Below are positions 1 to 64,000 of a DNA stretch of 64,000 bases, piece after piece. The DNA is taken from assembly GCF_003268655.1 (NCBI RefSeq), contig NZ_CP029642.1:2852001-2916000 (forward strand), given 5' to 3'. Within the stretch, counting starts at the first letter, position 1. Every line of letters begins with the position of its first letter. Under the pieces are notes generated by a model that was not told the DNA's origin, ran no database searches, and worked only from the letters and a program-made list of their open reading frames with translations. This stretch comes from Arthrobacter dokdonellae (GTDB taxonomy: Bacteria; Actinomycetota; Actinomycetes; Actinomycetales; Micrococcaceae). Both the position numbers and the translations under genes were made by a program.

Positions 1-1237
1 GACTGCTACAGACGTTATCCAAGTAGCGCGTGAATATAGTGGCCCAGCTGACGATAGCGATTACTCCCTGTTCAGTCGGTTTCTCATATCTGGTATCGAG
101 GGACCAGGAGATCTTGATGGTGACGGCATTGTGGGCTTGGCAGAACTTTACGAACATATTCTGAACTCCTGCAAGGCGACTGTAGCTATGCAAACCCCAC
201 AATTGTTGGGGCGTGCAGGGCTACAATTTGGTGATGTATCTATCAGCCGTAATCCTGAGATTCACGTCCAGACCGATCGAAGTCGAATACTCACAGACAC
301 AATGCTTCTGCTCTCCGAGTCGGCCAGGCTCGAGGCGGTTTCCGCGCTCGTGGACGGGAACGGAAGAATATCTGAGGGTAGTGCCAAAAATCCGGACATG
401 GATATTAGGGCTTTGCTACGGGAGTTGGCCTTCCGAGATCCCTCCCGGAAGGCCCGAGATCATTTCTGGAGTGAACTTCACCGATTTTCCGAGAAAATTT
501 CAGGGCCTGGTAACTTTGTAATCCGCGATGCTTCCACCATTTTGCCCGGGCCGTTCGAATGGTGCGACATTCCACAAGGATCCGCCATGATACGGAAACA
601 TGAATACTTTGATGTCCCAGCATTTAGAGTGTCTAAATACCCGGTGACCGTTGAACAATTCGCTTATTTTATTGATTCAGACGACGGATATTTCCAGGAT
701 GAATGGTGGAGAGGCCTAGGCGAAAGACCTGATCGCCCCTACGATCAATGGGCCCCGACTAATTTTCTGCCGAGAGTCTATGTGAATTGGTATGAATCCG
801 TAGCCTTTACTCGTTGGTTGACTGCACGGACAGGACAACTTGTCCGTTTGCCCCTAGAGTGGGAGTGGGAGTGGGCAGCAGGAAGTGGAGATGGCGATAC
901 GTCATATCCGTGGGGTGACTGGTGGTCAAAATATAATGCAAACGTTAAGGACAGCGGAATCGGACAAATCACGCCAGTAGTTGATTACACTGGGGGTGTG
1001 AGCCAATTTGGGGTCAGTGGGATGTCAGGCAACGTTTGGGAGCGGTGCTTGAATCTCTACGATAGACCAACGAGGGTCTCCTATTCAGGTAAACAACTTC
1101 GCGTGATAAGAGGTGGTTCTTATCGATATCCCAGCTGGAAGGCAAGAATTGATCATCGCCATGCATGTCTCCCTGGACGGAGATTTGACGACGGCGGATT
1201 TAGAATCTGCTCTTCGGTGGGATTAAAATTCAACTGA
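1..1237 (+). CDS. Caspase-like peptidase (C14) fused to FGE/SUMF1-type domain, 5-prime partial
   Basis: The reading frame is open to the left edge, so the gene is truncated by the window. The first 75 or so visible residues match the C-terminal part of bacterial caspase-like C14 domains: a VIQVAREY strand, an SLFSRFLISGIEG segment, an acidic DLDGDGIVGLAELYEHI turn and the closing QTPQ. The catalytic His and Cys would lie off-window. A linker follows, then from about position 545 a formylglycine-generating-enzyme-like (SUMF1) domain with FRVSKYPVTVEQF, NWYESVAFTRWL, RLPLEWEWEWAA, YPWGD, GNVWE and VIRGGSY. The cysteines that FGE uses after GGSY are absent, so this is probably a binding domain of C-type-lectin-like fold, not an FGE. 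The next gene starts 12 bp downstream. Base composition is AT-richer than the genome to the right, which suggests transfer. An effector role in a conflict system is inference. Confidence 0.8.
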   Translation, partial: TATDVIQVAREYSGPADDSDYSLFSRFLISGIEGPGDLDGDGIVGLAELYEHILNSCKATVAMQTPQLLGRAGLQFGDVSISRNPEIHVQTDRSRILTDTMLLLSESARLEAVSALVDGNGRISEGSAKNPDMDIRALLRELAFRDPSRKARDHFWSELHRFSEKISGPGNFVIRDASTILPGPFEWCDIPQGSAMIRKHEYFDVPAFRVSKYPVTVEQFAYFIDSDDGYFQDEWWRGLGERPDRPYDQWAPTNFLPRVYVNWYESVAFTRWLTARTGQLVRLPLEWEWEWAAGSGDGDTSYPWGDWWSKYNANVKDSGIGQITPVVDYTGGVSQFGVSGMSGNVWERCLNLYDRPTRVSYSGKQLRVIRGGSYRYPSWKARIDHRHACLPGRRFDDGGFRICSSVGLKFN

Positions 1238-1249
1238 AATTGAGGAATT

Positions 1250-1843
1250 ATGAGCGATGATAGTTCGGGCCTGGATGTTGCAAAGCTGGAGGCAGCGCAA
1301 AGGCTAATTGCCGATGCATTTGGTGGCCAGTCTCCTGAAGCAGACTTAAACTCGGCAGACCGATTTGCCCGCTGGCAAAAGGCCGCATTCTTCGACCCGC
1401 GTGAACACTATGACCGTTCGTCAGTAAAACTTTTTGGTGTCCCGGAGCACAGCTCGGTTGAACTTATTACCATTAAAGTTTCTGCTGTGTCTGCTTGCGA
1501 ACATCATTATGCACCAGCCATACTTAAGGCAACAGTGGGGTACATTCCGGGGAAATATTTTGTCGGTTACTCGAAGATTGCTAAAATGTTCAAATTTTTT
1601 GCGTCAAAATATACGATGGATGAAATTATTTGTAGCGATTTTCTCAGAGAGTTCAATGAAGTTGCTGGTCCTAAGGGTGCTGGAATACTTCTCAGGGGAA
1701 AACATTTTTGTGTTATATCAAAGGGTGGTCCCGAATCAGATTTTCCGATGGTTCAAGCTCTTTCGGGCAACCTTCGCACTGATTTGTCCTTGAGGCAGGA
1801 ATTTCTCAGCCATGCATCGACTTCATGGGACGATGGTATTTGA
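1250..1843 (+). CDS. Divergent GTP cyclohydrolase I (FolE-like) protein
   Basis: This 197-residue protein is a T-fold GTP cyclohydrolase I relative. The zinc and catalytic signature is visible as ACEHH (Cys83, His85, His86) and KHFCV (His152, Cys154), with GYSKIAKMFKFFA between them, as in FolE. It departs from housekeeping FolE in the QERLT segment, which here reads MDEIIC, and in the weakly conserved N-terminal 60 residues. FolE opens the GTP imidazole ring to give dihydroneopterin triphosphate; whether this protein does so is unknown. It sits 12 bp after the caspase-FGE gene and 46 bp before a P-loop kinase, in the same AT-rich patch and on the same strand, so a role together with them is more likely than folate synthesis. 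Start ATG 1250 follows a GAGGAATT ribosome site. Confidence 0.8.
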   Translation: MSDDSSGLDVAKLEAAQRLIADAFGGQSPEADLNSADRFARWQKAAFFDPREHYDRSSVKLFGVPEHSSVELITIKVSAVSACEHHYAPAILKATVGYIPGKYFVGYSKIAKMFKFFASKYTMDEIICSDFLREFNEVAGPKGAGILLRGKHFCVISKGGPESDFPMVQALSGNLRTDLSLRQEFLSHASTSWDDGI

Positions 1844-1889
1844 TCATGATATTTATTCTCACATCGTTTAGTCGTCAAGACTATACGAT

Positions 1890-2415
1890 TTGGGGCTGTC
1901 CGTGAAAATCGCATTCGTCGGTCCTTTTTCGAGTGGCAAAACAACAATTGCAAATGATATCATGACGGCGATGCCGTGTACGGCTATACCGGAGCAGGCC
2001 CGAAGGGTTATAGGTCTGTCTAGCAATGCAACAATGGCGCTTAGTGACGTACGGGCTTTTTTGATAGTCAGCCAACTGATCTTGGAACGCGAGTATGAAG
2101 GGGCCGGGGGGGGTTAAAATCGTCGACGGTGGGGTGATAAACAATCTTGCTCATGACATGGTCTTGCTACATCCAGCTCCCTCGCGAACTGCTCTATTTT
2201 CAGAGATTAGACACTCGAAGTACGATCATGTTTTTCTTTGCGATTATCGTGACGTAGGACTTGAACATGATGGGATTCGTTTCGATGATATCGATTTGAG
2301 AATCAGACTCGACTCAGCCGTTCGGTCGGTAATGAGTGAATTAGATTATCGTTTTACCATTTTAAGCGGTAATCGACTCGAACGACTGAGCTCCGTACTA
2401 CAGGTCTTGAATTAG
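1890..2415 (+). pseudogene. P-loop nucleotide kinase/ATPase (AAA_28/NadR-like), frameshifted at a G8 tract
   Basis: Two reading frames together make one protein. The first (1890-2117) carries a P-loop, GPFSSGKTT, followed by IPEQARRVIG and FLIVSQLILEREYE. The second (about 2098-2415) continues with VKIVDGGVINNLAH, HVFLCDYRDVG and a helical C-terminus, the order seen in AAA_28/NadR-type kinases. They are split by one extra G in a run of eight at 2106-2113. Seven Gs would join them into a protein of about 174 residues. The break may be real decay, phase variation or a base-calling error, and the sequence alone cannot say which. The start used is the one before VKIAFVG. The substrate is unknown; related proteins phosphorylate small nucleosides. 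It is the third gene of the caspase-FGE/FolE-like run. Confidence 0.65.
2106..2113 (+). repeat. G8 homopolymer at the frameshift point
   Basis: Eight consecutive G residues inside the P-loop kinase gene. A run of seven would restore one continuous reading frame across 1890-2415. Runs of this length are prone to slip in replication and to be miscounted in some sequencing methods. Confidence 0.9.
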
Positions 2416-2937
2416 ACATCAATGGATCGCGCGCCACTACGTCTGCACTATTGGTGAGGGCAACAACGGTTGTCTAAAATTGAACGCCGGTATAAGCGTG
2501 GGCGGGTCCATCGGTGTTCCGTAAGCCGGTCCTGCGGCGATCAAAAAGAGTCCCCACTATGACGGATGTCCGAGTCCCACAAGCCCGACATCTATATCGC
2601 CGGTCAGCCACGGCCTAACCGCCAGCATGCGAGCAGCGCGGGCAAACAGAGCCCTTCGGCCAGCGAACCCAAGCCAGACAATCCAGACAATCAGCGTCTG
2701 AGGCAAACCACGATCGATACTCCCCGCCAGAGCACGGGTAGTCCACACCAGCTGGGAGCTGGGACTCAGCTACGCCCCAATTTTAGTCCGGTCAGATGTA
2801 TATTCCAGATCGCCGAATTAGCCTAGAGATTTCATCGGCGTGTGGCCGTGCCGTGTAATTAAACCCTGAAAGGTGCCTGACGTGGAAAAATGGAGTTACT
2901 ACACAGCATTTTCTACACAGTTTCAGGAGCACCTCGC
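2416..2937. other. Intergenic, no gene recognised
   Basis: About 520 bp between the kinase and the convergent beta-helix gene. Short open frames here show no recognisable motif or ribosome site. It contains one of four copies of GTAAGCCGGTC (2521-2531). Confidence 0.6.
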
Positions 2938-4656
2938 CTAGTCTTTGTGTAGTATTCCACTAATTCCCGCCAGCAAGAGTGCGGTTAGAATCCACGCAAT
3001 ACTTCTGAGTACGGCAAAGGTCGCGGACAGCCACGCACTTTTACCTATCAGAAACATCGCAGATTGCCCCGTCGTCGCCGCAGGAATGGTCGTGTCAAGA
3101 GCATAGAGAAACGCATTGAATCCTGGGACTCCGGACTGCGTAACGACCATCGGATTCTGGGTGAAGTCCCCGTGGAATACCATGGCAAGAACCAGAGACA
3201 CAGCGAATATACCGACCATCCAGGGGACGACAAACAAGGGCCGATACCCATAACCAACGACACCACCATACGGCCAGCGAAGTATCTTTGATCTGATACG
3301 TGCAGCCTTCGTCACTTCTTGAGCTGCTTTGTATCGGATCCAGCGCGCTTCTTCAGGATGTCCACTTTGTTCATATACCCTAGCCATTTCTCTCCACGGC
3401 TGGGGGACAAATACTTTCCTTGACGACGAAGCATGGACATGCTCGGAATTTACCCGGAGCCATTGTACAACGGAGTGACGTTTCGTAAGAAAGTAACCCT
3501 CGATCGAGCCGACTGCCCATCCTTGCGCACTGGATAACGATGGGATTTTCCCCTCGGAAGACCCAACACTCAAATGACGGATCTTCGCTCCCGCGAGATT
3601 GACCGTGCCGTTGGTCGTTAACCCTTTGTCGAACTTCAGTCTCGCGACGGTGATAGATTCAAGCTTGAGCACGTCGCCTTGGGGCCTGCCACTAGTTAGA
3701 ATCTCGCCACTCAGGCTCAGAGTGGACATGAAATGGGCGCCAATTGCACGGATAACTCCGTGGGCGGTGATTCCATTCACGAGAGCATCGTCGCGAACAT
3801 GAGCACCGTCAAGTAGGAGAGCACAGACGCTAAGAACATTATTCGCGTCGAACATGGTCGCACCGTAAAGAATTCCTCCGTTCAAGATGAGTTGACCACC
3901 GATCCTGGCACCGACCGCGCGAACTACCCCAGTGGCTTCTCGCATCAGGACCACATGGCTGACAATATTGATGCCGTCTAGGGTGAGAGCGTCGCCCCTG
4001 GGTTCCGGATTCGTCAAAGTCGCGCCCGTCAAATTGAGCTGACCGCCAATCTGCGCATCAACGGCGCGCACTTCGCCGGTAGCCGTGAGGTTGCACAGGA
4101 ATACATCGCCTTTTATCTTAATACCATCAAGAGTCAGGGCATTTTCCTTGGAGTTGTGGCTGGCTAGCTTCGACTTCGTCAGGTTGATTTGGCCGCCGAT
4201 CGTTGCTTCAACCGCTCTGACTTCCCGAGTCGCTTGGAGGCGTTCAAGAAACACGTCGCCTTTGATTCTGGCGGCACGAAAGGTCAACCCTGGCATAGAG
4301 CAGCCGCGGAGGTTCAGCGCGGGCAAGGTGCAATGGTTAAAAGAGGGTTCATTGTCGAACCCGCTCTGCGTAATTTTCAAACGGCACGGAAGCGTTACGT
4401 AGTCGAGGTTCAGAGTTCCTGTCACCCGGACCCCTCTGAGCTGCAACCCGCGAGGATCGGGAGCTAACCTTGGATCGAGAAGGGCCGCGCGGATCGCATC
4501 CGCAGGTACAGAACGACTTCCAGCCCAGACCTTGCTCTTGGACGCTTGAACCTCTCTGTTGGATTGACCGCTGGCCAAATCAATGGGAATTCCCGATGTT
4601 GCGGCATTGAAAAGTCGGGCCTCCCAACCTTCGTTTCTCCCAAAAATCCCACCCAT
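2938..4656 (-). CDS. Beta-helix repeat membrane protein (annotated elsewhere as membrane-associated oxidoreductase)
   Basis: A 572-residue protein. After a 60-residue N-terminus, residues of roughly 70 to 370 form imperfect repeats of 40 to 50 residues with recurring elements such as IGGQLNLTGA, GDALTLDGI, IKGDVFL and GVVRAVGA, the pattern expected of a right-handed solenoid. The C-terminal 130 residues hold two or three hydrophobic segments, among them VVPWMVGIFAVSLVLAMVF and IAWILTALLLAGISGIL, so the solenoid is probably tethered to the membrane. Streptomyces relatives are often called membrane-associated oxidoreductases, but nothing in the sequence shows a cofactor site. The function is unknown. 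It stands alone between the conflict-type cassette and the HigBA remnant. Confidence 0.7.
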   Translation of the reverse strand: MGGIFGRNEGWEARLFNAATSGIPIDLASGQSNREVQASKSKVWAGSRSVPADAIRAALLDPRLAPDPRGLQLRGVRVTGTLNLDYVTLPCRLKITQSGFDNEPSFNHCTLPALNLRGCSMPGLTFRAARIKGDVFLERLQATREVRAVEATIGGQINLTKSKLASHNSKENALTLDGIKIKGDVFLCNLTATGEVRAVDAQIGGQLNLTGATLTNPEPRGDALTLDGINIVSHVVLMREATGVVRAVGARIGGQLILNGGILYGATMFDANNVLSVCALLLDGAHVRDDALVNGITAHGVIRAIGAHFMSTLSLSGEILTSGRPQGDVLKLESITVARLKFDKGLTTNGTVNLAGAKIRHLSVGSSEGKIPSLSSAQGWAVGSIEGYFLTKRHSVVQWLRVNSEHVHASSSRKVFVPQPWREMARVYEQSGHPEEARWIRYKAAQEVTKAARIRSKILRWPYGGVVGYGYRPLFVVPWMVGIFAVSLVLAMVFHGDFTQNPMVVTQSGVPGFNAFLYALDTTIPAATTGQSAMFLIGKSAWLSATFAVLRSIAWILTALLLAGISGILHKD

Positions 4657-4732
4657 GGGCCAGTTCTACCACTTTTCAACAGAAACAGAAATAGTATTGG
4701 ACACATACACTTCGCCTGCGTCTTTCAACTAT

Positions 4733-5029
4733 TTAGGCGATTTGGATGCATTGGCCGCCGAGTCCTACCTCGATGCGCAACGTGCCTCCGATTGCCTCAA
4801 CATGCTTTCGTAGCGTGTCGATCTGGGCGTGGTCGATCTCGCCGTGCTCTATCCGCGACACCCAGTTCTGCGTGACATACAGCCACCCGGCAACTTGGGC
4901 CGGGGCCGGCTCGGACAATTCACGCACGCGGTAGGCGCCGACCACATCGAGCATGCGTTTTCTGTGCTCGTCCACGACCGCCCGGTCGACAGGGCACTTC
5001 GTCAGCGTCTCCTCCATGGATCTTGCCAT
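4733..5029 (-). CDS. XRE-family antitoxin (HigA-like)
   Basis: A 98-residue protein with an XRE helix-turn-helix: VAGWLYVTQNWVSRIEHGEIDHAQIDTLRKHVEAIGG, followed by a beta strand LRIEVGLG. The N-terminus MARSMEETLTK and VDEHRKRML are typical of antitoxins paired with Gp49/HigB toxins. The recognition-helix region is degenerate (AGWLYVTQNW where relatives have a more polar AxxLGVSQ), so DNA binding may be weakened. The toxin remnant lies immediately upstream on the same strand. The antitoxin frame is intact while the toxin is destroyed, the expected order of decay for such a pair. A paralogous truncated antitoxin lies at 30978-31136. Confidence 0.8.
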   Translation of the reverse strand: MARSMEETLTKCPVDRAVVDEHRKRMLDVVGAYRVRELSEPAPAQVAGWLYVTQNWVSRIEHGEIDHAQIDTLRKHVEAIGGTLRIEVGLGGQCIQIA

Positions 5030-5039
5030 TACGGTATCG

Positions 5040-5399
5040 CTTCATTGCCTTCATTGCCTTCATTGCCTTCAAGTGATCATCGAACAGGACACCTGCGATC
5101 GGAATGTTCTTCGTGTAACACTTGGACCAGTTCCCGTCCCATCCCCTGCCACCGGCCAAATCGCCTGACGTTGCGAATCAAAGGCAAACAACACCCGCAG
5201 CTCCGACCGGCCGCTGGACACTGGCCGCACTTCCTTCATGTTCTTGGATCTCGACCGGACCACTATGTCTACCAAGGGCCGGCCAAGCTGCAACCCGCGC
5301 GCGGCCAACAACTCCATTGGCGGCAACGGCTCGGCCGTAGGAGTCGTGATCCAAACCAGGCAGCCATGCTTCAACAGGTGACACCTCGAAGTTTCACAT
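5040..5399 (-). pseudogene. HigB/Gp49-like toxin remnant with three lesions
   Basis: Read on the minus strand, a HigB-type toxin can be followed through three frames. ATG at 5399 is followed at once by TGA (a Trp codon is expected); then come VEAWLPGLDHDSY in one frame, LLAARGLQLGRPLVDI with MKEVRP and LRVLFAFDSQRQAIWPVAG in a second, and NWSKCYTKNIPIAG with LFDDHLKAMKA in a third. So one nonsense mutation and two indels separate blocks whose order matches RelE-superfamily HigB proteins. The end overlaps a triplicated 9-bp repeat. No functional toxin can be made from this locus. Confidence 0.75.
5041..5067 (+). repeat. Three tandem copies of TTCATTGCC
   Basis: Perfect 9-bp tandem triplication, encoding the KAMKAMKAM tail of the toxin remnant on the minus strand. 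Probably a slippage product. Confidence 0.9.
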
Positions 5400-5449
5400 C
5401 ATCGGCAGAATACAACCTCCAAGCAATATGGCTCTCGGAGTATAAACAA

Positions 5450-6427
5450 GGCCGCTCGGTCCTCGATTTGTTGAACCCGCGGCAATCCAAACGCTCGCAC
5501 TTTTTCGTGTCCGACTGTCAGTTCAGGTTCGCAGTTTGGCTCACGAGTTTGATCTAAATTCAGGCCCACCAAGGCGGCGAAATCGGAGGCAAATTGCCGT
5601 AAAAATTAGGGAAGTTCATACTCCACTCCCCCAACTAAGAGTCACCCATAAGCACGCTTCGGAGCCGACAATTGTTTCATGGCGGGCCGGACCGAAACTG
5701 CACCCCGAACAACGCAGTGCTTTGAAGTACGAGAGCCCTCGTTTCACAACGGGTGACATGACATCGACGGTGTCCACGGACCTGCAAACGGCCACCAAAC
5801 AGACCATCCGGCGCTACGCTGCAGGTCCACGTCACGTTTTACTCACGTTTTTCAACGAAAACCGACGCCAATAGTTGGCATGCCAAAGGGGCCTGTCGTC
5901 CCGCACTCCCCCGAAAACTACCGGATTTTGACCGTCAACGAAGACTGTTGGCATGAGAATCCTGAGATTCTCTTGGCCGCCGGTTCGAGTCCGGCCCGGG
6001 GCACCAAATGTGGCTCTGACCTGCGGTTTTACTGTTTCAACCATACCCGCGGAAAGGGCCAAATCACGTTCTACTCACGTTTTTGAACGGAAACTTGGTC
6101 ACGTTTTTGGCCCGTGCAGGGTCAATTAATCCGCCTGCTGACGTCACGTTTTTCGCTCGGCGGGCGGGAAAACCGCGGGAATCCGCGGTTTTCCCGGACC
6201 TGAAAGGCCAGGGCCTGTGGCTGCCAACTATTGGCCCTCCGATCACGGAACTCACGGGGCAGAATGTCTTTGGAGAACAAGGACCTCACCTGAACAACGC
6301 CACCCCGGCCACCATCGTCGTTCCCCAAAAACCGTCTGAGACGGCACGAAGCTGGTGGCCAGGAAACCGCAGACGAGCCATGAAACGACAGCCCTCGTTT
6401 CGTCCACGAATGGATGACACCCAAGGG
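5450..6427 (+). repeat. att repeat copy 1 (tRNA 3-prime end flanked by integrase arms)
   Basis: The core at 5970-6006 reads as a tRNA 3-prime end: T-arm GCCGGTTCGAGTCCGGC, acceptor strand CCGGGGC, discriminator A and CCA. There is no tRNA 5-prime half upstream. The left arm has paired TCACGTTTT repeats (5832, 5843); the right arm has related repeats at 6064, 6075, 6099 and 6144, then a perfect hairpin AAAACCGCGG/CCGCGGTTTT (6169-6192). A GAGAATC/GATTCTC hairpin lies just left of the core. Homology to copy 4 continues through TTGGCCCTCCGATC (6229-6242) to 6427, where it ends inside the excisionase start (WMTPK). No other gene is present. Confidence 0.85.
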
Positions 6428-6443
6428 GGGCCGAAAAAGGCTG

Positions 6444-7370
6444 TCAAGACTCCAGATGAAATTCAATTCTGTACCTCATAAACCGGATACCTTTGGCAAT
6501 GGACAATGCACGACGGATTCTAAGGTCGTCCTCTTGAGCGATGATGACGCCTTCAACGGTTTGTCCAGGTTCAAGTAGGGCTTCCTGCACAAACCCCATG
6601 TAGCGCTGGATCTGACCGACCACAGCATCACTGGCCCTTCCACGCTTCAGCTCGACAACGAGGAGCCTAGTGCGGTCCTTACTGATAGCAAGGATGTCCA
6701 TGGGCCCGGTGTCAGTGGGGTACTGCTGGCCGACCAGTTGGCCGTCCTCCTCGTAGATGTCATACTCTCGGCCCAGGATGGTGCTTCGCCAGTTATGGAC
6801 CAGAAAGTCTTCGAGCTGCTTCTCCATATGGAACGCGAGCAGGTCCTCAACCTGGGAGGAGATTGCTTGGGCGATCGGTTGAGCCTGGTCTGCGAGCTGC
6901 GTGAGGGCGGCCAACTCCGCGACGTGGGCGGACAGCTGGAATACAGTCATCAATGAACCTGCTGAGGAAGCCAGGACGGGGCTCATATCGTCCCTGTTCA
7001 ATGATCCCTTCCAGTCAACGCGGCGCCGGTGTGGCAGCTCAGTGCCCGGATGATACTCGTACCCCCCGGCGACGATCCCGTACTGGTATGTTCTGCCCGG
7101 TTTCGGCGCAAGCACCATGTCACCTTCGCTGATGCCCTCACACGCCGCCCACAGGTTGCCCATCGCCAGACCCGCGGCAATACGCGACTTGTCCGGATAC
7201 ATCGCCAAAAACACACTGTTCATCGCACCTCGGAAGACCTGTGCTCCGTGGCCGAGGTGAGGCCTGATGTCATAGTCGCCAATGAAATCCACCCCCAAGT
7301 AGCCTGCCTCGATCATCTCTTCTGCGTTGCGTCCGCCTGCGCCCTGGCGGACCACCCATGCTGTCGTCAT
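6444..7370 (-). CDS. PD-(D/E)XK nuclease (DUF91/NucS-like C-terminal domain), probable restriction-type protein
   Basis: A 308-residue protein. Residues 1-115 look like a small beta domain with conserved GYLGVDFIGDYD, FLAMYPDKSRI and GDMVLAPK, resembling the N-terminal specificity module of Mrr/NucS-type restriction proteins. The C-terminal domain carries the nuclease core: Asp225 in GPMDILAI, Glu240 and Lys242 in VVELKRG, and Gln253 in VGQIQRYMGF, preceded by HMEKQLEDFLVHNW as in DUF91. It should cut DNA; target and modification dependence are unknown. It begins 20 bp from the end of att copy 1, facing it, so it is the first cargo of module A. There is no methylase beside it, which points to a modification-dependent (type IV-like) or conflict role. 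Confidence 0.75.
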   Translation of the reverse strand: MTTAWVVRQGAGGRNAEEMIEAGYLGVDFIGDYDIRPHLGHGAQVFRGAMNSVFLAMYPDKSRIAAGLAMGNLWAACEGISEGDMVLAPKPGRTYQYGIVAGGYEYHPGTELPHRRRVDWKGSLNRDDMSPVLASSAGSLMTVFQLSAHVAELAALTQLADQAQPIAQAISSQVEDLLAFHMEKQLEDFLVHNWRSTILGREYDIYEEDGQLVGQQYPTDTGPMDILAISKDRTRLLVVELKRGRASDAVVGQIQRYMGFVQEALLEPGQTVEGVIIAQEDDLRIRRALSIAKGIRFMRYRIEFHLES

Positions 7371-7534
7371 TACTCTCCCCAGCTATAGTGACCCTCCGCG
7401 GAGCCACTCGTTCTTCATGCATCGAACATAACCCACGTGGCTGACACTAACTCACGGTATCCCGCCAGCAACTACAGGTACGACAGCTGCGCCGCAACGC
7501 AGGCCCTACCAAAAGATTCTCCGACAGCACCTAC

Positions 7535-7960
7535 ATGGGCATGTTCTATGAGTCAACGCGGGGTATGTTCACGGAGACGGCAGCGGAGCATAATGTCCCC
7601 ATGGCATTAGGGAGACGTCAGCGTCGGGTGGAAGAGGCAAAATATCACCGGTCAGTCCGGTTCTGGTTGGCGAGCCACTGGATAATGCTTGTCGCTTTGG
7701 TCGTTTGCGCGCTGCTTGCAAGTGGGTTCATGGCTATAGCAAACAACTGGGCCACGACGTGCTCTTGGTATGTGTCACAGTATCCAGATTCCATCTTCGA
7801 TTTAGGAGCGTCCATGAACCAGTGTCACCACGTCGGAGGTTTTGAGTTTTCCACGAGTTGGAACCCGCTGATCGCCGTAATCTTCAGTGTTCTGGGCGCA
7901 ATTTTGGGGTCATTCGTCGATTTCACATCCCCTCCACCACCTCCGACCGTTGATGTGTGA
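7535..7960 (+). CDS. Small membrane protein, two transmembrane segments
   Basis: 141 residues as drawn; an internal Met (MALGRRQRR) may be the true start because the first 22 residues look non-coding. A basic stretch precedes transmembrane helix 1 (HWIMLVALVVCALLASGFMAI), then comes a loop of about 45 residues with two cysteines outside the membrane, helix 2 (PLIAVIFSVLGAILGSFV) and a short tail of five prolines. I do not recognise the family. It sits between the nuclease and an unknown protein in module A, and may be a partner of the 8082 gene, which starts 121 bp later. Confidence 0.5.
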   Translation: MGMFYESTRGMFTETAAEHNVPMALGRRQRRVEEAKYHRSVRFWLASHWIMLVALVVCALLASGFMAIANNWATTCSWYVSQYPDSIFDLGASMNQCHHVGGFEFSTSWNPLIAVIFSVLGAILGSFVDFTSPPPPPTVDV

Positions 7961-8081
7961 GGTGTAACGCCTTCCAATTGGGCAGGCCCAACATCAATCG
8001 CACAGGACTAACCAGGGTCTCCTCGAGGCGTCCAGCAAAGCCGGGGCAGCCCGCAGTTCCGATCGTTGTAAAGTTCAGTAG

Positions 8082-9173
8082 ATGGATACCCCAGTTAGCT
8101 TGTTCGATTTGAAAGTCCCTGTCAATAGGGCACATCCGCTCTTTCTCGCCATGTGTGACTACAAAGGTGCAGCGGGAGCCCGCGAACTGATGGACCTAAT
8201 CTTCTCGAACTACATAGATGAAGACAAGAACTTCATCAAGGATTTTCAATCAATCGGTTTTAGCTCGCGGGTATGGGAACTATCATTGTTCGCCTACTTC
8301 AGCGAAGCCGACCTTAACTTACTGCCAACCAAGGGAGTCGTTGACTACTTGGTGTCGAACCAGAAATCGATTGTGGCAATTGAAGCGGTCACAAGCCAAC
8401 CCACTGGGCAAGTGGACCGGGGCGTCAAAACGCCATCCTTGAGCGATGTCGTTCCAGATAACTTACCCGCAGCTCGCGATGAGTTCATACATCAGTTTGG
8501 CAAGGCGCTTCGAAAAAAGTGGCAAAAAACCAACGCGGCTGGGCAACGGTACTGGGAACTAGAATGTGTGAAGGGAAAGCCGTTTGTCATCGCGGTGGAA
8601 TCCTTCCACTCAGGTAGTTCGCTATTTCATAGCTTTGGAGTTGCGGCGGAGTACCTTTACGGTCAGTCCACCGTCGCCCAGATCGACTCTAAGGGCCAGC
8701 TTTCGGTTGTGTCCGAGCCAATCGACGAACACCTTTGGAATGGAAAGAGCATCCCGAGCGGAATATTCAACGACCCCGAGTGGACTGACGTAAGTGCCGT
8801 AATCTTTGCCAACGGTGCTTCAGTTCCTCAGTTCAATCGCATAGGAAAGCAAGAGGGGCTGGGCGATCCAGGGACCGTAATTTGGCGCCGAGGTACCTGC
8901 GCCAACCATAACCCGAACAGTGCGACACCGTCCATCTTCAGCTATGAAGTCGGTACGGCCAATGCTCCCGAAGAAGACTTTGCTCAGGCTATCCATGTAT
9001 TTCACAATCCAAACGCCCGGAGGCCCCTTCCCCCAGGATTCTTCCCTCGGGCATCTGAGCATCATCGGCTGCCAGAAAACGGACAGATTCTGACCACACT
9101 CGGGGCGGAGTTTATCCCCTTCGGCAGCGTGACATACATTTTTCAAGCTACCGACCGGAAATCAGAAGCTTGA
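8082..9173 (+). CDS. Hypothetical protein with possible PD-(D/E)XK-like core
   Basis: A 363-residue soluble protein of unknown function. The best-ordered part is residues 55-105, FQSIGFSSRVWELSLFAYF, then VDYLV, then SIVAIEAVTSQPTGQ. The spacing of Glu66, Asp88 and Glu101 resembles a PD-(D/E)XK core in which the usual Lys is replaced. The rest has a long alpha/beta C-terminal part with FAVAVESFHS-like and YEV segments. The family assignment is inference. GC content is lower than in the metabolic regions, in line with island cargo. Start ATG 8082 was chosen because MDTPVSLFDLKVP begins the conserved-looking sequence; a weak ribosome site precedes it. Confidence 0.55.
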   Translation: MDTPVSLFDLKVPVNRAHPLFLAMCDYKGAAGARELMDLIFSNYIDEDKNFIKDFQSIGFSSRVWELSLFAYFSEADLNLLPTKGVVDYLVSNQKSIVAIEAVTSQPTGQVDRGVKTPSLSDVVPDNLPAARDEFIHQFGKALRKKWQKTNAAGQRYWELECVKGKPFVIAVESFHSGSSLFHSFGVAAEYLYGQSTVAQIDSKGQLSVVSEPIDEHLWNGKSIPSGIFNDPEWTDVSAVIFANGASVPQFNRIGKQEGLGDPGTVIWRRGTCANHNPNSATPSIFSYEVGTANAPEEDFAQAIHVFHNPNARRPLPPGFFPRASEHHRLPENGQILTTLGAEFIPFGSVTYIFQATDRKSEA

Positions 9174-9297
9174 CGATGCTGTCTCGTTGCATTCTTGCCT
9201 GCGGCGAGTTGTCGACGCCTGCAGAAACAATCCAGCAAGGATTTGGCGACTTTGCGCCCACCAAGGGGGCCACCGTGGCTGGAAGACTCATATACGC

Positions 9298-9984
9298 CTA
9301 GCTTCCGACGGGGAGCTGGACGCCCTTCTTGCCCATTCGCCGAACGGCGAGGGCTTGCACGGCGGTGATGGCGGCCCAGAGGATCTGAATGGCGGAGCCG
9401 GTGAAGAGGCCATGGGGAACACCCTGACTCGCGATTTTTAGGCCCTCGGGAGCGCCCCAGGTGGTGAGAGTTGCAACGAGTGGGCCGACCGCAACACCGG
9501 CACCGAACATCGACAGGACCGCAAGATAGTAAATGGTCACCCCGTAGCCGGCTGTTATCGTAGATCCGCTCATTGAGGCGAATTGCTGCTCTCCGAAAAT
9601 CGGACTGATTGGCTGGACTCGCCCGACGCGAAGACTAGGTTCGTTCAGTGCCCAGTCCTCGATCGTCCGACGAACCATCGCAGCCCTTCCCTGCCGGGAC
9701 AGCTCACCCAGGAAAATGGCGGATGATGCTGCGGCTGCGGCCGGTGCGCCTATCCCCAGAACTGCTGTGACAAGCCAATAGGAGTCAGACCTGTGGGACG
9801 AGAAGTAGACCAGAGTTCCGAAAAGGAGCGCGGAGACCGTGGTGCCCATCCAGGCGATGGCTCGCTGCTGCATCTCACGTGATGTTTTCGTGTCCTCGAC
9901 CAATGCGGTCATGGTCGCAATCATCAGCGGCAAGCCAGCGTTGGCAGGTGCTGGCCTGCCCCTCTTCATCCGAATCGAATCCAT
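9298..9984 (-). CDS. Multi-pass membrane protein, unknown function
   Basis: 228 residues with four predicted membrane segments: AWMGTTVSALLFGTLVYFSS, YWLVTAVLGIGAPAAAAASS, GVTIYYLAVLSMFGAGVAV and LFTGSAIQILWAAITAVQ. A soluble loop of about 45 residues (residues 97-142) separates the two pairs. No transport or enzyme motif is seen. It is the last gene of module A before att copy 2 and converges on the 8082 gene. It may be an unrelated passenger. Confidence 0.5.
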   Translation of the reverse strand: MDSIRMKRGRPAPANAGLPLMIATMTALVEDTKTSREMQQRAIAWMGTTVSALLFGTLVYFSSHRSDSYWLVTAVLGIGAPAAAAASSAIFLGELSRQGRAAMVRRTIEDWALNEPSLRVGRVQPISPIFGEQQFASMSGSTITAGYGVTIYYLAVLSMFGAGVAVGPLVATLTTWGAPEGLKIASQGVPHGLFTGSAIQILWAAITAVQALAVRRMGKKGVQLPVGS

Positions 9985-10309
9985 CGGGGCCTCTCAGATG
10001 TCGAATCCAACCAGTTGGACCTGATTCTATGGGCCACGTGACCTGTTGCGTGCAGCCCTGCCGCGTCAAGTGACTGCGGGCTAGGTGTCTTCGATTCCGC
10101 ATTGATGGTTGCCGACGGGGTCAAGTCCTGTGGAGTGGTATCGTCGGAATGCTTTCAGATTGCCTTTGCCCGTTGCTCTGGGCGTACTCATGGTAGTTGC
10201 CGGATCGCCCTTGGCGTTCTCTTCATTCGACCACCACCTCTGCGGCGCTTTGTGAAAGTCCGACGCTGATAGGCACCCAAGCCCACTGGTGGACAAGCAT
10301 CTCACCAGT
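9985..10309. other. Intergenic, no gene recognised
   Basis: About 325 bp upstream of the membrane-protein gene, leading into the left arm of att copy 2. No open frame with family resemblance is visible. Confidence 0.5.
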
Positions 10310-11102
10310 CGTCGACTTATTGGACCCGCTGCAAACCAAACGATCGCGTATCGTACCGTGCAACTGTGTTCCGTACATTCGAAAAGTGAGTCACACAAAT
10401 GATCGCACTTCAGGCCAGCCGGAATGGCAAATTCGGAAGCAAATAGCCTTAAAATTAGGCAAGTTCATGCTCCACTCTCCCAACAAAAGTCACTAAAATC
10501 CATGTTTCGCAGCGGCAACTGGCCGCTTGGCCGACAGGCCCGAAACCACGCCCCGGACAACGCAATGCGATGAAATACGACGGACCGCTTTCGACAACCG
10601 CTGACATGCCGTCCAGTATGCCGATGAACCTGCAAACGGCCATCTAACAACAGCTCCGGTGCTGCGCTGCAGGGTCTCGTCACGTTTTACTCACGTTTTT
10701 CAACGACAACCCATGGCAATCCTCGGCATGTCAACGTGGCCCTGTTGTTCCGCGCTCCCCCGGAAATTGGCGGTTTTTGGCGTCTGTCGAAGTCTGTTGG
10801 CATGAGAGTCCTGAGTTTCTCTTGGCCGCCGGTTCGAGTCCGGCCCGGGGCACCAAATATGGCTCTGACCTGCGGTTATACTATTTTAGCGGGGTGCACG
10901 GAGGGGCCAAATGACGCTTTACTCACGTTATTGAACGAAAAGTTCGTCACGTTTTTGGCCTGCGGAGGTCCAATTTCACCTCTGGTTTTCGTCACGTTTT
11001 TCAACTGGCGAACGGGAACACCGCGGAAATCCATGGTTTTTGCCGTCCTGGAAACATTGAGACGGTGACCGACAAGAATTGGCCCTCCGATCGTCGTACT
11101 CT
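10310..11102 (+). repeat. att repeat copy 2
   Basis: The core at 10819-10855 is identical to that of copy 1 over all 37 bp, with T-arm and CCA intact. Left-arm homology to copy 1 is visible from about 10310 (GGACCCGCTGCAA...) and includes paired TCACGTTTT repeats at 10680-10700. The right arm has repeats at 10923, 10947 and 10992 and ends in TTGGCCCTCCGATC near 11087-11100. No intact gene lies inside. Confidence 0.85.
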
Positions 11103-11126
11103 CTGAATCAATCGAGGTCATAGCCC

Positions 11127-11353
11127 CAGGACTCTGGACATGCACGGCCGTCCGGCAACCGAGTTCCTAGCTCTAACGCGGTTCTTGTCGTTTGATGCGA
11201 AGTGAATCGCACATCTTTTGTGAGAAAATAGATGTTGAACGGCAATGCAGGCTCGATCTTCTGACCCGCGGATTCGCGGGGTTTTGTGCAGCCAAATTCG
11301 CCTCCGCAGCTGATTTACCCCACATTGTAAATCTCACCATATCTAGAGTCCTG
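11127..11353 (+). mobile_element. 227-bp MITE-like element related to the adjacent IS
   Basis: The ends are inverted repeats: CAGGACTCTGGACATG on the left and the complement of CATATCTAGAGTCCTG on the right, both variants of the IS terminus at 11359. The element is flanked by AGCCC on both sides (11122-11126 and 11354-11358). There is no coding capacity. It is either a miniature derivative mobilised by this transposase family or a decayed IS. Confidence 0.7.
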
Positions 11354-11494
11354 AGCCCCAGGACTCCGGACACGGTCGGATGACGGGTTTGGGTGTTTGT
11401 TGAGTTTCCGGGGTTTTTCTTGCTGGAACCCTGTTAATTTTGCCCATTCTTCGATATAATAGATTAAGGAAAATACCTCTATTGGAAGGGTGAA

Positions 11495-11650
11495 ATGATG
11501 GGTCTCATGACTGCTCAACGTCCTCTTCCTGTGGCGATGGCTTCCGGTGCTGTGAAGCTGGGCCTGGCCGGGGAACTCGTGAGCGACGCCGATGGTGGCG
11601 GCACTGTTTTTTCTGCACGGACAAGCCTCGTTTTCCTGGGACGGCGGTGA
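11495..11650 (+). CDS. Short leading frame of the transposase (N-terminal segment)
   Basis: ATG 11495 follows a clear ribosome site (GGAAGG, 11484 onward) and an IS promoter, and encodes 51 residues starting MMGLMTAQRPLPVAMASG. Its GELVSDADGGGTVF leads, in sense, into LHGQASFSWD of the long transposase frame, but in another frame. The join lies at a T6 run (11607-11612): five Ts would make one protein. So this is either the true N-terminus separated by a frameshift, or the upstream frame of a frameshift-controlled transposase. Confidence 0.5.
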   Translation: MMGLMTAQRPLPVAMASGAVKLGLAGELVSDADGGGTVFSARTSLVFLGRR

Positions 11651-13769
11651 TGAGGCCGGCCGCCGTTGGGCAGCGGTGAGACTCGCGGCGCTTAAGGCAG
11701 CCGGCGTCGCTGAGATCGCAGCGGCCTTTGATGTCACACCCACCACGGTGTGGCTGTGGAAGCAACTGCTGACTGAAGGCGGCATTGCCGCGTTGGTGCC
11801 GGAGAAGAAGGGTCCGAAGCGGGCTTCCCGGCTCACCGAGAGTGTCATCGCCCGGATCGTGGAACTGCGCAGCACCGGTTTGTCCCAGCAGGCCGTCGGT
11901 AACGCGGTCGGCGTCTCGGAGTTCAGTGTCCGCCGGGCCTTGAAAATCGCTGCCGAACAAGCCGCTGCTGACGCTGCGGAAACACCCACCGCCGATGAAG
12001 CTGAAGCCTTGGAACCAGCACAGCAGCCCGGGTTGCCGCTCCAGCCGGTCCCGGCACCTCGCGCAGCGGAACGTGCCGCCGCCGGACTGCTTGAATGCGC
12101 GGTCCCAGTGTTTTCCCCGGCCGCCCACATCCGGCACGCGGGATTGTTCCTGGCCTTCCCGGCACTGGAAACCACCGGCCTGCTCAGCTGTGCGAAGGAG
12201 GTGTACGGGGCGTTGCCGAATGGTTTCTACGGCCTCGAGTCCGTCCTGATCGATGCCGTGCTGCGGGCGCTGGCTGGGGAAGCCCGGGCCGAGGGTGCCA
12301 CCCGCTTCGACCCGGTGGAACTCGGACGCGTGTTGGGATTGGATCGGGCCCCGGAAGTAAAAACCATCCGCCGCAGAATCAGCCAACTTGCTGAGGCCGG
12401 CAACGCCGGGGAACTGATCGCTGCCCTGGCCAAACACCACCTTGCCGGCACCGGCCCGGGCGGGGAGAACCTGGCCGCGATCCTCTACGTTGACGGACAC
12501 GTGCGCGCCTACCAAGGCACGAAAAAGATCGGGAAAATCTACTCCACGAGGTTGAAATTCCCGGTCCCGGCTACCGAGGAAACCTGGGTCACAGACGCCC
12601 AAGGATCCCCCGTCTTCGTCGTCATGGCCAAACCGGGCGCGTCCCTGGCCGCCGAACTCCGCGGCCTGCTGCCGGAACTGCGCACAGTGGTCGGGGACGA
12701 GCGGCGCGTGTTGGTCGGCTTCGATAGGGGAGGCTGGTCACCGGCGTTGTTCAAGCACATGGATGCGGCCGGTTTTGACGTGCTGACCTGGCGCAAAGGC
12801 ACCACCAAAGACATCGAAGAGAAATTATTCACTGAGGTCTCCCACACCGACGACCACGGGGAAGAACGCAAATGGTCGGTCGCCGACACGATCGTTGACC
12901 TCCCCCTGGCAACAACGAAGAAAACCGGCGAAGTCTTCAGCATCCGGCAGATCAGCCGGATCGTGGGCACCACCGGTGGAGGCACACGGCAAATCCACAT
13001 CCTCACCACCGACCGTGACCTTCCCGCCGGGGAACTCGTGTATCGAATGGGCAATAGGTGGCGGCAGGAAAACCAGTTCCGCTACGCCCGCATGCACTTC
13101 GAGCTCGACTCCCACGACTCCTACACCAGCATCGACGACGACGAAGACCGGATGGTTCCGGATCCTGCGAAGGCCAAGGCTTACCAAAAAGTCGTTGCCG
13201 CCCGTAATGCCCATGCCGAGGCCGCCGCGATCGCTGACATCAACTTGATGGCACTGAAAACACCGTCCGAGGGCTCCAATGAACTAACTGTCACGGTCAC
13301 CAGCGACATGCACAACCAAGCCATGGCACCGCTCTGGGAGGCAGAAACCGCCTTGATTGCTGCAGAGAAAGCCCACAAGAAGATCCCGGCGAAGCTGCGC
13401 CTCGGGGATCTGAACCCGGGCCAGCAAGTCTTGGATACCGAGGTCAAGCTGATCCACACCGGCATCCGCATGGCCGCCTACAACACCGCGATGACCATCG
13501 CCCGCGAGATCCGCACCAACACCGGATACAAACGCGCGAACCAGGAAGCCCACGCCCTCATGCGCCAAATCTTCAACCAGCCCGGCCACATCGACACCAC
13601 CAAGCCCGGCCAGCTCACCATCACCCTTGACCCTCTGCCGACCAAAGCCAAAACCGCGGCCGCCGCCGAACTCTGCAAGCACCTGAACAGCACTGCAACT
13701 CTCTACCCCGGCAGCAGCCTCATCCTCAAATACGAGATCAAAACCAAGGCTCCGGCTCTCATCAATTAA
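11592..13769 (+). CDS. DDE-type transposase of the IS
   Basis: 725 residues as drawn from ATG 11592, which has no ribosome site of its own. The N-terminal 110 residues carry helix-turn-helix elements (IAAAFDVTPTTVWLWKQLL and LSQQAVGNAVGVSEFSVRRAL). The catalytic domain shows likely acidic residues in LYVDGHVRAYQG (near residue 300), VGFDRGGWS (near 376) and RWRQENQFRYA (near 491), the spacing expected for DDE transposases. It should cut and join at the CAGGACTCC ends. Translation probably begins at 11495 and needs a +1 shift at T6, so expression may be low or absent. Confidence 0.8.
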   Translation: MVAALFFLHGQASFSWDGGDEAGRRWAAVRLAALKAAGVAEIAAAFDVTPTTVWLWKQLLTEGGIAALVPEKKGPKRASRLTESVIARIVELRSTGLSQQAVGNAVGVSEFSVRRALKIAAEQAAADAAETPTADEAEALEPAQQPGLPLQPVPAPRAAERAAAGLLECAVPVFSPAAHIRHAGLFLAFPALETTGLLSCAKEVYGALPNGFYGLESVLIDAVLRALAGEARAEGATRFDPVELGRVLGLDRAPEVKTIRRRISQLAEAGNAGELIAALAKHHLAGTGPGGENLAAILYVDGHVRAYQGTKKIGKIYSTRLKFPVPATEETWVTDAQGSPVFVVMAKPGASLAAELRGLLPELRTVVGDERRVLVGFDRGGWSPALFKHMDAAGFDVLTWRKGTTKDIEEKLFTEVSHTDDHGEERKWSVADTIVDLPLATTKKTGEVFSIRQISRIVGTTGGGTRQIHILTTDRDLPAGELVYRMGNRWRQENQFRYARMHFELDSHDSYTSIDDDEDRMVPDPAKAKAYQKVVAARNAHAEAAAIADINLMALKTPSEGSNELTVTVTSDMHNQAMAPLWEAETALIAAEKAHKKIPAKLRLGDLNPGQQVLDTEVKLIHTGIRMAAYNTAMTIAREIRTNTGYKRANQEAHALMRQIFNQPGHIDTTKPGQLTITLDPLPTKAKTAAAAELCKHLNSTATLYPGSSLILKYEIKTKAPALIN

Positions 13770-13795
13770 ATCGTGATGTCCGGAGTCCTGAGCCC

Positions 13796-14168
13796 GCGGA
13801 TTTTGACGATATTGCCGTAATCCGCCCGCCGTCGACCGGCTTCGAATTTGGTCCCATCAACGCACGCAACTCGGTCCCGTTGGTCAAACCGCATGGGATG
13901 AAAAATGTTAGGACTGCCGGAGCACGATGCCACCGCTCCCAGGCGTTGTGATCGCAGCCATCTTGTCCGCGTGACCGATCTGGGGCATTCTCTTCTAAGC
14001 CTCACGTAGAACCAAATACGAGGCGGTTGAAGTGGCCCGCTTCCGACCAACTCAATCTATCCGTACGTCCTGATCGGTATGTGCGAACAGCTCAGGTGGT
14101 GCGCGTTGCAGGAGAACGTCGACTCCTTGCGGGGCCCGTCTCTCTTGGGCTGATGCGTTCTTCGTGCG
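13796..14168. other. Intergenic, no intact gene
   Basis: Original DNA right of the IS insertion, leading to the operator region of the sugar operon. A minus-strand stretch reads DGTKFEAGRRRADYG, faintly like an IS1182/IS5-type transposase fragment, but it is too short to support. Confidence 0.4.
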
Positions 14169-14262
14169 GCCAAAATATTTTGGCATATTTTGGCTGGTTT
14201 TGGCGCTTGACTGCGATAAGCGAGGGTACGTAGGCTCGTGCCAAGACGTTTTGCCAAAACGT
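14169..14262 (+). promoter_or_regulatory. Promoter with two LacI-type operators
   Basis: A perfect 16-bp palindrome GCCAAAATATTTTGGC lies at 14169-14184 and a 17-bp palindrome ACGTTTTGCCAAAACGT at 14246-14262. Between them are a -35 box TTGACT (14207-14212) and a -10 box TAGGCT (14231-14236) spaced 18 bp. The downstream operator would cover the transcription start. The likely repressor is the LacI-family protein encoded at 17646 in the same operon. Confidence 0.65.
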
Positions 14263-14331
14263 TTCTTCATCGCCAAACCGGTGAAGCCCCCCTCGCGGTT
14301 GGCGCCGCACTAAATTGAATTCGGAGTAACG

Positions 14332-15648
14332 ATGCTTCGCACAAAACTGACGGGGTCGCGCCGCGTGCGCCTGCCTCGCATGAAGGCGGCCACGGCCGCC
14401 GCAGTCGCCACCGCTTCCCTGCTGGCGCTGAGCGCCTGCACGCCGGGCGCCAGCACCAACAGTTCCGCGCCCGTCAAGTCGATCACCGTTTTGGTGGAGG
14501 CTGGCGGACATGCTGAACTTCAGCCCATCGCCGACCTGTATGCGAAGGACACCGGCGTGAAGGTGAACTTCGTCGAACTGCCCTATAACGGCCTCTTCAA
14601 TCGCGTCAACAGCGAGCTGTCCACGGGGAGCGTGTCCTTCGACGTTGCTGCCTTGGACGCGATCTGGCTGCCGACGTTCGCCGCGGGACTTGAGCCGATG
14701 AATGACCTGTACACCCCGGCGGTGACGGCGGACAACTTCCCGTCCGTCGTCCAGGAAGCCAAAGTCGGCGCCAACTTCGTTGGAATGCCGGCCTTCACCA
14801 ACTCGGAGATCCTTTACTACCGCACGGACCTGTTCAACAACAGTGCCAATCAGGCCGCATTCAAGGCGAAGTATGGCTACGACCTGAAGCCGCCGACGAC
14901 CTGGCAGCAGTACGCGGATGTCGCCGCGTTCTTCACCAAGGACGGCATGTACGGCGCACCTCTTCCGGGAGCCGAGGAAACACAGTACCTTGCGGCGCTC
15001 TCACAGGCAGGCGAAAAAGAGATGGTCCTGAACTCGGCAGGAACCAAATCGACCCTTGGTGACGCAGCCAGCCTCAAAGCGCTGGACTACTACACCAGCC
15101 TCGCGAAGTATGCTCCTGCGGGGGCGGCCGCCGTCGACTGGAATGCGGCGCAGAACCTTTATAACCAGGGCAAGTCGGCGATGATGCTCTTCTGGGCCCA
15201 CGCCTACCGACAGATCCCCACCAGTTCGCCCGTCTACGGCAAGACCGGAGTCGCTCCCATGATCGCCGGCCCCGCCGGTATTGCCGGAGTCCCCGGGCCC
15301 TACTACCTCAGCATTCCCAGGCAGGGAGCGCATCTGTCCGCATCCACGGCATTTGTCAAGTTCGCCTACGACCACAACGCCCTGAGTGCCGACACCTCGC
15401 TCGGGCTGGTCGCGCGAATCTCCGCGCTCAAGCAGTATGAGGACAAGCCGGGCTACGCGGCCTACAAGCCGATGGTGACCACCCTTTCGGCGCCGGCTAC
15501 CATCACTCGTCCGGCGAACGCGAACTGGCAGAACATTGTCAACAACGCGCTGATCCCGATGATTCAGAAGTCCCTGCAGCCCGGGGCGGACAACGCCGCA
15601 CTCCTCAAGGCCGCCGCGGCCCAAATCGATCAGATCGTTCAGCAATAG
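14332..15648 (+). CDS. ABC sugar-binding lipoprotein (inulin-derived difructose anhydride or oligofructose)
   Basis: A 438-residue extracytoplasmic binding protein of the family 1 (MalE-like) type. The signal peptide has a basic N-region, a hydrophobic stretch and the lipobox LSAC (ATASLLALSAC), so the mature protein is a lipoprotein. Family features include LPYNGLFNRVNSELSTG, SFDVAALDAIWLPTFA and YRTDLF. It is the first gene of the operon and lies directly after a LacI-type operator. The two permeases follow 2 bp downstream. No ATPase is encoded here, so a shared MsiK-type ATPase is expected. The substrate is inferred from the downstream GH91, GH32-like and fructokinase genes. Confidence 0.85.
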   Translation: MLRTKLTGSRRVRLPRMKAATAAAVATASLLALSACTPGASTNSSAPVKSITVLVEAGGHAELQPIADLYAKDTGVKVNFVELPYNGLFNRVNSELSTGSVSFDVAALDAIWLPTFAAGLEPMNDLYTPAVTADNFPSVVQEAKVGANFVGMPAFTNSEILYYRTDLFNNSANQAAFKAKYGYDLKPPTTWQQYADVAAFFTKDGMYGAPLPGAEETQYLAALSQAGEKEMVLNSAGTKSTLGDAASLKALDYYTSLAKYAPAGAAAVDWNAAQNLYNQGKSAMMLFWAHAYRQIPTSSPVYGKTGVAPMIAGPAGIAGVPGPYYLSIPRQGAHLSASTAFVKFAYDHNALSADTSLGLVARISALKQYEDKPGYAAYKPMVTTLSAPATITRPANANWQNIVNNALIPMIQKSLQPGADNAALLKAAAAQIDQIVQQ

Positions 15649-15650
15649 CG

Positions 15651-16622
15651 ATGACAGCCATGACTCCTGGGCGGCCGGCCACCCGGCCCGCCGCCCACCG
15701 CCCCAGGCCCGTCCCTTCGCCTACCCGTAAACGGTTCCGGCTGACCGACAATCGGTTTGCTGCCCTTTTGATGCTGCCGGCCGCGCTCTTCCTCGCCGCT
15801 TTTGTTGCCTGGCCCCTGCTTCAGTTCGTCGTCAACAGCTTCTTCCGCTACAACCCCATCGCCGGCGGCCCACACACCTTTGTCGGGTTCGACAATTATG
15901 TCCGGGCCCTGACCTCGGCTGGCTTCAGCAACTCGGTCGTCCGCACCATCGCCTACACCGCGATCGTCGTCACCCTCGAATTCGTCCTCGGCCTGACCGT
16001 GGCCCTGCTCTTTAGCGGGCTGGGTGACCGCTCCCGCTTTTTCCGGACGGTATTCCTCTACCCGCTGATGATCGCCCCGATTGTCGCCGGTCTGCTTTGG
16101 CGCTTTCTGCTCATCGACAATTCCGGGATCGTCAACCAGCTGCTGTTCGACGCGCACCTCACCTCGTCCCCCAACCAGATCCAGTGGTTGAGCGACCCGA
16201 ACATTGCGTTGTTCTCCGTTGCCCTGCCCGATATCTGGCTCACCACTTCCTTCATCTCACTCGTCCTCTTCGCGGGCCTGCAGAACGTCCCCGGCGAGAT
16301 CATCGAGGCGGCACGAATCGATGGAGCACGCTATCCAACCCTGCTCTTTCGGATCATCCTGCCGCTGCTGCGCCCGGTGATCGCCGTCGCGCTCATCGTG
16401 AGAGGCGTCGACGCCGCGCGGGCATTCGACGTAATCGTCGTGCAAACCAATGGTGGCCCCCAGAACTCGACGAATGTCCTTTCGCTGCTCGTCTACAACA
16501 CCCAGATCGCCAACGGAAACCCCGGTCTGGCGAGCGCCATGGGAACGATCTACCTATTTGCGTTGATGGTCATTGCCGTCATCGCTGTTCTCACCATCTG
16601 GCGCCCTGGGAGTGATAACTGA
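15651..16622 (+). CDS. ABC sugar permease, MalF/UgpA type
   Basis: 323 residues with six membrane helices after a basic 35-residue cytoplasmic N-terminus. The coupling-helix signature that contacts the ATPase is present as EIIEAARIDGARYPTLLFRIILPLLRP. It begins 2 bp after the binding-protein stop and overlaps the next permease by one base (TGATG), so the three are co-translated. It pairs with the MalG-type permease in one transporter. Confidence 0.9.
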   Translation: MTAMTPGRPATRPAAHRPRPVPSPTRKRFRLTDNRFAALLMLPAALFLAAFVAWPLLQFVVNSFFRYNPIAGGPHTFVGFDNYVRALTSAGFSNSVVRTIAYTAIVVTLEFVLGLTVALLFSGLGDRSRFFRTVFLYPLMIAPIVAGLLWRFLLIDNSGIVNQLLFDAHLTSSPNQIQWLSDPNIALFSVALPDIWLTTSFISLVLFAGLQNVPGEIIEAARIDGARYPTLLFRIILPLLRPVIAVALIVRGVDAARAFDVIVVQTNGGPQNSTNVLSLLVYNTQIANGNPGLASAMGTIYLFALMVIAVIAVLTIWRPGSDN

Positions 16623-17461
16623 TGAACGGACTCGAGTCACGACGCGGCAGCACCCGCGCCATACTCTGGACGGCACTGACCGTGCTCGTCGTCCTGTACG
16701 CCTTCCCCTTCGTCTACATGCTGTTCACCTCGTTCAAGACGCCGATCGAGACGAACGCCATTCCACCCACGATCCTGCCCTCGACCTGGACGATCCAGAA
16801 CTACATCACTGCCTTGACTACGCAAGGCGTTCCGCAGTCGTTTGTGAACAGCATCCAGACCGCAGTGATAAGCACCGTCGTCTCGCTTGTCCTTGCAGTT
16901 CCCGCGGCCTACGCGGTGACGCGTTACCGCACCCGCCTGGGCCGGGTCTTCATCCTGCTCGCGCTGGTCATGAGGATGGTGCCGGCGATCGTGGTCGGTG
17001 CCCCGCTGATCGCTTTCTTTCACAGTCTCGGACTGTCAGATACCTCCTTCGCCCTTGCACTCGCGCAGACGACGATCTCGCTTCCCCTGTCCATCTGGCT
17101 CCTGGCGAGCTTCTTCGAGGCGGTGCCGGACGAACTCGAAGAGTCCGCGCGGGTCGACGGGTGTTCCCGGCTCGGGTCGCTCTGGAGGATCGTGATCCCG
17201 ATCACCAGGGGAGGATTGGCGGTCGCCGCGATCTTCGCCTTTCTCGCCTCCTGGAACGACTTCATCTTCGCTTTGCTGCTGACCTCGGTGCGCGCTGTCA
17301 CAACCCCTTTGCAGATTGCCAACTTCCAGAGCCAGTTCGGCCTGGACTGGGGCACCATGACCTCACTGGCGGTGCTCTACTCGGTTCCGGTGATCGTCCT
17401 GGCCATCGTTCTCCAGCGGCACATCGTCGCAGGCCTCACACTCGGCGCGGTCAAAGGTTGA
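16622..17461 (+). CDS. ABC sugar permease, MalG type
   Basis: 279 residues with six membrane helices. The EAA coupling motif reads ELEESARVDGCSRLGSLWRIVIPI. Its start overlaps the preceding stop by one base. It forms the second half of the channel with the 15651 product. About 185 bp follow before the LacI gene, without an obvious terminator, so readthrough into the regulator is likely. Confidence 0.9.
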   Translation: MNGLESRRGSTRAILWTALTVLVVLYAFPFVYMLFTSFKTPIETNAIPPTILPSTWTIQNYITALTTQGVPQSFVNSIQTAVISTVVSLVLAVPAAYAVTRYRTRLGRVFILLALVMRMVPAIVVGAPLIAFFHSLGLSDTSFALALAQTTISLPLSIWLLASFFEAVPDELEESARVDGCSRLGSLWRIVIPITRGGLAVAAIFAFLASWNDFIFALLLTSVRAVTTPLQIANFQSQFGLDWGTMTSLAVLYSVPVIVLAIVLQRHIVAGLTLGAVKG

Positions 17462-17645
17462 CCCGTCGCTCCATGAAAGGACCCTTGGCGCACATGCACT
17501 TCTTGCGACCGGACAGCCCGTTTCACGGACTCGCTAACGTGGAGCCTGCGCGCACCCGCCGGGAGTCAACTTCGGCCGCACGGGCGGCAACTGCGACTCG
17601 CTATGGGACGAGTGATCCCACACATCGAAACGGGGAGGAAGAGCT

Positions 17646-18692
17646 ATGGCAGTGAAAAGCGCAGGCATCCGAGCTGTCGCCGAAATGGCGGGCGTTTCGG
17701 TCACGACCGTGTCGCACGTCCTCAATGACATACCGCACACGCGGATCGCGGAAGAGACGCGGGCACGAGTGCGCCAAGCGGCGAAAGCACTAGGCTACGG
17801 ACCGAACCGGATGGCGCAGGCTTTACGCACCAACCGGTCAGGACTCATCGGCCTGCTGAGCGAAGAGATCGCAACCACACCCCATGCGGGCAGGATCATT
17901 CTGGGTGCCCAGAACGCAGCACGTGAACACGACTTGACCCTGGTCATCATCAACACTGACCGCGAATCCAGCGGCAACTCCCACAGGGACGACGTCCAGG
18001 GGCTGATCGACAGGCAAGTGGACGCGATCCTGTACGCGACGATGTATCACCGCCAGGTCCCGCTCCCCTCAAACCTGCAGGGCCTGCCTGTGGTCCTGAT
18101 CGACTCGACCGATCGGGCCGGAATCGTCCCGGCAGTGGTCCCTGACGAGGTGGGTGGCGCGATAGCCGCCGTCACGCACCTCGTCGAGGCTGGACACACA
18201 CGCATCGGTTTCCTCAACAACGACGACGACGTGCCGGCGACACACGGACGTCTCGCCGGCTACAAACAGGTGTTGCAGGAGCACGGCGTTCCAATCGACG
18301 AAACACTGATTTCCTGCGCACCGTCAGAAACCCTTCCCGGCTACGAGCTTGCTCGAGAAGTCCTCGCTAGGAACGACCGGCCGACCGCCTTGTTCTGTTA
18401 CAACGACCGGATGGCAATGGGTGCCTACAGGGCCGCAACCGAATTGGGCCTGACCATTCCGCGCGACCTCTCGGTCGTCGGATTCGACAACCAGGAACTC
18501 ATCGCCGCGAACTTGTTCCCAGGCCTAACCACCGTGGCGCTTCCGCACTATGAAATGGGCGTATGGGCCGTGGAAACCCTCGTGCACCTGCTCAACGCAG
18601 ACGCCGGGTACGAAGGCGCCGCCGGCACACCCACACTTCTCGACTGCCCACTCGTCCTCCGGGGCTCAGTAGCCAAACCGCGAAAGAACTGA
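17646..18692 (+). CDS. LacI-family transcriptional regulator of the fructan operon
   Basis: 348 residues. The N-terminal helix-turn-helix is IRAVAEMAGVSVTTVSHVLND with the hinge helix KALGYGPNRMAQALRT. The periplasmic-binding-like effector domain follows, with DRQVDAILYATMYH, GHTRIGFLNND and DLSVVGFDNQEL. It probably represses the operon by binding the palindromes at 14169 and 14246, and is released by a fructose-containing disaccharide. A strong ribosome site (GGGGAGGAAGAG) precedes ATG 17646. The GH32-like gene starts 12 bp downstream. Confidence 0.9.
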   Translation: MAVKSAGIRAVAEMAGVSVTTVSHVLNDIPHTRIAEETRARVRQAAKALGYGPNRMAQALRTNRSGLIGLLSEEIATTPHAGRIILGAQNAAREHDLTLVIINTDRESSGNSHRDDVQGLIDRQVDAILYATMYHRQVPLPSNLQGLPVVLIDSTDRAGIVPAVVPDEVGGAIAAVTHLVEAGHTRIGFLNNDDDVPATHGRLAGYKQVLQEHGVPIDETLISCAPSETLPGYELAREVLARNDRPTALFCYNDRMAMGAYRAATELGLTIPRDLSVVGFDNQELIAANLFPGLTTVALPHYEMGVWAVETLVHLLNADAGYEGAAGTPTLLDCPLVLRGSVAKPRKN

Positions 18693-18704
18693 AAGGTACA
18701 TACG

Positions 18705-19685
18705 ATGTTTCGACTTGCCGCGTCTTGGGTATGGGACTTCTGGATCGCCGACGATGGCGCCCGCTACCACCTCTTCTTCCTGAAGGCGTCCCGCGCCCTC
18801 ATCGACCCTGACCGGCGTCACTGGCGTGCCACCATCGGACACGCAACGTCCACAGATCTCAGGACGTGGACGGAACACGCCGATGCGGTCATCCCTGACG
18901 ACTCACCGACGTTCGACGACCTCGCGACGTGGACCGGGTCAGTCGTTCGCGAGGACACCGGCATGTGGCGGATGTTCTATACGGCTGTCAGTCGCGCCGA
19001 AGGCGGCCTCAACCAGCGCATCAGCTCCGTCGTCTCCGACGATCTCGTCACGTGGCGTCGAGAGCCCAACAGGCAGGTTCTGGAACCGGACGCCCGGTGG
19101 TATGAAACCGCCGAAACGAGAAAGTGGCCGGACCAGGCATGGCGGGACCCGTGGGTGTTCCGCGACCACGACACCTGGCACATGCTGATCACAGCACGAG
19201 CCAACCACGGCGATCCCGATAACCGAGGCGTCATCGGGCACGCAACCTCACCGGATCTGACCCACTGGACCGTTCAGCCGCCGCTGTCCGAGCCGGGCGC
19301 CGGATTTGGGCACATCGAAGTCGCCCAAACCCTGATCGTCGACGGCCAACCGGTCGGCCTGTTCTCCTGCCTCGCTTCCGAACTGGCGCACGAACGCCAT
19401 GCCGAAAACCCGGTTGGCGGGGTTTGGGCGTTCCCTACCGAATCCTTGACCGGGCCATTCCAGACGGCGGATGCGTACCGGCTCACAGACGAGCGACTCT
19501 ATGTGGGTCGGCTGGTTCAGGACCGCGCCGGAGCGTGGCAGTTCCTAGCGTTCCTGAACGAGGACCAAAACGGCAGCTTCGGCGGTGAGATCACCGACCC
19601 GCAGCCCGTCAGTTGGGCCAACGGCCGGCTCACGATCGAAGCAAAGAACCAGGCAGAAACGCTCGAAGCCAGAGTTCCCTCGTGA
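18705..19685 (+). CDS. GH32-like cytoplasmic beta-fructosidase (clan GH-J)
   Basis: 326 residues with no signal peptide. Five-bladed propeller signatures are visible: VWDFWIADDGARYHLFF as the first Asp region, TWTGSVV, the WRDPWVF (RDP) motif and FGHIEVAQT, which stands where GH32 has the acid/base EC motif. The enzyme is shorter than secreted levanases because the C-terminal sandwich module is missing. In this operon it most likely splits inulobiose or short fructo-oligosaccharides to fructose after uptake. Its stop overlaps the kinase start (GTGA). A GAAAGG ribosome site precedes ATG 18705. Confidence 0.75.
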   Translation: MFRLAASWVWDFWIADDGARYHLFFLKASRALIDPDRRHWRATIGHATSTDLRTWTEHADAVIPDDSPTFDDLATWTGSVVREDTGMWRMFYTAVSRAEGGLNQRISSVVSDDLVTWRREPNRQVLEPDARWYETAETRKWPDQAWRDPWVFRDHDTWHMLITARANHGDPDNRGVIGHATSPDLTHWTVQPPLSEPGAGFGHIEVAQTLIVDGQPVGLFSCLASELAHERHAENPVGGVWAFPTESLTGPFQTADAYRLTDERLYVGRLVQDRAGAWQFLAFLNEDQNGSFGGEITDPQPVSWANGRLTIEAKNQAETLEARVPS

Positions 19686-20707
19686 GCACGGACGCACTCG
19701 TCGTCGGGGAGGCGCTCATCGACGACGTCGTCGTTGAGTCTGACCGCGTGGGTCACTATCCGGGCGGATCACCCGCCAACGTGGCGCTTGGCCTCTCCCG
19801 GCTGAATCTCGTCACCCGTTTGCACACCGCAATTGGAGACGACGAAGACGGGGAACTGATCAGAAAGCACCTGAGTGAATCCGGTGTGCTCCTTACCGCA
19901 GAATCCGGAACGAATTCCCCGACATCCAAAGCGATCGCGACCCTCGCAGATGACGGATCGGCAAGCTACGAATTCGCTTTGAGTTGGGACCCCCTCAACC
20001 TCGACGATCTCGGAGCTCCGAAGGTCATCCACACCGGTTCCTTGGGAGCGTTCCTGGACCCCGGTTCCGACATCACCCGAGACATTATCCGACGAGGCCG
20101 AGCCGCCGGTGCACTGATAACGTTCGATCCGAACGTGCGACCGGCCCTCATCCCAGACTCAGACAAGACCCGCAAACTCTTCAAGGCACTCACCTTCTCC
20201 AGCCACCTCATAAAGCTCAGCGATGAAGACGCCGAGTTCCTCTTCCCGGGAAAACCCCTCGACTATGTCCTCGATCTCCTCATCGACGGCGGGCCGGCCG
20301 TGGCTGGGATCACATGCGGAAGCAGGGGCGCATTGCTCGGGAGCGGTCAGCATCGGATCAGTATCCCGTCCGTCAAAACCACAGTCGCGGACTCGGTGGG
20401 CGCCGGCGATTCCTTCATGGCGGCCCTGATCTCGGCCCTTGCCTTCGAAGGTGGCGGCTGGGACGGGCAACCGATTCCCGTGCGGCGACTCGAGGAGATC
20501 GGCGGGAAAGCAGCCCGTGCAGCGGCCATCACAGTCTCCAGGCCTGGCGCTGACCTCCCGACCCTCAACGAGCTCATGAGGGCCAACCCAGGATCTGAGC
20601 CTGAAATCGAAGGCCAGCCCCGCCCTCATCCAATCTGTGTGTCCAATCGCCACCCTGAGCCGCCTGCAATGCCAACACCATCTACACAGAAAGAGGTCAA
20701 CCATTGA
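19682..20707 (+). CDS. PfkB-family fructokinase
   Basis: 341 residues from GTG 19682, chosen because it overlaps the previous stop (GTGA) and begins the conserved STDALVVGEALIDDVV strand. Ribokinase-family motifs are present: the sugar-binding GGSPANVALGLSRL and the anion hole and catalytic base GAGDSF. It phosphorylates fructose released by the GH32-like enzyme. The last 45 residues (PGSEPEIEGQPRPHP onward) are a proline-rich extension not typical of the family. The stop TGA overlaps the TTG start of the next small frame, coupling their translation. Confidence 0.85.
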   Translation: MSTDALVVGEALIDDVVVESDRVGHYPGGSPANVALGLSRLNLVTRLHTAIGDDEDGELIRKHLSESGVLLTAESGTNSPTSKAIATLADDGSASYEFALSWDPLNLDDLGAPKVIHTGSLGAFLDPGSDITRDIIRRGRAAGALITFDPNVRPALIPDSDKTRKLFKALTFSSHLIKLSDEDAEFLFPGKPLDYVLDLLIDGGPAVAGITCGSRGALLGSGQHRISIPSVKTTVADSVGAGDSFMAALISALAFEGGGWDGQPIPVRRLEEIGGKAARAAAITVSRPGADLPTLNELMRANPGSEPEIEGQPRPHPICVSNRHPEPPAMPTPSTQKEVNH

Positions 20708-20877
20708 AGGAACAGTCCCAGCCCACGCGCCGCGCTGTCGTTCAGGGCGCGGCGACCGCGGCCGCGCTCACAGCGCTCAACTTTCTAAACGCCAAACCGG
20801 CGATGGCCGAAACAACGCCACCGCGCCCAACGAAACAGCCCACACCCCAGCGCCGAGTCCCTGTCGGCCTCCTGTAA
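20704..20877 (+). CDS. Orphan Tat signal peptide severed from the downstream GH91 enzyme
   Basis: TTG 20704 overlaps the kinase stop and has a good ribosome site (AAGAGG, 20691). It encodes 57 residues with a twin-arginine signal: QPTRRAVVQGAATAAAL, a hydrophobic core, and a likely cleavage site after AKPAMA. A TAA stop at 20875-20877 ends it. The next gene, 20911, is in the same frame, with 11 sense codons between. So a nonsense codon appears to have cut the secreted pre-enzyme into a leader and a mature domain. Confidence 0.7.
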   Translation: MKEQSQPTRRAVVQGAATAAALTALNFLNAKPAMAETTPPRPTKQPTPQRRVPVGLL

Positions 20878-20910
20878 CCGCCAATTTTCAAACCAGCGAG
20901 AGAGAAACAG

Positions 20911-22113
20911 ATGGAACCCAACGTGTACGACGTCACCGATTGGAAGACCCCTGGGAAACCAATCCACCCCCAAGACGACATCGGCGCCGTGATCAACAGC
21001 ATCATCGCCGACATCAAGAAACGACAGACGAACCAGTCAGACAAGCCTGGCGCCGTCATCTATATCCCGCCGGGCACGTACTCACTGAAGACCCGCGTCA
21101 TCGTCGATGTAAGCTTCCTGACCATCCGGGGATCCGGACATGGATTCACTTCACTTTCGATTCGCTACAACTCGGATACGACCGGATGGCATGAAATCAA
21201 CCCCGGCGGCAGCCACATCAAAGTCGAGAACACCGACGGCAACGCCGAAGCCTTCATCGTCTCCCGCCAGGGAAATCCACGCCTGAGCGCAGTCGCCTTC
21301 GAGAACTTCTGCCTCGACGGTGTCTCATTTGGCAGCAACGAAAACTCCTACCGAAACGGCAAGGTCGGAATCAGCTTCGCAACAGACAACGACTCCGCAC
21401 GAATCCGCGGAATGGGAATGGTCTACCTTGAGCACGCACTGCTCGTCCAGGGCCCGGATGCCCTGGACGTCTCCGGTAACTTCCTCGCCGAGTGCGGAAC
21501 GTGCGTCATGATCATCGGTGGCAGCCAAGCGTCGAAAATTTCAGAGAACCATCTCGGCGCCGGGCCGGTCGGTTTCACGATCTTCGCGGAGAACAGCAAC
21601 GGCCTGCTGATCACCGGCAACAACATCTTCCCGCGAGGAATCGACTCCGTTCACCTCAAGAACTCGTTCCGCTCCAACATCTCCGCGAACCGCCTCCAGT
21701 CCTTCTACCCCGGAAGCATCACACTCGAAGGCGACTGCAAGGAGAACCTGATCAGTTCCAACATGTTCGAGCGCCAGGTCGAGTCGTACGGCCCCTTCAT
21801 CGGCATCGGCAACGGCCTCGACGACGATTTTGGGGTCGTGCAGGTCAACGGCGACGGGAACACCATCACCGCCAACCATGTCACCCTGATCATCCCACCC
21901 GAACAGGTCAAACCAGCCGGCGGAACCGCGGCGATCTTCCGCATCAAGAGCGGCGATCAGAACCTCATCGGCACCAACCACATCATCTCCAACCTCTCGG
22001 TCCACACGGTGGTGCTCGACGTCGGGACCACCAACTCGCACGTCTTCGACAGCGGAACCGAGGCACAGCTGCTGGCGAACTCCACCAGTTACGGATTCCG
22101 CCCCACTCCATAA
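20911..22113 (+). CDS. Inulin fructotransferase-like protein (GH91), without signal and with altered active site
   Basis: 400 residues forming a right-handed beta-helix of the GH91 family: NVYDVTDWKTPG, AVINSIIADIKKRQ, GAVIYIPPGTYSLKTRV, FLTIRGSGHGFTSLSIRYN. GH91 transferases cut inulin ends to difructose anhydrides outside the cell. Two oddities stand out. Its Tat leader is separated by a stop (20704-20877), so this start (ribosome site GAGAGAGAAA) gives a cytoplasmic protein. And at the positions of the GH91 catalytic Asp and Glu, conserved 11 residues apart in the 22201 paralogue (Asp205, Glu216), it has Gly189 and Met200. It may be inactive, a different activity class, or a decaying copy. 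Confidence 0.8.
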   Translation: MEPNVYDVTDWKTPGKPIHPQDDIGAVINSIIADIKKRQTNQSDKPGAVIYIPPGTYSLKTRVIVDVSFLTIRGSGHGFTSLSIRYNSDTTGWHEINPGGSHIKVENTDGNAEAFIVSRQGNPRLSAVAFENFCLDGVSFGSNENSYRNGKVGISFATDNDSARIRGMGMVYLEHALLVQGPDALDVSGNFLAECGTCVMIIGGSQASKISENHLGAGPVGFTIFAENSNGLLITGNNIFPRGIDSVHLKNSFRSNISANRLQSFYPGSITLEGDCKENLISSNMFERQVESYGPFIGIGNGLDDDFGVVQVNGDGNTITANHVTLIIPPEQVKPAGGTAAIFRIKSGDQNLIGTNHIISNLSVHTVVLDVGTTNSHVFDSGTEAQLLANSTSYGFRPTP

Positions 22114-22200
22114 CACACCAGGCACGTAAGGGGGCCCTGTCCGGTTCCCCGATCCCGCGGACGACTGGGACTGAAAAACCACGACACAAAGGGAAAACCT

Positions 22201-23541
22201 ATGTCAAGCAACAACTACTACGACGTGACCGCGTGGCCTGTCGGCAATCCGTCCGAGGACGTCGGTGAAGTCATCAACAGCATCATCGCTGACATCAAGA
22301 AGCGCCAGACGGCCACCGATGGGAGCGACGGCGGAAAGCCAGGCGCGGTGATCTACCTTCCGCCCGGAGACTACCGCCTTCGTACGCCGGTGGTGATCGA
22401 CATCAGCTTCCTCACGATCCAGGGCTCGGGACACGGCTTTACGTCCTCGAGCATCCGGTTCAACGTTCCCGAAGACGAATGGCCTGACCTGCATGAGTTA
22501 TGGCCCGGAGGCAGTCGCATTCTCGTCGACATTCCCCTCGGCCAAGGCCAAGAGGAGCCGAAGGGCGCAGCCTTCTACATTGAGCGGAGCGGGAGCCCGC
22601 GGATCAGTTCGGTCGAGTTCTCCAACTTCTGCATCGACGGGTTGCACTTCAACACCGATGGCTCGGAATTGCATCCAGAAAACACCTACGTCAACGGCAA
22701 GACTGGGATCCATGTAGCAAGCGCCAATGACTCCTTCCGCGTTACCGGCATGGGATTCGTCTATCTCGAGCACGCCCTGACCATCTACAACGCGGACGCG
22801 CTTTCCGTTCACGACAACTTCATCGCCGAATGCGGAAGCTGTATTGAGTTGCGTGGATGGGGACAGGCATCAAAGATCACCGACAACTTGATCGGGGCTG
22901 GATTCAAGGGTCACTCGATTTACGCCGAGAATCACGGGGGGCTCCTAGTCACCGCGAACAACGTCTTCCCCCGCGGGGCGAGCAGTGTCTATCTCAACGG
23001 CGTCACGCGTTCAAGCATCACCAATAACCGCCTGCACTCGTTCTACCCCGGGATGGTGGTGCTGGCAGAGAATAGTTCGGAGAACCTCGTGGCCTCGAAT
23101 CATTTCCTCCGTGACCATGAGCCGTGGACTCCTTTTCTGGGAATCGATAACGGACTGGCCGACCTTGATGGACTTCTCTGTATCAGCGGTAGCAACAATT
23201 CGGTCATCGGCAACCACTTCTCCGAGGTGATCGACTCACAGAGCATCCGTCCAACCGGTGCGACGCCTGTCATCATCCGGCTGACGAAAGGGAGCAGCAA
23301 CTTCGTTTCCAGCAACCACGTAGTGGCAATGGACGTTCACGCTAAGTCAGGTGATAACGCCTTTTCAGCTCAGGTGGACGCCCTATTGACGACCGAGGCT
23401 CCAGACGACCTCGCCGTTACGGCCGTCTTGGTCGATGCCGAATCGGCCCGGAATACAATCCTTGATTCTGGAAGCGAAGCCCAAGTTGTCGTAGATAGGG
23501 CCCTCAACGCCTTTAGGGCCACACCCGTGATCGGTTTCTAG
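22201..23541 (+). CDS. GH91 difructose anhydride hydrolase (DFA-IIIase type)
   Basis: 446 residues, a right-handed beta-helix without signal peptide. It is a close paralogue of the 20911 product over the whole length, with an insertion near residues 90-120. The catalytic pair expected from studied GH91 enzymes is present as Asp205 (HDNFIAEC) and Glu216 (SCIELRG). Length and lack of a leader match the cytoplasmic difructose-anhydride-III hydrolase known from Arthrobacter, which yields inulobiose. It would act after the ABC importer and before the GH32-like enzyme and fructokinase. The activity assignment rests on family knowledge; transferase activity cannot be excluded. Confidence 0.8.
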   Translation: MSSNNYYDVTAWPVGNPSEDVGEVINSIIADIKKRQTATDGSDGGKPGAVIYLPPGDYRLRTPVVIDISFLTIQGSGHGFTSSSIRFNVPEDEWPDLHELWPGGSRILVDIPLGQGQEEPKGAAFYIERSGSPRISSVEFSNFCIDGLHFNTDGSELHPENTYVNGKTGIHVASANDSFRVTGMGFVYLEHALTIYNADALSVHDNFIAECGSCIELRGWGQASKITDNLIGAGFKGHSIYAENHGGLLVTANNVFPRGASSVYLNGVTRSSITNNRLHSFYPGMVVLAENSSENLVASNHFLRDHEPWTPFLGIDNGLADLDGLLCISGSNNSVIGNHFSEVIDSQSIRPTGATPVIIRLTKGSSNFVSSNHVVAMDVHAKSGDNAFSAQVDALLTTEAPDDLAVTAVLVDAESARNTILDSGSEAQVVVDRALNAFRATPVIGF

Positions 23542-23939
23542 TCGGCTCATGCGGTTGAATCCCAGCAACCATCGCAAGCCCGGCGATGCCCTGGGAATCG
23601 CCAACATCGCGGGCACCTCATGGCACTGACGTCATAGGCGGGTATCCTGTCGTACGTTCGATCGGGCAGGCGTGCTCCTCAGTTGCCTCCCCTCCCGTTC
23701 CCGGCCCCATCAACCGTGACCTGGGAGATCCGGAAGACAACACGCAATCTGGAGTAGCCAGCCCTGAAGGGCCACCCCCAGCGAGACTCCGAACGGTCGG
23801 TGCCCATTCAGACTCCATTGCTGTTCTCAAATCGAGCCCCAGAGCCTCCGATCTCGCCTGACAATCCGCATCCGTCCCGGCCCAATCGACCAACACATTG
23901 ACAGTCCGAAAAAGCCATAGATATTTCGATCCCATGACC
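23542..23939. other. Intergenic, no gene recognised
   Basis: About 400 bp after the operon, with no clear terminator. A minus-strand stretch reading NVLVDWAGTDADCQARSEALGLDLRT looks weakly coding but has no start signal and no recognisable family. Confidence 0.45.
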
Positions 23940-24408
23940 AATGAACCTGCGAACGATGAATGGAAGGGCAGGTCTGTGGCTCGATTGCAGCCCTGCTCAC
24001 GTTTTACTCACGTTTTTCAACCAAAACCCAAGGCAATCCTTGGCATGTCAAAGGCGGCCAAGCTTGCCGCACTCCCCCGGGATACACGGTTTTTGGCGGT
24101 GGATGACAACCGCTGAAACCAGTGTCCTGAGTTTCTCTTGGTCGCTGGTTCGATTCCAGTCCGGGGCACAAAAAGGGCCTCTGACCTGCGGTTATACTGG
24201 TTTCGCTGGGTGCGCTGAGGTGCCAAATCATGTTCTACTCACGTTTTTGGACGAAAGGTTGGTCACGATTTTGGCGTAAATAGGGCCTAATCAGATCCCG
24301 TTTGTCGTCACGGTTTTCAACCTGAGGGTGGAGAATCCCCGGAATTCCGCGGATTCTCCGGGCCCGAACGATTCTGGGCTGTGGCTGCCAAAATTTGGCC
24401 CTCCGATC
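23940..24408 (+). repeat. att repeat copy 3 (most divergent)
   Basis: The core at 24135-24171 reads CTCTTGGTCGCTGGTTCGAT and then TCCAGTCCGGGGCACAA. The T-stem differs from the other copies by a C-to-T and a matching G-to-A change that keep pairing. The terminal CCA is lost. Left-arm TCACGTTTT repeats lie at 23998-24017; right-arm repeats at 24239, 24262 (CACGATTTT) and 24308. The downstream hairpin is GAGAATCC/GGATTCTC (24331-24358). The block ends with TTGGCCCTCCGATC near 24395-24408. Confidence 0.85.
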
Positions 24409-24672
24409 GTCCGACACTCGGCATTGAACACCGCCGGCCAGCCAAGACCTCTCCCTGAAACTACAAGCAGCCCGGCGCAGCAGCTCCGATCCCCAGGCTC
24501 ACGTAGTTCGGCAATAGTGCTTTGAATCTGCGGCTCAGCGAACGAAGCCGGCCTACCCATTCCAGCCCGACTTTCTTCCGGCCGGCCAGGCTCCCAACTC
24601 GTCCCGTAAGAGGAACCTCCTGCGGGACATTTTCGGCGTTAGTTGGGACTTCATGGTGCTAAGTTGCTCCAC
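24409..24672. other. Intergenic, no gene recognised
   Basis: Sequence between att copy 3 and the convergent methyltransferase gene. No xis remnant is visible, unlike copies 1 and 4. Confidence 0.5.
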
Positions 24673-25494
24673 CTATCCCACGACATATTCGTCTGGTCGT
24701 TGTAGGCGGAAGGCGGCCGTTATGTGAGGGAATCCAACAAGCCCGGTGTCAATCGCCTGGGATTGTTCTCCAAAGCGACGGATTTTCGACAAGATGGCGC
24801 GTTGGTCGGCTCTCTGTGAAACGAAAGCCCAAGAACTGGCCAGTTGGACGAGCTGGTCGACAGACAGCTCGTAATTGACAGGGAAATCCTTGCGTACAAA
24901 CGTGCCTCGTCCGGCAAACCCTCCGGGCACGCTTCGGGTTTGGTCAGCGGGGGTTCCGTCCGGCTCGGCGATTGCAGCGAGTTCTTCCACCCACTCGCTG
25001 GTGCGGTCCCAAGTGTGCCATGCCATACCCATAATGCCATTTGGCGTCATCACACGATCGCATTCAGCTATTGCCGGTTCGGGGTCTACCCAATGCCATG
25101 CCTGGAGACAAACAATGGCGTCGACACTCTGGTTTCCCAAAGGGATGTGTTCCGCCGAGCCGTTGGCAGTACTGATGCGAGCAGCGACTCCGGATGGAAG
25201 CTCCTCACGGACCGTTCGGAGCACGGACAGCATGTCTTCCGACGTATCGACAGCGGTGACGTCATGTCCGAGAGTTGCGATGGTCCGGGTTCCTAGGCCT
25301 GTGCCAGCTCCTAGATCCAGCACTGCCAGCTGTTGATCGTGAGAGGGTGAACCCAGCAGCCACGAAATCACCTCCGCCGACCAAGTAGGGCGGACATCAT
25401 TGTGCAGAACAGCATTATTGCTCGAAGCAGTTGGCACACTATGGATCGGATTCATACTTGCCAGCCTAGCGAGTACCACGTTCGGGCCCGTCAT
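24673..25494 (-). CDS. Class I SAM-dependent methyltransferase
   Basis: 273 residues from ATG 25494; an internal Met at residue 14 (MNPIHSVPTASS) is an equally good start. Motif I is VLDLGAGTGLGTRT, motif II ends in the acidic AVDTSEDML, and a post-I segment reads SVDAIVCLQAWHWVDPEPAIAECDRVMTPNGIMGMAWHTWD, as in small-molecule methyltransferases of the Methyltransf_11 group. The substrate is unknown. It is the first cargo gene of module C, reading toward att copy 3. Confidence 0.85.
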   Translation of the reverse strand: MTGPNVVLARLASMNPIHSVPTASSNNAVLHNDVRPTWSAEVISWLLGSPSHDQQLAVLDLGAGTGLGTRTIATLGHDVTAVDTSEDMLSVLRTVREELPSGVAARISTANGSAEHIPLGNQSVDAIVCLQAWHWVDPEPAIAECDRVMTPNGIMGMAWHTWDRTSEWVEELAAIAEPDGTPADQTRSVPGGFAGRGTFVRKDFPVNYELSVDQLVQLASSWAFVSQRADQRAILSKIRRFGEQSQAIDTGLVGFPHITAAFRLQRPDEYVVG

Positions 25495-25714
25495 GAAGGT
25501 CTAGCATCAACCGACACAAAGCATCAGGGGACCGGGCCGTATCGCCACGCCCGTATGCGGAACCGTGAACGGGACGGTTTGCTCCAGTTGGCGCCAATCA
25601 GAAGGCGGAGTCTGAGTAGTAACGGAACAGACTTGCGCGGTTTAGCTGAATGCGCATGCAAAGCTAGGGCTAATCGAGCGCTGGCTCAGGGTCCAGCGGG
25701 AAGACGGTCAGAAA

Positions 25715-26212
25715 TTATTCCGCTGGCAGGTTGACGTATCCCCACAGGTCTTCCGACACACTGAAAAGACGTGCGCCGATCTCGTCAAGCTCGTCCAATC
25801 CACGCAAGGTGGTCTCCCAACGCGGCTGCGGCCCGGGCGCTCCGGACCCCTTTTTTCTCCGGTGGCGGAAGACCGTTTTGCCCCCAAACATTAGTTCTCC
25901 CACGCTCGCGTGGAGGATCTTGTTGCGTTGCTCTAGGGCTGCTTTTGCTTCCGCGAGCATTGCCTGGACTTCCGCCCTGCCCTCGTCTCTGACCGCATCT
26001 GAGTCAATCGCCAGTTTCCTCGCAAGGAGGATCATTGATGACGCGCTCATGTTTGCAATCACGGCATAGCCGACTTCAGGGTCGAGGTGGTTAATCAGTG
26101 ACACACACAATTCCACAAGGTTGTCCTCCACGGCTGAAGCCCAGATAGCTATCCGGCCTACAGCGGCTTCCCCCTCAGAGGTGGTGCCCACCCATAGGCG
26201 GTGCCCCTGCAC
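25715..26212 (-). CDS. HEPN-like protein (possible RNase or abortive-infection protein)
   Basis: 165 residues from GTG 26212, mostly helical. The key feature is AKAALEQRNKILHASVGEL, giving Arg96-Asn97-x3-His101, the RX4H motif of HEPN ribonucleases placed at the end of a long helix. The first helix (AIWASAVEDNLVELCVSL) also fits the HEPN fold. If active it would cut RNA. There is no nucleotidyltransferase partner. The next gene to the left reads the same way 220 bp on. The assignment is inference from motif and helix pattern only. Confidence 0.6.
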   Translation of the reverse strand: MQGHRLWVGTTSEGEAAVGRIAIWASAVEDNLVELCVSLINHLDPEVGYAVIANMSASSMILLARKLAIDSDAVRDEGRAEVQAMLAEAKAALEQRNKILHASVGELMFGGKTVFRHRRKKGSGAPGPQPRWETTLRGLDELDEIGARLFSVSEDLWGYVNLPAE

Positions 26213-26489
26213 TTCTGCGTCTTCTTCTTCCGTTACTACTCAAACACCAGCTACGGGAGGGGAGACATTAGCTTTGCGGAGGTCGATCTGCCCGACGACG
26301 TGCGCTCGGGGTCGGACTTGCCAGAGAAACTTCTGGCTAGGTTTCAGATTCCTATTCAGAAGGCGCCGACGCGAAATGTGGGGCATTGGCTAGGGCGCAT
26401 GGGGGTCGCCGCAGAAAACGGAAAAAATCGTACGCTGAGGGGCGGTGGAGTGACCGTCCCTCAGGGGGGCTGAATCCGTATTTGAGGGT

Positions 26490-26870
26490 TCACTCCCAGC
26501 CCCGTTCTGAATGGGTCACCTGGCGATAGTACTGCCCTTCCTCCGTCGCGTTTGCAGCGTCGCCCTTAAGGAAATACCATCCGCGAACCGCCCCTGAGCC
26601 ATTGCTCGCGACGAGCCATTTGGGTTTCGTCGTTTCCATACGTCCGGCGCTATCGGTGTAGACGCCGTTGCGATCAGGCGGAGAGAGGCGGAGTGTCGCC
26701 CCGCGAACATTGATGATGCGATGCACTTGCATGCGCGAGAGCCCGGCTGCTTGCGCGATCTCCGTGACCTTCACCCGGTGTTCGTATGCACGGAGGATGG
26801 CCTCCTCAAGGTGAAGGTTGGCGGACTGAACGGCCAGGTGGGCGTCATTGAGGTCAGTGAGGACTGTCAT
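26490..26870 (-). CDS. Small helix-turn-helix protein
   Basis: 126 residues. The N-terminal half holds a helix-turn-helix, HRVKVTEIAQAAGLSRMQVHRII, preceded by the helix LAVQSANLHLEEAILRAYE. The C-terminal half is a basic, aromatic beta-like segment (PKWLVASNGSGAVRGWYFLKGD) with no family I recognise. It may be a regulator of neighbouring cargo. ATG 26870 is followed upstream by an AT-rich stretch (26880-26925) that may hold its promoter. Confidence 0.6.
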   Translation of the reverse strand: MTVLTDLNDAHLAVQSANLHLEEAILRAYEHRVKVTEIAQAAGLSRMQVHRIINVRGATLRLSPPDRNGVYTDSAGRMETTKPKWLVASNGSGAVRGWYFLKGDAANATEEGQYYRQVTHSERGWE

Positions 26871-27213
26871 GAATTAACTGTAACATTTAGTTACTGATGT
26901 AACACAATTATTCATCGCTTGCCTAAGACAAAATGCCAAGGCATCAGTCAATGTCAGGGCTGCCGGACAAGTCGGCAGCGCCTCGTGAGCTAGCCAGTAA
27001 GCCGGTCGGAGAACGACCCGTGGAATCATGCGCGCGCTGGTGCTGAAAAGTCACGCTATGGCAGTTCCAGCGGGGAACGGTGACTGGGACAGTCGGACAC
27101 AGGCCGTCCCGTTTGCGCATCCCTGATCGTGCGCACCAAGGTCATGGGGTGGTGTGCAGTCTTTCATGCTTGTGACCTGCGAAGAGCGCAACTGTTTCGC
27201 CTAGCCTTGGAGG
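26871..27213. other. Intergenic between divergent HTH and AraC genes
   Basis: About 340 bp, AT-rich at the left end (likely promoter zone). It holds one GTAAGCCGGTC copy at 26997-27007. No gene seen. Confidence 0.5.
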
Positions 27214-27627
27214 GTGAGCCGCGAAGCCGAAGACCTCAACCGGCGCCTGTTGCGTGCCCGCGACGCAATGGACCGCGCCTACGCCGAGCCGCTCGACGTG
27301 CGCGCAGTGGCGGCAGTGGCCCACATTTCGCCTGCCCACTTCAGTCGCTGCTTCCGCGCCGTCTTCGGGGAGTCGCCCCATCGCTACTTGCAGCGACGCC
27401 GGGTCGAGCGTTCGATGTTTCTGCTGCGAGAGAGTGGCCGCACCGTGACCGACATCTGCTTCGACGTAGGCTTCAGCAGCCTCGGGACATTTAGCCGAAC
27501 GTTCCGGGAGATCGTCGGGCAGACGCCGAGCGCATATCGGGAGGGGCATGGCCCGATCGTGGCGCCCCACTGTGTCCAACTTGCTGCCATGCGACCTCGG
27601 AGCAGCGCTGGACGCCGGACACAGTAG
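27214..27627 (+). CDS. AraC-family regulator (DNA-binding domain only)
   Basis: 137 residues from GTG 27214. It is essentially an AraC DNA-binding domain: first helix-turn-helix VRAVAAVAHISPAHFSRCFRAVFG, then PHRYLQRRRVERSMFLL, and the second HTH VTDICFDVGFSSLGTFSRTFREIVGQTPSAYR. No N-terminal ligand domain is present, as in the small AraC proteins that partner with glyoxalase-fold proteins. The VOC gene follows 78 bp downstream on the same strand, probably under its control. Confidence 0.85.
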   Translation: MSREAEDLNRRLLRARDAMDRAYAEPLDVRAVAAVAHISPAHFSRCFRAVFGESPHRYLQRRRVERSMFLLRESGRTVTDICFDVGFSSLGTFSRTFREIVGQTPSAYREGHGPIVAPHCVQLAAMRPRSSAGRRTQ

Positions 27628-27705
27628 AGCACGTTTGGATAAGCCACCCCAGGGGAGAGCTGCATAAGATCGAGGAATATCACGAGAACGGAGCCGGAGA
27701 ACAAC

Positions 27706-28119
27706 ATGATAACCGCACTGAATGTCGCTTCCATCTACGTCCTGGACAAGGACGAGGCGCTCGACTTCTACGTCAACAAGCTCGGACTTGAGAAGGGCAA
27801 TGACGTGCAGCAGGGCGACTATCGCTGGCTCACCGTTCGCGTCCCTGGCGAGGGAGCTACCGAAATCTCACTGGAGCAGCCCGGTCCGCCGCTACACGAC
27901 GAAAAGACGGCAGACCAAATACGCGAGTTGATCACCAAGGGTGCTCTGAGTGGCCTCGTCTTCATCACCGACGACGCGTGCGCGTTGTACGACACTCTCC
28001 GCGAGCGTGGCGTCACCGATTTCACCCAGGAGCCCACCGAGCACTTCTACGGTACCGACATGGGCCTTCGAGACCCCTTCGGCAACCCCATCCGCATTCT
28101 GCAGCAGGGAACCGCTTGA
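27706..28119 (+). CDS. VOC-superfamily (glyoxalase-fold) protein
   Basis: 137 residues with two beta-alpha-beta-beta-beta units: ASIYVLDKDEALDFYVNKLGLEKGNDV and ITDDACALYDTLRERGVTDF, ending DPFGNPIRILQQG. Likely metal ligands include a Glu in EISLEQ and a Glu or His in the second half (EPTEHFYG). Proteins of this type bind or detoxify small electrophiles or antibiotics; the substrate is unknown. It is paired with the AraC regulator upstream. Confidence 0.85.
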   Translation: MITALNVASIYVLDKDEALDFYVNKLGLEKGNDVQQGDYRWLTVRVPGEGATEISLEQPGPPLHDEKTADQIRELITKGALSGLVFITDDACALYDTLRERGVTDFTQEPTEHFYGTDMGLRDPFGNPIRILQQGTA

Positions 28120-28266
28120 GCTGCTTTAAGAACTAAAGGGGCAAAGCCCCGTTAGATCTGAGACGTGAACCATCAGTGAAGGTCAGCCCCACAAGGGATC
28201 CTTTACCGGGCACTCGACGCTCCATCGAGCCGAGAAAGGGAACGAGTTCGCAGCGATCTCGACCAC

Positions 28267-28300
28267 GACAGTTTGACCCCGCCATCGCGGTCAAACTGTC
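28267..28300. promoter_or_regulatory. Stem-loop with 12-bp perfect stem
   Basis: GACAGTTTGACC and its complement GGTCAAACTGTC are separated by 10 bases. There is no U-run on either side, so it is not a standard terminator. It lies between the convergent VOC gene and the small membrane peptide, and may be an operator or a recombination remnant. Confidence 0.6.
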
Positions 28301-28388
28301 GGTAGTGAATTTCCGGATAGTCAGCTTCCTTAGCTGTTCTTCCCCGTGAGGTTGTGTACGCGGGCTGAGGGGCTTGGCCGTCGAGCGG

Positions 28389-28487
28389 TCACTTCCTTCG
28401 GCGGACGACGTACAGCGCGACAAAGACCACGAACAGGGTGACAAAGACTGCGACTAAGGCGCCTGGGGTGATTCCCACTGCTGTCAT
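28389..28487 (-). CDS. 32-residue single-pass membrane peptide
   Basis: ATG 28487 has a strong ribosome site (GAGGAGAG, 3 bases upstream on the minus strand). The product is MTAVGITPGALVAVFV then TLFVVFVALYVVRRRK: one membrane helix and a basic tail. Such tiny hydrophobic peptides can be membrane regulators or toxins; the function is unknown. The upstream membrane-protein gene at 28638 reads the same way. Confidence 0.55.
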   Translation of the reverse strand: MTAVGITPGALVAVFVTLFVVFVALYVVRRRK

Positions 28488-28637
28488 CTCTCCTCAAACA
28501 AGTCGCTGAATCTCCCCTGGGTGCGGCGAAGACTCTGGTACGTGATGTCCAGCGCCGCGGGGACTTGTTCCTGACGGTACACCGACCCTATCGATTGCGG
28601 CTGCTGCCGCAGCCGCGCGCGGAGTGGGAGAGCGTGT

Positions 28638-29189
28638 CTAGATGACATGGTTGAGGTACAACGCGATCAGGAGGAATGAGGCGATGAGCACCCATACCGG
28701 TGCCAGGCCCCTGCGCGGGGCGACTTTCCTGATGGCGGTTGTCCGGCCGATGACATAGACCGTGGGCAGGAAGGCCCAGATCCAACGGAAAGGCCGTACG
28801 ACCCCGACGCCGCGCAGCTTCCGCCAGTCCAGGTAGCCCAGAAGACCAGTGGCACCAAAGGAGATCACGGCAGAGAAAAGAACCACAGTGGCCGGTGTGA
28901 CCGAGCCGGCGTGGAGGATCGCCGCTACCATGCGCACGACGTCGCCGCGGGCAGCCAGGACAGGCACGGCAAGGAGCATCCAGATGTAAGGGGTGTACAC
29001 GGACACGTGGGCTCCGAGCATAGGCCGGGGAAGCCGTAGTCCGGGGAACCGTGCGGCCAGCGGACTCTGGGTGCCGGTATCCCCTTCGGCTTCCCCGGCG
29101 CTGTCTCCCCATTTGGAGATTCCGGACCCGTAGGGATCCGCAGACCAGTCTCCCGGTGGGAGTCCTGGTTTCTGAGCCGTTGGATCCAT
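28638..29189 (-). CDS. Small multi-pass membrane protein
   Basis: 183 residues from ATG 29189, with a GGAAAGG ribosome site 7 bases upstream. A hydrophilic 55-residue N-terminus rich in Gly and Pro precedes four membrane segments: PYIWMLLAVPVLAA, VVLFSAVISFGATGLLGYL, FRWIWAFLPTVYVIG and APVWVLIASFLLIALYL. It resembles small actinobacterial membrane proteins of unknown role. It is probably co-transcribed with the 32-residue peptide. Confidence 0.65.
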   Translation of the reverse strand: MDPTAQKPGLPPGDWSADPYGSGISKWGDSAGEAEGDTGTQSPLAARFPGLRLPRPMLGAHVSVYTPYIWMLLAVPVLAARGDVVRMVAAILHAGSVTPATVVLFSAVISFGATGLLGYLDWRKLRGVGVVRPFRWIWAFLPTVYVIGRTTAIRKVAPRRGLAPVWVLIASFLLIALYLNHVI

Positions 29190-29817
29190 CAGTCATCCTT
29201 TCCATTCCGGACGCTCGTTCAAGCGCTACGCCGTGATCAATTCTCCGATGCCTTCCCTTCACTGGGTGCCCCCGGCACGCCAGGCCACGGGCTTTTTCGT
29301 GGCGTGGGGTGCAGACGAGGGAACCGCGGGGGGGGCAGGGCGAGGAAACAATGACACCGAGCCCGTGTTGGCGACGGCCCAGGACCAGTGGACAAGTACC
29401 CGAGGACGCTGTTCGGTCCAAAGAGCCCTCGCACTTGCCCGTAAGCCGGTCAACTATCGGCTGGGTGGCTCGCCTCAAGCAACAGTGGCTCCAAGATCTA
29501 TTGGGTTGTCCTCAGGGGATCGGAGTACGGACGCTTGTCCAAGGGTTTTCAGTGCCGACCGAGATAAGTTAGTTCGAGGGCAGGAAAGCGTGAGGACGCT
29601 TTGGCCCCGAGCTTCCGCAACAGGGAGGCAGCCGGTGCGATCACTGTTCCTGTCAGGTCGGTAGATGACACCCGAACAATCTCACCATGGCTTCACGGCT
29701 CCACCACCACCCGATTCTCGCACCGCACACAAGCGCACCATCACTTCGTCGACCTCGAAGGGCTGACGGACACCGGGGAATCCGGGATGCCTAACAGACG
29801 TGGATTCCACAATGCAT
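29190..29817. other. Intergenic, no gene recognised
   Basis: About 630 bp. Several GC-rich open frames are present but none shows a motif. One GTAAGCCGGTC copy is at 29441-29451. Confidence 0.5.
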
Positions 29818-29852
29818 GTATCCTTGTGGATACGTAACTACTTTGGTACATT
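29818..29852 (+). promoter_or_regulatory. Promoter with overlapping inverted-repeat operator for ArsR gene
   Basis: A -35 box TTGTGG (29824-29829), 17-bp spacer and -10 box TACATT (29847-29852) are visible. The palindrome GTATCC-TTGT-GGATAC (29818-29833) covers the -35. The ATG at 29859 lies at the expected transcription start, so the mRNA is probably leaderless. Autorepression by the ArsR protein is inferred. Confidence 0.55.
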
Positions 29853-29858
29853 CGATGA

Positions 29859-30209
29859 ATGGATCAGGTTTTTCATGCACTAAGTGACAAGAATCGACGT
29901 CGCATCGTTGAGCGCCTGAGTGAAGGACCCGCGTCGGTGACAGAACTCGCTGACCTGTTGCCTATCGCCAGGCCCGGAGTTTCCCGGCATTTGCGGGTGC
30001 TGCGTACTGCCGGACTGGTGACGGTTGATACTGACGCGCAATTCCGCATCTACAGCTTGGATCCTGCGCAGTTGACCACTCTTGATGAGTGGCTTCGGGC
30101 ACGTAGTGAGCAGTGGGCTCAGCGGTTAGGTGCTCTGCACACAGAAATTGCGCGGGGGAAACGGGACAGCGTCAGCACTCGTCACATCGAATCGAAGGAA
30201 GCATCATGA
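29859..30209 (+). CDS. ArsR-family regulator
   Basis: 116 residues, a winged helix: MDQVFHALSDKNRRRIVERLSEGPASVTELADLL, then ARPGVSRHLRVLRTAGLVTV and DAQFRIYSLD. There are no metal-binding cysteines, so it is not a metal sensor but of the type paired with AHSA1 proteins. Its stop overlaps the next start (ATGA). Probably leaderless and autoregulated. Confidence 0.9.
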   Translation: MDQVFHALSDKNRRRIVERLSEGPASVTELADLLPIARPGVSRHLRVLRTAGLVTVDTDAQFRIYSLDPAQLTTLDEWLRARSEQWAQRLGALHTEIARGKRDSVSTRHIESKEAS

Positions 30210-30706
30210 TTTCTATGCCCGTGACCGGCTCTACTCGCGTGGAGGATGGTGTGGGTATTGTGACCGTCACCACCGAATGTTCCACGTCGCTCGACGATTT
30301 GTGGGAGGCGATTACTGCTCCTGAGCGCCTCGCGCGATGGTTCGGGCAAATCCAGCCAAAAGATGACGATGCAGCGATGTACGACGCGTCACTCAGCACG
30401 GGATGGAGCGGCATTATCAGAGTCGACTTGTGTGAACCACCTCGAGTTATCCGTGCCACCTTCGTCGACGAAACGGAACCGCCGACAGTTGTGTCCGCCG
30501 TGCTCGCAGCCACAGGAAATGGTAGCCAACTGACGATCGAGGAGCGAGGACTCCCCACAGACGACCTGACAGTCTACGTTGCTGGATGGCACGCACAAGT
30601 CGATCAACTTGTGGCGGGCTTGTCCGGCGCAACGCCCATCGAATGGCGGCCACGCTGGGAACAACTCCGCGCCGACTACCGGAACCGTCCTCCGGTTCAG
30701 CAATAG
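30206..30706 (+). CDS. SRPBCC/AHSA1-domain protein
   Basis: 166 residues from ATG 30206, chosen for the ATGA overlap with the ArsR stop. The SRPBCC fold is marked by TSLDDLWEAITAPERLARWFG, then a beta-rich middle, and a C-terminal helix YVAGWHAQVDQLVAGL. Such proteins have a hydrophobic pocket for small ligands. The ArsR-AHSA1 pair is a common stress unit; the ligand is unknown. Confidence 0.85.
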   Translation: MISMPVTGSTRVEDGVGIVTVTTECSTSLDDLWEAITAPERLARWFGQIQPKDDDAAMYDASLSTGWSGIIRVDLCEPPRVIRATFVDETEPPTVVSAVLAATGNGSQLTIEERGLPTDDLTVYVAGWHAQVDQLVAGLSGATPIEWRPRWEQLRADYRNRPPVQQ

Positions 30707-30850
30707 TCGCGGAAGTCGCGAACCAATGGACTGATCTGATGCCGTGAGACGGAAGGCAATTCGGGGCCTTCTCAACCGCAGTCTCGTAAGCCGGTCCCTC
30801 AGTGAGACAACCGCCTGCTGACCTGCCCTTTTGATATTGCCGCTCGATGG

Positions 30851-30907
30851 GTGTCCCGTATACCCCGCCCGAGAATAAGCCCGGTGACGGGAGGGTATAC
30901 GGGACAC
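30851..30907. promoter_or_regulatory. 15-bp perfect inverted repeat
   Basis: GTGTCCCGTATACCC (30851-30865) and GGGTATACGGGACAC (30893-30907) are separated by 27 bp. It lies in a gene-free stretch. It could be a paired operator, a recombinase site or the fused ends of a lost element. Confidence 0.65.
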
Positions 30908-30977
30908 ATCTCAACTTCGATTTCAGGGGAGTGGGTGGCGGTGCGAACTGGTCCCGATCTACAGTGTCCTGCTATCG

Positions 30978-31136
30978 TCACCGTCTCGAGAAAGTCATTC
31001 CTTCGTGTCCGAGGTGATGTTTCTGTTCTCGCAGAAGGCAGCCCCGAACCTCAACGAACATGCGCTTCTTATGCTCCTCCACGGCAATCTGGCCAAAGGG
31101 GTGCTTCGCCAACATCTCTTCGGTAGATGTTGCCAT
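30978..31136 (-). pseudogene. Truncated HigA-like antitoxin
   Basis: 52 residues from ATG 31136 (preceding ACAGG): MATSTEEMLAKHPFGQ, VEEHKKRMF, VRGCLLRE. This matches the N-terminus of the intact antitoxin at 4733-5029 (MARSMEETLTK, VDEHRKRML, YRVRE) and of the family, but stops before the helix-turn-helix. It is a remnant of a second toxin-antitoxin pair. No toxin is recognisable upstream. Confidence 0.55.
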
Positions 31137-31331
31137 CCTGTGCCTCCCTCCACATCTTCAATCAGCGTTGACTCCGTCGCTGCCCAAGAGCATCTACCAA
31201 TAAATTCAAGTTCCACGAGGTCCTGACATGTCCGCGACAGGCCAGACCATCTTGCTTGTTGTCGTTGACGAACATGACCGGGCTGAAAACCGGAGGTGGT
31301 GGACGTTGATTCAGCCACGGTGGCTCTGCCG

Positions 31332-32042
31332 TCAAGGTTTCGGACGTGCCTTCAGGGTAGCGCCGATTTTCTCCACGGATGCGAACCAGGACAGCAGGTC
31401 CTGGTCGATAGCGCCGATGACGGTCCTCATGTTGGCCAGCTGTGCAGCGATGCTGCTATTGATGAGTGGTTCTAAATGCGCCACCCTGTTCCTTAGGCGG
31501 TAGACACCGTCGACCGCCCGTTCAAGTTCGTGGACCGGTCGCCGAAGATGCGGAAAAGCATGGTGAAGGGCTTCATCCCAGAGCAGTTGCTTGCCCAGGT
31601 CATTGCGTCCTGGGAGAAGGAATCGCCAGGTCCCCATGGACAAAGCGGCAAGAATGTCAGCGTGCAACGGATCACGCTGATCCTTGGGCCGGGCCCTGGT
31701 TGAATGACCGGCGCGATTCTTCGCTTCTGGCAGGTCCCGGCCAACGACGCGCTCCAGCAAGATTGAAGGATCCAGGAGCCAATCGCTGGAATGCGACTCC
31801 CCCGTGGTCGGGTCAACCTGACCGGCGTTCCAAACGCACAATTGCTCGTCCATAGCGTTGCGCAAGACGACCTCAAAAATGTGCAGCGCCTCGTATACGG
31901 CCCCAGAAAGTTCAACGTTCCACCGGTAGAGCCGCACAGCACCCTGCAGGCTCCCAGCCGTGTCGAGGTACGGCGCCAACCTCGGCCGACTCAGCCGCCG
32001 CAGCAGGATCGCCTCAACACTTATTTGTTCGCGCCTGTTCAC
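31332..32042 (-). CDS. Abi-like (abortive infection) HEPN protein
   Basis: 236 residues. The N-terminus LSRPRLAPYLDTAGS, LYRWNVELSGAVYEALHIFEVVLRNAMDEQL is the hallmark of Abi-like proteins found in defence loci. Near the C-terminus YRLRNRVAHLEP gives Arg184-Asn185-x3-His189, an RX4H HEPN ribonuclease motif. It would act as an RNase toxin in phage exclusion. It stands alone, 177 bp from att copy 4, so it is the last cargo gene of module C. ATG 32042 is the only sensible start. Confidence 0.75.
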   Translation of the reverse strand: MNRREQISVEAILLRRLSRPRLAPYLDTAGSLQGAVRLYRWNVELSGAVYEALHIFEVVLRNAMDEQLCVWNAGQVDPTTGESHSSDWLLDPSILLERVVGRDLPEAKNRAGHSTRARPKDQRDPLHADILAALSMGTWRFLLPGRNDLGKQLLWDEALHHAFPHLRRPVHELERAVDGVYRLRNRVAHLEPLINSSIAAQLANMRTVIGAIDQDLLSWFASVEKIGATLKARPKP

Positions 32043-32219
32043 AGTAGTAAACTGTAGTTGAAGACAGGGGCAGGTTCCCTGTTATGGATTACTGAGGGTC
32101 CCGTAGCCAGGAGCTGCGGGGCCCTCAGCTTTTAACGCCTGTCACCAACCAAGACGCTCCCGGCGCGTTCGTCGCCCATTCTCTCCCTGGCAATCCCCGA
32201 GGGTATTCCGCGACCTACT

Positions 32220-33123
32220 AGCCGTTCGCAATTTGGCTTTCAGAATTGATCCCAATTTGGGCTGACGGAGTCGGCCTTCTGGAGGCAGACGATCCCCAAA
32301 TCATGGCAAATGACGCTCCAATCCCCCTCCAAAAAATCACCAATCAGAATTTTTGACGCCGGTCTTGGCCGCACGTCAGGCGGGACCGAAACCACGCCCT
32401 GAACAACGCGAACCGTTGACACACGACGGCCGTCCTTTCACAACTGGTGACATGCCACCAGCCGTGCCGATGGACCTGCAAACGGTCATCAAACAGCAGC
32501 ACCCGCGCTTCGCTGCAGGTGCTCGTCACGTTTTACTCACGTTTTTCAACGAATACCCATGCCAATCCTTGGCATACCAAAGGGCCCTATTGTCCCGCAC
32601 TCCCCCGGAAATTGGCGGTTTTTGTCGTTGAATGGCAACGATTGGCATGACAGTCCTGAGATTCTCTTGGCCGCCGGTTCGAGTCCCGCCCGGGGCACCA
32701 AATGTGGCTCTGACCTGCGGTTTTACAGTTTGGGCCGGGTGCGTCGAGGGGCCAAATCACGTTCTACTCACGTAATTGAACGAAAAGTTGGTCACGTTTT
32801 TGACATTTTCGGGGCCTAATCCGACTTCATTCGACGTCACGTTTTTCAATCTGCGGGCGGGAAATCGGCGGAAATCCGCGGTTTTTTCAGACCCTGGTGG
32901 TTTGAGTCCGTCGCTGCGAAATATTGGCCCTCCGATCGCCGTACTCACGGGGCAGGATGTCTTTGGAGGACAAGGAATTCGCCTGCACAACGGCAACCCG
33001 GCCGCCATCGTCGCACCGCCAATACAGCGCCTAGAGCGGCACGAAGTTGGCGACTAGGACACCGAGGGCGAGCCATGAAACGACAGTCCCGGTTTCGTCG
33101 ACGAGTGGATGACGCCCAAGGAG
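32220..33123 (+). repeat. att repeat copy 4 (with intact xis/int head)
   Basis: The core at 32664-32700 carries the tRNA 3-prime end with CCA, with one T-stem mismatch (CCCGC for CCGGC). Left-arm TCACGTTTT repeats lie at 32526 and 32537; right-arm repeats at 32757, 32768, 32792 and 32837; TTGGCCCTCCGATC follows near 32924. It runs directly into the excisionase and integrase genes, so this copy shows what the others have lost. Confidence 0.85.
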
Positions 33124-33276
33124 ATCTGCCATGAGTTGCAGATTCCCGAGCAGACCTTCTATCAGTGGCGCGTCAAGCACGCGGGACCGAGGGCTCACAG
33201 GATCGGGCGCCACCTTCGCATTAGCCTCACGGATTTCAACGCGTGGCTCGCCACCACGGAAGACCCCCTTGTCTAG
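33109..33276 (+). CDS. Excisionase-like helix-turn-helix protein (short)
   Basis: 55 residues from ATG 33109: MTPKEICHELQIPEQTFYQW, RVKHAGPRAHRIGRHLRIS, LTDFNAWLATTEDP. This is the MerR-like HTH_17/AlpA fold of excisionases: a helix-turn-helix followed by a wing with the conserved IGRHLRI and FxxWL. An in-frame stop lies 33 bp upstream, so it cannot be much longer. It ends at 33276, overlapping the frame of the integrase start region. It would bend DNA at the arm sites and steer integrase to excision. Confidence 0.8.
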   Translation: MTPKEICHELQIPEQTFYQWRVKHAGPRAHRIGRHLRISLTDFNAWLATTEDPLV

Positions 33277-33355
33277 AGCAAAAACTCCGCTCGGGACGTA
33301 GGGGAAAGTAACCCGCCGAAAGCTTGGCCCAACCACTTGGAGGGCCCGGGCGACC

Positions 33356-34471
33356 ATGCGCGGCTACGACGGGAAGCCCCGCATGTACCAAATGACCGGG
33401 CCAACCGGGGCACAAGCAGAAACTGGCCTCCTGACCAAGCTCAATGCAATGCTCCCGACTACCAACGATGTCATCAGCCCCGACATGGTCATGGGTGAAC
33501 TCGCCAAGTTCTGGTGGCTGGAATTCGAAGACCTCGGACGGGCGGCCAATACCCGCCGACGCTACAGGGAAATCATTGACACATACATCCTGCCCGGCGT
33601 TGGCAACCTGACCATTCGAGAAGCCAACGTCTCCACCTTGGACAAGTTCCTCAAGGGTGTGCGCACCAAACATGGCAATGCAACGGCCAAGATGTCCAAA
33701 ACGCTGCTCTCCGGCATGTTGTCCCTGGCGACACGCCATGGCGCCGCCCCAGCCAACCCGCTCCGGGAGGTCGCCCGAATCCCTACTGACAGCAAGGAAG
33801 TTAGGGCTCTGACCATTGACGAGGTGGCCAAACTTCGACACGACGTCTACCGGTGGCCGCAGCCAACAGGACGCCAGAATGGACTCCACGAAAAAGACAT
33901 CCTCGACGTCCTGGACGTCATGTTGGCCACCGGCGTCAGGATCGGCGAGGCACTGGCCATTCGGTGGTCCGACGTCGACCTTGCCGCCGAGAAGCCAACT
34001 GTCACCGTTCGCGGGACCATCATCGACGTTCGGGGCAAGAACGGACTCAGGATCCAGGACCACCCCAAGAGCGCCAACTCACGGCAACGCTACTTCCTGC
34101 CGCTCTTTGCTGTGGAGATGCTGCGTCGGCGGCAGGCCGATCCGCTCCGCCAGAATGTTCTTGAGTTGGTGTTCCCCTCCAGTACCTTGACCATTCGCGA
34201 CCCCAACGGGTTTCGCAAACAATGGCGAGAGGCCAGGAAGGCCGTGGGCTTCGAGTGGGTCACGCCACACACCTTTCGGAAGTCCGTCGGGACGATCCTG
34301 GCCAACACCCAGGGCATGGCCGCCGCAACCGCACAGCTCGGGCATTCCAGTGAACAGATCACGAGCAAGCACTACGTCCAGAAGACACATGAGGCGCCGG
34401 ACAACACGGAGGTGCTGCAGGCTTTTGGAACAAGAACTCCAGAGGTGCCGCCGAACGGCGAAATTGGCTGA
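33356..34471 (+). CDS. Tyrosine recombinase/integrase with N-terminal amber interruption
   Basis: 371 residues from ATG 33356. The catalytic set is complete: Arg195 (GVRIGEAL), Lys238, His305 and Arg308 (TPHTFRKS), His330 (LGHSS) and Tyr340 (KHYVQ). The core-binding SAM-like domain spans residues 45-140. Upstream, in the same frame, the typical integrase N-terminus can be read (TPLGT, then GKVTRRKLGPTTWRARATM), but a TAG at 33299-33301 stands where related proteins have Trp. So the arm-binding domain is translated only with readthrough or is lost, and the ATG 33356 product would bind arm sites poorly. It lies 80 bp after xis and next to att copy 4. Confidence 0.85.
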   Translation: MRGYDGKPRMYQMTGPTGAQAETGLLTKLNAMLPTTNDVISPDMVMGELAKFWWLEFEDLGRAANTRRRYREIIDTYILPGVGNLTIREANVSTLDKFLKGVRTKHGNATAKMSKTLLSGMLSLATRHGAAPANPLREVARIPTDSKEVRALTIDEVAKLRHDVYRWPQPTGRQNGLHEKDILDVLDVMLATGVRIGEALAIRWSDVDLAAEKPTVTVRGTIIDVRGKNGLRIQDHPKSANSRQRYFLPLFAVEMLRRRQADPLRQNVLELVFPSSTLTIRDPNGFRKQWREARKAVGFEWVTPHTFRKSVGTILANTQGMAAATAQLGHSSEQITSKHYVQKTHEAPDNTEVLQAFGTRTPEVPPNGEIG

Positions 34472-34736
34472 GAACACGAAATCTCTACCAGATATCGGCG
34501 CAACAACGTCGTTGGACGACTTGGCGCCGCCTACTGGTTCTTCTCCTTCCCTCCGATATATCGGCTGGCACCTTCACCGGGCAATGCGGACTTCGAAGAC
34601 TTACATCACTCGTGGAGCCAACTATTTCGAAACCCAGGACGAGGAGCAAGTTGTTGAGTTGATGGCCAAGCCTGACGCCGCGATGCTCAAAGATGCGCGG
34701 GAGCGAGCTCACAAGCTGATCCAACAGCTTCAGTGA
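34464..34736 (+). CDS. Small unknown protein coupled to the integrase
   Basis: 90 residues from TTG 34464, overlapping the integrase stop by 8 bp. It begins LAENTKSLPDIGATT and ends with a charged helix, MAKPDAAMLKDARERAHKLIQQLQ. No family is recognised. Codon use in the second half looks coding, but without homologues this remains doubtful; it could be the decayed start of the next element gene. Confidence 0.35.
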   Translation: MAENTKSLPDIGATTSLDDLAPPTGSSPSLRYIGWHLHRAMRTSKTYITRGANYFETQDEEQVVELMAKPDAAMLKDARERAHKLIQQLQ

Positions 34737-34982
34737 ATCAAACCGTCGATGATTGCGGGAGAGTCTGGGTCCGCACCAGGGTTGATGTTCGGCGGCCGGG
34801 GCACGTCGTCCGATGTAATGCGTCAGAAGCGCCGAATCGATAACGGCGTCTGACCAATTTAAGGAAGACACTGTTGACGGGTCCGGACTTGGCTACGATT
34901 AATCCGCCACCACCTGCCACGCACATGCCGTCGAGCTGGCCGATCTCAACTCGAGGGCCGGGGCGCCGGGTTCGAACGGCGA

Positions 34983-35477
34983 TCAGTACGGTGCCGCAGC
35001 TTGTGCCTCAGCTGAGTCGCCGACGCGAACAAAATCCACGTCCTCGTGCGGCACGTTCACGCCGCTGGCATCGACAAGGACCGCTCGCACGCGTTCTTGG
35101 CTGGCCCGAGTCACGGGAAGCATGCTCACCCCTCGCTCATGAGGAACATTCGCTTCTCCCCACTGCTGCATGGCCACGAGCACCAGCTTTAGTTCATTGC
35201 CGGCCGCGGTCAGCTCGTAGGCATCGCGCGTCCGTTGGCCCTGTTCTTGATAAGGCACCTTTTCCAAGACGCCGTGTTCCACGAGTGTGTTTAGCCGGGT
35301 ACTGAGTACGTCACTGGCGATGCCCAAGGCGTCCCGGAACTGCGCGAAGGTGCGTTTCCCGAAGAGTGCCTCGCGGAGCAGGAGAAAGTTCCAGGAATCA
35401 CTGAGGACGCCAAGTGATCTGGCGATACCGCACTGGCTGTCGAGTGCGTTCATGAGAGTTGCTGACTTACGAGGCAT
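34983..35477 (-). CDS. HxlR-family regulator
   Basis: 164 residues from ATG 35477. The HxlR winged helix is clear: the N-terminal conserved Cys in SQCGIARSLGVLSDSWNFLLLREALFGKRTFAQFRDALGIASDVLSTRLNTLVEHGVLEK. The C-terminal 40 residues extend beyond the minimal domain. It is divergent from the thioesterase-MFS pair and probably controls it in response to a reactive compound. Confidence 0.9.
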   Translation of the reverse strand: MPRKSATLMNALDSQCGIARSLGVLSDSWNFLLLREALFGKRTFAQFRDALGIASDVLSTRLNTLVEHGVLEKVPYQEQGQRTRDAYELTAAGNELKLVLVAMQQWGEANVPHERGVSMLPVTRASQERVRAVLVDASGVNVPHEDVDFVRVGDSAEAQAAAPY

Positions 35478-35708
35478 GTTCCAACCGTAGCTTGAATCTG
35501 CACAACCAATCCAGCAGCAATGTTGGCCCAGCCGCCGCATCAGTTCATCGACTGCATTTCGCACACCAGTCACGCAATCCGAATTGTTACAGCTGGGTTG
35601 CCATAACCAATTTAGCCTCGGTATGGTTGATCCAGCCCGTCGGGCCAGGTGGATGACTCTTGTCGCCTTGGCACACACTCCCTGTTTCGAGAAACCGAAG
35701 GATTGCCC

Positions 35709-36230
35709 GTGACTCCACAGCCCGAGGTGTCGACGAACCGTTCGCGCATCATTCACTACCAAAGCCCGGAACCGGACAAGAAAAGGCTATTTGAGCGGAC
35801 TGGGCTCGAACAGTTGCGCGCACTCGTTGACGGGACCGTTCCGCCGCCACCCATTAGCAGCCATATCGGGCTGGAATTCGTTTCAGTCGCAGAGGGGGAT
35901 GTGGTGATGACAGCGCAACCGGATGAATCGCACTACAACCCGATCGGGTCGATTCACGGCGGATTTTTTGCCACCGTCCTTGATTCGGCCTGCGGGTGTG
36001 CCGTGCACAGCACGCTTCAGGCAGGAGTCGGCTACACGAGCCTGGAGATCAAGGTGTCCTTTCTCCGGCCCATCACCGCGGAAACGGGAACCGTCACCGC
36101 CCACGGCTGGGTCACCCGCCGCGGCAGGACGGCCGCCTTCGCCGAGGCCGATATCCGCGACAGTGACGGCAGGGTTTTGGCCACCGCCTCGAGCACCTGC
36201 CTGATCATCCACCCGGGCCCCGGCCAATGA
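35709..36230 (+). CDS. PaaI-type hotdog thioesterase
   Basis: 173 residues from GTG 35709. The hotdog fold is marked by SHIGLEFVSVAEGDVV, NPIGSIHGGFFATVLDSACGCAVHS (the HGG-x10-D active-site helix) and YTSLEIKVSFLRPI. It hydrolyses acyl- or aryl-CoA thioesters. The stop overlaps the MFS start (ATGA), so the two are co-translated. Probably regulated by the divergent HxlR protein. Confidence 0.85.
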   Translation: MTPQPEVSTNRSRIIHYQSPEPDKKRLFERTGLEQLRALVDGTVPPPPISSHIGLEFVSVAEGDVVMTAQPDESHYNPIGSIHGGFFATVLDSACGCAVHSTLQAGVGYTSLEIKVSFLRPITAETGTVTAHGWVTRRGRTAAFAEADIRDSDGRVLATASSTCLIIHPGPGQ

Positions 36231-37480
36231 CCCGTCTATGCGCCGCCCCCAGCGAACATCAGCTGCAGGCGCTCAAGCGGGGACAACTGGGAAAACGCGG
36301 CGCATTCCTGGCCGCCGCATCCGTGCTCGCCCTGGTGCTTTGGTCCTCCGGAGCCCCGAGCACGCTGTACCCCAGCTACGCCGAAAAATGGGATCTTGCC
36401 CCGATTGTGATGACCAGCGTCTTCGCCACCTATCCCCTGGCACTCATTGTGGTGTTGCCGCTCTTCGGCAACCTCTCCGACCTCTACGGGCGGCGTTTGG
36501 TCATGATCGGCGGAGTCACGCTCATCGCGCTCTCCACACTGCTGTTCGCCTTCGCACCCAACGTCGGCTTCCTGTTTGCCGGCAGGGCACTGCAGGGCAT
36601 GGGTTCCGGCCTGGCCATGGGAGCGGCAACAGTGTCGCTGATTGAGAACAATCCCAGAATCAGCCCCCGCTTCGCCAGTACGACGGCGACAGTTGCGACA
36701 GCGACGGGGCTCACCCTGGCCCTCTTCGTCAGTGGGCTGATGGCACAATATGTGCCACTGCCCTTGACGTTGAGCTACCTTGTCCTGCTCGTACTGGCTA
36801 TCGCAGCGACGGCAGCCCTGCTCATGACCCCGGGCGACCGGCCCGAGGTTCGCCAGCGCTGGCACCCCCAGTCACCCAAGGTTCCGCACGGAATCCGGAT
36901 GAGTTTCCTGATCGCCACCTTGTCGGTGGCTCTTGCCTACTCCATGGGCGCGATCTTCCTTTCCCTTGGAGCGCACATGATCGCCCAGTTCGCCCAGACG
37001 GACAACCGGGCGATCGTCGGTTCGCTCCTGGCAAGCTCGTCCGTGGCGATCTGCCTTACCGCCCTGCTGGCGGTGCGGGTTCCGGCCCGTACCCAGGTGT
37101 GGGCAGGGGCCGCGCTGACGGTCGTCAGCCTGGCCCTCATGGTTGGCGCCAGCACGTTTGGATCAAGCGCCCTGTTTCTGAGCTGGTGCCTGATGGGTGG
37201 CAGCGCCTATTCGCTGGCCTTCACCGGCGGGCTGGGCCTTATCAACAGCGTCGCACCCGCCCATCACCGAGGGGCAACACTGTCCCTGCTCTACCTCGTT
37301 GCCTACTTTTTCCAAGCAGTCACGGCCATCGGAGTCGGGGCACTTGCCACCTCGGGAACCCTGAGCACCGCGGTGATAACCGCGGCCGCGACCCTGGCCG
37401 GCCTCTCCATGCTCGTGGTGGTCCTGCTCAAGATCCCGACTCGCGTTTCCCAACAGGCTGCGGGTGCCGTCAACGTTTAG
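36227..37480 (+). CDS. MFS transporter
   Basis: 417 residues with 12 membrane helices. Motif A between helices 2 and 3 is GNLSDLYGRRLVMIGG, and helix 5 has the motif-C-like GMGSGLAMGAATV. Motif C suggests an antiporter, so export of a small drug or metabolite is likely. It starts inside the thioesterase stop. A basic N-terminus of about 30 residues precedes helix 1. Confidence 0.9.
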   Translation: MTRLCAAPSEHQLQALKRGQLGKRGAFLAAASVLALVLWSSGAPSTLYPSYAEKWDLAPIVMTSVFATYPLALIVVLPLFGNLSDLYGRRLVMIGGVTLIALSTLLFAFAPNVGFLFAGRALQGMGSGLAMGAATVSLIENNPRISPRFASTTATVATATGLTLALFVSGLMAQYVPLPLTLSYLVLLVLAIAATAALLMTPGDRPEVRQRWHPQSPKVPHGIRMSFLIATLSVALAYSMGAIFLSLGAHMIAQFAQTDNRAIVGSLLASSSVAICLTALLAVRVPARTQVWAGAALTVVSLALMVGASTFGSSALFLSWCLMGGSAYSLAFTGGLGLINSVAPAHHRGATLSLLYLVAYFFQAVTAIGVGALATSGTLSTAVITAAATLAGLSMLVVVLLKIPTRVSQQAAGAVNV

Positions 37481-37614
37481 AAACGGCCAAGCACTCCGGG
37501 GTTCATCGCAATGTCGGTGGACACCTGCGATTCAGTTCGCATTAAGGCCCGCATCTCCATTGAAGGCCATGGACGCCCGTGGCATGCTGAAACAAGTCAC
37601 TTCGAGGAGGAATC

Positions 37615-38499
37615 ATGCAACGGATCGTGCCCAACGTATGGTGTCAAGGCAACGCGGTGGAGGTCGGAGAGTTCTACTCTGGGGTGCTTCCGCAAACGTC
37701 AGCGACGACAACCATGAACTATCCAACGGAGGGCTTGCTGGACTTCCAACGTGATTTCGCCGGGCAAGCCCTCGTCGTGGATGTGACCGTCAGCGGTTAC
37801 CAGATCCGCCTCATCAATGCCGGGAATGAATTCCGCCCAACACCTGCCATCTCGTTCATCTTGAACATGGATCCGCTCCTGTTCGACGGCGGCGAGGATG
37901 AGGCACGCGCCCGCATCCAGAGCATCTGGGAGGCCTTCGCGGAAGGTGGCCAGGTGCGCATGGGGTTAGGCGAATATCCTTTCAGCAAGCTCTACGGCTG
38001 GGTCGAAGACCGCTTTGGAGTGAACTGGCAGCTGATGTTGAGCGATACTGCAGGAGACCGGCGGCCACAGGTGATTCCGCAGTTCCTTTTCACCGGACCC
38101 GATGCACGGGCCCAGCAGGCAATCGACCTCTACACGGGGCTTCTCCCTGATTCAGGCACCGGCACGGTCATGCCCCACCCGGACGAAGCAAACGGCATCA
38201 TGTTCGCCGAATTCAAACTTGCCGGTCAGTGGTTCTCCGGCATGGATGGCGGCACCGAGCACGAATTCACGTTTACACCAGGGCTGTCACTGGAAATTTC
38301 CTGCGCAGATCAGGACGAGATCGATCGGTTGTGGGAGGCGCTGTCCAGCGTACCCGAGGCCGAACAATGTGGCTGGGTGGTGGACCGCTACGGCTTGAGC
38401 TGGCAAATCGTGCCGCAGAATATGGGCGAGCTCATGCAGCACCCGGGGGCCTTTGCGCGGATGCTCGACATGAAGAAACTCATCATTGCCGAGCTGTGA
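37615..38499 (+). CDS. PhnB-like double VOC-domain protein
   Basis: 294 residues made of two tandem 3-demethylubiquinone-methyltransferase-like (PhnB/VOC) domains. The first begins MQRIVPNVWCQGNAVEVGEFYSGVLP and closes with YGWVEDRFGVNWQLM; the second begins PQFLFTGPDARAQQAIDLYTGLLP and closes with CGWVVDRYGLSWQIVP. The internal duplication is plain. The function is not known; relatives bind small ligands. A GAGGAGG ribosome site precedes ATG 37615. Confidence 0.85.
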   Translation: MQRIVPNVWCQGNAVEVGEFYSGVLPQTSATTTMNYPTEGLLDFQRDFAGQALVVDVTVSGYQIRLINAGNEFRPTPAISFILNMDPLLFDGGEDEARARIQSIWEAFAEGGQVRMGLGEYPFSKLYGWVEDRFGVNWQLMLSDTAGDRRPQVIPQFLFTGPDARAQQAIDLYTGLLPDSGTGTVMPHPDEANGIMFAEFKLAGQWFSGMDGGTEHEFTFTPGLSLEISCADQDEIDRLWEALSSVPEAEQCGWVVDRYGLSWQIVPQNMGELMQHPGAFARMLDMKKLIIAEL

Positions 38500-38680
38500 C
38501 GCTCCGCCGTCACAGCTTTGTCGCGACTGCAGCCAGCCAGGGGTTGCAACTACCCGAGGGCCGGCTGTCAGATTTGGGATGGCGTCTCCGCGAAGCGCAG
38601 CGGTGCGGACAGTTCAGCGGCCGACGATTCGACGTGCCGCTGGCGCCGTGGTCGTGTCATGCCCACGGCGCCATCGCTGT

Positions 38681-39394
38681 TTATGCGGTTATGGCGGTTA
38701 GCTGTGGGTAGAGCTTTTCGATGGGGGCGCTCAGGCCGGCCTTAAGGTTGACGGAAGTGTCGTCAGCCAGCACTTCGTACTCCCCCGCTTCAACGGCATC
38801 GAACACGGTGCGCACCAGGTCCGCTGGGTCCTTCTTCGGATCGCTGGAGTGGGAGGCCATGGCCGTATCGACATAGGCGACGTGTACTCCGACCACGTGA
38901 ACGCCGGCCGGTGCTAGCTCCAGGCGCAGGGAGTTCGTCGCCGACCACAAGGCGGCTTTCGTGGCACTGTAAATTCCAGCCACGGCATACCAGCTCAGAG
39001 CCGAGTGGATATCGATGATGACCGATCCGGTCCTGCCGGAGAGGATCGGTGCGAACGCGCGGGCCAAAAAGAGCGGGCCCAAAAAGTTCGTTTCCACATT
39101 GGTGCGGATTTCCTCATCGGTGTGGCTCAGAATCCCGGGCGTAGGCGTGGACGCACCGGCGTTGTTGATCAACACCGTCACATCCGGACCCGTTTCGACG
39201 GCGGCCCGGATCGAGGCGGCGTCGGTGACGTCCAGAACCAGCGGCACAATCCGCTCGTCATCCCAGACACGGGGGTTGCGGGCGGAGGCATAGACTTTGG
39301 CCGCGCCCCGGGCCAGGGCTTGATGGACAAAATGAGTGCCAATGCCACCGTTGGCTCCGGTGACCAGGACAACTGCTCCCTTAAGTGAGGGCAT
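38681..39394 (-). CDS. Short-chain dehydrogenase/reductase
   Basis: 237 residues. The nucleotide-binding motif is VLVTGANGGIGTHF, the NNAG motif is VLINNAGAS, and the catalytic triad reads HSALSWYAVAGIYSATK (Ser, Tyr, Lys). The second glycine-rich strand has Arg at SARNP, favouring NADPH. It lies 33 bp downstream of the old-yellow-enzyme gene on the same strand, probably in one operon under the TetR protein at 40674. Confidence 0.9.
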   Translation of the reverse strand: MPSLKGAVVLVTGANGGIGTHFVHQALARGAAKVYASARNPRVWDDERIVPLVLDVTDAASIRAAVETGPDVTVLINNAGASTPTPGILSHTDEEIRTNVETNFLGPLFLARAFAPILSGRTGSVIIDIHSALSWYAVAGIYSATKAALWSATNSLRLELAPAGVHVVGVHVAYVDTAMASHSSDPKKDPADLVRTVFDAVEAGEYEVLADDTSVNLKAGLSAPIEKLYPQLTAITA

Positions 39395-39426
39395 GGTTTT
39401 TCCTACTTTCTGCGGTTCAGGGATTA

Positions 39427-40503
39427 TTAGACGTTCGCCAGGACGGGGTAATCGGTGTATCCGGACGCGCCGCCGGCATAGATCGTGGCGGGGTCCAGCT
39501 CGTTCATCGGCGCCTGGGCACGCAGACGCTCGACGACGTCGGGGTTGGCCAGTGCCATACGACCCACCGGGGCGATATCGGCAAAGCCGGCGTCGATGTC
39601 AGCGGCGAGCTGCTCGCGGGTGCGTCCGTAGCGGACCACGAGCACCGCCGTCGGCCAGACCTCACGGAAGGACTGCAACAACTCATCGTCGCCCACGTGG
39701 TGCAGGTGCAGATAAGCCAAGTTCAGGCCAGCCAGCTCACCAACCAGGTGACGATACTGGGCCCGCACATCGGCAACCTCACCTTCATTAATGCCACCCG
39801 ACGGCATGGACGGCGACAAGCGAATGCCGACGCGGTCTGCGCCGATCTCCTGCGCCACAGCACGGGCCACCTCGATGACAAGGCGGGAGCGGTTCTCGAT
39901 CGATCCACCATAAGAGTCGGTGCGGTGGTTCGCGTTCGGGGACAGGAACTGATGCAGCAGGTAACCGTTGGCCCCGTGAATCTCCACGCCGTCGGCGCCA
40001 GCGACGATCGCCGAGGCTGCGGCGTGGCGGAACTCGGCAACCGTGGCCTGAATATCCTCGAGGCCCAGTTCACGCGGCACCGGTGTCTGCTGCTGTCCAC
40101 TCGGGGTCGCAATGTCCACACCGGCCGAAATGGCCGACGGCGCCACCGGCTGGCGGTGATGCGGGGTGTTGTCCGGGTGGGCGTTCCGGCCCGCGTGCAT
40201 CAACTGAATGAACAACGATCCACCACCGGCATGCACGGCATCGGCGACGTTCCGCCACCCTTCAATGTGCTCCGGGGTATAAATGCCGGGGGTGTTCAGG
40301 TAGCCCTGCCCGTCGGCCGAGGGCTGGGTGCCTTCGGTGATCAACAGCCCCAGGGACGCGCGCTGAGCATAGTATTCGGCGACAAGATCGCCAGGAGTAC
40401 CGTCGGGGTTGGCCCGGTTGCGGGTCATCGGCGCCAGCGCGAGCCGGTGGGGAAGTTCCACACGGCCCAGGGTGAATGGTTGCCACAGAGAAGACAAAGT
40501 CAT
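39427..40503 (-). CDS. Old yellow enzyme family ene-reductase
   Basis: 358 residues from ATG 40503, chosen for the AAGGAACA ribosome site and the conserved start LSSLWQPFTLGRVELPHRLALAPMTRNRA. The FMN barrel signature HGANGYLLHQFLSPNANHRTDSYGGSIENR is complete. It reduces activated C=C bonds or nitro groups using NAD(P)H. It is divergent from a TetR regulator, the usual arrangement for electrophile-inducible ene-reductases. The SDR gene follows. Confidence 0.9.
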   Translation of the reverse strand: MTLSSLWQPFTLGRVELPHRLALAPMTRNRANPDGTPGDLVAEYYAQRASLGLLITEGTQPSADGQGYLNTPGIYTPEHIEGWRNVADAVHAGGGSLFIQLMHAGRNAHPDNTPHHRQPVAPSAISAGVDIATPSGQQQTPVPRELGLEDIQATVAEFRHAAASAIVAGADGVEIHGANGYLLHQFLSPNANHRTDSYGGSIENRSRLVIEVARAVAQEIGADRVGIRLSPSMPSGGINEGEVADVRAQYRHLVGELAGLNLAYLHLHHVGDDELLQSFREVWPTAVLVVRYGRTREQLAADIDAGFADIAPVGRMALANPDVVERLRAQAPMNELDPATIYAGGASGYTDYPVLANV

Positions 40504-40673
40504 GGGGAAAATGTTCCTTCGAAATAGGGAGGGCACAACGCCGGTGCCACGGTCCGCAAAGCTGGGAGCTCCGGGCCGTCATGGGAGAATGAGTTGACCC
40601 ATATCCGAGCCCAAACTGTACCGACTATACTCATAACTGAGCGCAATCGATTTGTATTCCTGAAGGGACCATC

Positions 40674-41276
40674 GTGCCAGAAACTTCCCAGCCCCTCGGT
40701 CGGCGCGAGCGGAACAAGCAAGCCAAACTGGACCGCATCGTGGCAGCCGCCGGCGAACTCTTTTCCGAATATGGGGTCGACGATGTCACCACACAGCAAA
40801 TCGCCGAAAAAGCCGACATCGGAGCCGGCACCTTATTCCTCTATGCCAAGTCCAAGGGCGAGCTCCTGCTCATGGTGCAAAACTCCAGCTACGCCGATTC
40901 ACTCGTGCGGGGCAGAGCCGCCGCGGAGAAGACTCCCGACATGCTTCAAGCCGTCATGGCGATCCTCACCCAAGTGGTCCACTGCAACCGAATCCAGGTC
41001 GACAACGGCCGAAGCTACCTGAAGGAGATGGTTTTTGGTGACCCGGAGGAACCACACCGCCGCGAAGCGCTCGGTCTCTCACTTCAGACAGAGGAGGCCG
41101 TCGCCGTCGTACTTCAACGAGATCAGCGCATCGACTCTACCGCGGCCTCAACTCTTGCGCACATCATCTCCGCCATCATGTTCCTGGCCATGTCCGCCAC
41201 GGGAAACGCGACAAAGACCGTCGAGGAACTGCTGGCGGAGATCAGGACCCAGATCCAGGTAATTTTGCAGCGCTAG
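40674..41276 (+). CDS. TetR-family regulator (divergent from ene-reductase)
   Basis: 200 residues from GTG 40674. Helix-turn-helix: RIVAAAGELFSEYGVDDVTTQQIAEKADIGAGTLFLYAKSKGELL. It is clearly paralogous to the TetR protein at 42766. The intergenic region with the ene-reductase holds TATACTCA (40626-40633), the half-site found in the operator at 43479, so both regulators may see similar DNA. Confidence 0.9.
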   Translation: MPETSQPLGRRERNKQAKLDRIVAAAGELFSEYGVDDVTTQQIAEKADIGAGTLFLYAKSKGELLLMVQNSSYADSLVRGRAAAEKTPDMLQAVMAILTQVVHCNRIQVDNGRSYLKEMVFGDPEEPHRREALGLSLQTEEAVAVVLQRDQRIDSTAASTLAHIISAIMFLAMSATGNATKTVEELLAEIRTQIQVILQR

Positions 41277-41356
41277 AGGCAACAGACGCCTGGCCGTGAC
41301 CGCAAGTTCACGCGCCTGGGCCCGAACTTCGCGGCACGGTCTCGCCTTAATTGTTC

Positions 41357-42769
41357 TCACAGGTTGATCGTGTGCCCAAGCAGTCCATGGAAACCTTCCT
41401 GCAGGGCTTCACCGAGAGTGGGATGCGTATGGATGTTGCGGGCGAGTTCGCCCGCCGTGAGGTCCCACTTCTGGGCGAGCGTGAGTTCAGGAAGGAGCTC
41501 GGCAACATCCGCGCCAATCATGTGCGCGCCAAGTAGTTCCCCATACTTACTGTCCGCAATAAGCTTCACAAACCCGCTTGGCTCGCCAAGCCCTTGCGCT
41601 TTGCCGTTGGCGGTGAAAGGGAACGTCGCGATCTTAAGATCGTAGCCTTCGTCGCGGGCCTGCTGCTCAGTGAGGCCGAAGGAGGCAACCTGGGGTTGGC
41701 TAAACGTGGCTCGGGGCATCATCCGGTAGTCGCCCAGCGTCATGGTCTCGGCCCCTGCAATGGTTTCAGCTGCGACGACTCCCTGGGCTTCCGCGACGTG
41801 GGCAAGTTGGAGTTTCGCGGTGACGTCACCGATCGCGTACAGGTGTGGCACGTTGGTGCGCATGTAGTCGTCGATGCCTATCGCTCCCCTTCCAGTCAGG
41901 GCAACGCCCGTGTTTTCGAGTCCGTATCCCCCGGTGCGGGGAGCGAAGCCTACTGACATGAGGACCTTGTCGGCTCGGATACTCGAGCGCTGACCGCTTG
42001 CTGCCGCGTAAGCCACGGTGACGGATGTTCCGTCGTCGTCGATGGTCTCAACTTTCGTGGAGGTCAGGATGTCGATGCCCAGTTTCTTGTACTGGCGTCC
42101 AATTTCCTTCGATACCTCGATGTCCTCGTTCGGCAGCGCCCGGTCAAGGAACTCGATGATGGTGACTTTGACCCCGTAGTTCACCAGTACGTAAGCGAAC
42201 TCCATGCCGATCGCCCCGGCACCGACGATCACGATCGACTCGGGCAGCTGGCGAGAGAGTATCTGCTCTTCGTATGTGACCACATTCTCGCTGAGCTCCA
42301 CGCCGGGTAGCAGTCGGACGGTGGAGCCCGTGGCGATGATGACGTCGTTGAAGGTGACGTTCTCGGTGCCACCGTCGCTGAGGGCGACCTCGATGGTGCC
42401 GGCGTCGCGAAAGGTGCCGTAGCCGTCGATCTCGGTGATGGCGTTCTTCTTCATCAGGAAATGCACTCCCCTGGCCCGCCCGTCAGCGACGGTGCGGCTG
42501 CGATCGTACGCGGCCCCATAATCGAAGGTCACGTCCCCCCTGATGCCGAATAGATCAGCTTTGTGGTGGAAGGTGTGGGCGAGTTCGGCGTTGCGTAGCA
42601 GCGCTTTGGAAGGGATGCAGCCAACGTTCAGGCAGACCCCACCCCAGTATTGCTTCTCGATGACAGCGACGCTCTTGCCGAGTTGGGCGGCGCGGATCGC
42701 GGCAACATAGCCGCCGGGACCTGCGCCGAGGACTACGACGTCGAAATGGCTGCTCCAGGTGGTGTTCAT
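41357..42769 (-). CDS. lpdA: Dihydrolipoamide dehydrogenase
   Basis: 470 residues. FAD-binding [17 protein letters not shown], redox disulfide [19 protein letters not shown]-binding [18 protein letters not shown], and the C-terminal base [10 protein letters not shown] are all present. It reoxidises lipoyl groups of 2-oxoacid or glycine-cleavage complexes, but no partner genes are here. It is co-transcribed with the TetR gene upstream (ATGA overlap at 42766-42769), so this copy may serve a special redox role. Confidence 0.9.
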
Positions 42770-43437
42770 TGGTTTCTCTTTCTTAATCTGAATGAGGTGT
42801 TGGTGGCGGTTATGCCGTGTGGTGGTGGGGGCAGGACGGCTGTGACTTGCTGGCGGATCTGGTCCAGGATTTCGGCTGGTGTCTCGTGCAGGTGCACGGT
42901 GGCGATAGTGGTCACGTGGATGATCGAGGTGACTACCCGGGCGAGACTGTACGCATCGGACGGGCCGATGTCCGGATCATCGGTGAGGATGGCGGCGAGG
43001 CCGTCTTCCAGCCGAGCTGAGAGGGCGAGCCCTTCGCGGCGGTGGGGTTCAGAGGGGTCGCCTGAGACGAGCTCATGGAGGTAGGTTCGGCCATTCTCAG
43101 GCTGTTCGCGGATACACGCCACGACCGGTTCCACGAGTCCGAGGACCGCCCCTATCGTGGGCGCCCCGGCGCGTGCGGCGATGTAGGCGGCGGTGAGTCC
43201 GTCGTCGATGGCGGTCGCGAACTTCTGATTCTGCACCAAAATCAACAACTCCGCCTTCGTCGACGCATACAAGTACAAGGTCCCAATAGCAACATCGGCC
43301 CGGTCGGCGATTTGCTGTGTGGTCACGCCACCAACTCCGTGTTCGGCGAACAGAGCGCGCCCGGCTTCCATGATCCGGACTCGTTTGTCCTGCTTCGCAC
43401 GCTCCCGCCGGCCCGGCGGATCCGGATGGGAATTCAT
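42766..43437 (-). CDS. TetR-family regulator
   Basis: 223 residues from ATG 43437, with a GGAGGG ribosome site. Helix-turn-helix: [45 protein letters not shown]. It is a paralogue of the 40674 protein. It is divergent from an alpha/beta hydrolase gene; between them lie two operator-like palindromes (43463-43492). It probably represses both directions. Confidence 0.9.
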
Positions 43438-43462
43438 AACACCCTCCCCCTTGACAAAGTAA

Positions 43463-43492
43463 TTGAGTATGTTCAAACTTGAGTATACTCAA
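43463..43492. promoter_or_regulatory. Two TetR-type operator palindromes
   Basis: TTGAGTATACTCAA (43479-43492) is a perfect 14-bp palindrome and TTGAGTATGTTCAA (43463-43476) an imperfect copy 16 bp away. TTGAGT and TATACT within them also form a plus-strand -35/-10 pair 16 bp apart, so binding would block transcription of the hydrolase gene. Confidence 0.7.
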
Positions 43493-43536
43493 TTTTGATA
43501 AAAGCGGAACCACGCCGGATAACCACTGAGCACAGA

Positions 43537-44421
43537 ATGGAGCAAGGAGCCGACTTGACGAGGACACAGCAGGGACCGAACGCCGTTCCGGGGCGATTCG
43601 TCGACACTCCCACCCTCACCGTGACCGCGGCGGGAGTGCGCTTCGTGTACCGCGAGCTCGGCAACGGGCACTATGGCGTGCCGTTGGTGGGGCTGACGCA
43701 TCTGGGCGCAAACCTGGATAGCTGGGACCCGGAGGTTGTAGACGCTCTCGCGGAAGGCAGGAGGGTCATCCTGATCGGGTATCGCGGCGTCGGCGCTTCC
43801 ACAGGTTCGGTGCAGGGTCGGTTCGAGGACATGGCCAAGGACATGATCTCGGTGATTCATGCGCTGGGGTTGACCCGGGTGGATGTGCTCGGTTTATCAA
43901 TGGGTGGCATGGCTGCCCAGGAGATCCTCCGACTGGCCCCCCAGTTGGTGGAGCGCGTCATTCTCGCCGGTACTGGTCCGCAGGGTGGACCCGGACTGAC
44001 AGCAATGACGAAAGTCATGATCCGGAACATCCTCCGCGGCGTAATCACGTTCACGCCCGCCACGACGCTGCTGTTCTTCACCCGCACTCCCAATGGCAGG
44101 CAGGCCGCGAATGCCTATCAGGCCCGCATTAGGCTGCGCCGCACCGGTCGGGACAAGCTGGTCACCCCGATGGTGTTGCGCGCGCAGCTGCGCGCGGTGA
44201 ATCGATGGGGACACGAGCAGCCGGACGACGACACGTTCACCGGTCCGGCCCTCATCTTGCATGGCGACAGCGACCGGATGGTCCCCATGGGAAATGTCGC
44301 ACCGCTGTTGGCCCGGTTCCCGCACGCCGAGGTTCGCGTCTTCACCGACTCAGGCCACAGCGTCGTTCCCCAGAACAGGCACGCCGTCACCGACATCATC
44401 ACGCGGTTCCTGCAGCGCTGA
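43537..44421 (+). CDS. Alpha/beta hydrolase (first of two paralogues)
   Basis: 294 residues from ATG 43537; this start gives the same length as its paralogue at 45532. Nucleophile elbow GLSMGGMAAQ, acid in HGDSDRMV, and His in DSGHSVVPQ. An oxyanion-type segment reads GLTHLGANLDSWDP. Probably an esterase or lactonase. It opens an operon of hydrolase, oxidoreductase and hydrolase, controlled by the divergent TetR protein. Confidence 0.85.
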   Translation: MEQGADLTRTQQGPNAVPGRFVDTPTLTVTAAGVRFVYRELGNGHYGVPLVGLTHLGANLDSWDPEVVDALAEGRRVILIGYRGVGASTGSVQGRFEDMAKDMISVIHALGLTRVDVLGLSMGGMAAQEILRLAPQLVERVILAGTGPQGGPGLTAMTKVMIRNILRGVITFTPATTLLFFTRTPNGRQAANAYQARIRLRRTGRDKLVTPMVLRAQLRAVNRWGHEQPDDDTFTGPALILHGDSDRMVPMGNVAPLLARFPHAEVRVFTDSGHSVVPQNRHAVTDIITRFLQR

Positions 44422-44464
44422 CCGCCGTTATCAACCCCAAGACTCATAACAAGGAGAAATCATT

Positions 44465-45460
44465 ATGCGAGCGTTCGTATTCGACAAATACAAGGCGCCC
44501 CTGCACGAAGCCGAGGTTCCCGAACCCACCGTTGGCGAGCGGGATGTCCTCGTGCAGGTGCTCGCGGCCGGGGTGAACCAACTCGATGAGAAGATCCGCG
44601 AAGGCGAATTCAAGGCGATCCTTCCTTACAAAACCCCGCTCACCCTGGGTCACGACGTCGCCGGCACCGTCATCCGCGCTGGCGGCAAGGTGACAGGATT
44701 CAAGCCTGGTGATCAGGTATATGCCCGTCCGCGTGATCACCGCATTGGCACCTTTGCTGAGCGCATCGCGATCAACGAGGCCGATCTGGCCCTCGCGCCC
44801 GCTACGATCAGCCCCGTCGAGGCTGCATCACTGCCGTTGGTGGCCCTCACCGCGTGGCAGGCGCTCGTCGTCAGAGTCAACGTGAAACCGGGCCAGAAGG
44901 TCCTCATCCACGCCGGTGCGGGCGGCGTCGGTTCGATCACGATCCAACTCGCCAAGTACCTCGGCGCCCACGTCGCCACCACTGCCGCCGGGAAGAATGC
45001 CGACCTTGTCCGCGAACTCGGAGCGGACGTGGTGATCGACTACCGCACCCAGGACTTCGAGAAGGAACTCTCCGGGTACGACTTGGTCTTGGACAGTCGT
45101 GGCGGGGAGAACCTCGAGAAGTCCCTGCGCATCCTGCGCCCCGGCGGGAAGGCGATCGGGATTTCCGGCCCACCCGACCCCGCCTTCGCGAAGAAGGCAG
45201 GCTTAAATCCGATACTGCGCCTGGCGATCACAGCACTGAGCAGCAAGATCCGCAGGCAGGCGAAGAAGCTCGGCGTGAGCTACGAATTCCTCCTCATGGA
45301 CGCCAGCGGTGACCAGCTCCGTCAGATCGCGACACTCGTCGACAACGGCACGCTGCGCCCCGTCATAGGAAAGACCTTTCCCTTCGATGAGACCCCACAG
45401 GCCCTCGACGCACTCGCCAAGGGTGGGATCCGAGGAAAAGCCGTCATCACCGCCCCGTAA
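44465..45460 (+). CDS. NADP-dependent quinone oxidoreductase/zinc-free MDR alcohol dehydrogenase
   Basis: 331 residues with ribosome site AAGGAG. The medium-chain fold shows TLGHDVAGTVIRAGGKV, the cofactor motif IHAGAGGVGSITIQLAKYLGA and no zinc-binding cysteines, as in quinone oxidoreductases. It sits between two paralogous hydrolases; the three probably process one ester or carbonyl compound. The substrate is unknown. Confidence 0.9.
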   Translation: MRAFVFDKYKAPLHEAEVPEPTVGERDVLVQVLAAGVNQLDEKIREGEFKAILPYKTPLTLGHDVAGTVIRAGGKVTGFKPGDQVYARPRDHRIGTFAERIAINEADLALAPATISPVEAASLPLVALTAWQALVVRVNVKPGQKVLIHAGAGGVGSITIQLAKYLGAHVATTAAGKNADLVRELGADVVIDYRTQDFEKELSGYDLVLDSRGGENLEKSLRILRPGGKAIGISGPPDPAFAKKAGLNPILRLAITALSSKIRRQAKKLGVSYEFLLMDASGDQLRQIATLVDNGTLRPVIGKTFPFDETPQALDALAKGGIRGKAVITAP

Positions 45461-45531
45461 CCGAACCGCCGCACCGGACAAACCGATAGATCAACAACAT
45501 CTCACGTCACGAAACAAAAGGAGAGAACATC

Positions 45532-46416
45532 ATGAACACAGCTAGCGAACCAGTCATCACGTCCTACGCAAAAGCCCCCGCGAAGACCATCACGGCAGGA
45601 GGCATCACGTTCGCCTACCGCGAGCTCGGCCCGAAGGGAGGTGTTCCCGTCGTGTTCTTCGTGCACCTGGCAGCGACCCTTGACAACTGGGACCCTCGCA
45701 TCATCGACCCGATCGCACAAACAAGGCACGTCATCACCTTTGACCAGCAAGGCGTCGGCGCCTCCTCCGGCACAGTCCCCGACACGCTTGAGGAAGCCGC
45801 GGAGGACGCCTACAAGTTCATCACCGCGCTCGGATACGACAAGATCGACATCTTTTCCTTCTCAATGGGCGGCATGATCGCCCAAGACCTCCTCGTCAAG
45901 CACCCGGATCTGGTCCGCAAGCTCGTCCTCACGGGGACAGGTCCGCGCGGCGGCAGAGACATGGACAAGGTTGTCGGAGTGACCTACTACGACATCTTCC
46001 GCTCCATCATTACCCGCTCCGATCCGAAGGAATTCCTCTTCTTCAACCGCGACAACGACGGAAAGCAAGCCGGGAAGGCGTTCGTCGAACGTCTCAAGGA
46101 GCGCACCGCGGACCGGGACCAGCCCATCAGCAACAAGTCATTCAGCCGCCAGCTCAAGGCCATCCAACGGTACGGACGCTCCGCGCCGTCGGACCTGTCC
46201 GTGATCACCCAGCCGACCTTGATCGCCAACGGCGACCACGATCGCATGGTCCCCTCCATCCTCTCCGTTGACCTAAACCAGCGCATCAAGGACAGCGAGC
46301 TGATCATCTACCCCAACTCCGGTCATGGCGGCATCTTCCAATACTGGGAAAAGTTCGCACCCATCGCCGCAAAGTTCCTCACCAACTCCACCACCGGCCA
46401 CACCGAAACCAGCTAG
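45532..46416 (+). CDS. Alpha/beta hydrolase (second paralogue)
   Basis: 294 residues with ribosome site AAAGGAGA. Nucleophile elbow FSFSMGGMIAQ, acid in NGDHDRMV and His in NSGHGGIF. It is similar to the 43537 product along its length (ITFAYRELGPKGGVPVVFF and LAATLDNWDPRI), so they arose by duplication. It is the third gene of the operon. The next start, 46426, lies 9 bp downstream but is truncated. Confidence 0.85.
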   Translation: MNTASEPVITSYAKAPAKTITAGGITFAYRELGPKGGVPVVFFVHLAATLDNWDPRIIDPIAQTRHVITFDQQGVGASSGTVPDTLEEAAEDAYKFITALGYDKIDIFSFSMGGMIAQDLLVKHPDLVRKLVLTGTGPRGGRDMDKVVGVTYYDIFRSIITRSDPKEFLFFNRDNDGKQAGKAFVERLKERTADRDQPISNKSFSRQLKAIQRYGRSAPSDLSVITQPTLIANGDHDRMVPSILSVDLNQRIKDSELIIYPNSGHGGIFQYWEKFAPIAAKFLTNSTTGHTETS

Positions 46417-46425
46417 GAGAACCGC

Positions 46426-46602
46426 ATGAGCGACACGCCCAAACCGGTCCTCTCCAAGCACTTCACATCCCTGATCCTGCTGTGGATGCGCGCCGACGAG
46501 CCCCGCCAAGACGGCATGGCCGGTGAAACGGGGCGCGCTCGGGCACCATCAGGACCGGCGCGAAAGCCGTGGTCAGGCTCCACCACGCCCTCGCAATCAT
46601 GA
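46426..46602 (+). pseudogene. Truncated fourth gene of the hydrolase operon
   Basis: ATG 46426 has a ribosome site (TAGGAGA) and encodes about 32 residues that look real (MSDTPKPVLSKHFTSLIL, LWMRADEPRQDGMA), after which the sequence changes character and ends at 46602. The natural C-terminus has been replaced by unrelated DNA. I do not recognise the parent family. Confidence 0.5.
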
Positions 46603-47649
46603 CGTACCTATCGCAATCCATCGACACGGATTCCCAATGGCCGCAAAGAGTCGTCGACACTATTCAAAACTTCCCTGAACGGCCCGAATTCACGAACACC
46701 ACTCTGGGCGCCCCCGTGGATAGGGCGAACCAGGAACTATGGCACGCTTGAGCCACAACCGTCCGCGGAGCTTGTCGGACCGGTAGCGGAAATCCAAGGC
46801 GCGGCCAACGGGGCACTGATCCGCGCGGCAACCAAAAGCCACGACCCACGGAGTCAAGACAACGTCAGAGGACGCCCCTGGAAGGGCCAATCCCGATACG
46901 GCGCGGTGTTCAATTTAATGAGTTTTTAGTTGGTCAGCCACGGCGCGCCCGTTTGCCCATTGCTGGGCTCGGTTTCGCCGTGGCTGCCCGCCTAACCGGA
47001 TGTGCGACTCTCACCGCATCCGGCTCTCCATGCGACGCTGCAGGATGGCTTCGGTACCGGGCGTGCCCAGCGAGCAGCTGTGATGTCGAGCCTGGCGGCA
47101 GCGTCGGCTCGTTTGTCTGACGCCGCCCTCAGTCTTCGGGCGATGGCGGCGCGCCGGATGGTGGCGGCGACGGGCCAGGCTTTGCCGGCGAGGGTGTCGC
47201 TGACCTTGGTGTTCACCTGGGCCAGTGCGGACGGGTCGCCATCGGTTCGGTATGGACGCGCCAGACGGTGATCCAGGCCCGATCAGCTGTGAGCCGGACG
47301 TCCTGTCGGATGCGGGCAGTCGTCTCGTGTCTGGGGCCGAGCATCCTCTTTGCGGGCGGCATTCCAACGATCACCGACCATCCAGAGCTCGTCCGCAAGC
47401 CCGGCCCCCGAGAGAATGAAGGCACGAAGCGCCGGAAGATGGATTGGAGCCGATGACACTCGGATTCGTCGTGCTTGCGTAGGCACTACCCCTTGCCGGC
47501 TTAGGTCTGCGGTGCTCTAAGCTACCAGGCTGGCGCATGGCCTCTGGTGGTAGCGCCTGTCCAAAAGCATGTTCGAGGTCCCTTGACCCAAGGTTTCACA
47601 GAGGCTGTTGACCTGGTGGAGCGCCCCTCCCTGTTCGCTTTGGAGTGCC
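46603..47649. other. Degraded sequence, no intact gene
   Basis: About 1 kb between the truncated gene and the alcohol dehydrogenase. A minus-strand stretch at 46992-47216 (VSDTLAGKAWPVAATIRRAAIARRLRAASDKR) looks like a coding remnant, perhaps of a plasmid or conjugation gene, but lacks start and context. A 10-bp inverted repeat AGCCACGGCG/CGCCGTGGCT lies at 46936 and 46976. Confidence 0.45.
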
Positions 47650-48696
47650 CTAGAACGTGCCGGCGTCGATCACGAAACGGTACCGGACGTCACTGGCGAT
47701 AACCCGGTCGAAGGCGTCGTTGATTTTGCTGGCTGGAATGACCTCAACTTCTGCTCCAAGGCCGCCGCTGGCTCCGCAGAAATTGAGCATCTCCTGCGTC
47801 TGCCTTATACCGCCCATTTTGGATCCGGCGAGGTTGCGCCGCAAAGAAATAAGTGACCAGGCGCGCTGCGTCGGTGGCTTGGAAGGCAGCCCGACGAGAA
47901 CCATGGTGCCGTCCAAGGCAAGCAGCGAAAGGTACTGGTCGACGTCGATATCGGCCGAGACTGTGTTGATAATCAGATGAAAGTGACCCGTCAGGACTTC
48001 GAACGTGCCGGGGTCGGACGTGGCGTAATAATGCTGTGCCCCCAGGCCGAGCGCGTCCTCCTGCTTCTTTAGTGACTGACTGAGCACGGTCACTTCGGCG
48101 CCCATCGCAGCCGCCATCTTGAGGCCCATGTGGCCTAGCCCACCCATGCCAATGATGGCTTCGCGCTTCCCCGGCCCGGCGTTCCAGTTCCGCAGAGGCG
48201 AGTACATGGTGATGCCGGCGCATAGCAGAGGGGCGGCGGAATCAAGCGGAATGCCGTCAGGAATCCGCAGCACATAATTCTCATCCACCACGATGCTGGT
48301 GCTGTAACCCCCCTGGGTGGGCAGGCCGTCCCGGCCCACAGAGTTGTACGTGCTGGTGGAGCCTGCGAGGCAGTGCTGTTCCTCGCCGGCGCGGCAGTTG
48401 ACGCAGTCACGGCAGGAGTCCACAAAACAGCCCACGCCCACACGGTCCCCCACTGCATGGCGCGTCACTCGGGCTCCGACCGCCTCCACGACTCCGGCAA
48501 TCTCGTGCCCAATAACCACCGGGTACTTAACGCTCGCCCAGTCGCCACGCGCCGTGTGGATATCGGAGTGGCAGATTCCTGTGAACTTGATGGCGATGCG
48601 TACTTCGAAGTCACCGGGGTCGCGGCGCTCAATGGTGCCGGGCTCCAAGGCGGCGGTGGGCGAAGTCGCGACATAGGCTTTGGCAAGTGTGGGCAT
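47650..48696 (-). CDS. Zinc-dependent alcohol dehydrogenase (cinnamyl-type)
   Basis: 348 residues. The catalytic zinc site has [12 protein letters not shown] and [12 protein letters not shown]; the structural zinc site is [15 protein letters not shown]. The cofactor motif is [21 protein letters not shown], as in the NADP(H)-dependent YahK/CAD group. It oxidises or reduces aldehydes and alcohols. It ends the minus-strand catabolic run, 9 bp after the aspartase gene, and is probably in that operon. Confidence 0.9.
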
Positions 48697-48705
48697 GTTG
48701 CCTAC

Positions 48706-50157
48706 TTAGCTGCTGATGGGGACGGGTTCGGCGCGGGCCTGAGGGTTCGCCAAGTGTTCGGGGCGGAGGATCTCCTTGAGTCCGTCGGTCGTGAGGAGAC
48801 CCCGTTCCAGGACCAAGGAGGTGACGCTGCGCCCCGTTGAGAGCGCCTGCCGGGCGATGGAGGTGGCCGCGTCGTAACCGATAAGCGGGTTGAGGATGGT
48901 GACGACCCCGATGCTCGCTTCGACCTGTGAGCGGAGATATTCCTTGTTGGCGGTAATCCCGTCGATGCAGTGGTCCGCCAGCGTTCGACATGCCGCGGTG
49001 AGGTGGGTGAGGCTGGCGAACATGGACCGGGCGATGATCGGCTCAAACGCGTTCAGCTGCAGCTGCCCGGCTTCGGCGGCCATCGTGATGGTCAGGTCGT
49101 TGCCGATGACCTCGAAGGCAACTTGGTTCACGACTTCCGGAATGACCGGATTGACCTTCCCTGGCATGATGCTCGAGCCAGCCTGCCGCGGGGGAAGGTT
49201 AATTTCAGCGAAGCCTGCCCGTGGCCCGGAAGACAGCAGCCGCAGGTCGTTGCAGATCTTTGACAGCTTTACTGCGACTCGCTTTAGCATCCCGGAGAAC
49301 AGTACGAAAACACCACAGTCCTGGGTTGCCTCGACGAGGTTGCCGGCTGTGACAAGCGGCAGACCGCTGATGCCCTGCAGGTGTGCGCAGGCTTCGGCGG
49401 CGTAACGTGGATGGGTGTTGATGCCTGTACCTATGGCGGTCCCGCCGAGGTTGATCTCGTGCAGGTGAACCAAGGCCTCCCGGATCCGCCGTTCGTCCTC
49501 GTCCACCATCACGGCATACGTGCTGAATTCCTGGCCCAGGGTCATGGGCACGGCGTCCTGCAGCTGCGTCCGGCCGACTTTCACCACGTCATCGAACTCA
49601 ACGGCCTTGCGCAGGAGTGCTTGGCGGAGATGCGCCATTGCAGTCAACAGCTCGTGGGCCCCCTGGATGGTGGCGATCTTAATCGCGGTGGGGTACACGT
49701 CATTGGTGGACTGGCCCATGTTCACATCACCATTTGGGTGGACAACGGAGTACTCGCCCTTGGCGAGGCCCATGTGCTCCAGCGCCCGGTTCGCGATAAC
49801 CTCGTTCGCATTCATGTTTGTCGACGTTCCGGCGCCGCCCTGAATTACATCCACAACAAACTGATCCAGCAGCAGGCCCTGTTCGATGTCCCGGCAGGCT
49901 TGCGCGATGGCCTCCTTCTTGGCGGCATCAATCAGGGCCAGATTGAAATTGGTCAGCACGGCCGCATGCTTCACTTGGGCCAACGCCTGTACCAGCAGAG
50001 GATAGGCAGAGATCCTTGTCCCCGTAATCGGGAAGTTCTCCACTGCACGAACGGTCTGGATGCCCCAGTAGGCGGCCGCAGGGATCTCCCGGGACCCCAT
50101 GAAGTCGGTCTCCGTCCTGCTTTCCGTGGCTTCCAGCAGGGTCGATTGCTCTGTCAT
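48706..50157 (-). CDS. aspA: Aspartate ammonia-lyase
   Basis: 483 residues with the fumarase/aspartase signature GSSIMPGKVNP, active-site THPRYA and STNDVYPTAIK, and substrate-binding GGAGTSTNMNANEV. It converts aspartate to fumarate and ammonia. In this operon it may feed amino-group nitrogen and C4 acids into the TCA cycle. Aspartase and fumarase are similar; the ADH-like order of motifs and EANEV-type loop favour aspartase. Confidence 0.85.
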   Translation of the reverse strand: MTEQSTLLEATESRTETDFMGSREIPAAAYWGIQTVRAVENFPITGTRISAYPLLVQALAQVKHAAVLTNFNLALIDAAKKEAIAQACRDIEQGLLLDQFVVDVIQGGAGTSTNMNANEVIANRALEHMGLAKGEYSVVHPNGDVNMGQSTNDVYPTAIKIATIQGAHELLTAMAHLRQALLRKAVEFDDVVKVGRTQLQDAVPMTLGQEFSTYAVMVDEDERRIREALVHLHEINLGGTAIGTGINTHPRYAAEACAHLQGISGLPLVTAGNLVEATQDCGVFVLFSGMLKRVAVKLSKICNDLRLLSSGPRAGFAEINLPPRQAGSSIMPGKVNPVIPEVVNQVAFEVIGNDLTITMAAEAGQLQLNAFEPIIARSMFASLTHLTAACRTLADHCIDGITANKEYLRSQVEASIGVVTILNPLIGYDAATSIARQALSTGRSVTSLVLERGLLTTDGLKEILRPEHLANPQARAEPVPISS

Positions 50158-50235
50158 TTCTCAGTCCTCGTGTCGATTGCTCCGTAAGGCTCCATTTTTG
50201 TGCGTTGAAATGGCGCTTATGGAGCGAACGCTGGG

Positions 50236-51234
50236 CTAGTTGGTTAGGGCGGGCTCAGGGGTCGGAACGAACCCGAGGGCCTTGTCCACGACGTTTTCCA
50301 GTGGCTCGCCGCTGCAGTACCGTTTCAGATTGTCCACAAACAGCTTGCCGAGATCATCGAGATAGTCGCCGGTGTCACCGCTCATGTGCGGTGTGATGAT
50401 GACGTTCTCCATCCCCCACAGGGCGTGGCTTTTTGGAAGCGGCTCGGGATGCACCACATCAAGCGCTGCCCCCGCAATCGCCCCCGACGCCAGCGCTTGA
50501 GTAAGGTCGCCGGTAACCACCAGCTCCCCGCGGCCCACGTTGATCAGGTGTGCGGAGCCCTTCATGCCGTCAAGGACTTTGGTATCGACCAGGCCGCGGG
50601 TCTCATCGGTCAGCGGTGCTGCGAGCACCACAACGTCGTAACCGTGGACGATGGCCGCGAGGTCGGCGGAGGAGTGAATCCGGCCGAAGTCGGAGTCCCC
50701 GGGACGGCCGGCCCGGCCGGCGCCGTCGACGTCCATGCCGACGGCGCGGAAGAGCCGTGCGATCTCCCGGCCGACGGATCCGGTTCCCACCACCAGTGCG
50801 CGCCGGCCATGGATCTTGCGGGTGACACGGTGCTGCCAGCGCTGCTGCTGCTGCAGCCTAAACGAACCCTGGGCATCCTTGGCCAGGTCCAGCACAAAAC
50901 CGAGCGCGAACTCCGCGATCGCCCGACTCAGCACACCGCGGGAGTTCGTATAGGTAATCTCGCTCGCCACCAGCCCATCAAACATCAGCTGGCTCACTCC
51001 CGCGGCCGACACGTGGACCCACTGCAGGGACGAGGCGGCGCCCCAGTTCTCCCGCAATGCCGGGGAGAAGGAGTGCCACTGGTAGAGCACGTCTGCGCCG
51101 TCCAGGGCCTCCGCAAGTCCGTCGGCTTTGGCCAGCCTGACCTCCGCGAGCTCCTCGACCTCCGCCAGCCGGGGCGGCAGCGCCTCGCGGTAAAGGGCCG
51201 CGACGACGGGCCGCCTGCGCTTCGCGCCGGTCAT
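50236..51234 (-). CDS. D-isomer-specific 2-hydroxyacid dehydrogenase
   Basis: 332 residues. Cofactor motif VVGTGSVGREIARLFRAVGMDV, substrate Arg in NVGRGELV, and the catalytic His in NVIITPHMSGD. It reduces 2-oxo acids such as glyoxylate or hydroxypyruvate. Start ATG 51234 overlaps the stop of the 51231 gene (ATGA), so the two are co-translated. Confidence 0.9.
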   Translation of the reverse strand: MTGAKRRRPVVAALYREALPPRLAEVEELAEVRLAKADGLAEALDGADVLYQWHSFSPALRENWGAASSLQWVHVSAAGVSQLMFDGLVASEITYTNSRGVLSRAIAEFALGFVLDLAKDAQGSFRLQQQQRWQHRVTRKIHGRRALVVGTGSVGREIARLFRAVGMDVDGAGRAGRPGDSDFGRIHSSADLAAIVHGYDVVVLAAPLTDETRGLVDTKVLDGMKGSAHLINVGRGELVVTGDLTQALASGAIAGAALDVVHPEPLPKSHALWGMENVIITPHMSGDTGDYLDDLGKLFVDNLKRYCSGEPLENVVDKALGFVPTPEPALTN

Positions 51235-52328
51235 CGCGCTGCCGCTGCGGCGGCGTCCTCCGCGTAGTTGCCGGCAAGGGCATCGATGGCGGACAGCACA
51301 GCGGCCGTGAACTCGGACGTCGAGGAGGTTCCACCGACGTCGCGGGTGCCATTGCCGTCACGCAGGGCGGATTCGAACGCGGCTTGCAGGTGAGCGGCGG
51401 CCTCGGGGTGTCCGAGGTGCTCCAGCATCATCGCCCCCGACCAGATCTGTCCCACGGGGTTCGCCAGACCCTTTCCGGCGATGTCCGGGGCTGATCCGTG
51501 GACCGGTTCGAAGAGGGACGGGTGGTCGCCCTCGGGGTTCAGGTTTGCGCTGGGAGCCAGGCCGATGGAGCCGGTCGCTGCGCTGCCCAGGTCCGAGAGG
51601 ATGTCGCCGAACAGGTTGGAGGCCACGATGACGTCCAGGGTCCAGGGCTTCAGGACAAGGTGCGCGGCGAGTGCATCCACCAGTTCGCTGGTGAGGGTGA
51701 CGTCCGGGTACTTGCGGACCGTTTCGGCAACGACCTCGTCCCAGAACGGCATGGTGTGCACGATGCCGTTGCTTTTGGTGGCCGAGGTAAGCTGTCCGCG
51801 CCTGGATGAGGCCAGGCGCGCAGCGTAGTGCGCTGCCCGCAGCACGCCCAACCGGGTGTAGACGGTGGTCTGCATGGCGCTTTCCTCGGGCAGGCCGCGG
51901 TACATCCGGCCGCCGATTTCAGAGTATTCCCCTTCGTTGTTTTCCCGGACGATGAGGAGGTCGATCGGATGCTTGGCCGCAAGCGGTGACTCAACGCCGT
52001 CGAGCGTTTTGACGGGACGGAGGTTGATGTACTGCTGGAACTCGCGCCGGATGGGAATCAGCAACCCCCACAGCGACTCCGTGTCCGGAACCTCGGGCGA
52101 ACCCACAGCGCCCAGGAAGATGGCGTCGTGCCGGGCGAGCTGTTCCAGCCCGTCCGCGGCCATCATCCGGCCGTGCCTGGCGTAGTAGTCGCATCCCCAA
52201 TCAAAGAAGGTGAATTCCAGATCCAGCGAATGCAGGTCCGCAATGCGCCCCAGGCAATCGATGGCCGCGGGCATAACTTCGTTGCCGATGCCGTCGCCGG
52301 CGATGACTGCGATCTTGTGGGTGCTCAT
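51231..52328 (-). CDS. Tartrate/D-malate dehydrogenase (isopropylmalate-dehydrogenase family)
   Basis: 365 residues. Family motifs: AVIAGDGIGNEVMPAAI, RENNEGEYSEIGG, and the signature NLFGDILSDLGSAATGSIGLAPSANL. The YSEIGG loop with INLRPVKTL points to the TtuC/DmlA decarboxylating group rather than LeuB. It makes pyruvate or glycerate-type products with NADH. It overlaps the aldehyde dehydrogenase stop by 4 bp, so the cluster is one operon. Confidence 0.85.
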   Translation of the reverse strand: MSTHKIAVIAGDGIGNEVMPAAIDCLGRIADLHSLDLEFTFFDWGCDYYARHGRMMAADGLEQLARHDAIFLGAVGSPEVPDTESLWGLLIPIRREFQQYINLRPVKTLDGVESPLAAKHPIDLLIVRENNEGEYSEIGGRMYRGLPEESAMQTTVYTRLGVLRAAHYAARLASSRRGQLTSATKSNGIVHTMPFWDEVVAETVRKYPDVTLTSELVDALAAHLVLKPWTLDVIVASNLFGDILSDLGSAATGSIGLAPSANLNPEGDHPSLFEPVHGSAPDIAGKGLANPVGQIWSGAMMLEHLGHPEAAAHLQAAFESALRDGNGTRDVGGTSSTSEFTAAVLSAIDALAGNYAEDAAAAAAR

Positions 52329-53878
52329 GATGTTTTCCGCTCTGGCAGCCCGCCCGGCAGTTGTTGCCAGCGGGATCCGGATCCTTGAAGGTTGACTATG
52401 GTGCTTTTAGGTTCCGTCATCTCGTGGACGGCATACCTGACGCCTTCGCGCCCCACTCCGGATTTCTTGAATCCGCCGAACGGCATCGAATCGATCCGGA
52501 CGTCACTGGTCTCGTTGATCACCACAGCCCCGACGTGGAGCCGGTCGGCTATTGCCAGGGCAAGGTCGATGGACTGGGTGAAAACGCCTGCCTGGAGTCC
52601 GTAGTCGGTGTTGTTTGCCGCATGGATGGCGTCCTGAACGTCGATGAACGGGAGAATGCTGACGACAGGCCCAAACACTTCCTCGCGGATTACCCGGCAT
52701 TCCGGGGGCACCTCGGTCAGGACCGTCGGCTCAAAGTGGGCGTTATGGCGGTGTCCTCCTGCGTGGACAGTGGCGCCCGCCGCTTTGGCTTCTTCCACCC
52801 ATTCCTCGACGCGCCGGGCCTCGGCCTCGGAAATCAGCGGGCCGACGTCGGTGCCGCGGTCCAGCTTCGGCCCGGTCCTGAGCGCCCTGGTACCGGAGGT
52901 GACATGGTCAAGGACCTCTTCGAACAGTGAAGTATGCACGTAGACGCGCTGGACCGACAGGCAGTTCTGCCCGGCCACCCCGAAAGCGCCCGCAACGATC
53001 GCCTTCGCCGCGGCTTCTGCATCGGCATCCGCGCAGACAATCGTGGCGTTGTTCCCGCCGAGCTCGGAGAGGATCTTCTTCGCCCCGGCCGCGGCAGCGA
53101 TGCGTTCCGCCGTCTGGGGACCGCCGGTGAAGGAAATCAAGTCCACCCGGGGGTCGGTGACAAGGGCCTCAGCCACGCCGGGGCCGCTCACGATCGCCGC
53201 GATGCGCCCGGAGGGGACGCCGGCTTCGAGCAGCAGCTGGACTAGGGCCAGCCCGGTCAGCGGCGTGCGCGTGGAAGGCTTAAGCACGACGCCGTTGCCT
53301 CCGATGAGGGCCGGTCCCAGCTTGTGTGCCACCAGGTTCAACGGGTCGTTGAACGGCGTGATGGCCGCAACGATTCCCACCGGCTTACGGCTGTACCAGC
53401 CGATCTTGGTGCCACCGGCCAGGCTCTCCTCGAAGCCGAGGGTCTCCCCCGCCAGTTCGCCGGATGCGGCGGCAGAGAGCCTGAAGGTCTCGATGCTGCG
53501 GAGCACTTCGCGCTCGGCTTCGGTGATGGTTTTGCTGCTCTCGGCAGCGATGATGTTGGCGAACCTATCAGCCTGCTCCCCTAAAAGCAGGACCGCCTTT
53601 TCCAGTGCCTGCCGGCGGGCCCGCAACGGCCAGTCGTCATCCTGGAGGTGACGGTGAAGGTGCGCTACGGCGCGTCGAACGTCCTCGGTTGTCGAGGTGC
53701 ATACCCGCCCGAGCAGGACACCGTCTTCAGGGTCCCTTACCTCAAGGCTCATGTCGGCGGTTTGCCACTGGCCTTCGAAGTACGCCCCTCCCGGGAGATT
53801 CGCAAATTTTGAGCGCCTGTAGGCGGTATCTTCTGCAGATTTTGAGCGTGTGGCAGCCACGGTTGTTGATGTGAGCAT
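52325..53878 (-). CDS. NAD(P)-dependent aldehyde dehydrogenase
   Basis: 517 residues from ATG 53878 (MLTSTTVAATRSKSA). Catalytic Glu in LSELGGNNATIV, catalytic Cys in GVAGQNCLSVQRV, cofactor motif SFTGGPQTAERI. The GQNC form and neighbouring residues are like the lactaldehyde/glyceraldehyde-type group. It probably oxidises the aldehyde made by the FAD oxidase encoded just upstream (17 bp). A longer open frame extends to 54442 but that part is antisense to the oxidase and is not coding. Confidence 0.85.
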   Translation of the reverse strand: MLTSTTVAATRSKSAEDTAYRRSKFANLPGGAYFEGQWQTADMSLEVRDPEDGVLLGRVCTSTTEDVRRAVAHLHRHLQDDDWPLRARRQALEKAVLLLGEQADRFANIIAAESSKTITEAEREVLRSIETFRLSAAASGELAGETLGFEESLAGGTKIGWYSRKPVGIVAAITPFNDPLNLVAHKLGPALIGGNGVVLKPSTRTPLTGLALVQLLLEAGVPSGRIAAIVSGPGVAEALVTDPRVDLISFTGGPQTAERIAAAAGAKKILSELGGNNATIVCADADAEAAAKAIVAGAFGVAGQNCLSVQRVYVHTSLFEEVLDHVTSGTRALRTGPKLDRGTDVGPLISEAEARRVEEWVEEAKAAGATVHAGGHRHNAHFEPTVLTEVPPECRVIREEVFGPVVSILPFIDVQDAIHAANNTDYGLQAGVFTQSIDLALAIADRLHVGAVVINETSDVRIDSMPFGGFKKSGVGREGVRYAVHEMTEPKSTIVNLQGSGSRWQQLPGGLPERKTS

Positions 53879-53895
53879 GGGAACCCTTAATGTGC

Positions 53896-55173
53896 CTATT
53901 TGACTCGGTCGATGATTTTTGCTGCTGCGCCGATGAAGGGCAGGAACCAGGGCGGGCCGAAGTGGCCCGGCACGGGCGGGTTTTTCAAGGTTTCCCAGAC
54001 GTTGGCGCTCTTGTCCCCTGCCATGTAGTGGGCCATCCTCTTGCCCATGTGGGCTGCCATCTGCACCCCGTGTCCGCTGTAGCAGAGCGAGTAGAAGAGT
54101 CCGTCGTGGACGCCGGCGTGGACCATCTGGTCCATGGAAAGGTCCACCAGTCCGCCCCAGATGTAGTCCACTTTGGCGTTGGAGAGATACGGGAAGAGTT
54201 CGAGCATGGCCTTGCGCAGGATCCCGGCGCTCTTCACATCCGAGTCCGGGCTGGACAGGGCAAAACGGGCCCTGCCGCCGAAGAGCAGCCTGTTGTCCGG
54301 GGTGATCCGGAAGTAGTAGGTCAGCATTTTGCTGTCCGACGCCTGGCGCCGGTGGGGCAGGATGCGGTTGACCACGTCTTCGGGCAGCGGTTCGGTGCAG
54401 ATGATGAAGCTGCCCACCGGGATCACCCGCCGCTGCAGCCACGGGGTGATCCCGCCGGTGTAGCCGCTGGTGGCCACCAGGACCTGCTTGGCCCGGGTGA
54501 TGCCCCGGGTTGTGTGCACGTCGTGCACGGTGCCGGAAACCTTTTTCAGTTCTGTGACACCGGCGTTCTCGCAGATGACGGCTCCTGCGGCGGCTCCCGC
54601 CCCGGCCAGGCCATGCACGAACTTGCCCACATGCAGGCCTGCCCCGAGGGGGTCAAGCATCGCTCCCTGGTAGAAGTCGGTGCCGATTTCGCTGTGGATC
54701 TCGGACTTGGGGATGACGGTGACATGGTGGTCGGCCAGGGCGGCCAGCTTCTCCTGTGATTTCAGGAAACCCTCATAGTGGGATTTATGGAAGGCCAGCG
54801 AGAGCTTTCCGAAGCGGTTGTAGTCGCAGTCGATGCCGTTGTCCCGTACGAGCTTTTCGATGCTGTCAATGGCGTCGGTGTATTCGCGGAACATTTCCAC
54901 GGCACGGGTTTCCCCATATCGCTTGACGGCAGTGCTGAAGCCGATGGCCAGGCCGGTGGTCGCCATTCCCCCGTTGCGGCCGGACGCGCCCCACCCCACG
55001 GTGTGGCGTTCAAAAACGGCAACGCTCGCGCCTTGATTGGCAAATTCCAGGGCCGCGGACAACCCTGTAAAGCCGGCGCCGATGATGGCCACATCGACGT
55101 TCTCGGGGACCGGAGCCTGCCGGTAATCGCCGGAGGGCTCGGCAGTGTCCAGCCAGTAGGGAATGAGTTTCAC
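53896..55173 (-). CDS. FAD-dependent amine oxidase (PuuB/DadA type)
   Basis: 425 residues. N-terminal FAD site VDVAIIGAGFTGLSAALEFANQGASVAVFE, then GWGASGRNGGM, typical of gamma-glutamylputrescine oxidase and related DAO-family enzymes. The C-terminal FAD loop is SLCYSGHGVQMAAHMG. It oxidises a primary or secondary amine to an aldehyde or imine with loss of ammonia. Downstream aldehyde dehydrogenase and divergent GABA-type genes fit an amine-to-succinate route. Confidence 0.85.
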   Translation of the reverse strand: MKLIPYWLDTAEPSGDYRQAPVPENVDVAIIGAGFTGLSAALEFANQGASVAVFERHTVGWGASGRNGGMATTGLAIGFSTAVKRYGETRAVEMFREYTDAIDSIEKLVRDNGIDCDYNRFGKLSLAFHKSHYEGFLKSQEKLAALADHHVTVIPKSEIHSEIGTDFYQGAMLDPLGAGLHVGKFVHGLAGAGAAAGAVICENAGVTELKKVSGTVHDVHTTRGITRAKQVLVATSGYTGGITPWLQRRVIPVGSFIICTEPLPEDVVNRILPHRRQASDSKMLTYYFRITPDNRLLFGGRARFALSSPDSDVKSAGILRKAMLELFPYLSNAKVDYIWGGLVDLSMDQMVHAGVHDGLFYSLCYSGHGVQMAAHMGKRMAHYMAGDKSANVWETLKNPPVPGHFGPPWFLPFIGAAAKIIDRVK

Positions 55174-55202
55174 GGTGTGTGGCCTTTCGCTTCAATGTGG
55201 GT

Positions 55203-55877
55203 TTAGAGACCGAGGTGATTGTTGAGTTCGTCCAGGGACTTGACAGTGGTGAGGTCGTAGCCCTCCCCAATGGGGTCGTAGCCGCGGTCCAGCATGACGA
55301 GGTTCCGGAAGCCCATGTCGTGCATCGGGTGCATGTCGTAGCGGGTGTGGGAGGAGACGTGCAGGAAGTCCTCCGGCGTCGCGTTCAGGGTGTCGAGCAT
55401 GTATTCGAAGGCCTGGTAGCGCGGCTTGTAGGCCTGGGCCTGCTCAGCGGTGTAGACGGCGTGGAAGTCGGCGCCGAGCCTGGGAATGCTGATGTCCAGG
55501 AAGCTGTCGTCCGCGTTGGACAGGGCCACCAGCTTGTAGTTCTCGCCCATCTTCTTCAGCGGAGCCGGCACGTCCTCGTGGGCAACCCAGCCGCGTGCAG
55601 CCTCGGCGAACTGTTCGCCGGCACCCTCGGTCGGCCCAATGCCCCAGCGCCTGCACACCCGGTCAAAGGAATCCTGAAGGATCGCCTCGTAGGGCTTGTA
55701 GTCGCCAAGGACCTCGTCGAACCGGTAGCCGCGGAACTGCTTCTTGAACGCAAGCCACTGCTCTTCAGGGATGCGGCCATCAAGCAGGCGGCGGGTGGTG
55801 GGGTCAATGTCGAAGTTGATGAGCGTGCCATAGATGTCAAAAGAGATGTACTTCGGCCGGAAGTTCGTATCCGTCAT
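55203..55877 (-). CDS. HAD-superfamily hydrolase, haloacid dehalogenase type II
   Basis: 224 residues. Nucleophile Asp in YISFDIYGTLINF, motif II VALSNADDSF, a Lys in YKPRYQAFEYML, and the acidic motif HDMGFRNLVMLDRGYDP. Type II 2-haloacid dehalogenases have this cap and layout, and so do many HAD phosphatases; the real substrate in an amine cluster may be neither. It is first in the minus-strand operon, next to the operator at 56015. Confidence 0.8.
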   Translation of the reverse strand: MTDTNFRPKYISFDIYGTLINFDIDPTTRRLLDGRIPEEQWLAFKKQFRGYRFDEVLGDYKPYEAILQDSFDRVCRRWGIGPTEGAGEQFAEAARGWVAHEDVPAPLKKMGENYKLVALSNADDSFLDISIPRLGADFHAVYTAEQAQAYKPRYQAFEYMLDTLNATPEDFLHVSSHTRYDMHPMHDMGFRNLVMLDRGYDPIGEGYDLTTVKSLDELNNHLGL

Positions 55878-56014
55878 GATTCGTCCGTTTCCTTGGTTCT
55901 TGAAGGGGAGGCCCGGAAGTCCGAGCTGTTGCCTTCCATTCGTCTGCGCGGGACGGCGTCTTCTGGCCCTTCGGGCGGGGCCAGATGCCCGCTGTACCGA
56001 CTGTAGGACCGGAG

Positions 56015-56033
56015 ATTGTAGATTGTCAACAGT
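56015..56033. promoter_or_regulatory. GntR-type operator, minus-strand operon side
   Basis: ATTGTAGATTGTCAACAGT. Its complement, ACTGTTGACAATCTACAAT, matches the operators at 56097 and 60110. It lies 138 bp upstream of the HAD gene start, in the shared divergent region. Confidence 0.7.
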
Positions 56034-56096
56034 TTGGGCGGGGAGATTCTTCCCACCCGGGGCGCGACGAAAATTAGTTGATTTATTTTTTCGTCA

Positions 56097-56115
56097 ATTG
56101 TTGACAATCGGCGAT
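56097..56115. promoter_or_regulatory. GntR-type operator, plus-strand operon side
   Basis: ATTGTTGACAATCGGCGAT shares TGTTGACAATC with the other two operators. The TTGACA within it could also serve as a -35 box, so binding would block RNA polymerase. It lies 174 bp upstream of the ABC binding-protein start. Confidence 0.7.
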
Positions 56116-56288
56116 CCGGGGGGTTGCATTGCTTTAGATGCGGAACGAGATCCTGATCACAATCCGCAGGCAGGACCAGCCCAGCGCCTCCTCACATTGT
56201 GCAAGCACCGGGCGGGCCTGAGGATTCTACAACAGCTGCGCCCATCTCAGCGGATCAACTTCCGCTGAATCATTCGAAGGGAAGCACC

Positions 56289-57224
56289 ATGAAAACCAGA
56301 AACAAAGTACAGACCGCAGCGGCGGCACTTGCCGTTGTGTTGGCCCTCAGCGCCTGTGGAAGCACCGCCGCAGGCACAACGGCGTCCGGCAACTCGAAGA
56401 CCTCCGACACGGCGGACATCTCCGCAGGCGTCCAGCCCGACCAGAACGCCGTCAAGCTGCTGCCGGACCCGATCAAGAAGAAGGGCACGATCTCGGTCGC
56501 GATGGAGCTGGCGTATCCGCCGACCTCGTTCCTGACCCCGTCGAACGTGCCCGCGGGCTTCAACGTGGACATCTCCCGATTGATCGCGGCCAGGCTTGGT
56601 CTGAAACTGGATATCCAGAATGTGCAGTTCGCGACGATCATCCCCGGGCTTACCGGTGGGCGCTACGACTTCACCGCCACGGACATGTCGAAGACCGCGT
56701 CTCGGCTCAAGGTCCTGGACATGATCGACTACTGGAAAGACGGGTCCTCGCTCGGCGTCAAGACAGGAAATCCGGAGAAGCTCGACATCAACGACTCCTC
56801 GATCTGCGGCAAGTCGATCGCGGTGCTGCCCGGGGCCACGCAGCAGCAGACATACCTGCCGCTCGTCTCAACAAAATGCACCGATAGCGGGAAGCCTGCA
56901 GTCAGGGCAGTGGTGCTGCCGAACGTCAATGCGGCGCTGTCCCAGCTCGCCTCAGGCCGGATCGACGGGATCTTCTACGACACCCCGTCACTGGCCTACG
57001 CCGCGAAGCAGGACGGGAACGCCTTCAGCGTCGCCGCAGCGCAGTACGCCAAGCCGGCGAGCCTGGGCACCGATCTGGTGGCTATCGCCCTGCCGAAGGG
57101 TTCGCCACTGACGAAGGCGGTGCAGGCGGCCATGCAGTCGACCATGGACAGCCCGCAGTACAAGCAGGCGCTGGCGAACTGGGGCCTGGAATCGGGTGCC
57201 ATCACAGATGCCAAGCTCAACTAG
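56289..57224 (+). CDS. Polar amino acid ABC transporter, binding lipoprotein
   Basis: 311 residues from ATG 56289 (ribosome site GAAGGGAAG). Signal peptide with lipobox LSAC (VVLALSAC). The SBP_bac_3 fold is seen in ISVAMELAYPPTSFLTPSNVPAGFNVDISRLIAARLG, YDFTATDMSKTASRLKVLDMIDYWKDG and IDGIFYDTPSLAYA. It captures a charged amino acid or amine. Permease and ATPase follow directly. Confidence 0.9.
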   Translation: MKTRNKVQTAAAALAVVLALSACGSTAAGTTASGNSKTSDTADISAGVQPDQNAVKLLPDPIKKKGTISVAMELAYPPTSFLTPSNVPAGFNVDISRLIAARLGLKLDIQNVQFATIIPGLTGGRYDFTATDMSKTASRLKVLDMIDYWKDGSSLGVKTGNPEKLDINDSSICGKSIAVLPGATQQQTYLPLVSTKCTDSGKPAVRAVVLPNVNAALSQLASGRIDGIFYDTPSLAYAAKQDGNAFSVAAAQYAKPASLGTDLVAIALPKGSPLTKAVQAAMQSTMDSPQYKQALANWGLESGAITDAKLN

Positions 57225-57237
57225 GAGAGGTGCTCCG

Positions 57238-58170
57238 ATGCTGCAGACCGTCAGTCACAGAAACGGGACCACTATGAACGGGACCGATCCGGCCCTCAAG
57301 CCCAGGCTCCGGCGCCGGAGCACCTTTGAGTACGTCGCCTGGGTTGTGTGCAGCCTGATCGGTCTGGGCATCCTGGCCTCGGTTGCGACCAATCCGAACT
57401 TCCACTGGGATGTGATTGCCCAGTACTTCACCGAGGAAAGCATCCTGCGCGGGCTGATGCTCACGATCTTCCTCACGGTCGCCAGCATGGTCCTGGGGAC
57501 CCTCCTCGGGCTGGGGCTGGCTATCATGAGGTCCTCCAAGATCAAGCCCGTCGCCGCCACGGCCGGTGTCTACCTCACCTTCTTCCGTGGCACCCCGGTC
57601 CTGGTCCAGCTGATTTTCTGGTTCAACATCGCCGCGCTCTACCCGAATCTCACCATTGGCATCCCGTTCACGAACATCGGCACCGCCGTCGACGTCAATG
57701 CCTTGATCGGCCCCATCACGGCAGCCCTGATCGGCTTGACCACGAACGAAGCCGCCTACATGGCCGAAATCATCCGCGGCGGCTTCCAGTCCGTGGGCAA
57801 GGGCCAGATCGAGGCGGCCGACTCCCTGGGCATGAGCGCCGCCACGAAAATGCGCAAGGTCATCATCCCCCAGGCAATGCCCTCGATCATCCCGGCCACC
57901 GGCAACCAGGTCATCGGCATGTTCAAGGAAACCTCCCTCGTCAGTGTGCTGGGCGTCGCGGAACTGCTCCAAAGCGCGCAGCTGATCTACGCCCGCACCT
58001 ACGAAACCATCCCGCTGCTCATCGTCGCCAGCCTCTGGTACCTCCTGATGACCTTGCTGCTGAGCTACCCGCAATCCAAACTCGAGAAAAAATACTCCCA
58101 CACAACCTCCCGAATTCCCCGAAAGGCGAAAAAAGTTGTGCTGACCGAACCGGAAGGGATCGCACGATGA
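57238..58170 (+). CDS. Polar amino acid ABC transporter, permease
   Basis: 310 residues from ATG 57238, with ribosome site GGAGAGG. The HisMQ-type permease domain has [18 protein letters not shown] and the coupling signature [27 protein letters not shown]. About five membrane helices. The stop overlaps the ATPase start (ATGA). Confidence 0.9.
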
Positions 58171-58934
58171 GCGCCGACGGAACCATCCTCGCCCAACGCA
58201 TCCGGAAGTCCTTCGGACCCAAAACAGTCCTCAAGGACATCGACCTGAACATCGCCAGCGGCGAAATCTGCACCATCATCGGACCCAGCGGCTCCGGAAA
58301 ATCCACTCTCCTGCGCTGCATCAACGGCCTGGAGACCGTTGACTCGGGAGTCCTGAAAGTCAACGGCGAAGACTTCGGCTACTACGAAACCGACACCGCC
58401 TACCACGCCCTGACCCCGAAGAAACTCGCCCAGCAGCGCACCAGGGTCGGCATGGTCTTCCAACAGTTCAACCTCTTCCCCAACATGACCGCACACGAGA
58501 ACATCATGGCCGGCCCAGTCCTGGTCAAACATGCCGACAAGAAACAAACCGCCAAACGCGCCCACGAACTGCTCGCCAGCGTTGGCCTGGCCGGATTCGG
58601 GGACTGCTACCCCGCCCAGCTCTCCGGCGGCCAGCAACAACGCGTCGCCATCGCCCGGTCCCTGGCCATGGACCCCGAGATCATGCTCTTCGACGAACCC
58701 ACCTCCGCCCTGGACCCCGAAAAAGTCGGCGAAGTCCTCGCCGTCATGCAGGACCTCGCCAAGAAGGGCATGACCATGGTCGTGGTCACCCACGAAATGG
58801 GCTTCGCCCGCGAAGTGGCCGACTCCCTGATCTTCATGGACGACGGCTGCGCCGTCGAACGCGGCGACGCCCGCGAGGTCCTCTCCCACCCCAAAGAGCC
58901 CCGCACCCAGGCCTTCCTGAAGCAGGTGCTCTGA
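58167..58934 (+). CDS. Polar amino acid ABC transporter, ATPase
   Basis: 255 residues. Walker [11 protein letters not shown]-loop [10 protein letters not shown], signature [16 protein letters not shown], Walker [15 protein letters not shown]-loop VVTHEMG. It powers the transporter with the two preceding genes. It overlaps the permease by 4 bp, and the amine-oxidase-type gene follows 2 bp after its stop, so all are one transcript. Confidence 0.95.
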
Positions 58935-58936
58935 CC

Positions 58937-60070
58937 ATGGACGGAAAACTCGCCGTCATCGGACTGGGCAGCATCGGAAGCATGGCCCTCTGGCAGGCCT
59001 CACGCCTGACCCAGGACGTCGTCGGATTCGAAGCCCAGGCCCCCGCCCACGCCCGCAGCGCCGTAGGCGGGGACACCCGCCTCTTCCGGATGCACTACCG
59101 CGGAGTGCCCGACTACTACCCCATCCTGGAACGCTCACGGGATCTCTGGGCCGAACTGGAAGCGAACACCGGCCAAAACATCCTCACCCGCTGCGGCGGG
59201 CTCTCCATCGGAACCGCCGGCGGGCCCTACATCACCAAGCTTCTGGAAATCACCAGGACCAACGGCGCCAAACACGAAATCCTCAGCCGCGAAGACATGG
59301 CCGAACGCTACCCGCAACACAACCTCCGCGACGACGACATCGCCGTCTTCGACCCCAACGCCGGCGCCCTGCGCACCGACCTCGCAGTCACCGCCGCGGT
59401 TCAGGCCGCGGAAGCCAACGGCGCAACGATCCACATCAACACTCCGATCGAGAGCATGACCGAAACCGCCGACGGCGTCCTCATCACCTCCGGCGAGCAC
59501 TCCTGGACTTTTGAGAACGTCATCGTCTCCTCCGGCGGCTGGTCCCAGCGGCTGATGCCCGACTATCTGAAGGCGGCAACGGAACCCAACCGGTGCTTCC
59601 TGACCTGGTTCGTCGCCCGGAACCCACTGGAGTTCTGCCCAGAGAAGTTCCCCATCTTCATCCGGATCTCCGGGGAACGCTCAATGTACGGGGCCCCCGC
59701 CGTCGATGGCGCGACGGTCAAGGCAACCCTGGACGGCCGCGGAGCACCGGCAGAGGATGCCGATTCAGTGCTCAGGGAACTCACCCCGGCGGAAATCCAG
59801 GAAACCACAGAAACCGTCACGGATTTCTTCCCCGGCCTCGTCCCCAACATCGTGCGCTCGGACGCGTTCCCGGACCTCTTCACCGTGGACGGGAACCCCC
59901 TGATGGGCTACCTGAACGACCAAAGCAAAATCTACTTCGCCACCGGCTTCTCCGGCCAAGGCTTCAAAATGGCCACCGGATACGGTGAAATCGCCGCCGG
60001 CGAAGCCCTCGGCATGCACACCTTCGACGGGCTTGGATTTGCGCGTCCCCAACGCTTCAAGGCACTTTGA
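58937..60070 (+). CDS. Sarcosine/N-methyl-amino-acid oxidase-like flavoprotein (SolA/MSOX type)
   Basis: 377 residues. FAD motif [19 protein letters not shown], then [17 protein letters not shown], resembling the loop that in monomeric sarcosine oxidase precedes covalent flavin attachment. The C-terminal [18 protein letters not shown] matches the family, but the family Cys for covalent FAD is not obvious (FSGQGFKMA region). It oxidises an N-methyl or secondary amine. Being in one operon with the importer, it probably acts on the imported compound. Confidence 0.8.
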
Positions 60071-60109
60071 CACACACGTCACCCGACGGCGGCCCCCACC
60101 CTGCCGCCT

Positions 60110-60128
60110 ATTGTTGACAATCGACAAT
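60110..60128. promoter_or_regulatory. GntR-type operator before the aminotransferase gene
   Basis: ATTGTTGACAATCGACAAT, the best copy of the shared operator, ends 20 bp before the aminotransferase ATG. TTGACA within it may be the -35 box. Confidence 0.75.
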
Positions 60129-60148
60129 TTCTAAGAAAGTATGAAATT

Positions 60149-61402
60149 ATGGCAACTCTCAGTCCCCTTCTCAAGCAGGCCACGCCGGTTGTCGTGGACC
60201 ATGCCCTCGGCAGTTGGATCTATGCAACCGACGGCAAACGGTATCTCGATTTCACGACTGGAATCGGTGTGACCAGCACAGGCCACTGCCATCCCGATGT
60301 CGTTGCGGCAGCACGCGAGCAGGTGGGCAGGATTGTCCATGCCCAGTACACCACCGTGATGCACAAGCCCCTGCTTGAGCTCACGGAAAGACTGGGAGAC
60401 TTCCTGCCCTCGGGACTGGACAGTGTTTTCTACGCCACGTCCGGCTCCGAGGCAGTGGAAGCGTCCGTCCGCCTCGCGCGCATGGCCACCGGACGGCCCA
60501 ACATCATCTCCTTCCACGGCGGCTTCCACGGCCGGACAGTGGGCGCCGCCTCGCTCACCACGGCCGGCACGAAGTTCCGATCCGGCTTCTCCCCCCTCAT
60601 GGGCGGAGTGCACGTCGCCCCCTTCCCCCATGCCTACCGCTATGGATGGGATGAGGAAACGGCAGTCAACTTCGCCCTGAAGGAACTGGATCACCTCCTC
60701 CTGAGCATCAGCGGCCCCGCGGATACGGCGGCTTTCATCATCGAACCCGTACTGGGAGACGGCGGATACATTCCCACGCCCCCCGCTTTCCTGCAGGGAT
60801 TGCGGGAACGCGCTGACCGTCATGGAATAGTGCTCATCCTGGATGAGGTCCAGGCGGGGGTGGGCCGGACCGGAAAGTTCTGGGGCCACGATTGGGCAGA
60901 GATCACTCCCGACGTGGTCATCACCGCGAAGGGCCTCGCCAGCGGCTTCCCCATCTCAGCCATCGCGGCGTCAACTGAGCTGATGGGCAAGGCGTGGCCG
61001 GGTTCACAGGGCGGCACCTACGGTGGAAACGCCGTAGCAGCCGCAGCCGGCATTGCCACCCTGGGCGTTATTGAGCGGGAGAACCTGGTGGAGAATGCCA
61101 TGGTCCGGGGGAACGAGCTGCGGGCAGGGCTCGAGGTGCTCCAGGCAGAAGTTGCAGGAATTGGAAATGTACGGGGCCGCGGCCTCATGCAAGGCGTCGA
61201 ATTCACCTCTGCCGATCACGAGCCTGATGCGGCCATGGCGCTGGCAGTCCAGCAGGCCGCCGTCAAGGAAGAGCTTCTGCTACTCACCTGCGGACCCAAT
61301 GGCAACGTCGTCCGCATCATTCCGGCGCTGAACGTAAGCAGTGACGAAATCCAGACAGGCCTGGCCAAGTTCACCCAGGCGCTGAAGAGCGCCACCTCCT
61401 AA
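60149..61402 (+). CDS. gabT: Class III aminotransferase (4-aminobutyrate type)
   Basis: 417 residues. PLP Lys in VITAKGLASGFPISAIAA, the Asp in LILDEVQAGVGRTGKFWG, and STVSEAVEASVRLAR-like YATSGSEAVEASVRLARMATG. It moves an omega-amino group to 2-oxoglutarate. The dehydrogenase that would oxidise the product follows 28 bp downstream. The exact donor (GABA or another omega-amino acid) is not fixed by sequence. Preceded by its own operator. Confidence 0.85.
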   Translation: MATLSPLLKQATPVVVDHALGSWIYATDGKRYLDFTTGIGVTSTGHCHPDVVAAAREQVGRIVHAQYTTVMHKPLLELTERLGDFLPSGLDSVFYATSGSEAVEASVRLARMATGRPNIISFHGGFHGRTVGAASLTTAGTKFRSGFSPLMGGVHVAPFPHAYRYGWDEETAVNFALKELDHLLLSISGPADTAAFIIEPVLGDGGYIPTPPAFLQGLRERADRHGIVLILDEVQAGVGRTGKFWGHDWAEITPDVVITAKGLASGFPISAIAASTELMGKAWPGSQGGTYGGNAVAAAAGIATLGVIERENLVENAMVRGNELRAGLEVLQAEVAGIGNVRGRGLMQGVEFTSADHEPDAAMALAVQQAAVKEELLLLTCGPNGNVVRIIPALNVSSDEIQTGLAKFTQALKSATS

Positions 61403-61430
61403 CGTCCCCTACAATCCTTGAAAGCGTGAC

Positions 61431-62885
61431 ATGAACTCCTCATTCGACCCCACAGGTCTTCACACGGAACTGTTCATCGATGGCGTCTGGCGAAACGCCG
61501 CCAGCGGCGCCACGTTCCCGGTGGAAAATCCCGCCACCCATGAGATCATCGCCCACGTGGCCGACGGCGGCCGGGAGGAAGCCCGCGCGGCCATCGAGGC
61601 CGCGGGCCGCGCCCAGGCCACGTGGGGCAAGTCCACGCCCCGGGAACGTGCCGACATTTTGCGGCGCGCCTTTGAGCTGGTGGTTGCCAACACCGACCGC
61701 CTGGCGGCGATCATGACCGCGGAGATGGGCAAGCCGCTGGCCGAAGCCCGGGGCGAAGTGGCTTACGGCGCCGACATGCTTCGCTGGTTCTCCGAGGAAG
61801 CTGTCCGCATCGGCGGTGACAGCGCCACGTCCGTGGACGGGAACACACGCATCCTCATCACCAAGGAACCGGTCGGCCCGTCCGTGTTGGTCACCCCATG
61901 GAACTTCCCGCTGGCCATGGGCGCCCGGAAAATCGCGCCCGCCGTTGCCGCGGGATGCACCATGGTGTTCAAGCCCGCCGAGCTGACACCACTGACGTCC
62001 TTGGCGCTGGTGGCCCTCTTCAAGGAAGCAGGACTTCCCGACGGCGTGCTGAACGTTGTGACCACCTCGGGCGCCTCCAGCGTGGTGCGGACATGGACGG
62101 ACAGCGGAATTGCCCGCAAGATCAGCTTCACCGGCTCCACCGGGGTGGGCAAGATCCTCCTGAAGCAGGCCGCCGAGAACGTCATGCGCTCCTCCATGGA
62201 GCTCGGCGGAAACGCCCCGTTCATTATCCTTGCCGACGCGGACATTGAAAAGGCTGTTGACGGCGCCATGAAGGCAAAAATGCGGAACATGGGCGAGGCC
62301 TGCACCGCCGCGAACCGCTTTTTCGTACACCGGTCAGTGGTGGAGGAATTCAGCGAGAAGTTCGCCAAGAAGATCTCCGAACTGCGGGTAGGTGACGGCG
62401 GGGTGGAAGGAACCGAAGTCGGCCCCCTGATCGAACAGAAGGGCCTGGACAAGGTGGAGGGCCTGGTCAGGGATGCGGTTTCCAAGGGTGCACGCGTCCT
62501 GACCGGTGGAAGCCGCCGGGAGGGTCCGGGATACTTTTACACCCCGACAGTCCTGACGGACGTCTCCTTGGATTCCGAGTTGATGAGCACCGAAATTTTT
62601 GGTCCGGTGGCCGCCATTTCCCCGTTCGACAGCGAGGACGAAGTACTCCGCCTCGCCAACGACACCGAGTGGGGCCTCGTTGGCTACGTCTTTACTGAGA
62701 ACATGGACAAGGCACTGCGCTTTTCCGCAGAACTGGAAGTCGGCATGGTCGGAGTGAACACCGGCCTTGTTTCCAATCCCGCGGCACCGTTCGGAGGCGT
62801 CAAGCAGTCCGGACTGGGGCGCGAAGGCGGCAAGATTGGCATCGAGGAATTTCTTGAGACCAAGTACACCGCAATATCAATCTAA
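61431..62885 (+). CDS. gabD: Succinate-semialdehyde dehydrogenase
   Basis: 484 residues. Catalytic Glu in SMELGGNAPFII, catalytic Cys in GEACTAANRFFVH, cofactor motif FTGSTGVGKILLKQAA, and KPAELTPLTSLAL. It oxidises succinate semialdehyde to succinate, completing the GABA route with the aminotransferase. GEACTAANR is typical of this group of NADP-linked enzymes. Confidence 0.9.
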   Translation: MNSSFDPTGLHTELFIDGVWRNAASGATFPVENPATHEIIAHVADGGREEARAAIEAAGRAQATWGKSTPRERADILRRAFELVVANTDRLAAIMTAEMGKPLAEARGEVAYGADMLRWFSEEAVRIGGDSATSVDGNTRILITKEPVGPSVLVTPWNFPLAMGARKIAPAVAAGCTMVFKPAELTPLTSLALVALFKEAGLPDGVLNVVTTSGASSVVRTWTDSGIARKISFTGSTGVGKILLKQAAENVMRSSMELGGNAPFIILADADIEKAVDGAMKAKMRNMGEACTAANRFFVHRSVVEEFSEKFAKKISELRVGDGGVEGTEVGPLIEQKGLDKVEGLVRDAVSKGARVLTGGSRREGPGYFYTPTVLTDVSLDSELMSTEIFGPVAAISPFDSEDEVLRLANDTEWGLVGYVFTENMDKALRFSAELEVGMVGVNTGLVSNPAAPFGGVKQSGLGREGGKIGIEEFLETKYTAISI

Positions 62886-62926
62886 GAATCATGTAGTTAG
62901 TCAAAGAGTGAAATGAGGCGATGGCC

Positions 62927-63619
62927 ATGGCGGCACCGGAGGGAATATTCATGCTGGAGGGCCGGCCCACGGCACAGCTGATCGCGGACCAGTTGCGGGA
63001 ACAGATTGTCCAGGGTGCGTTTCGTCCCGGTGAGCAGATCAATGAATCGGTTCTGGCAGGCCAGCTGCACACCTCCAGGGGTCCCGTCCGTGAGGCGTTG
63101 CAGCGGCTGTGCCAGGAAGGGATCCTGGTCAGCCATCGAAACAGGGGCGTCTTCGTCCTGGAACTCTCGACCGATGACGTCAGGGAGATCTACGCAGTCC
63201 GTGAGGCCGTGGAATCAACCGCGGCAGACGCGCTGCTGGATGCCGGTCAGGAGCAGGTTGAGCACACGTGCCAGGCCTTGACAGCCATCATTGGTGACAT
63301 GGCGAAGCAGGTTGCCGTTTCGGACTGGCAGGCCATTGCCCGGCTGGACATGGAGTTCCACAACGCCTTCGTGGCCGGCGCAGGCAACACACGCCTGATC
63401 CGGATCTACCAAACCCTCGCGGCGGAATCAAGGATGTGCATTCTCAACCTGGCCGTCGCCTACCCCCGGATCGACGTCCTCGTGGAGGAACACCAAAACA
63501 TCCTCGATCTGCTCGAGACAAGCAACAGGGAGGAACTCCATAAAGCCCTCAAACGCCACATGGAAACGGCGGTTGAGGACCTCACCGTCACAAGGGAAGA
63601 GGCGAACTCCACCTCCTGA
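62927..63619 (+). CDS. GntR/FadR-family regulator
   Basis: 230 residues from ATG 62927, chosen because its paralogue at 63827 begins with the same MAAPEG; an ATG 6 bp upstream is possible. Winged helix: LIADQLREQIVQGAFRPGEQINESVLAGQLHTSRGPVREALQRLCQEGIL. The FCD effector domain follows (VYAVREAVESTAAD, DMEFHNAFVAGAGN, HQNILDLLETSNREELHKALKRHM), with metal-ligand His. Likely repressor at the three TGTTGACAATC operators. Confidence 0.9.
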   Translation: MAAPEGIFMLEGRPTAQLIADQLREQIVQGAFRPGEQINESVLAGQLHTSRGPVREALQRLCQEGILVSHRNRGVFVLELSTDDVREIYAVREAVESTAADALLDAGQEQVEHTCQALTAIIGDMAKQVAVSDWQAIARLDMEFHNAFVAGAGNTRLIRIYQTLAAESRMCILNLAVAYPRIDVLVEEHQNILDLLETSNREELHKALKRHMETAVEDLTVTREEANSTS

Positions 63620-63640
63620 AACGTTCCTCGCGCATCAATC

Positions 63641-63682
63641 AAAAGGGAAGTCCGGATCCAACGGATCCGGACTTCCCTTTTT
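63641..63682 (+). terminator. Strong intrinsic terminator
   Basis: A 19-bp perfect stem from AAAAGGGAAGTCCGGATCC with a 3-base loop and a T-run (63678-63682). It closes the plus-strand operon after the GntR gene. The A-run on the other strand makes it bidirectional. Confidence 0.9.
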
Positions 63683-63826
63683 GAGCATCACGGCTGACCC
63701 ACCAGGAGGTGGACGGCGCCGAGCCGAACGAGAAAGCCTCGTGCCCGATGAAGGCGCCCAAGGCATCATGGATCCATAACTGGCTAAGAAATGCAATCAA
63801 CCCAAGAGCGAAGTGAGGGAACAGCA

Positions 63827-64000
63827 ATGGCGGCACCGGAAGGATCGTTGGTAGTGGAGGGAAGGCCCACGGCGCAGCTGATCGCCGACCGGCTGCGGGA
63901 ACAAATTGTCCAGGGGATATTCCGCCCCGGCGAGCAGATTAACGAATCTGTCCTGGCAGGCAGGCTGAGCTCATCCAGGGGTCCTGTCCGTGAGGCGCTG
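63827..64000 (+). CDS. Second GntR-family regulator, 3-prime partial
   Basis: ATG 63827 with ribosome site GAGGG. The visible 58 residues (MAAPEGSLVVEGRPTAQLIA, RLREQIVQGIFRPGEQINES, GRLSSSRGPVREAL) are nearly the same as the start of the preceding GntR protein, so this is a tandem duplicate. The upstream 40 bp (CTAAGAAATGCAATCAACCC) are also partly duplicated. It is cut by the window edge. Confidence 0.9.
   Translation, partial: MAAPEGSLVVEGRPTAQLIADRLREQIVQGIFRPGEQINESVLAGRLSSSRGPVREAL

Follow-up and report, generated by a model that had tools for sequence, protein, structure and literature searches.

A probable ICE-CIME accretion array behind tRNA-Arg(TCT) in Arthrobacter dokdonellae

In a stretch of 64,000 nucleotides of the Arthrobacter dokdonellae chromosome (NZ_CP029642.1, positions 2,852,001 to 2,916,000; hereafter the window), a tRNA-like core recurs in four direct copies, which raises the question of what these copies mark and how the genes between them came to lie there. 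A first-pass annotation had read them as att sites with arms on both sides and a shared endpoint, and several lines of evidence agree with this. The cores begin where it had placed them, to within 1 bp (5969, 10818, 24134 and 32663), and TTGGCCCTCCGATC occurs exactly four times on the + strand (6231, 11079, 24395 and 32924). All four copies belong to a 116-nt repeat family, in which identity to copy 1 ranges from 76 to 88%; longer families (300 nt) join three copies at once. The match to a profile that includes the window copies is about 610 bp long at each of sites 1, 2 and 4, and 495 bp long at site 3. On repeats, profile and arm typing, site 1 (left arm, core 5969-6004, right arm) covers 5648..6261, site 2 (core 10818-10853) 10496..11107 and site 4 (core 32663-32698) 32342..32954; site 3 (core 24134-24169, T-stem variant C) covers 23930..24424. 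All four are on the + strand and have the code CACG in both arms. Rightward, the homology between copies 1 and 4 reaches 6426 and 33121 (repeat family D7), and the segment at 6262..6426 (+), recovered by blastn of the site-4 xis region, is a remnant of the P'-side leader and the first bases of xis. With a tolerance of up to 3 mismatches, a 25-base segment from the core matches the window three times, as against none in 100 shuffles, which rules out a chance repeat; copy 3 is missed by this pattern because it is too diverged. A known RNA family at the sites was also rejected, as scanning the window against Rfam (E up to 1) gave two matches, both of which belong to a single group II intron tail located elsewhere. 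So was a phage or plasmid record with the att site, site 1 being without a match in either collection.

The target, as had been proposed, is the 3' end of a tRNA, for the core coincides exactly with the 3' part of tRNA-Arg(TCT). ARAGORN finds no tRNA gene in the window; the intact gene, with a matching 3' end, lies at G000:C1:2799851-2799926 (G000 being this genome), 52 kb left of the window and thus on the predicted side. The forecast of its acceptor strand, GCCCCGG, was one base off, since the tRNA begins GCCTCGG, giving one G.U wobble. The count of four cores is right inside the window but is an artefact of its edges: beyond the tRNA's own copy, this genome has 10 non-tRNA cores in one orientation over 212 kb, and two further core-deleted sites carry the array to 260 kb. 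Likewise, several elements did accrete at one tRNA, but the proposal of at least four was incomplete in omitting an integrase-bearing element of conjugative type left of the first core. The right-hand chromosomal end of the array was looked for in G000 and not found. Related arrays are present in other genomes of this Arthrobacter-group genus, in stretches taken where earlier searches had matched rather than as a random sample; the tRNA-like core is in place at tRNA-Arg(TCT) in 19 genomes, usually followed by the same right arm. The 8-bp TCTCTTGG is retained in 69 of 75 cores. All five T-stem pairs are intact in 52 of the 63 non-tRNA cores and one or more positions are unpaired in 11, including site 4, in a search (four fully paired T-stem templates, up to 10 mismatches) that favors paired cores because its templates are fully paired. 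A 3.7-kb element found in G017 carries core variant B where it meets the tRNA and variant A at its opposite end. The hallmarks of a tRNA-targeting tyrosine-integrase island are present, namely an intact tRNA whose 3' end is supplied by the element and a direct repeat at the element's distal end, and in G017 both ends are seen with different T-stem variants.

Whether the cores bound the modules, as had been claimed, can be judged from the arms, which fall into three sequence codes, CACG, CCCC and CATC. Of 50 modules, 42 could be typed at both ends, and in 35 of these the two ends agree in code (17.6 expected; 0 of 20,000 permutations). Of 75 sites, by comparison, 49 have both flanking arms typed, and the two arms around the core agree at 22 of them (18.1 expected, p 0.13); the remaining 8 modules and 26 cores were untyped or at the tRNA. 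Permutation within arrays gives the same picture, with agreement in 28 of 34 modules not adjoining the tRNA (19.5 expected, p 0.00025) and, again, at 22 of 49 sites (23.8 expected). So does a typing-free similarity test (module ends, r 0.50, 0 of 2000 permutations; sites, r 0.13, reached by 80 of 2000). A second contig set, only a small one, has agreement in 3 of 5 modules (2.6 expected) and 0 of 6 sites. These counts are to be read with the typing having been devised after the arms of the first set were viewed and amounting at some sites to one motif count only, and with homologous ICEs across several genomes not being independent events. Since module ends agree in code and site arms mostly do not, each module is best understood as a separate element ending in cores, as the G017 element also indicates; the three small modules of the window have CACG at both ends. 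Counting against the array reading are the mismatched ends in 7 of the 42 typed pairs, some of which may be explained by lost cores. Further, if the T-arm travels with the right arm, the core variant should follow right-arm similarity, and the weakness of that link (a mean difference of 0.02, equalled or exceeded in 99 of 5000 permutations) counts against it; a permutation test found no link with left-arm similarity.

The right-hand end of a tRNA-proximal 58-kb ICE-like element occupies 1..5647, its relaxase, T4SS and integrase genes lying left of the window. Its MobF relaxase scores above the curated cut-off and TraG-D_C and TrbL above the Pfam cut-offs; a VirB4-like match is significant yet below the NCBIfam cut-offs, a VirD4-like match is likewise below, and there is a VirB6-like protein too. 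With integrase, relaxase, coupling protein and T4SS ATPase inside one att-bounded element, it looks, from its gene content, like an integrative conjugative element. Its integrase is 92% identical to the tyrosine integrase of the window (Phage_integrase, 33356..34471, +), which follows a small HTH_17 protein (33109..33276, +) that is xis-like in position. The body of the element starting at core 4 runs from 33277 to the window's end at 64000, and the next recognized core, a decayed one, is at G000:C1:2917362, 1.4 kb beyond the window. These two integrases are full-length and free of stops, and tblastn over 380 kb gave no convincing integrase fragment beside them. The claim that the three small modules had all lost xis and int is not established: part of the beginning of xis survives at site 1 only, and there is no convincing integrase remnant. 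Modules with no detectable homolog of the window integrase or of five ICE proteins (E 1e-20, at least 60 residues) are in fact the norm, at 39 of 50 including these three, and need not each represent a recent loss. Such modules, with arms and a core at each end, correspond to CIMEs, which retain attL and attR of one element and have neither integrase nor transfer genes. Relaxase and integrase homologs occur together in 6 of 50 modules, all 6 of them among the 10 tRNA-proximal ones, and the first module behind several of these tRNAs contains an integrase gene; in G002 the integrase is split in two pieces. A viral source of the integrase was rejected, with one viral contig only, at 60% identity.

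The cargo of the window's modules is varied. Module 1 codes for a nuclease-like protein with a NucS_C domain (6444..7370, -; a PADLOC PDC-S02 candidate defense) and a PD-T7-1-like candidate phage-defense protein (8082..9173, +); the gene at 9298-9984, beside the left arm of site 2, had been suspected to be Abi-like but has no family match and no relative in the searched stretches. Module 2 combines a transposase (PF21804; 11592..13769, +) with genes probably for fructan uptake and breakdown, to judge from their families (14332..23541, +): an ABC transporter, a LacI regulator, a GH32 enzyme, a PfkB kinase and two inulin-fructotransferase-like beta-helix proteins. Module 3 carries a candidate defense gene (31332..32042, -), Abi_2-like below the Pfam cut-off and PD-T4-5-like, six close homologs of which, in four other genomes, likewise lie at the left-arm side of an att site. 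This module matches the right end of the 3.7-kb element of G017 up to the core. Related cargo also occurs in G010, where the fructan cluster is on an 11.5-kb contig with no att match, making its breakpoints unreadable, and in G022, where a 13-kb stretch with the module 1 nuclease DNA has no att match; cargo may thus also move in other ways.

Taken together, these observations make it very probable that the region is an ICE-CIME accretion array. At the level of sequence, the comparisons establish an array whose module boundaries are element ends, with ICE-type genes and, in G017, a displaced tRNA end; insertion order, present-day excision, transfer and integrase-arm matching we infer. Elements with related tyrosine integrases would have inserted at the 3' part of tRNA-Arg(TCT), with the crossover presumably inside the 8-bp TCTCTTGG at the anticodon loop's 3' side. 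With every insertion, the gene would have received the tRNA 3' end brought by the newcomer, and older elements would have been displaced outward. The result is a string of modules that open with a right (P') arm and close with a left (P) arm, neighboring modules being joined by a two-armed att site. An apparent conjugative element with an integrase would thereby head the array, most other modules being cargo without detectable mobility genes. Such cargo modules could exit singly or as blocks if a resident integrase recombined any two cores of matching code, and could transfer in cis with the ICE.

It might instead be that the modules are remnants of old insertions, now fixed, leaving the window immobile except perhaps for the ICE. 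The truncated xis at site 1, the loss of cores at two sites and the unpaired T-stem positions in 11 non-tRNA cores, site 4 among them, speak for this, but we regard it as rather unlikely: repeated motifs persist in the arms between integrase-less modules, 52 cores keep all five T-stem pairs, two intact integrases are resident, and module 3 is, over its right 1.7 kb, 95% identical to G017 although the chromosome beside the tRNA is only about 70-83% identical. Nor do we favor homologous recombination between the long similar arms, in place of an integrase, as the means by which modules are gained and lost, with the att sites as mere repeats. The core-less site at G000 3039987 does resemble a deletion between arm repeats TCACGTTTTTCAA, and module 3 and its G017 relative have mainly their right end in common; this explanation is improbable all the same, because cores are retained though arm codes differ across many of them, leaving little homology for exchange, and because G017 is consistent with a precise swap of the tRNA 3' end. 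That the copies are an unrelated repeat family, which contains a tRNA-like piece by chance, is hardly credible. While its outer arms are conserved far out from the core and copies without a core exist, the core's exact identity with the tRNA, its place in 19 genomes with the same right arm usually next, the integrase genes in the first module behind several such tRNAs and the module-wise agreement of arm codes all stand against it.

Beyond the ICE-CIME accretion array as such, we tentatively suggest an arm-coded cassette system, in which at least three integrase specificities, conferred by the N-terminal arm-binding domain, would read a 4-base code (CACG, CCCC, CATC) and share one 8-bp tRNA crossover. 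An ICE of matching code would keep integrase-less defense and metabolic cassettes mobile, and the tRNA would serve as an addressable bank whose code-matched blocks are lifted, transferred and re-filed, with T-stem compensation preserving the tRNA. More generally, att-arm codes make the module boundaries of a large island readable, with an internal control, and one genus offers a natural series, from a single 3.7-kb element to ten non-tRNA cores, on which to test how integrase-less cargo stays mobile. Both cis-mobilization and the matching of integrases to arms can be tested directly in a soil bacterium by way of the head ICE, the defense cassettes and the tRNA 3' ends that were swapped.

In integron and superintegron arrays, too, a single recombinase could serve many cargo modules whose limits are its own sites. 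Here, in contrast, the modules are of 3-66 kb and lie in one orientation behind a tRNA; set against the IntI-type integrase and attC sites of integrons, the integrase is of phage type (Phage_integrase and Phage_int_M) and the two-armed att sites are tRNA 3' ends. The ICE-CIME kind of array is already known, with Pavlovic 2004 and Bellanger 2011 among the works cited on it in PMC5704250; what distinguishes this one is the size of the array, the three arm codes with differing integrase N-termini and the T-stem-compensated cores. Among the matches listed in searches of an open-access library, no title or abstract opening describes this array in Arthrobacter. By the definition in PMC5704250, a CIME has lost or never had genes for integration and transfer but retains attL and attR, and it sits beside an ICE that uses the same target; the array modules fit this definition. 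Among the tandems described there are ICE-IME and CIME-IME pairs, and SGI1 arrays with at most six copies, as against ten non-tRNA cores here, with mostly integrase-less, unlike modules and codes from at least two integrase types. Another comparison is PAISt of Streptomyces turgidiscabies (PMC4057263), likewise an actinobacterial ICE with a tyrosine integrase and modular excision via one internal and two flanking repeats, but its target is an 8-bp palindrome at a protein gene and its internal repeat is single. The Dehalococcoides ssrA islands (PMC3146451) also lie in tandem, in large numbers, downstream of a single RNA gene. A repeat of that gene's 3' end bounds each island, the cargo is varied, and some members have no integration genes and are proposed to be cis-mobilizable. 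There, however, a CcrB-like serine recombinase and a 20-bp ssrA repeat are involved, all within 100 kb, whereas in Arthrobacter the integrases are of the tyrosine type, the target is tRNA-Arg, the long arms on both sides come in three codes, and a conjugative-type element heads an array of 212-260 kb in one genome.

Each of the four att sites in the window (G000:C1:2852001-2916000 of the 4.53 Mb, two-contig Arthrobacter dokdonellae genome, G000) has a core derived from the tRNA between a left and a right arm, with cores starting at window positions 5969, 10818, 24134 and 32663 and outer endpoints (TTGGCCCTCCGATC) at 6231, 11079, 24395 and 32924. The profile matches site 3 over 495 bp and the other three sites over ~610 bp, and a 25-base piece of the core has three matches in the window versus none in 100 shuffles. 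A genome-wide search with this piece gave nine matches. Eight share a strand and fall within a 212-kb span, and the leftmost of these eight is an intact tRNA-Arg(TCT) gene at 2799851-2799926. The first-pass annotation had predicted an intact tRNA left of the window, and this gene, 52 kb to the left, bears that out. The four cores it described were likewise recovered in a wider scan, as the first four among ten same-orientation cores right of the tRNA (2857969, 2862818, 2876134, 2884663, 2917362, 2938014, 2946949, 2966542, 2999960 and 3011684), some of which are decayed. In two core-less att sites, at 3039987-3040296 and 3059876-3060060, the left arm is directly joined to the right arm; the junction of the former falls at a repeated arm motif, which suggests that repeats in the arms recombined and deleted the core. 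The right-hand chromosomal end of the G000 array was looked for and not found. A lone, inverted core with a right arm lies ~750 kb from the array (G000:C1:2051236-2051303, minus strand).

The arms are of three kinds, told apart by the repeated words TTTTACTCACG, TTTACTCCCC and TTTTACTCATC and coded CACG, CCCC and CATC. Modules (core-to-core stretches) that are single elements should carry matching ends, whereas, if the site is the unit, the match should be between its two arms. The module ends share a code in 35 of the 42 modules typed at both ends, out of 50 (expected 17.6; 0 of 20,000 permutations), and the site arms in 22 of the 49 sites typed on both sides, out of 75 cores (expected 18.1; p=0.13). 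With permutation confined to arrays and the tRNA-proximal modules left out, 28/34 modules agree (expected 19.5, p=0.00025); for the sites, permutation within arrays yields no excess (22/49, expected 23.8). Alignment scores, which bypass the typing, give r=0.50 for module ends (0/2000; 39 modules) and r=0.13 for site arms (80/2000; 43 sites). A second contig set, of a size too small to be decisive, shows agreement for 3 of its 5 typed modules (expected 2.6) and for none of its 6 sites. Tyrosine integrases in general possess an N-terminal arm-binding domain. Taking the window integrase as reference, four other integrases from CACG modules are 78-90% identical to it over the first 50 residues, and three from CCCC modules are 38-40% identical there and 70-83% over the rest, the code of some integrase-bearing modules being typed from one end only. 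One integrase without an assigned code shows 42% over the first 50 residues, and none is assigned to the CATC code. This pattern fits a putative arm-binding N-terminal domain that differs with the arm code.

The cores themselves vary in the T-stem (GTGGG/CCCGC, GCCGG/CCGGC, GCTGG/CCAGY, GTCGG/CCGAC and GCAGG/CCTGT) with pairing mostly kept: all five pairs are retained in 52 of 63 non-tRNA cores and, in the second set, in 7 of 12. On the fetched stretches, the tRNA itself departs from the common variant in 5 of the 19 recognized tRNA genes (G003, G017, G016, G011 and G006), a count that leaves out the divergent tRNA of G005. In the relative G017, variant B is found in the tRNA and variant A at the far end of the sole element, as is expected if the 3' end of the element had taken the place of the native one and thereby displaced it. 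Such a replacement would place the exchange point left of the T-arm. Of the 75 cores, 69 have an unchanged TCTCTTGG on the 3' side of the anticodon loop, and immediately to its left the tRNA and the internal sites differ in sequence. Against a crossover left of the T-arm, the core variant is no more than weakly linked to right-arm similarity (99/5000 permutations).

The window modules carry distinct cargo: a PDC-S02 nuclease and a PD-T7-1-like protein in module 1 (sites 1-2); fructan genes and, near the left end, a Transposase_29-domain transposase (window 11592-13769, plus strand) in module 2 (sites 2-3); and an Abi_2/PD-T4-5-like gene in module 3 (sites 3-4). Close homologs of the last (90-97% protein identity) occur at six more loci across four other genomes, a set identically recovered by a DNA search of all 23 genomes; in all six, the gene is on the side of the left arm of an att site, with an insertion sequence in between in one case. 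For two weaker homologs (32-34%; G003 and G005), an att left arm is likewise no more than ~0.5 kb away. Further, over its right 1.7 kb, module 3 shares 95% identity with the end of the G017 element, and the homology reaches the core, as opposed to about 70-83% identity for the chromosome adjoining the tRNA; this module is fourth in line in G000, and the homologous G017 element sits directly at the tRNA. Against att-linked movement, the fructan cluster of G010 and the module 1 nuclease DNA of G022 are found on fetched stretches devoid of an att match. DNA related to the module 2 transposase is present in two places in the fetched G002 stretch. The element running rightward from core 4 combines xis-int with metabolic genes; the integrase gene of this element immediately follows the att site, whereas those of the integrative conjugative elements (ICEs) of G000 and G001 are located ~9-10 kb before the far core. 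A group II intron tail (Rfam RF00029; window 46962-47028, minus strand) scores 39.8 bits, just under the gathering score of 40.

The G000 ICE-like element is the 58-kb tRNA-proximal one, which codes for a MobF relaxase, a VirD4-like coupling protein, a VirB4-like ATPase, TrbL/VirB6, NlpC/P60 and ArdC-like proteins, an integrase 92% identical to that of the window, and defense-type DruE-, DpdE- and DrmMI-like proteins with a UG17 reverse transcriptase. Homologs of the relaxase and integrase co-occur in 6 of 50 modules, all among the 10 that adjoin the tRNA, though these six ICEs are homologous and their position does not amount to six independent events. In the G002 ICE the integrase is in pieces. 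No match to any of the six proteins searched was seen in 39 of the 50 modules, whose median length is 9.3 kb.

Site-4 DNA is matched (E 1e-6 or better) in all 23 genomes of the genus set, namely G000 and 22 others, and every one of them also conserves the chromosome to the left of the tRNA. In G018 nothing but the tRNA end is matched, and in G015 a single stretch of 38 bp. A single 3.7-kb element, with a far core lacking a right arm, sits at the tRNA of G017, and G012 and G003 possess long arrays. In the 100 kb fetched from G001 there is one further core, 48 kb from the tRNA; as its right arm is of another code, more cores may exist beyond this stretch. At least three arrays among those fetched lie away from the tRNA (G005 1255-1335 kb; G012 2641-2677 kb; G017 420-438 kb). 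At the syntenic place in G005 (C1, ~1993800-1993940), a very different tRNA-Arg(TCT)-like sequence precedes a segment similar to the usual right arm; the array of this genome is elsewhere (1255085-1335071), with no recognized tRNA adjoining. Possibly, a replaced tRNA ended the site in this genome. A tRNA-Arg(TCT) has been reported in an Arthrobacter phage (PMC13097055). In two genomes, a 1.5-kb insertion sequence is located within att sites or abuts them (G000:C1:2938223-2939747; G005:C1:1255433-1256919 and 1272042-1273562), the G005 copies being 80-82% identical to that of G000. Relatives of the window integrase at 12 named loci belong to Arthrobacter (10), Pseudarthrobacter (one) and an entry labeled Sporosarcina (one).

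Judged from its sequence, the region works like an accretion array of ICEs and cis-mobilizable elements (CIMEs, which keep att ends without integrase or transfer genes): the features of such arrays that sequence can reveal are present, and mobilization is putative. Among the described systems that we found, the closest parallel is the array of ssrA islands in Dehalococcoides, which uses serine recombinases (PMC3146451). As far as our literature searches go, the present array is new in its scale, in having three arm codes that share a single crossover and in its compensated tRNA ends.
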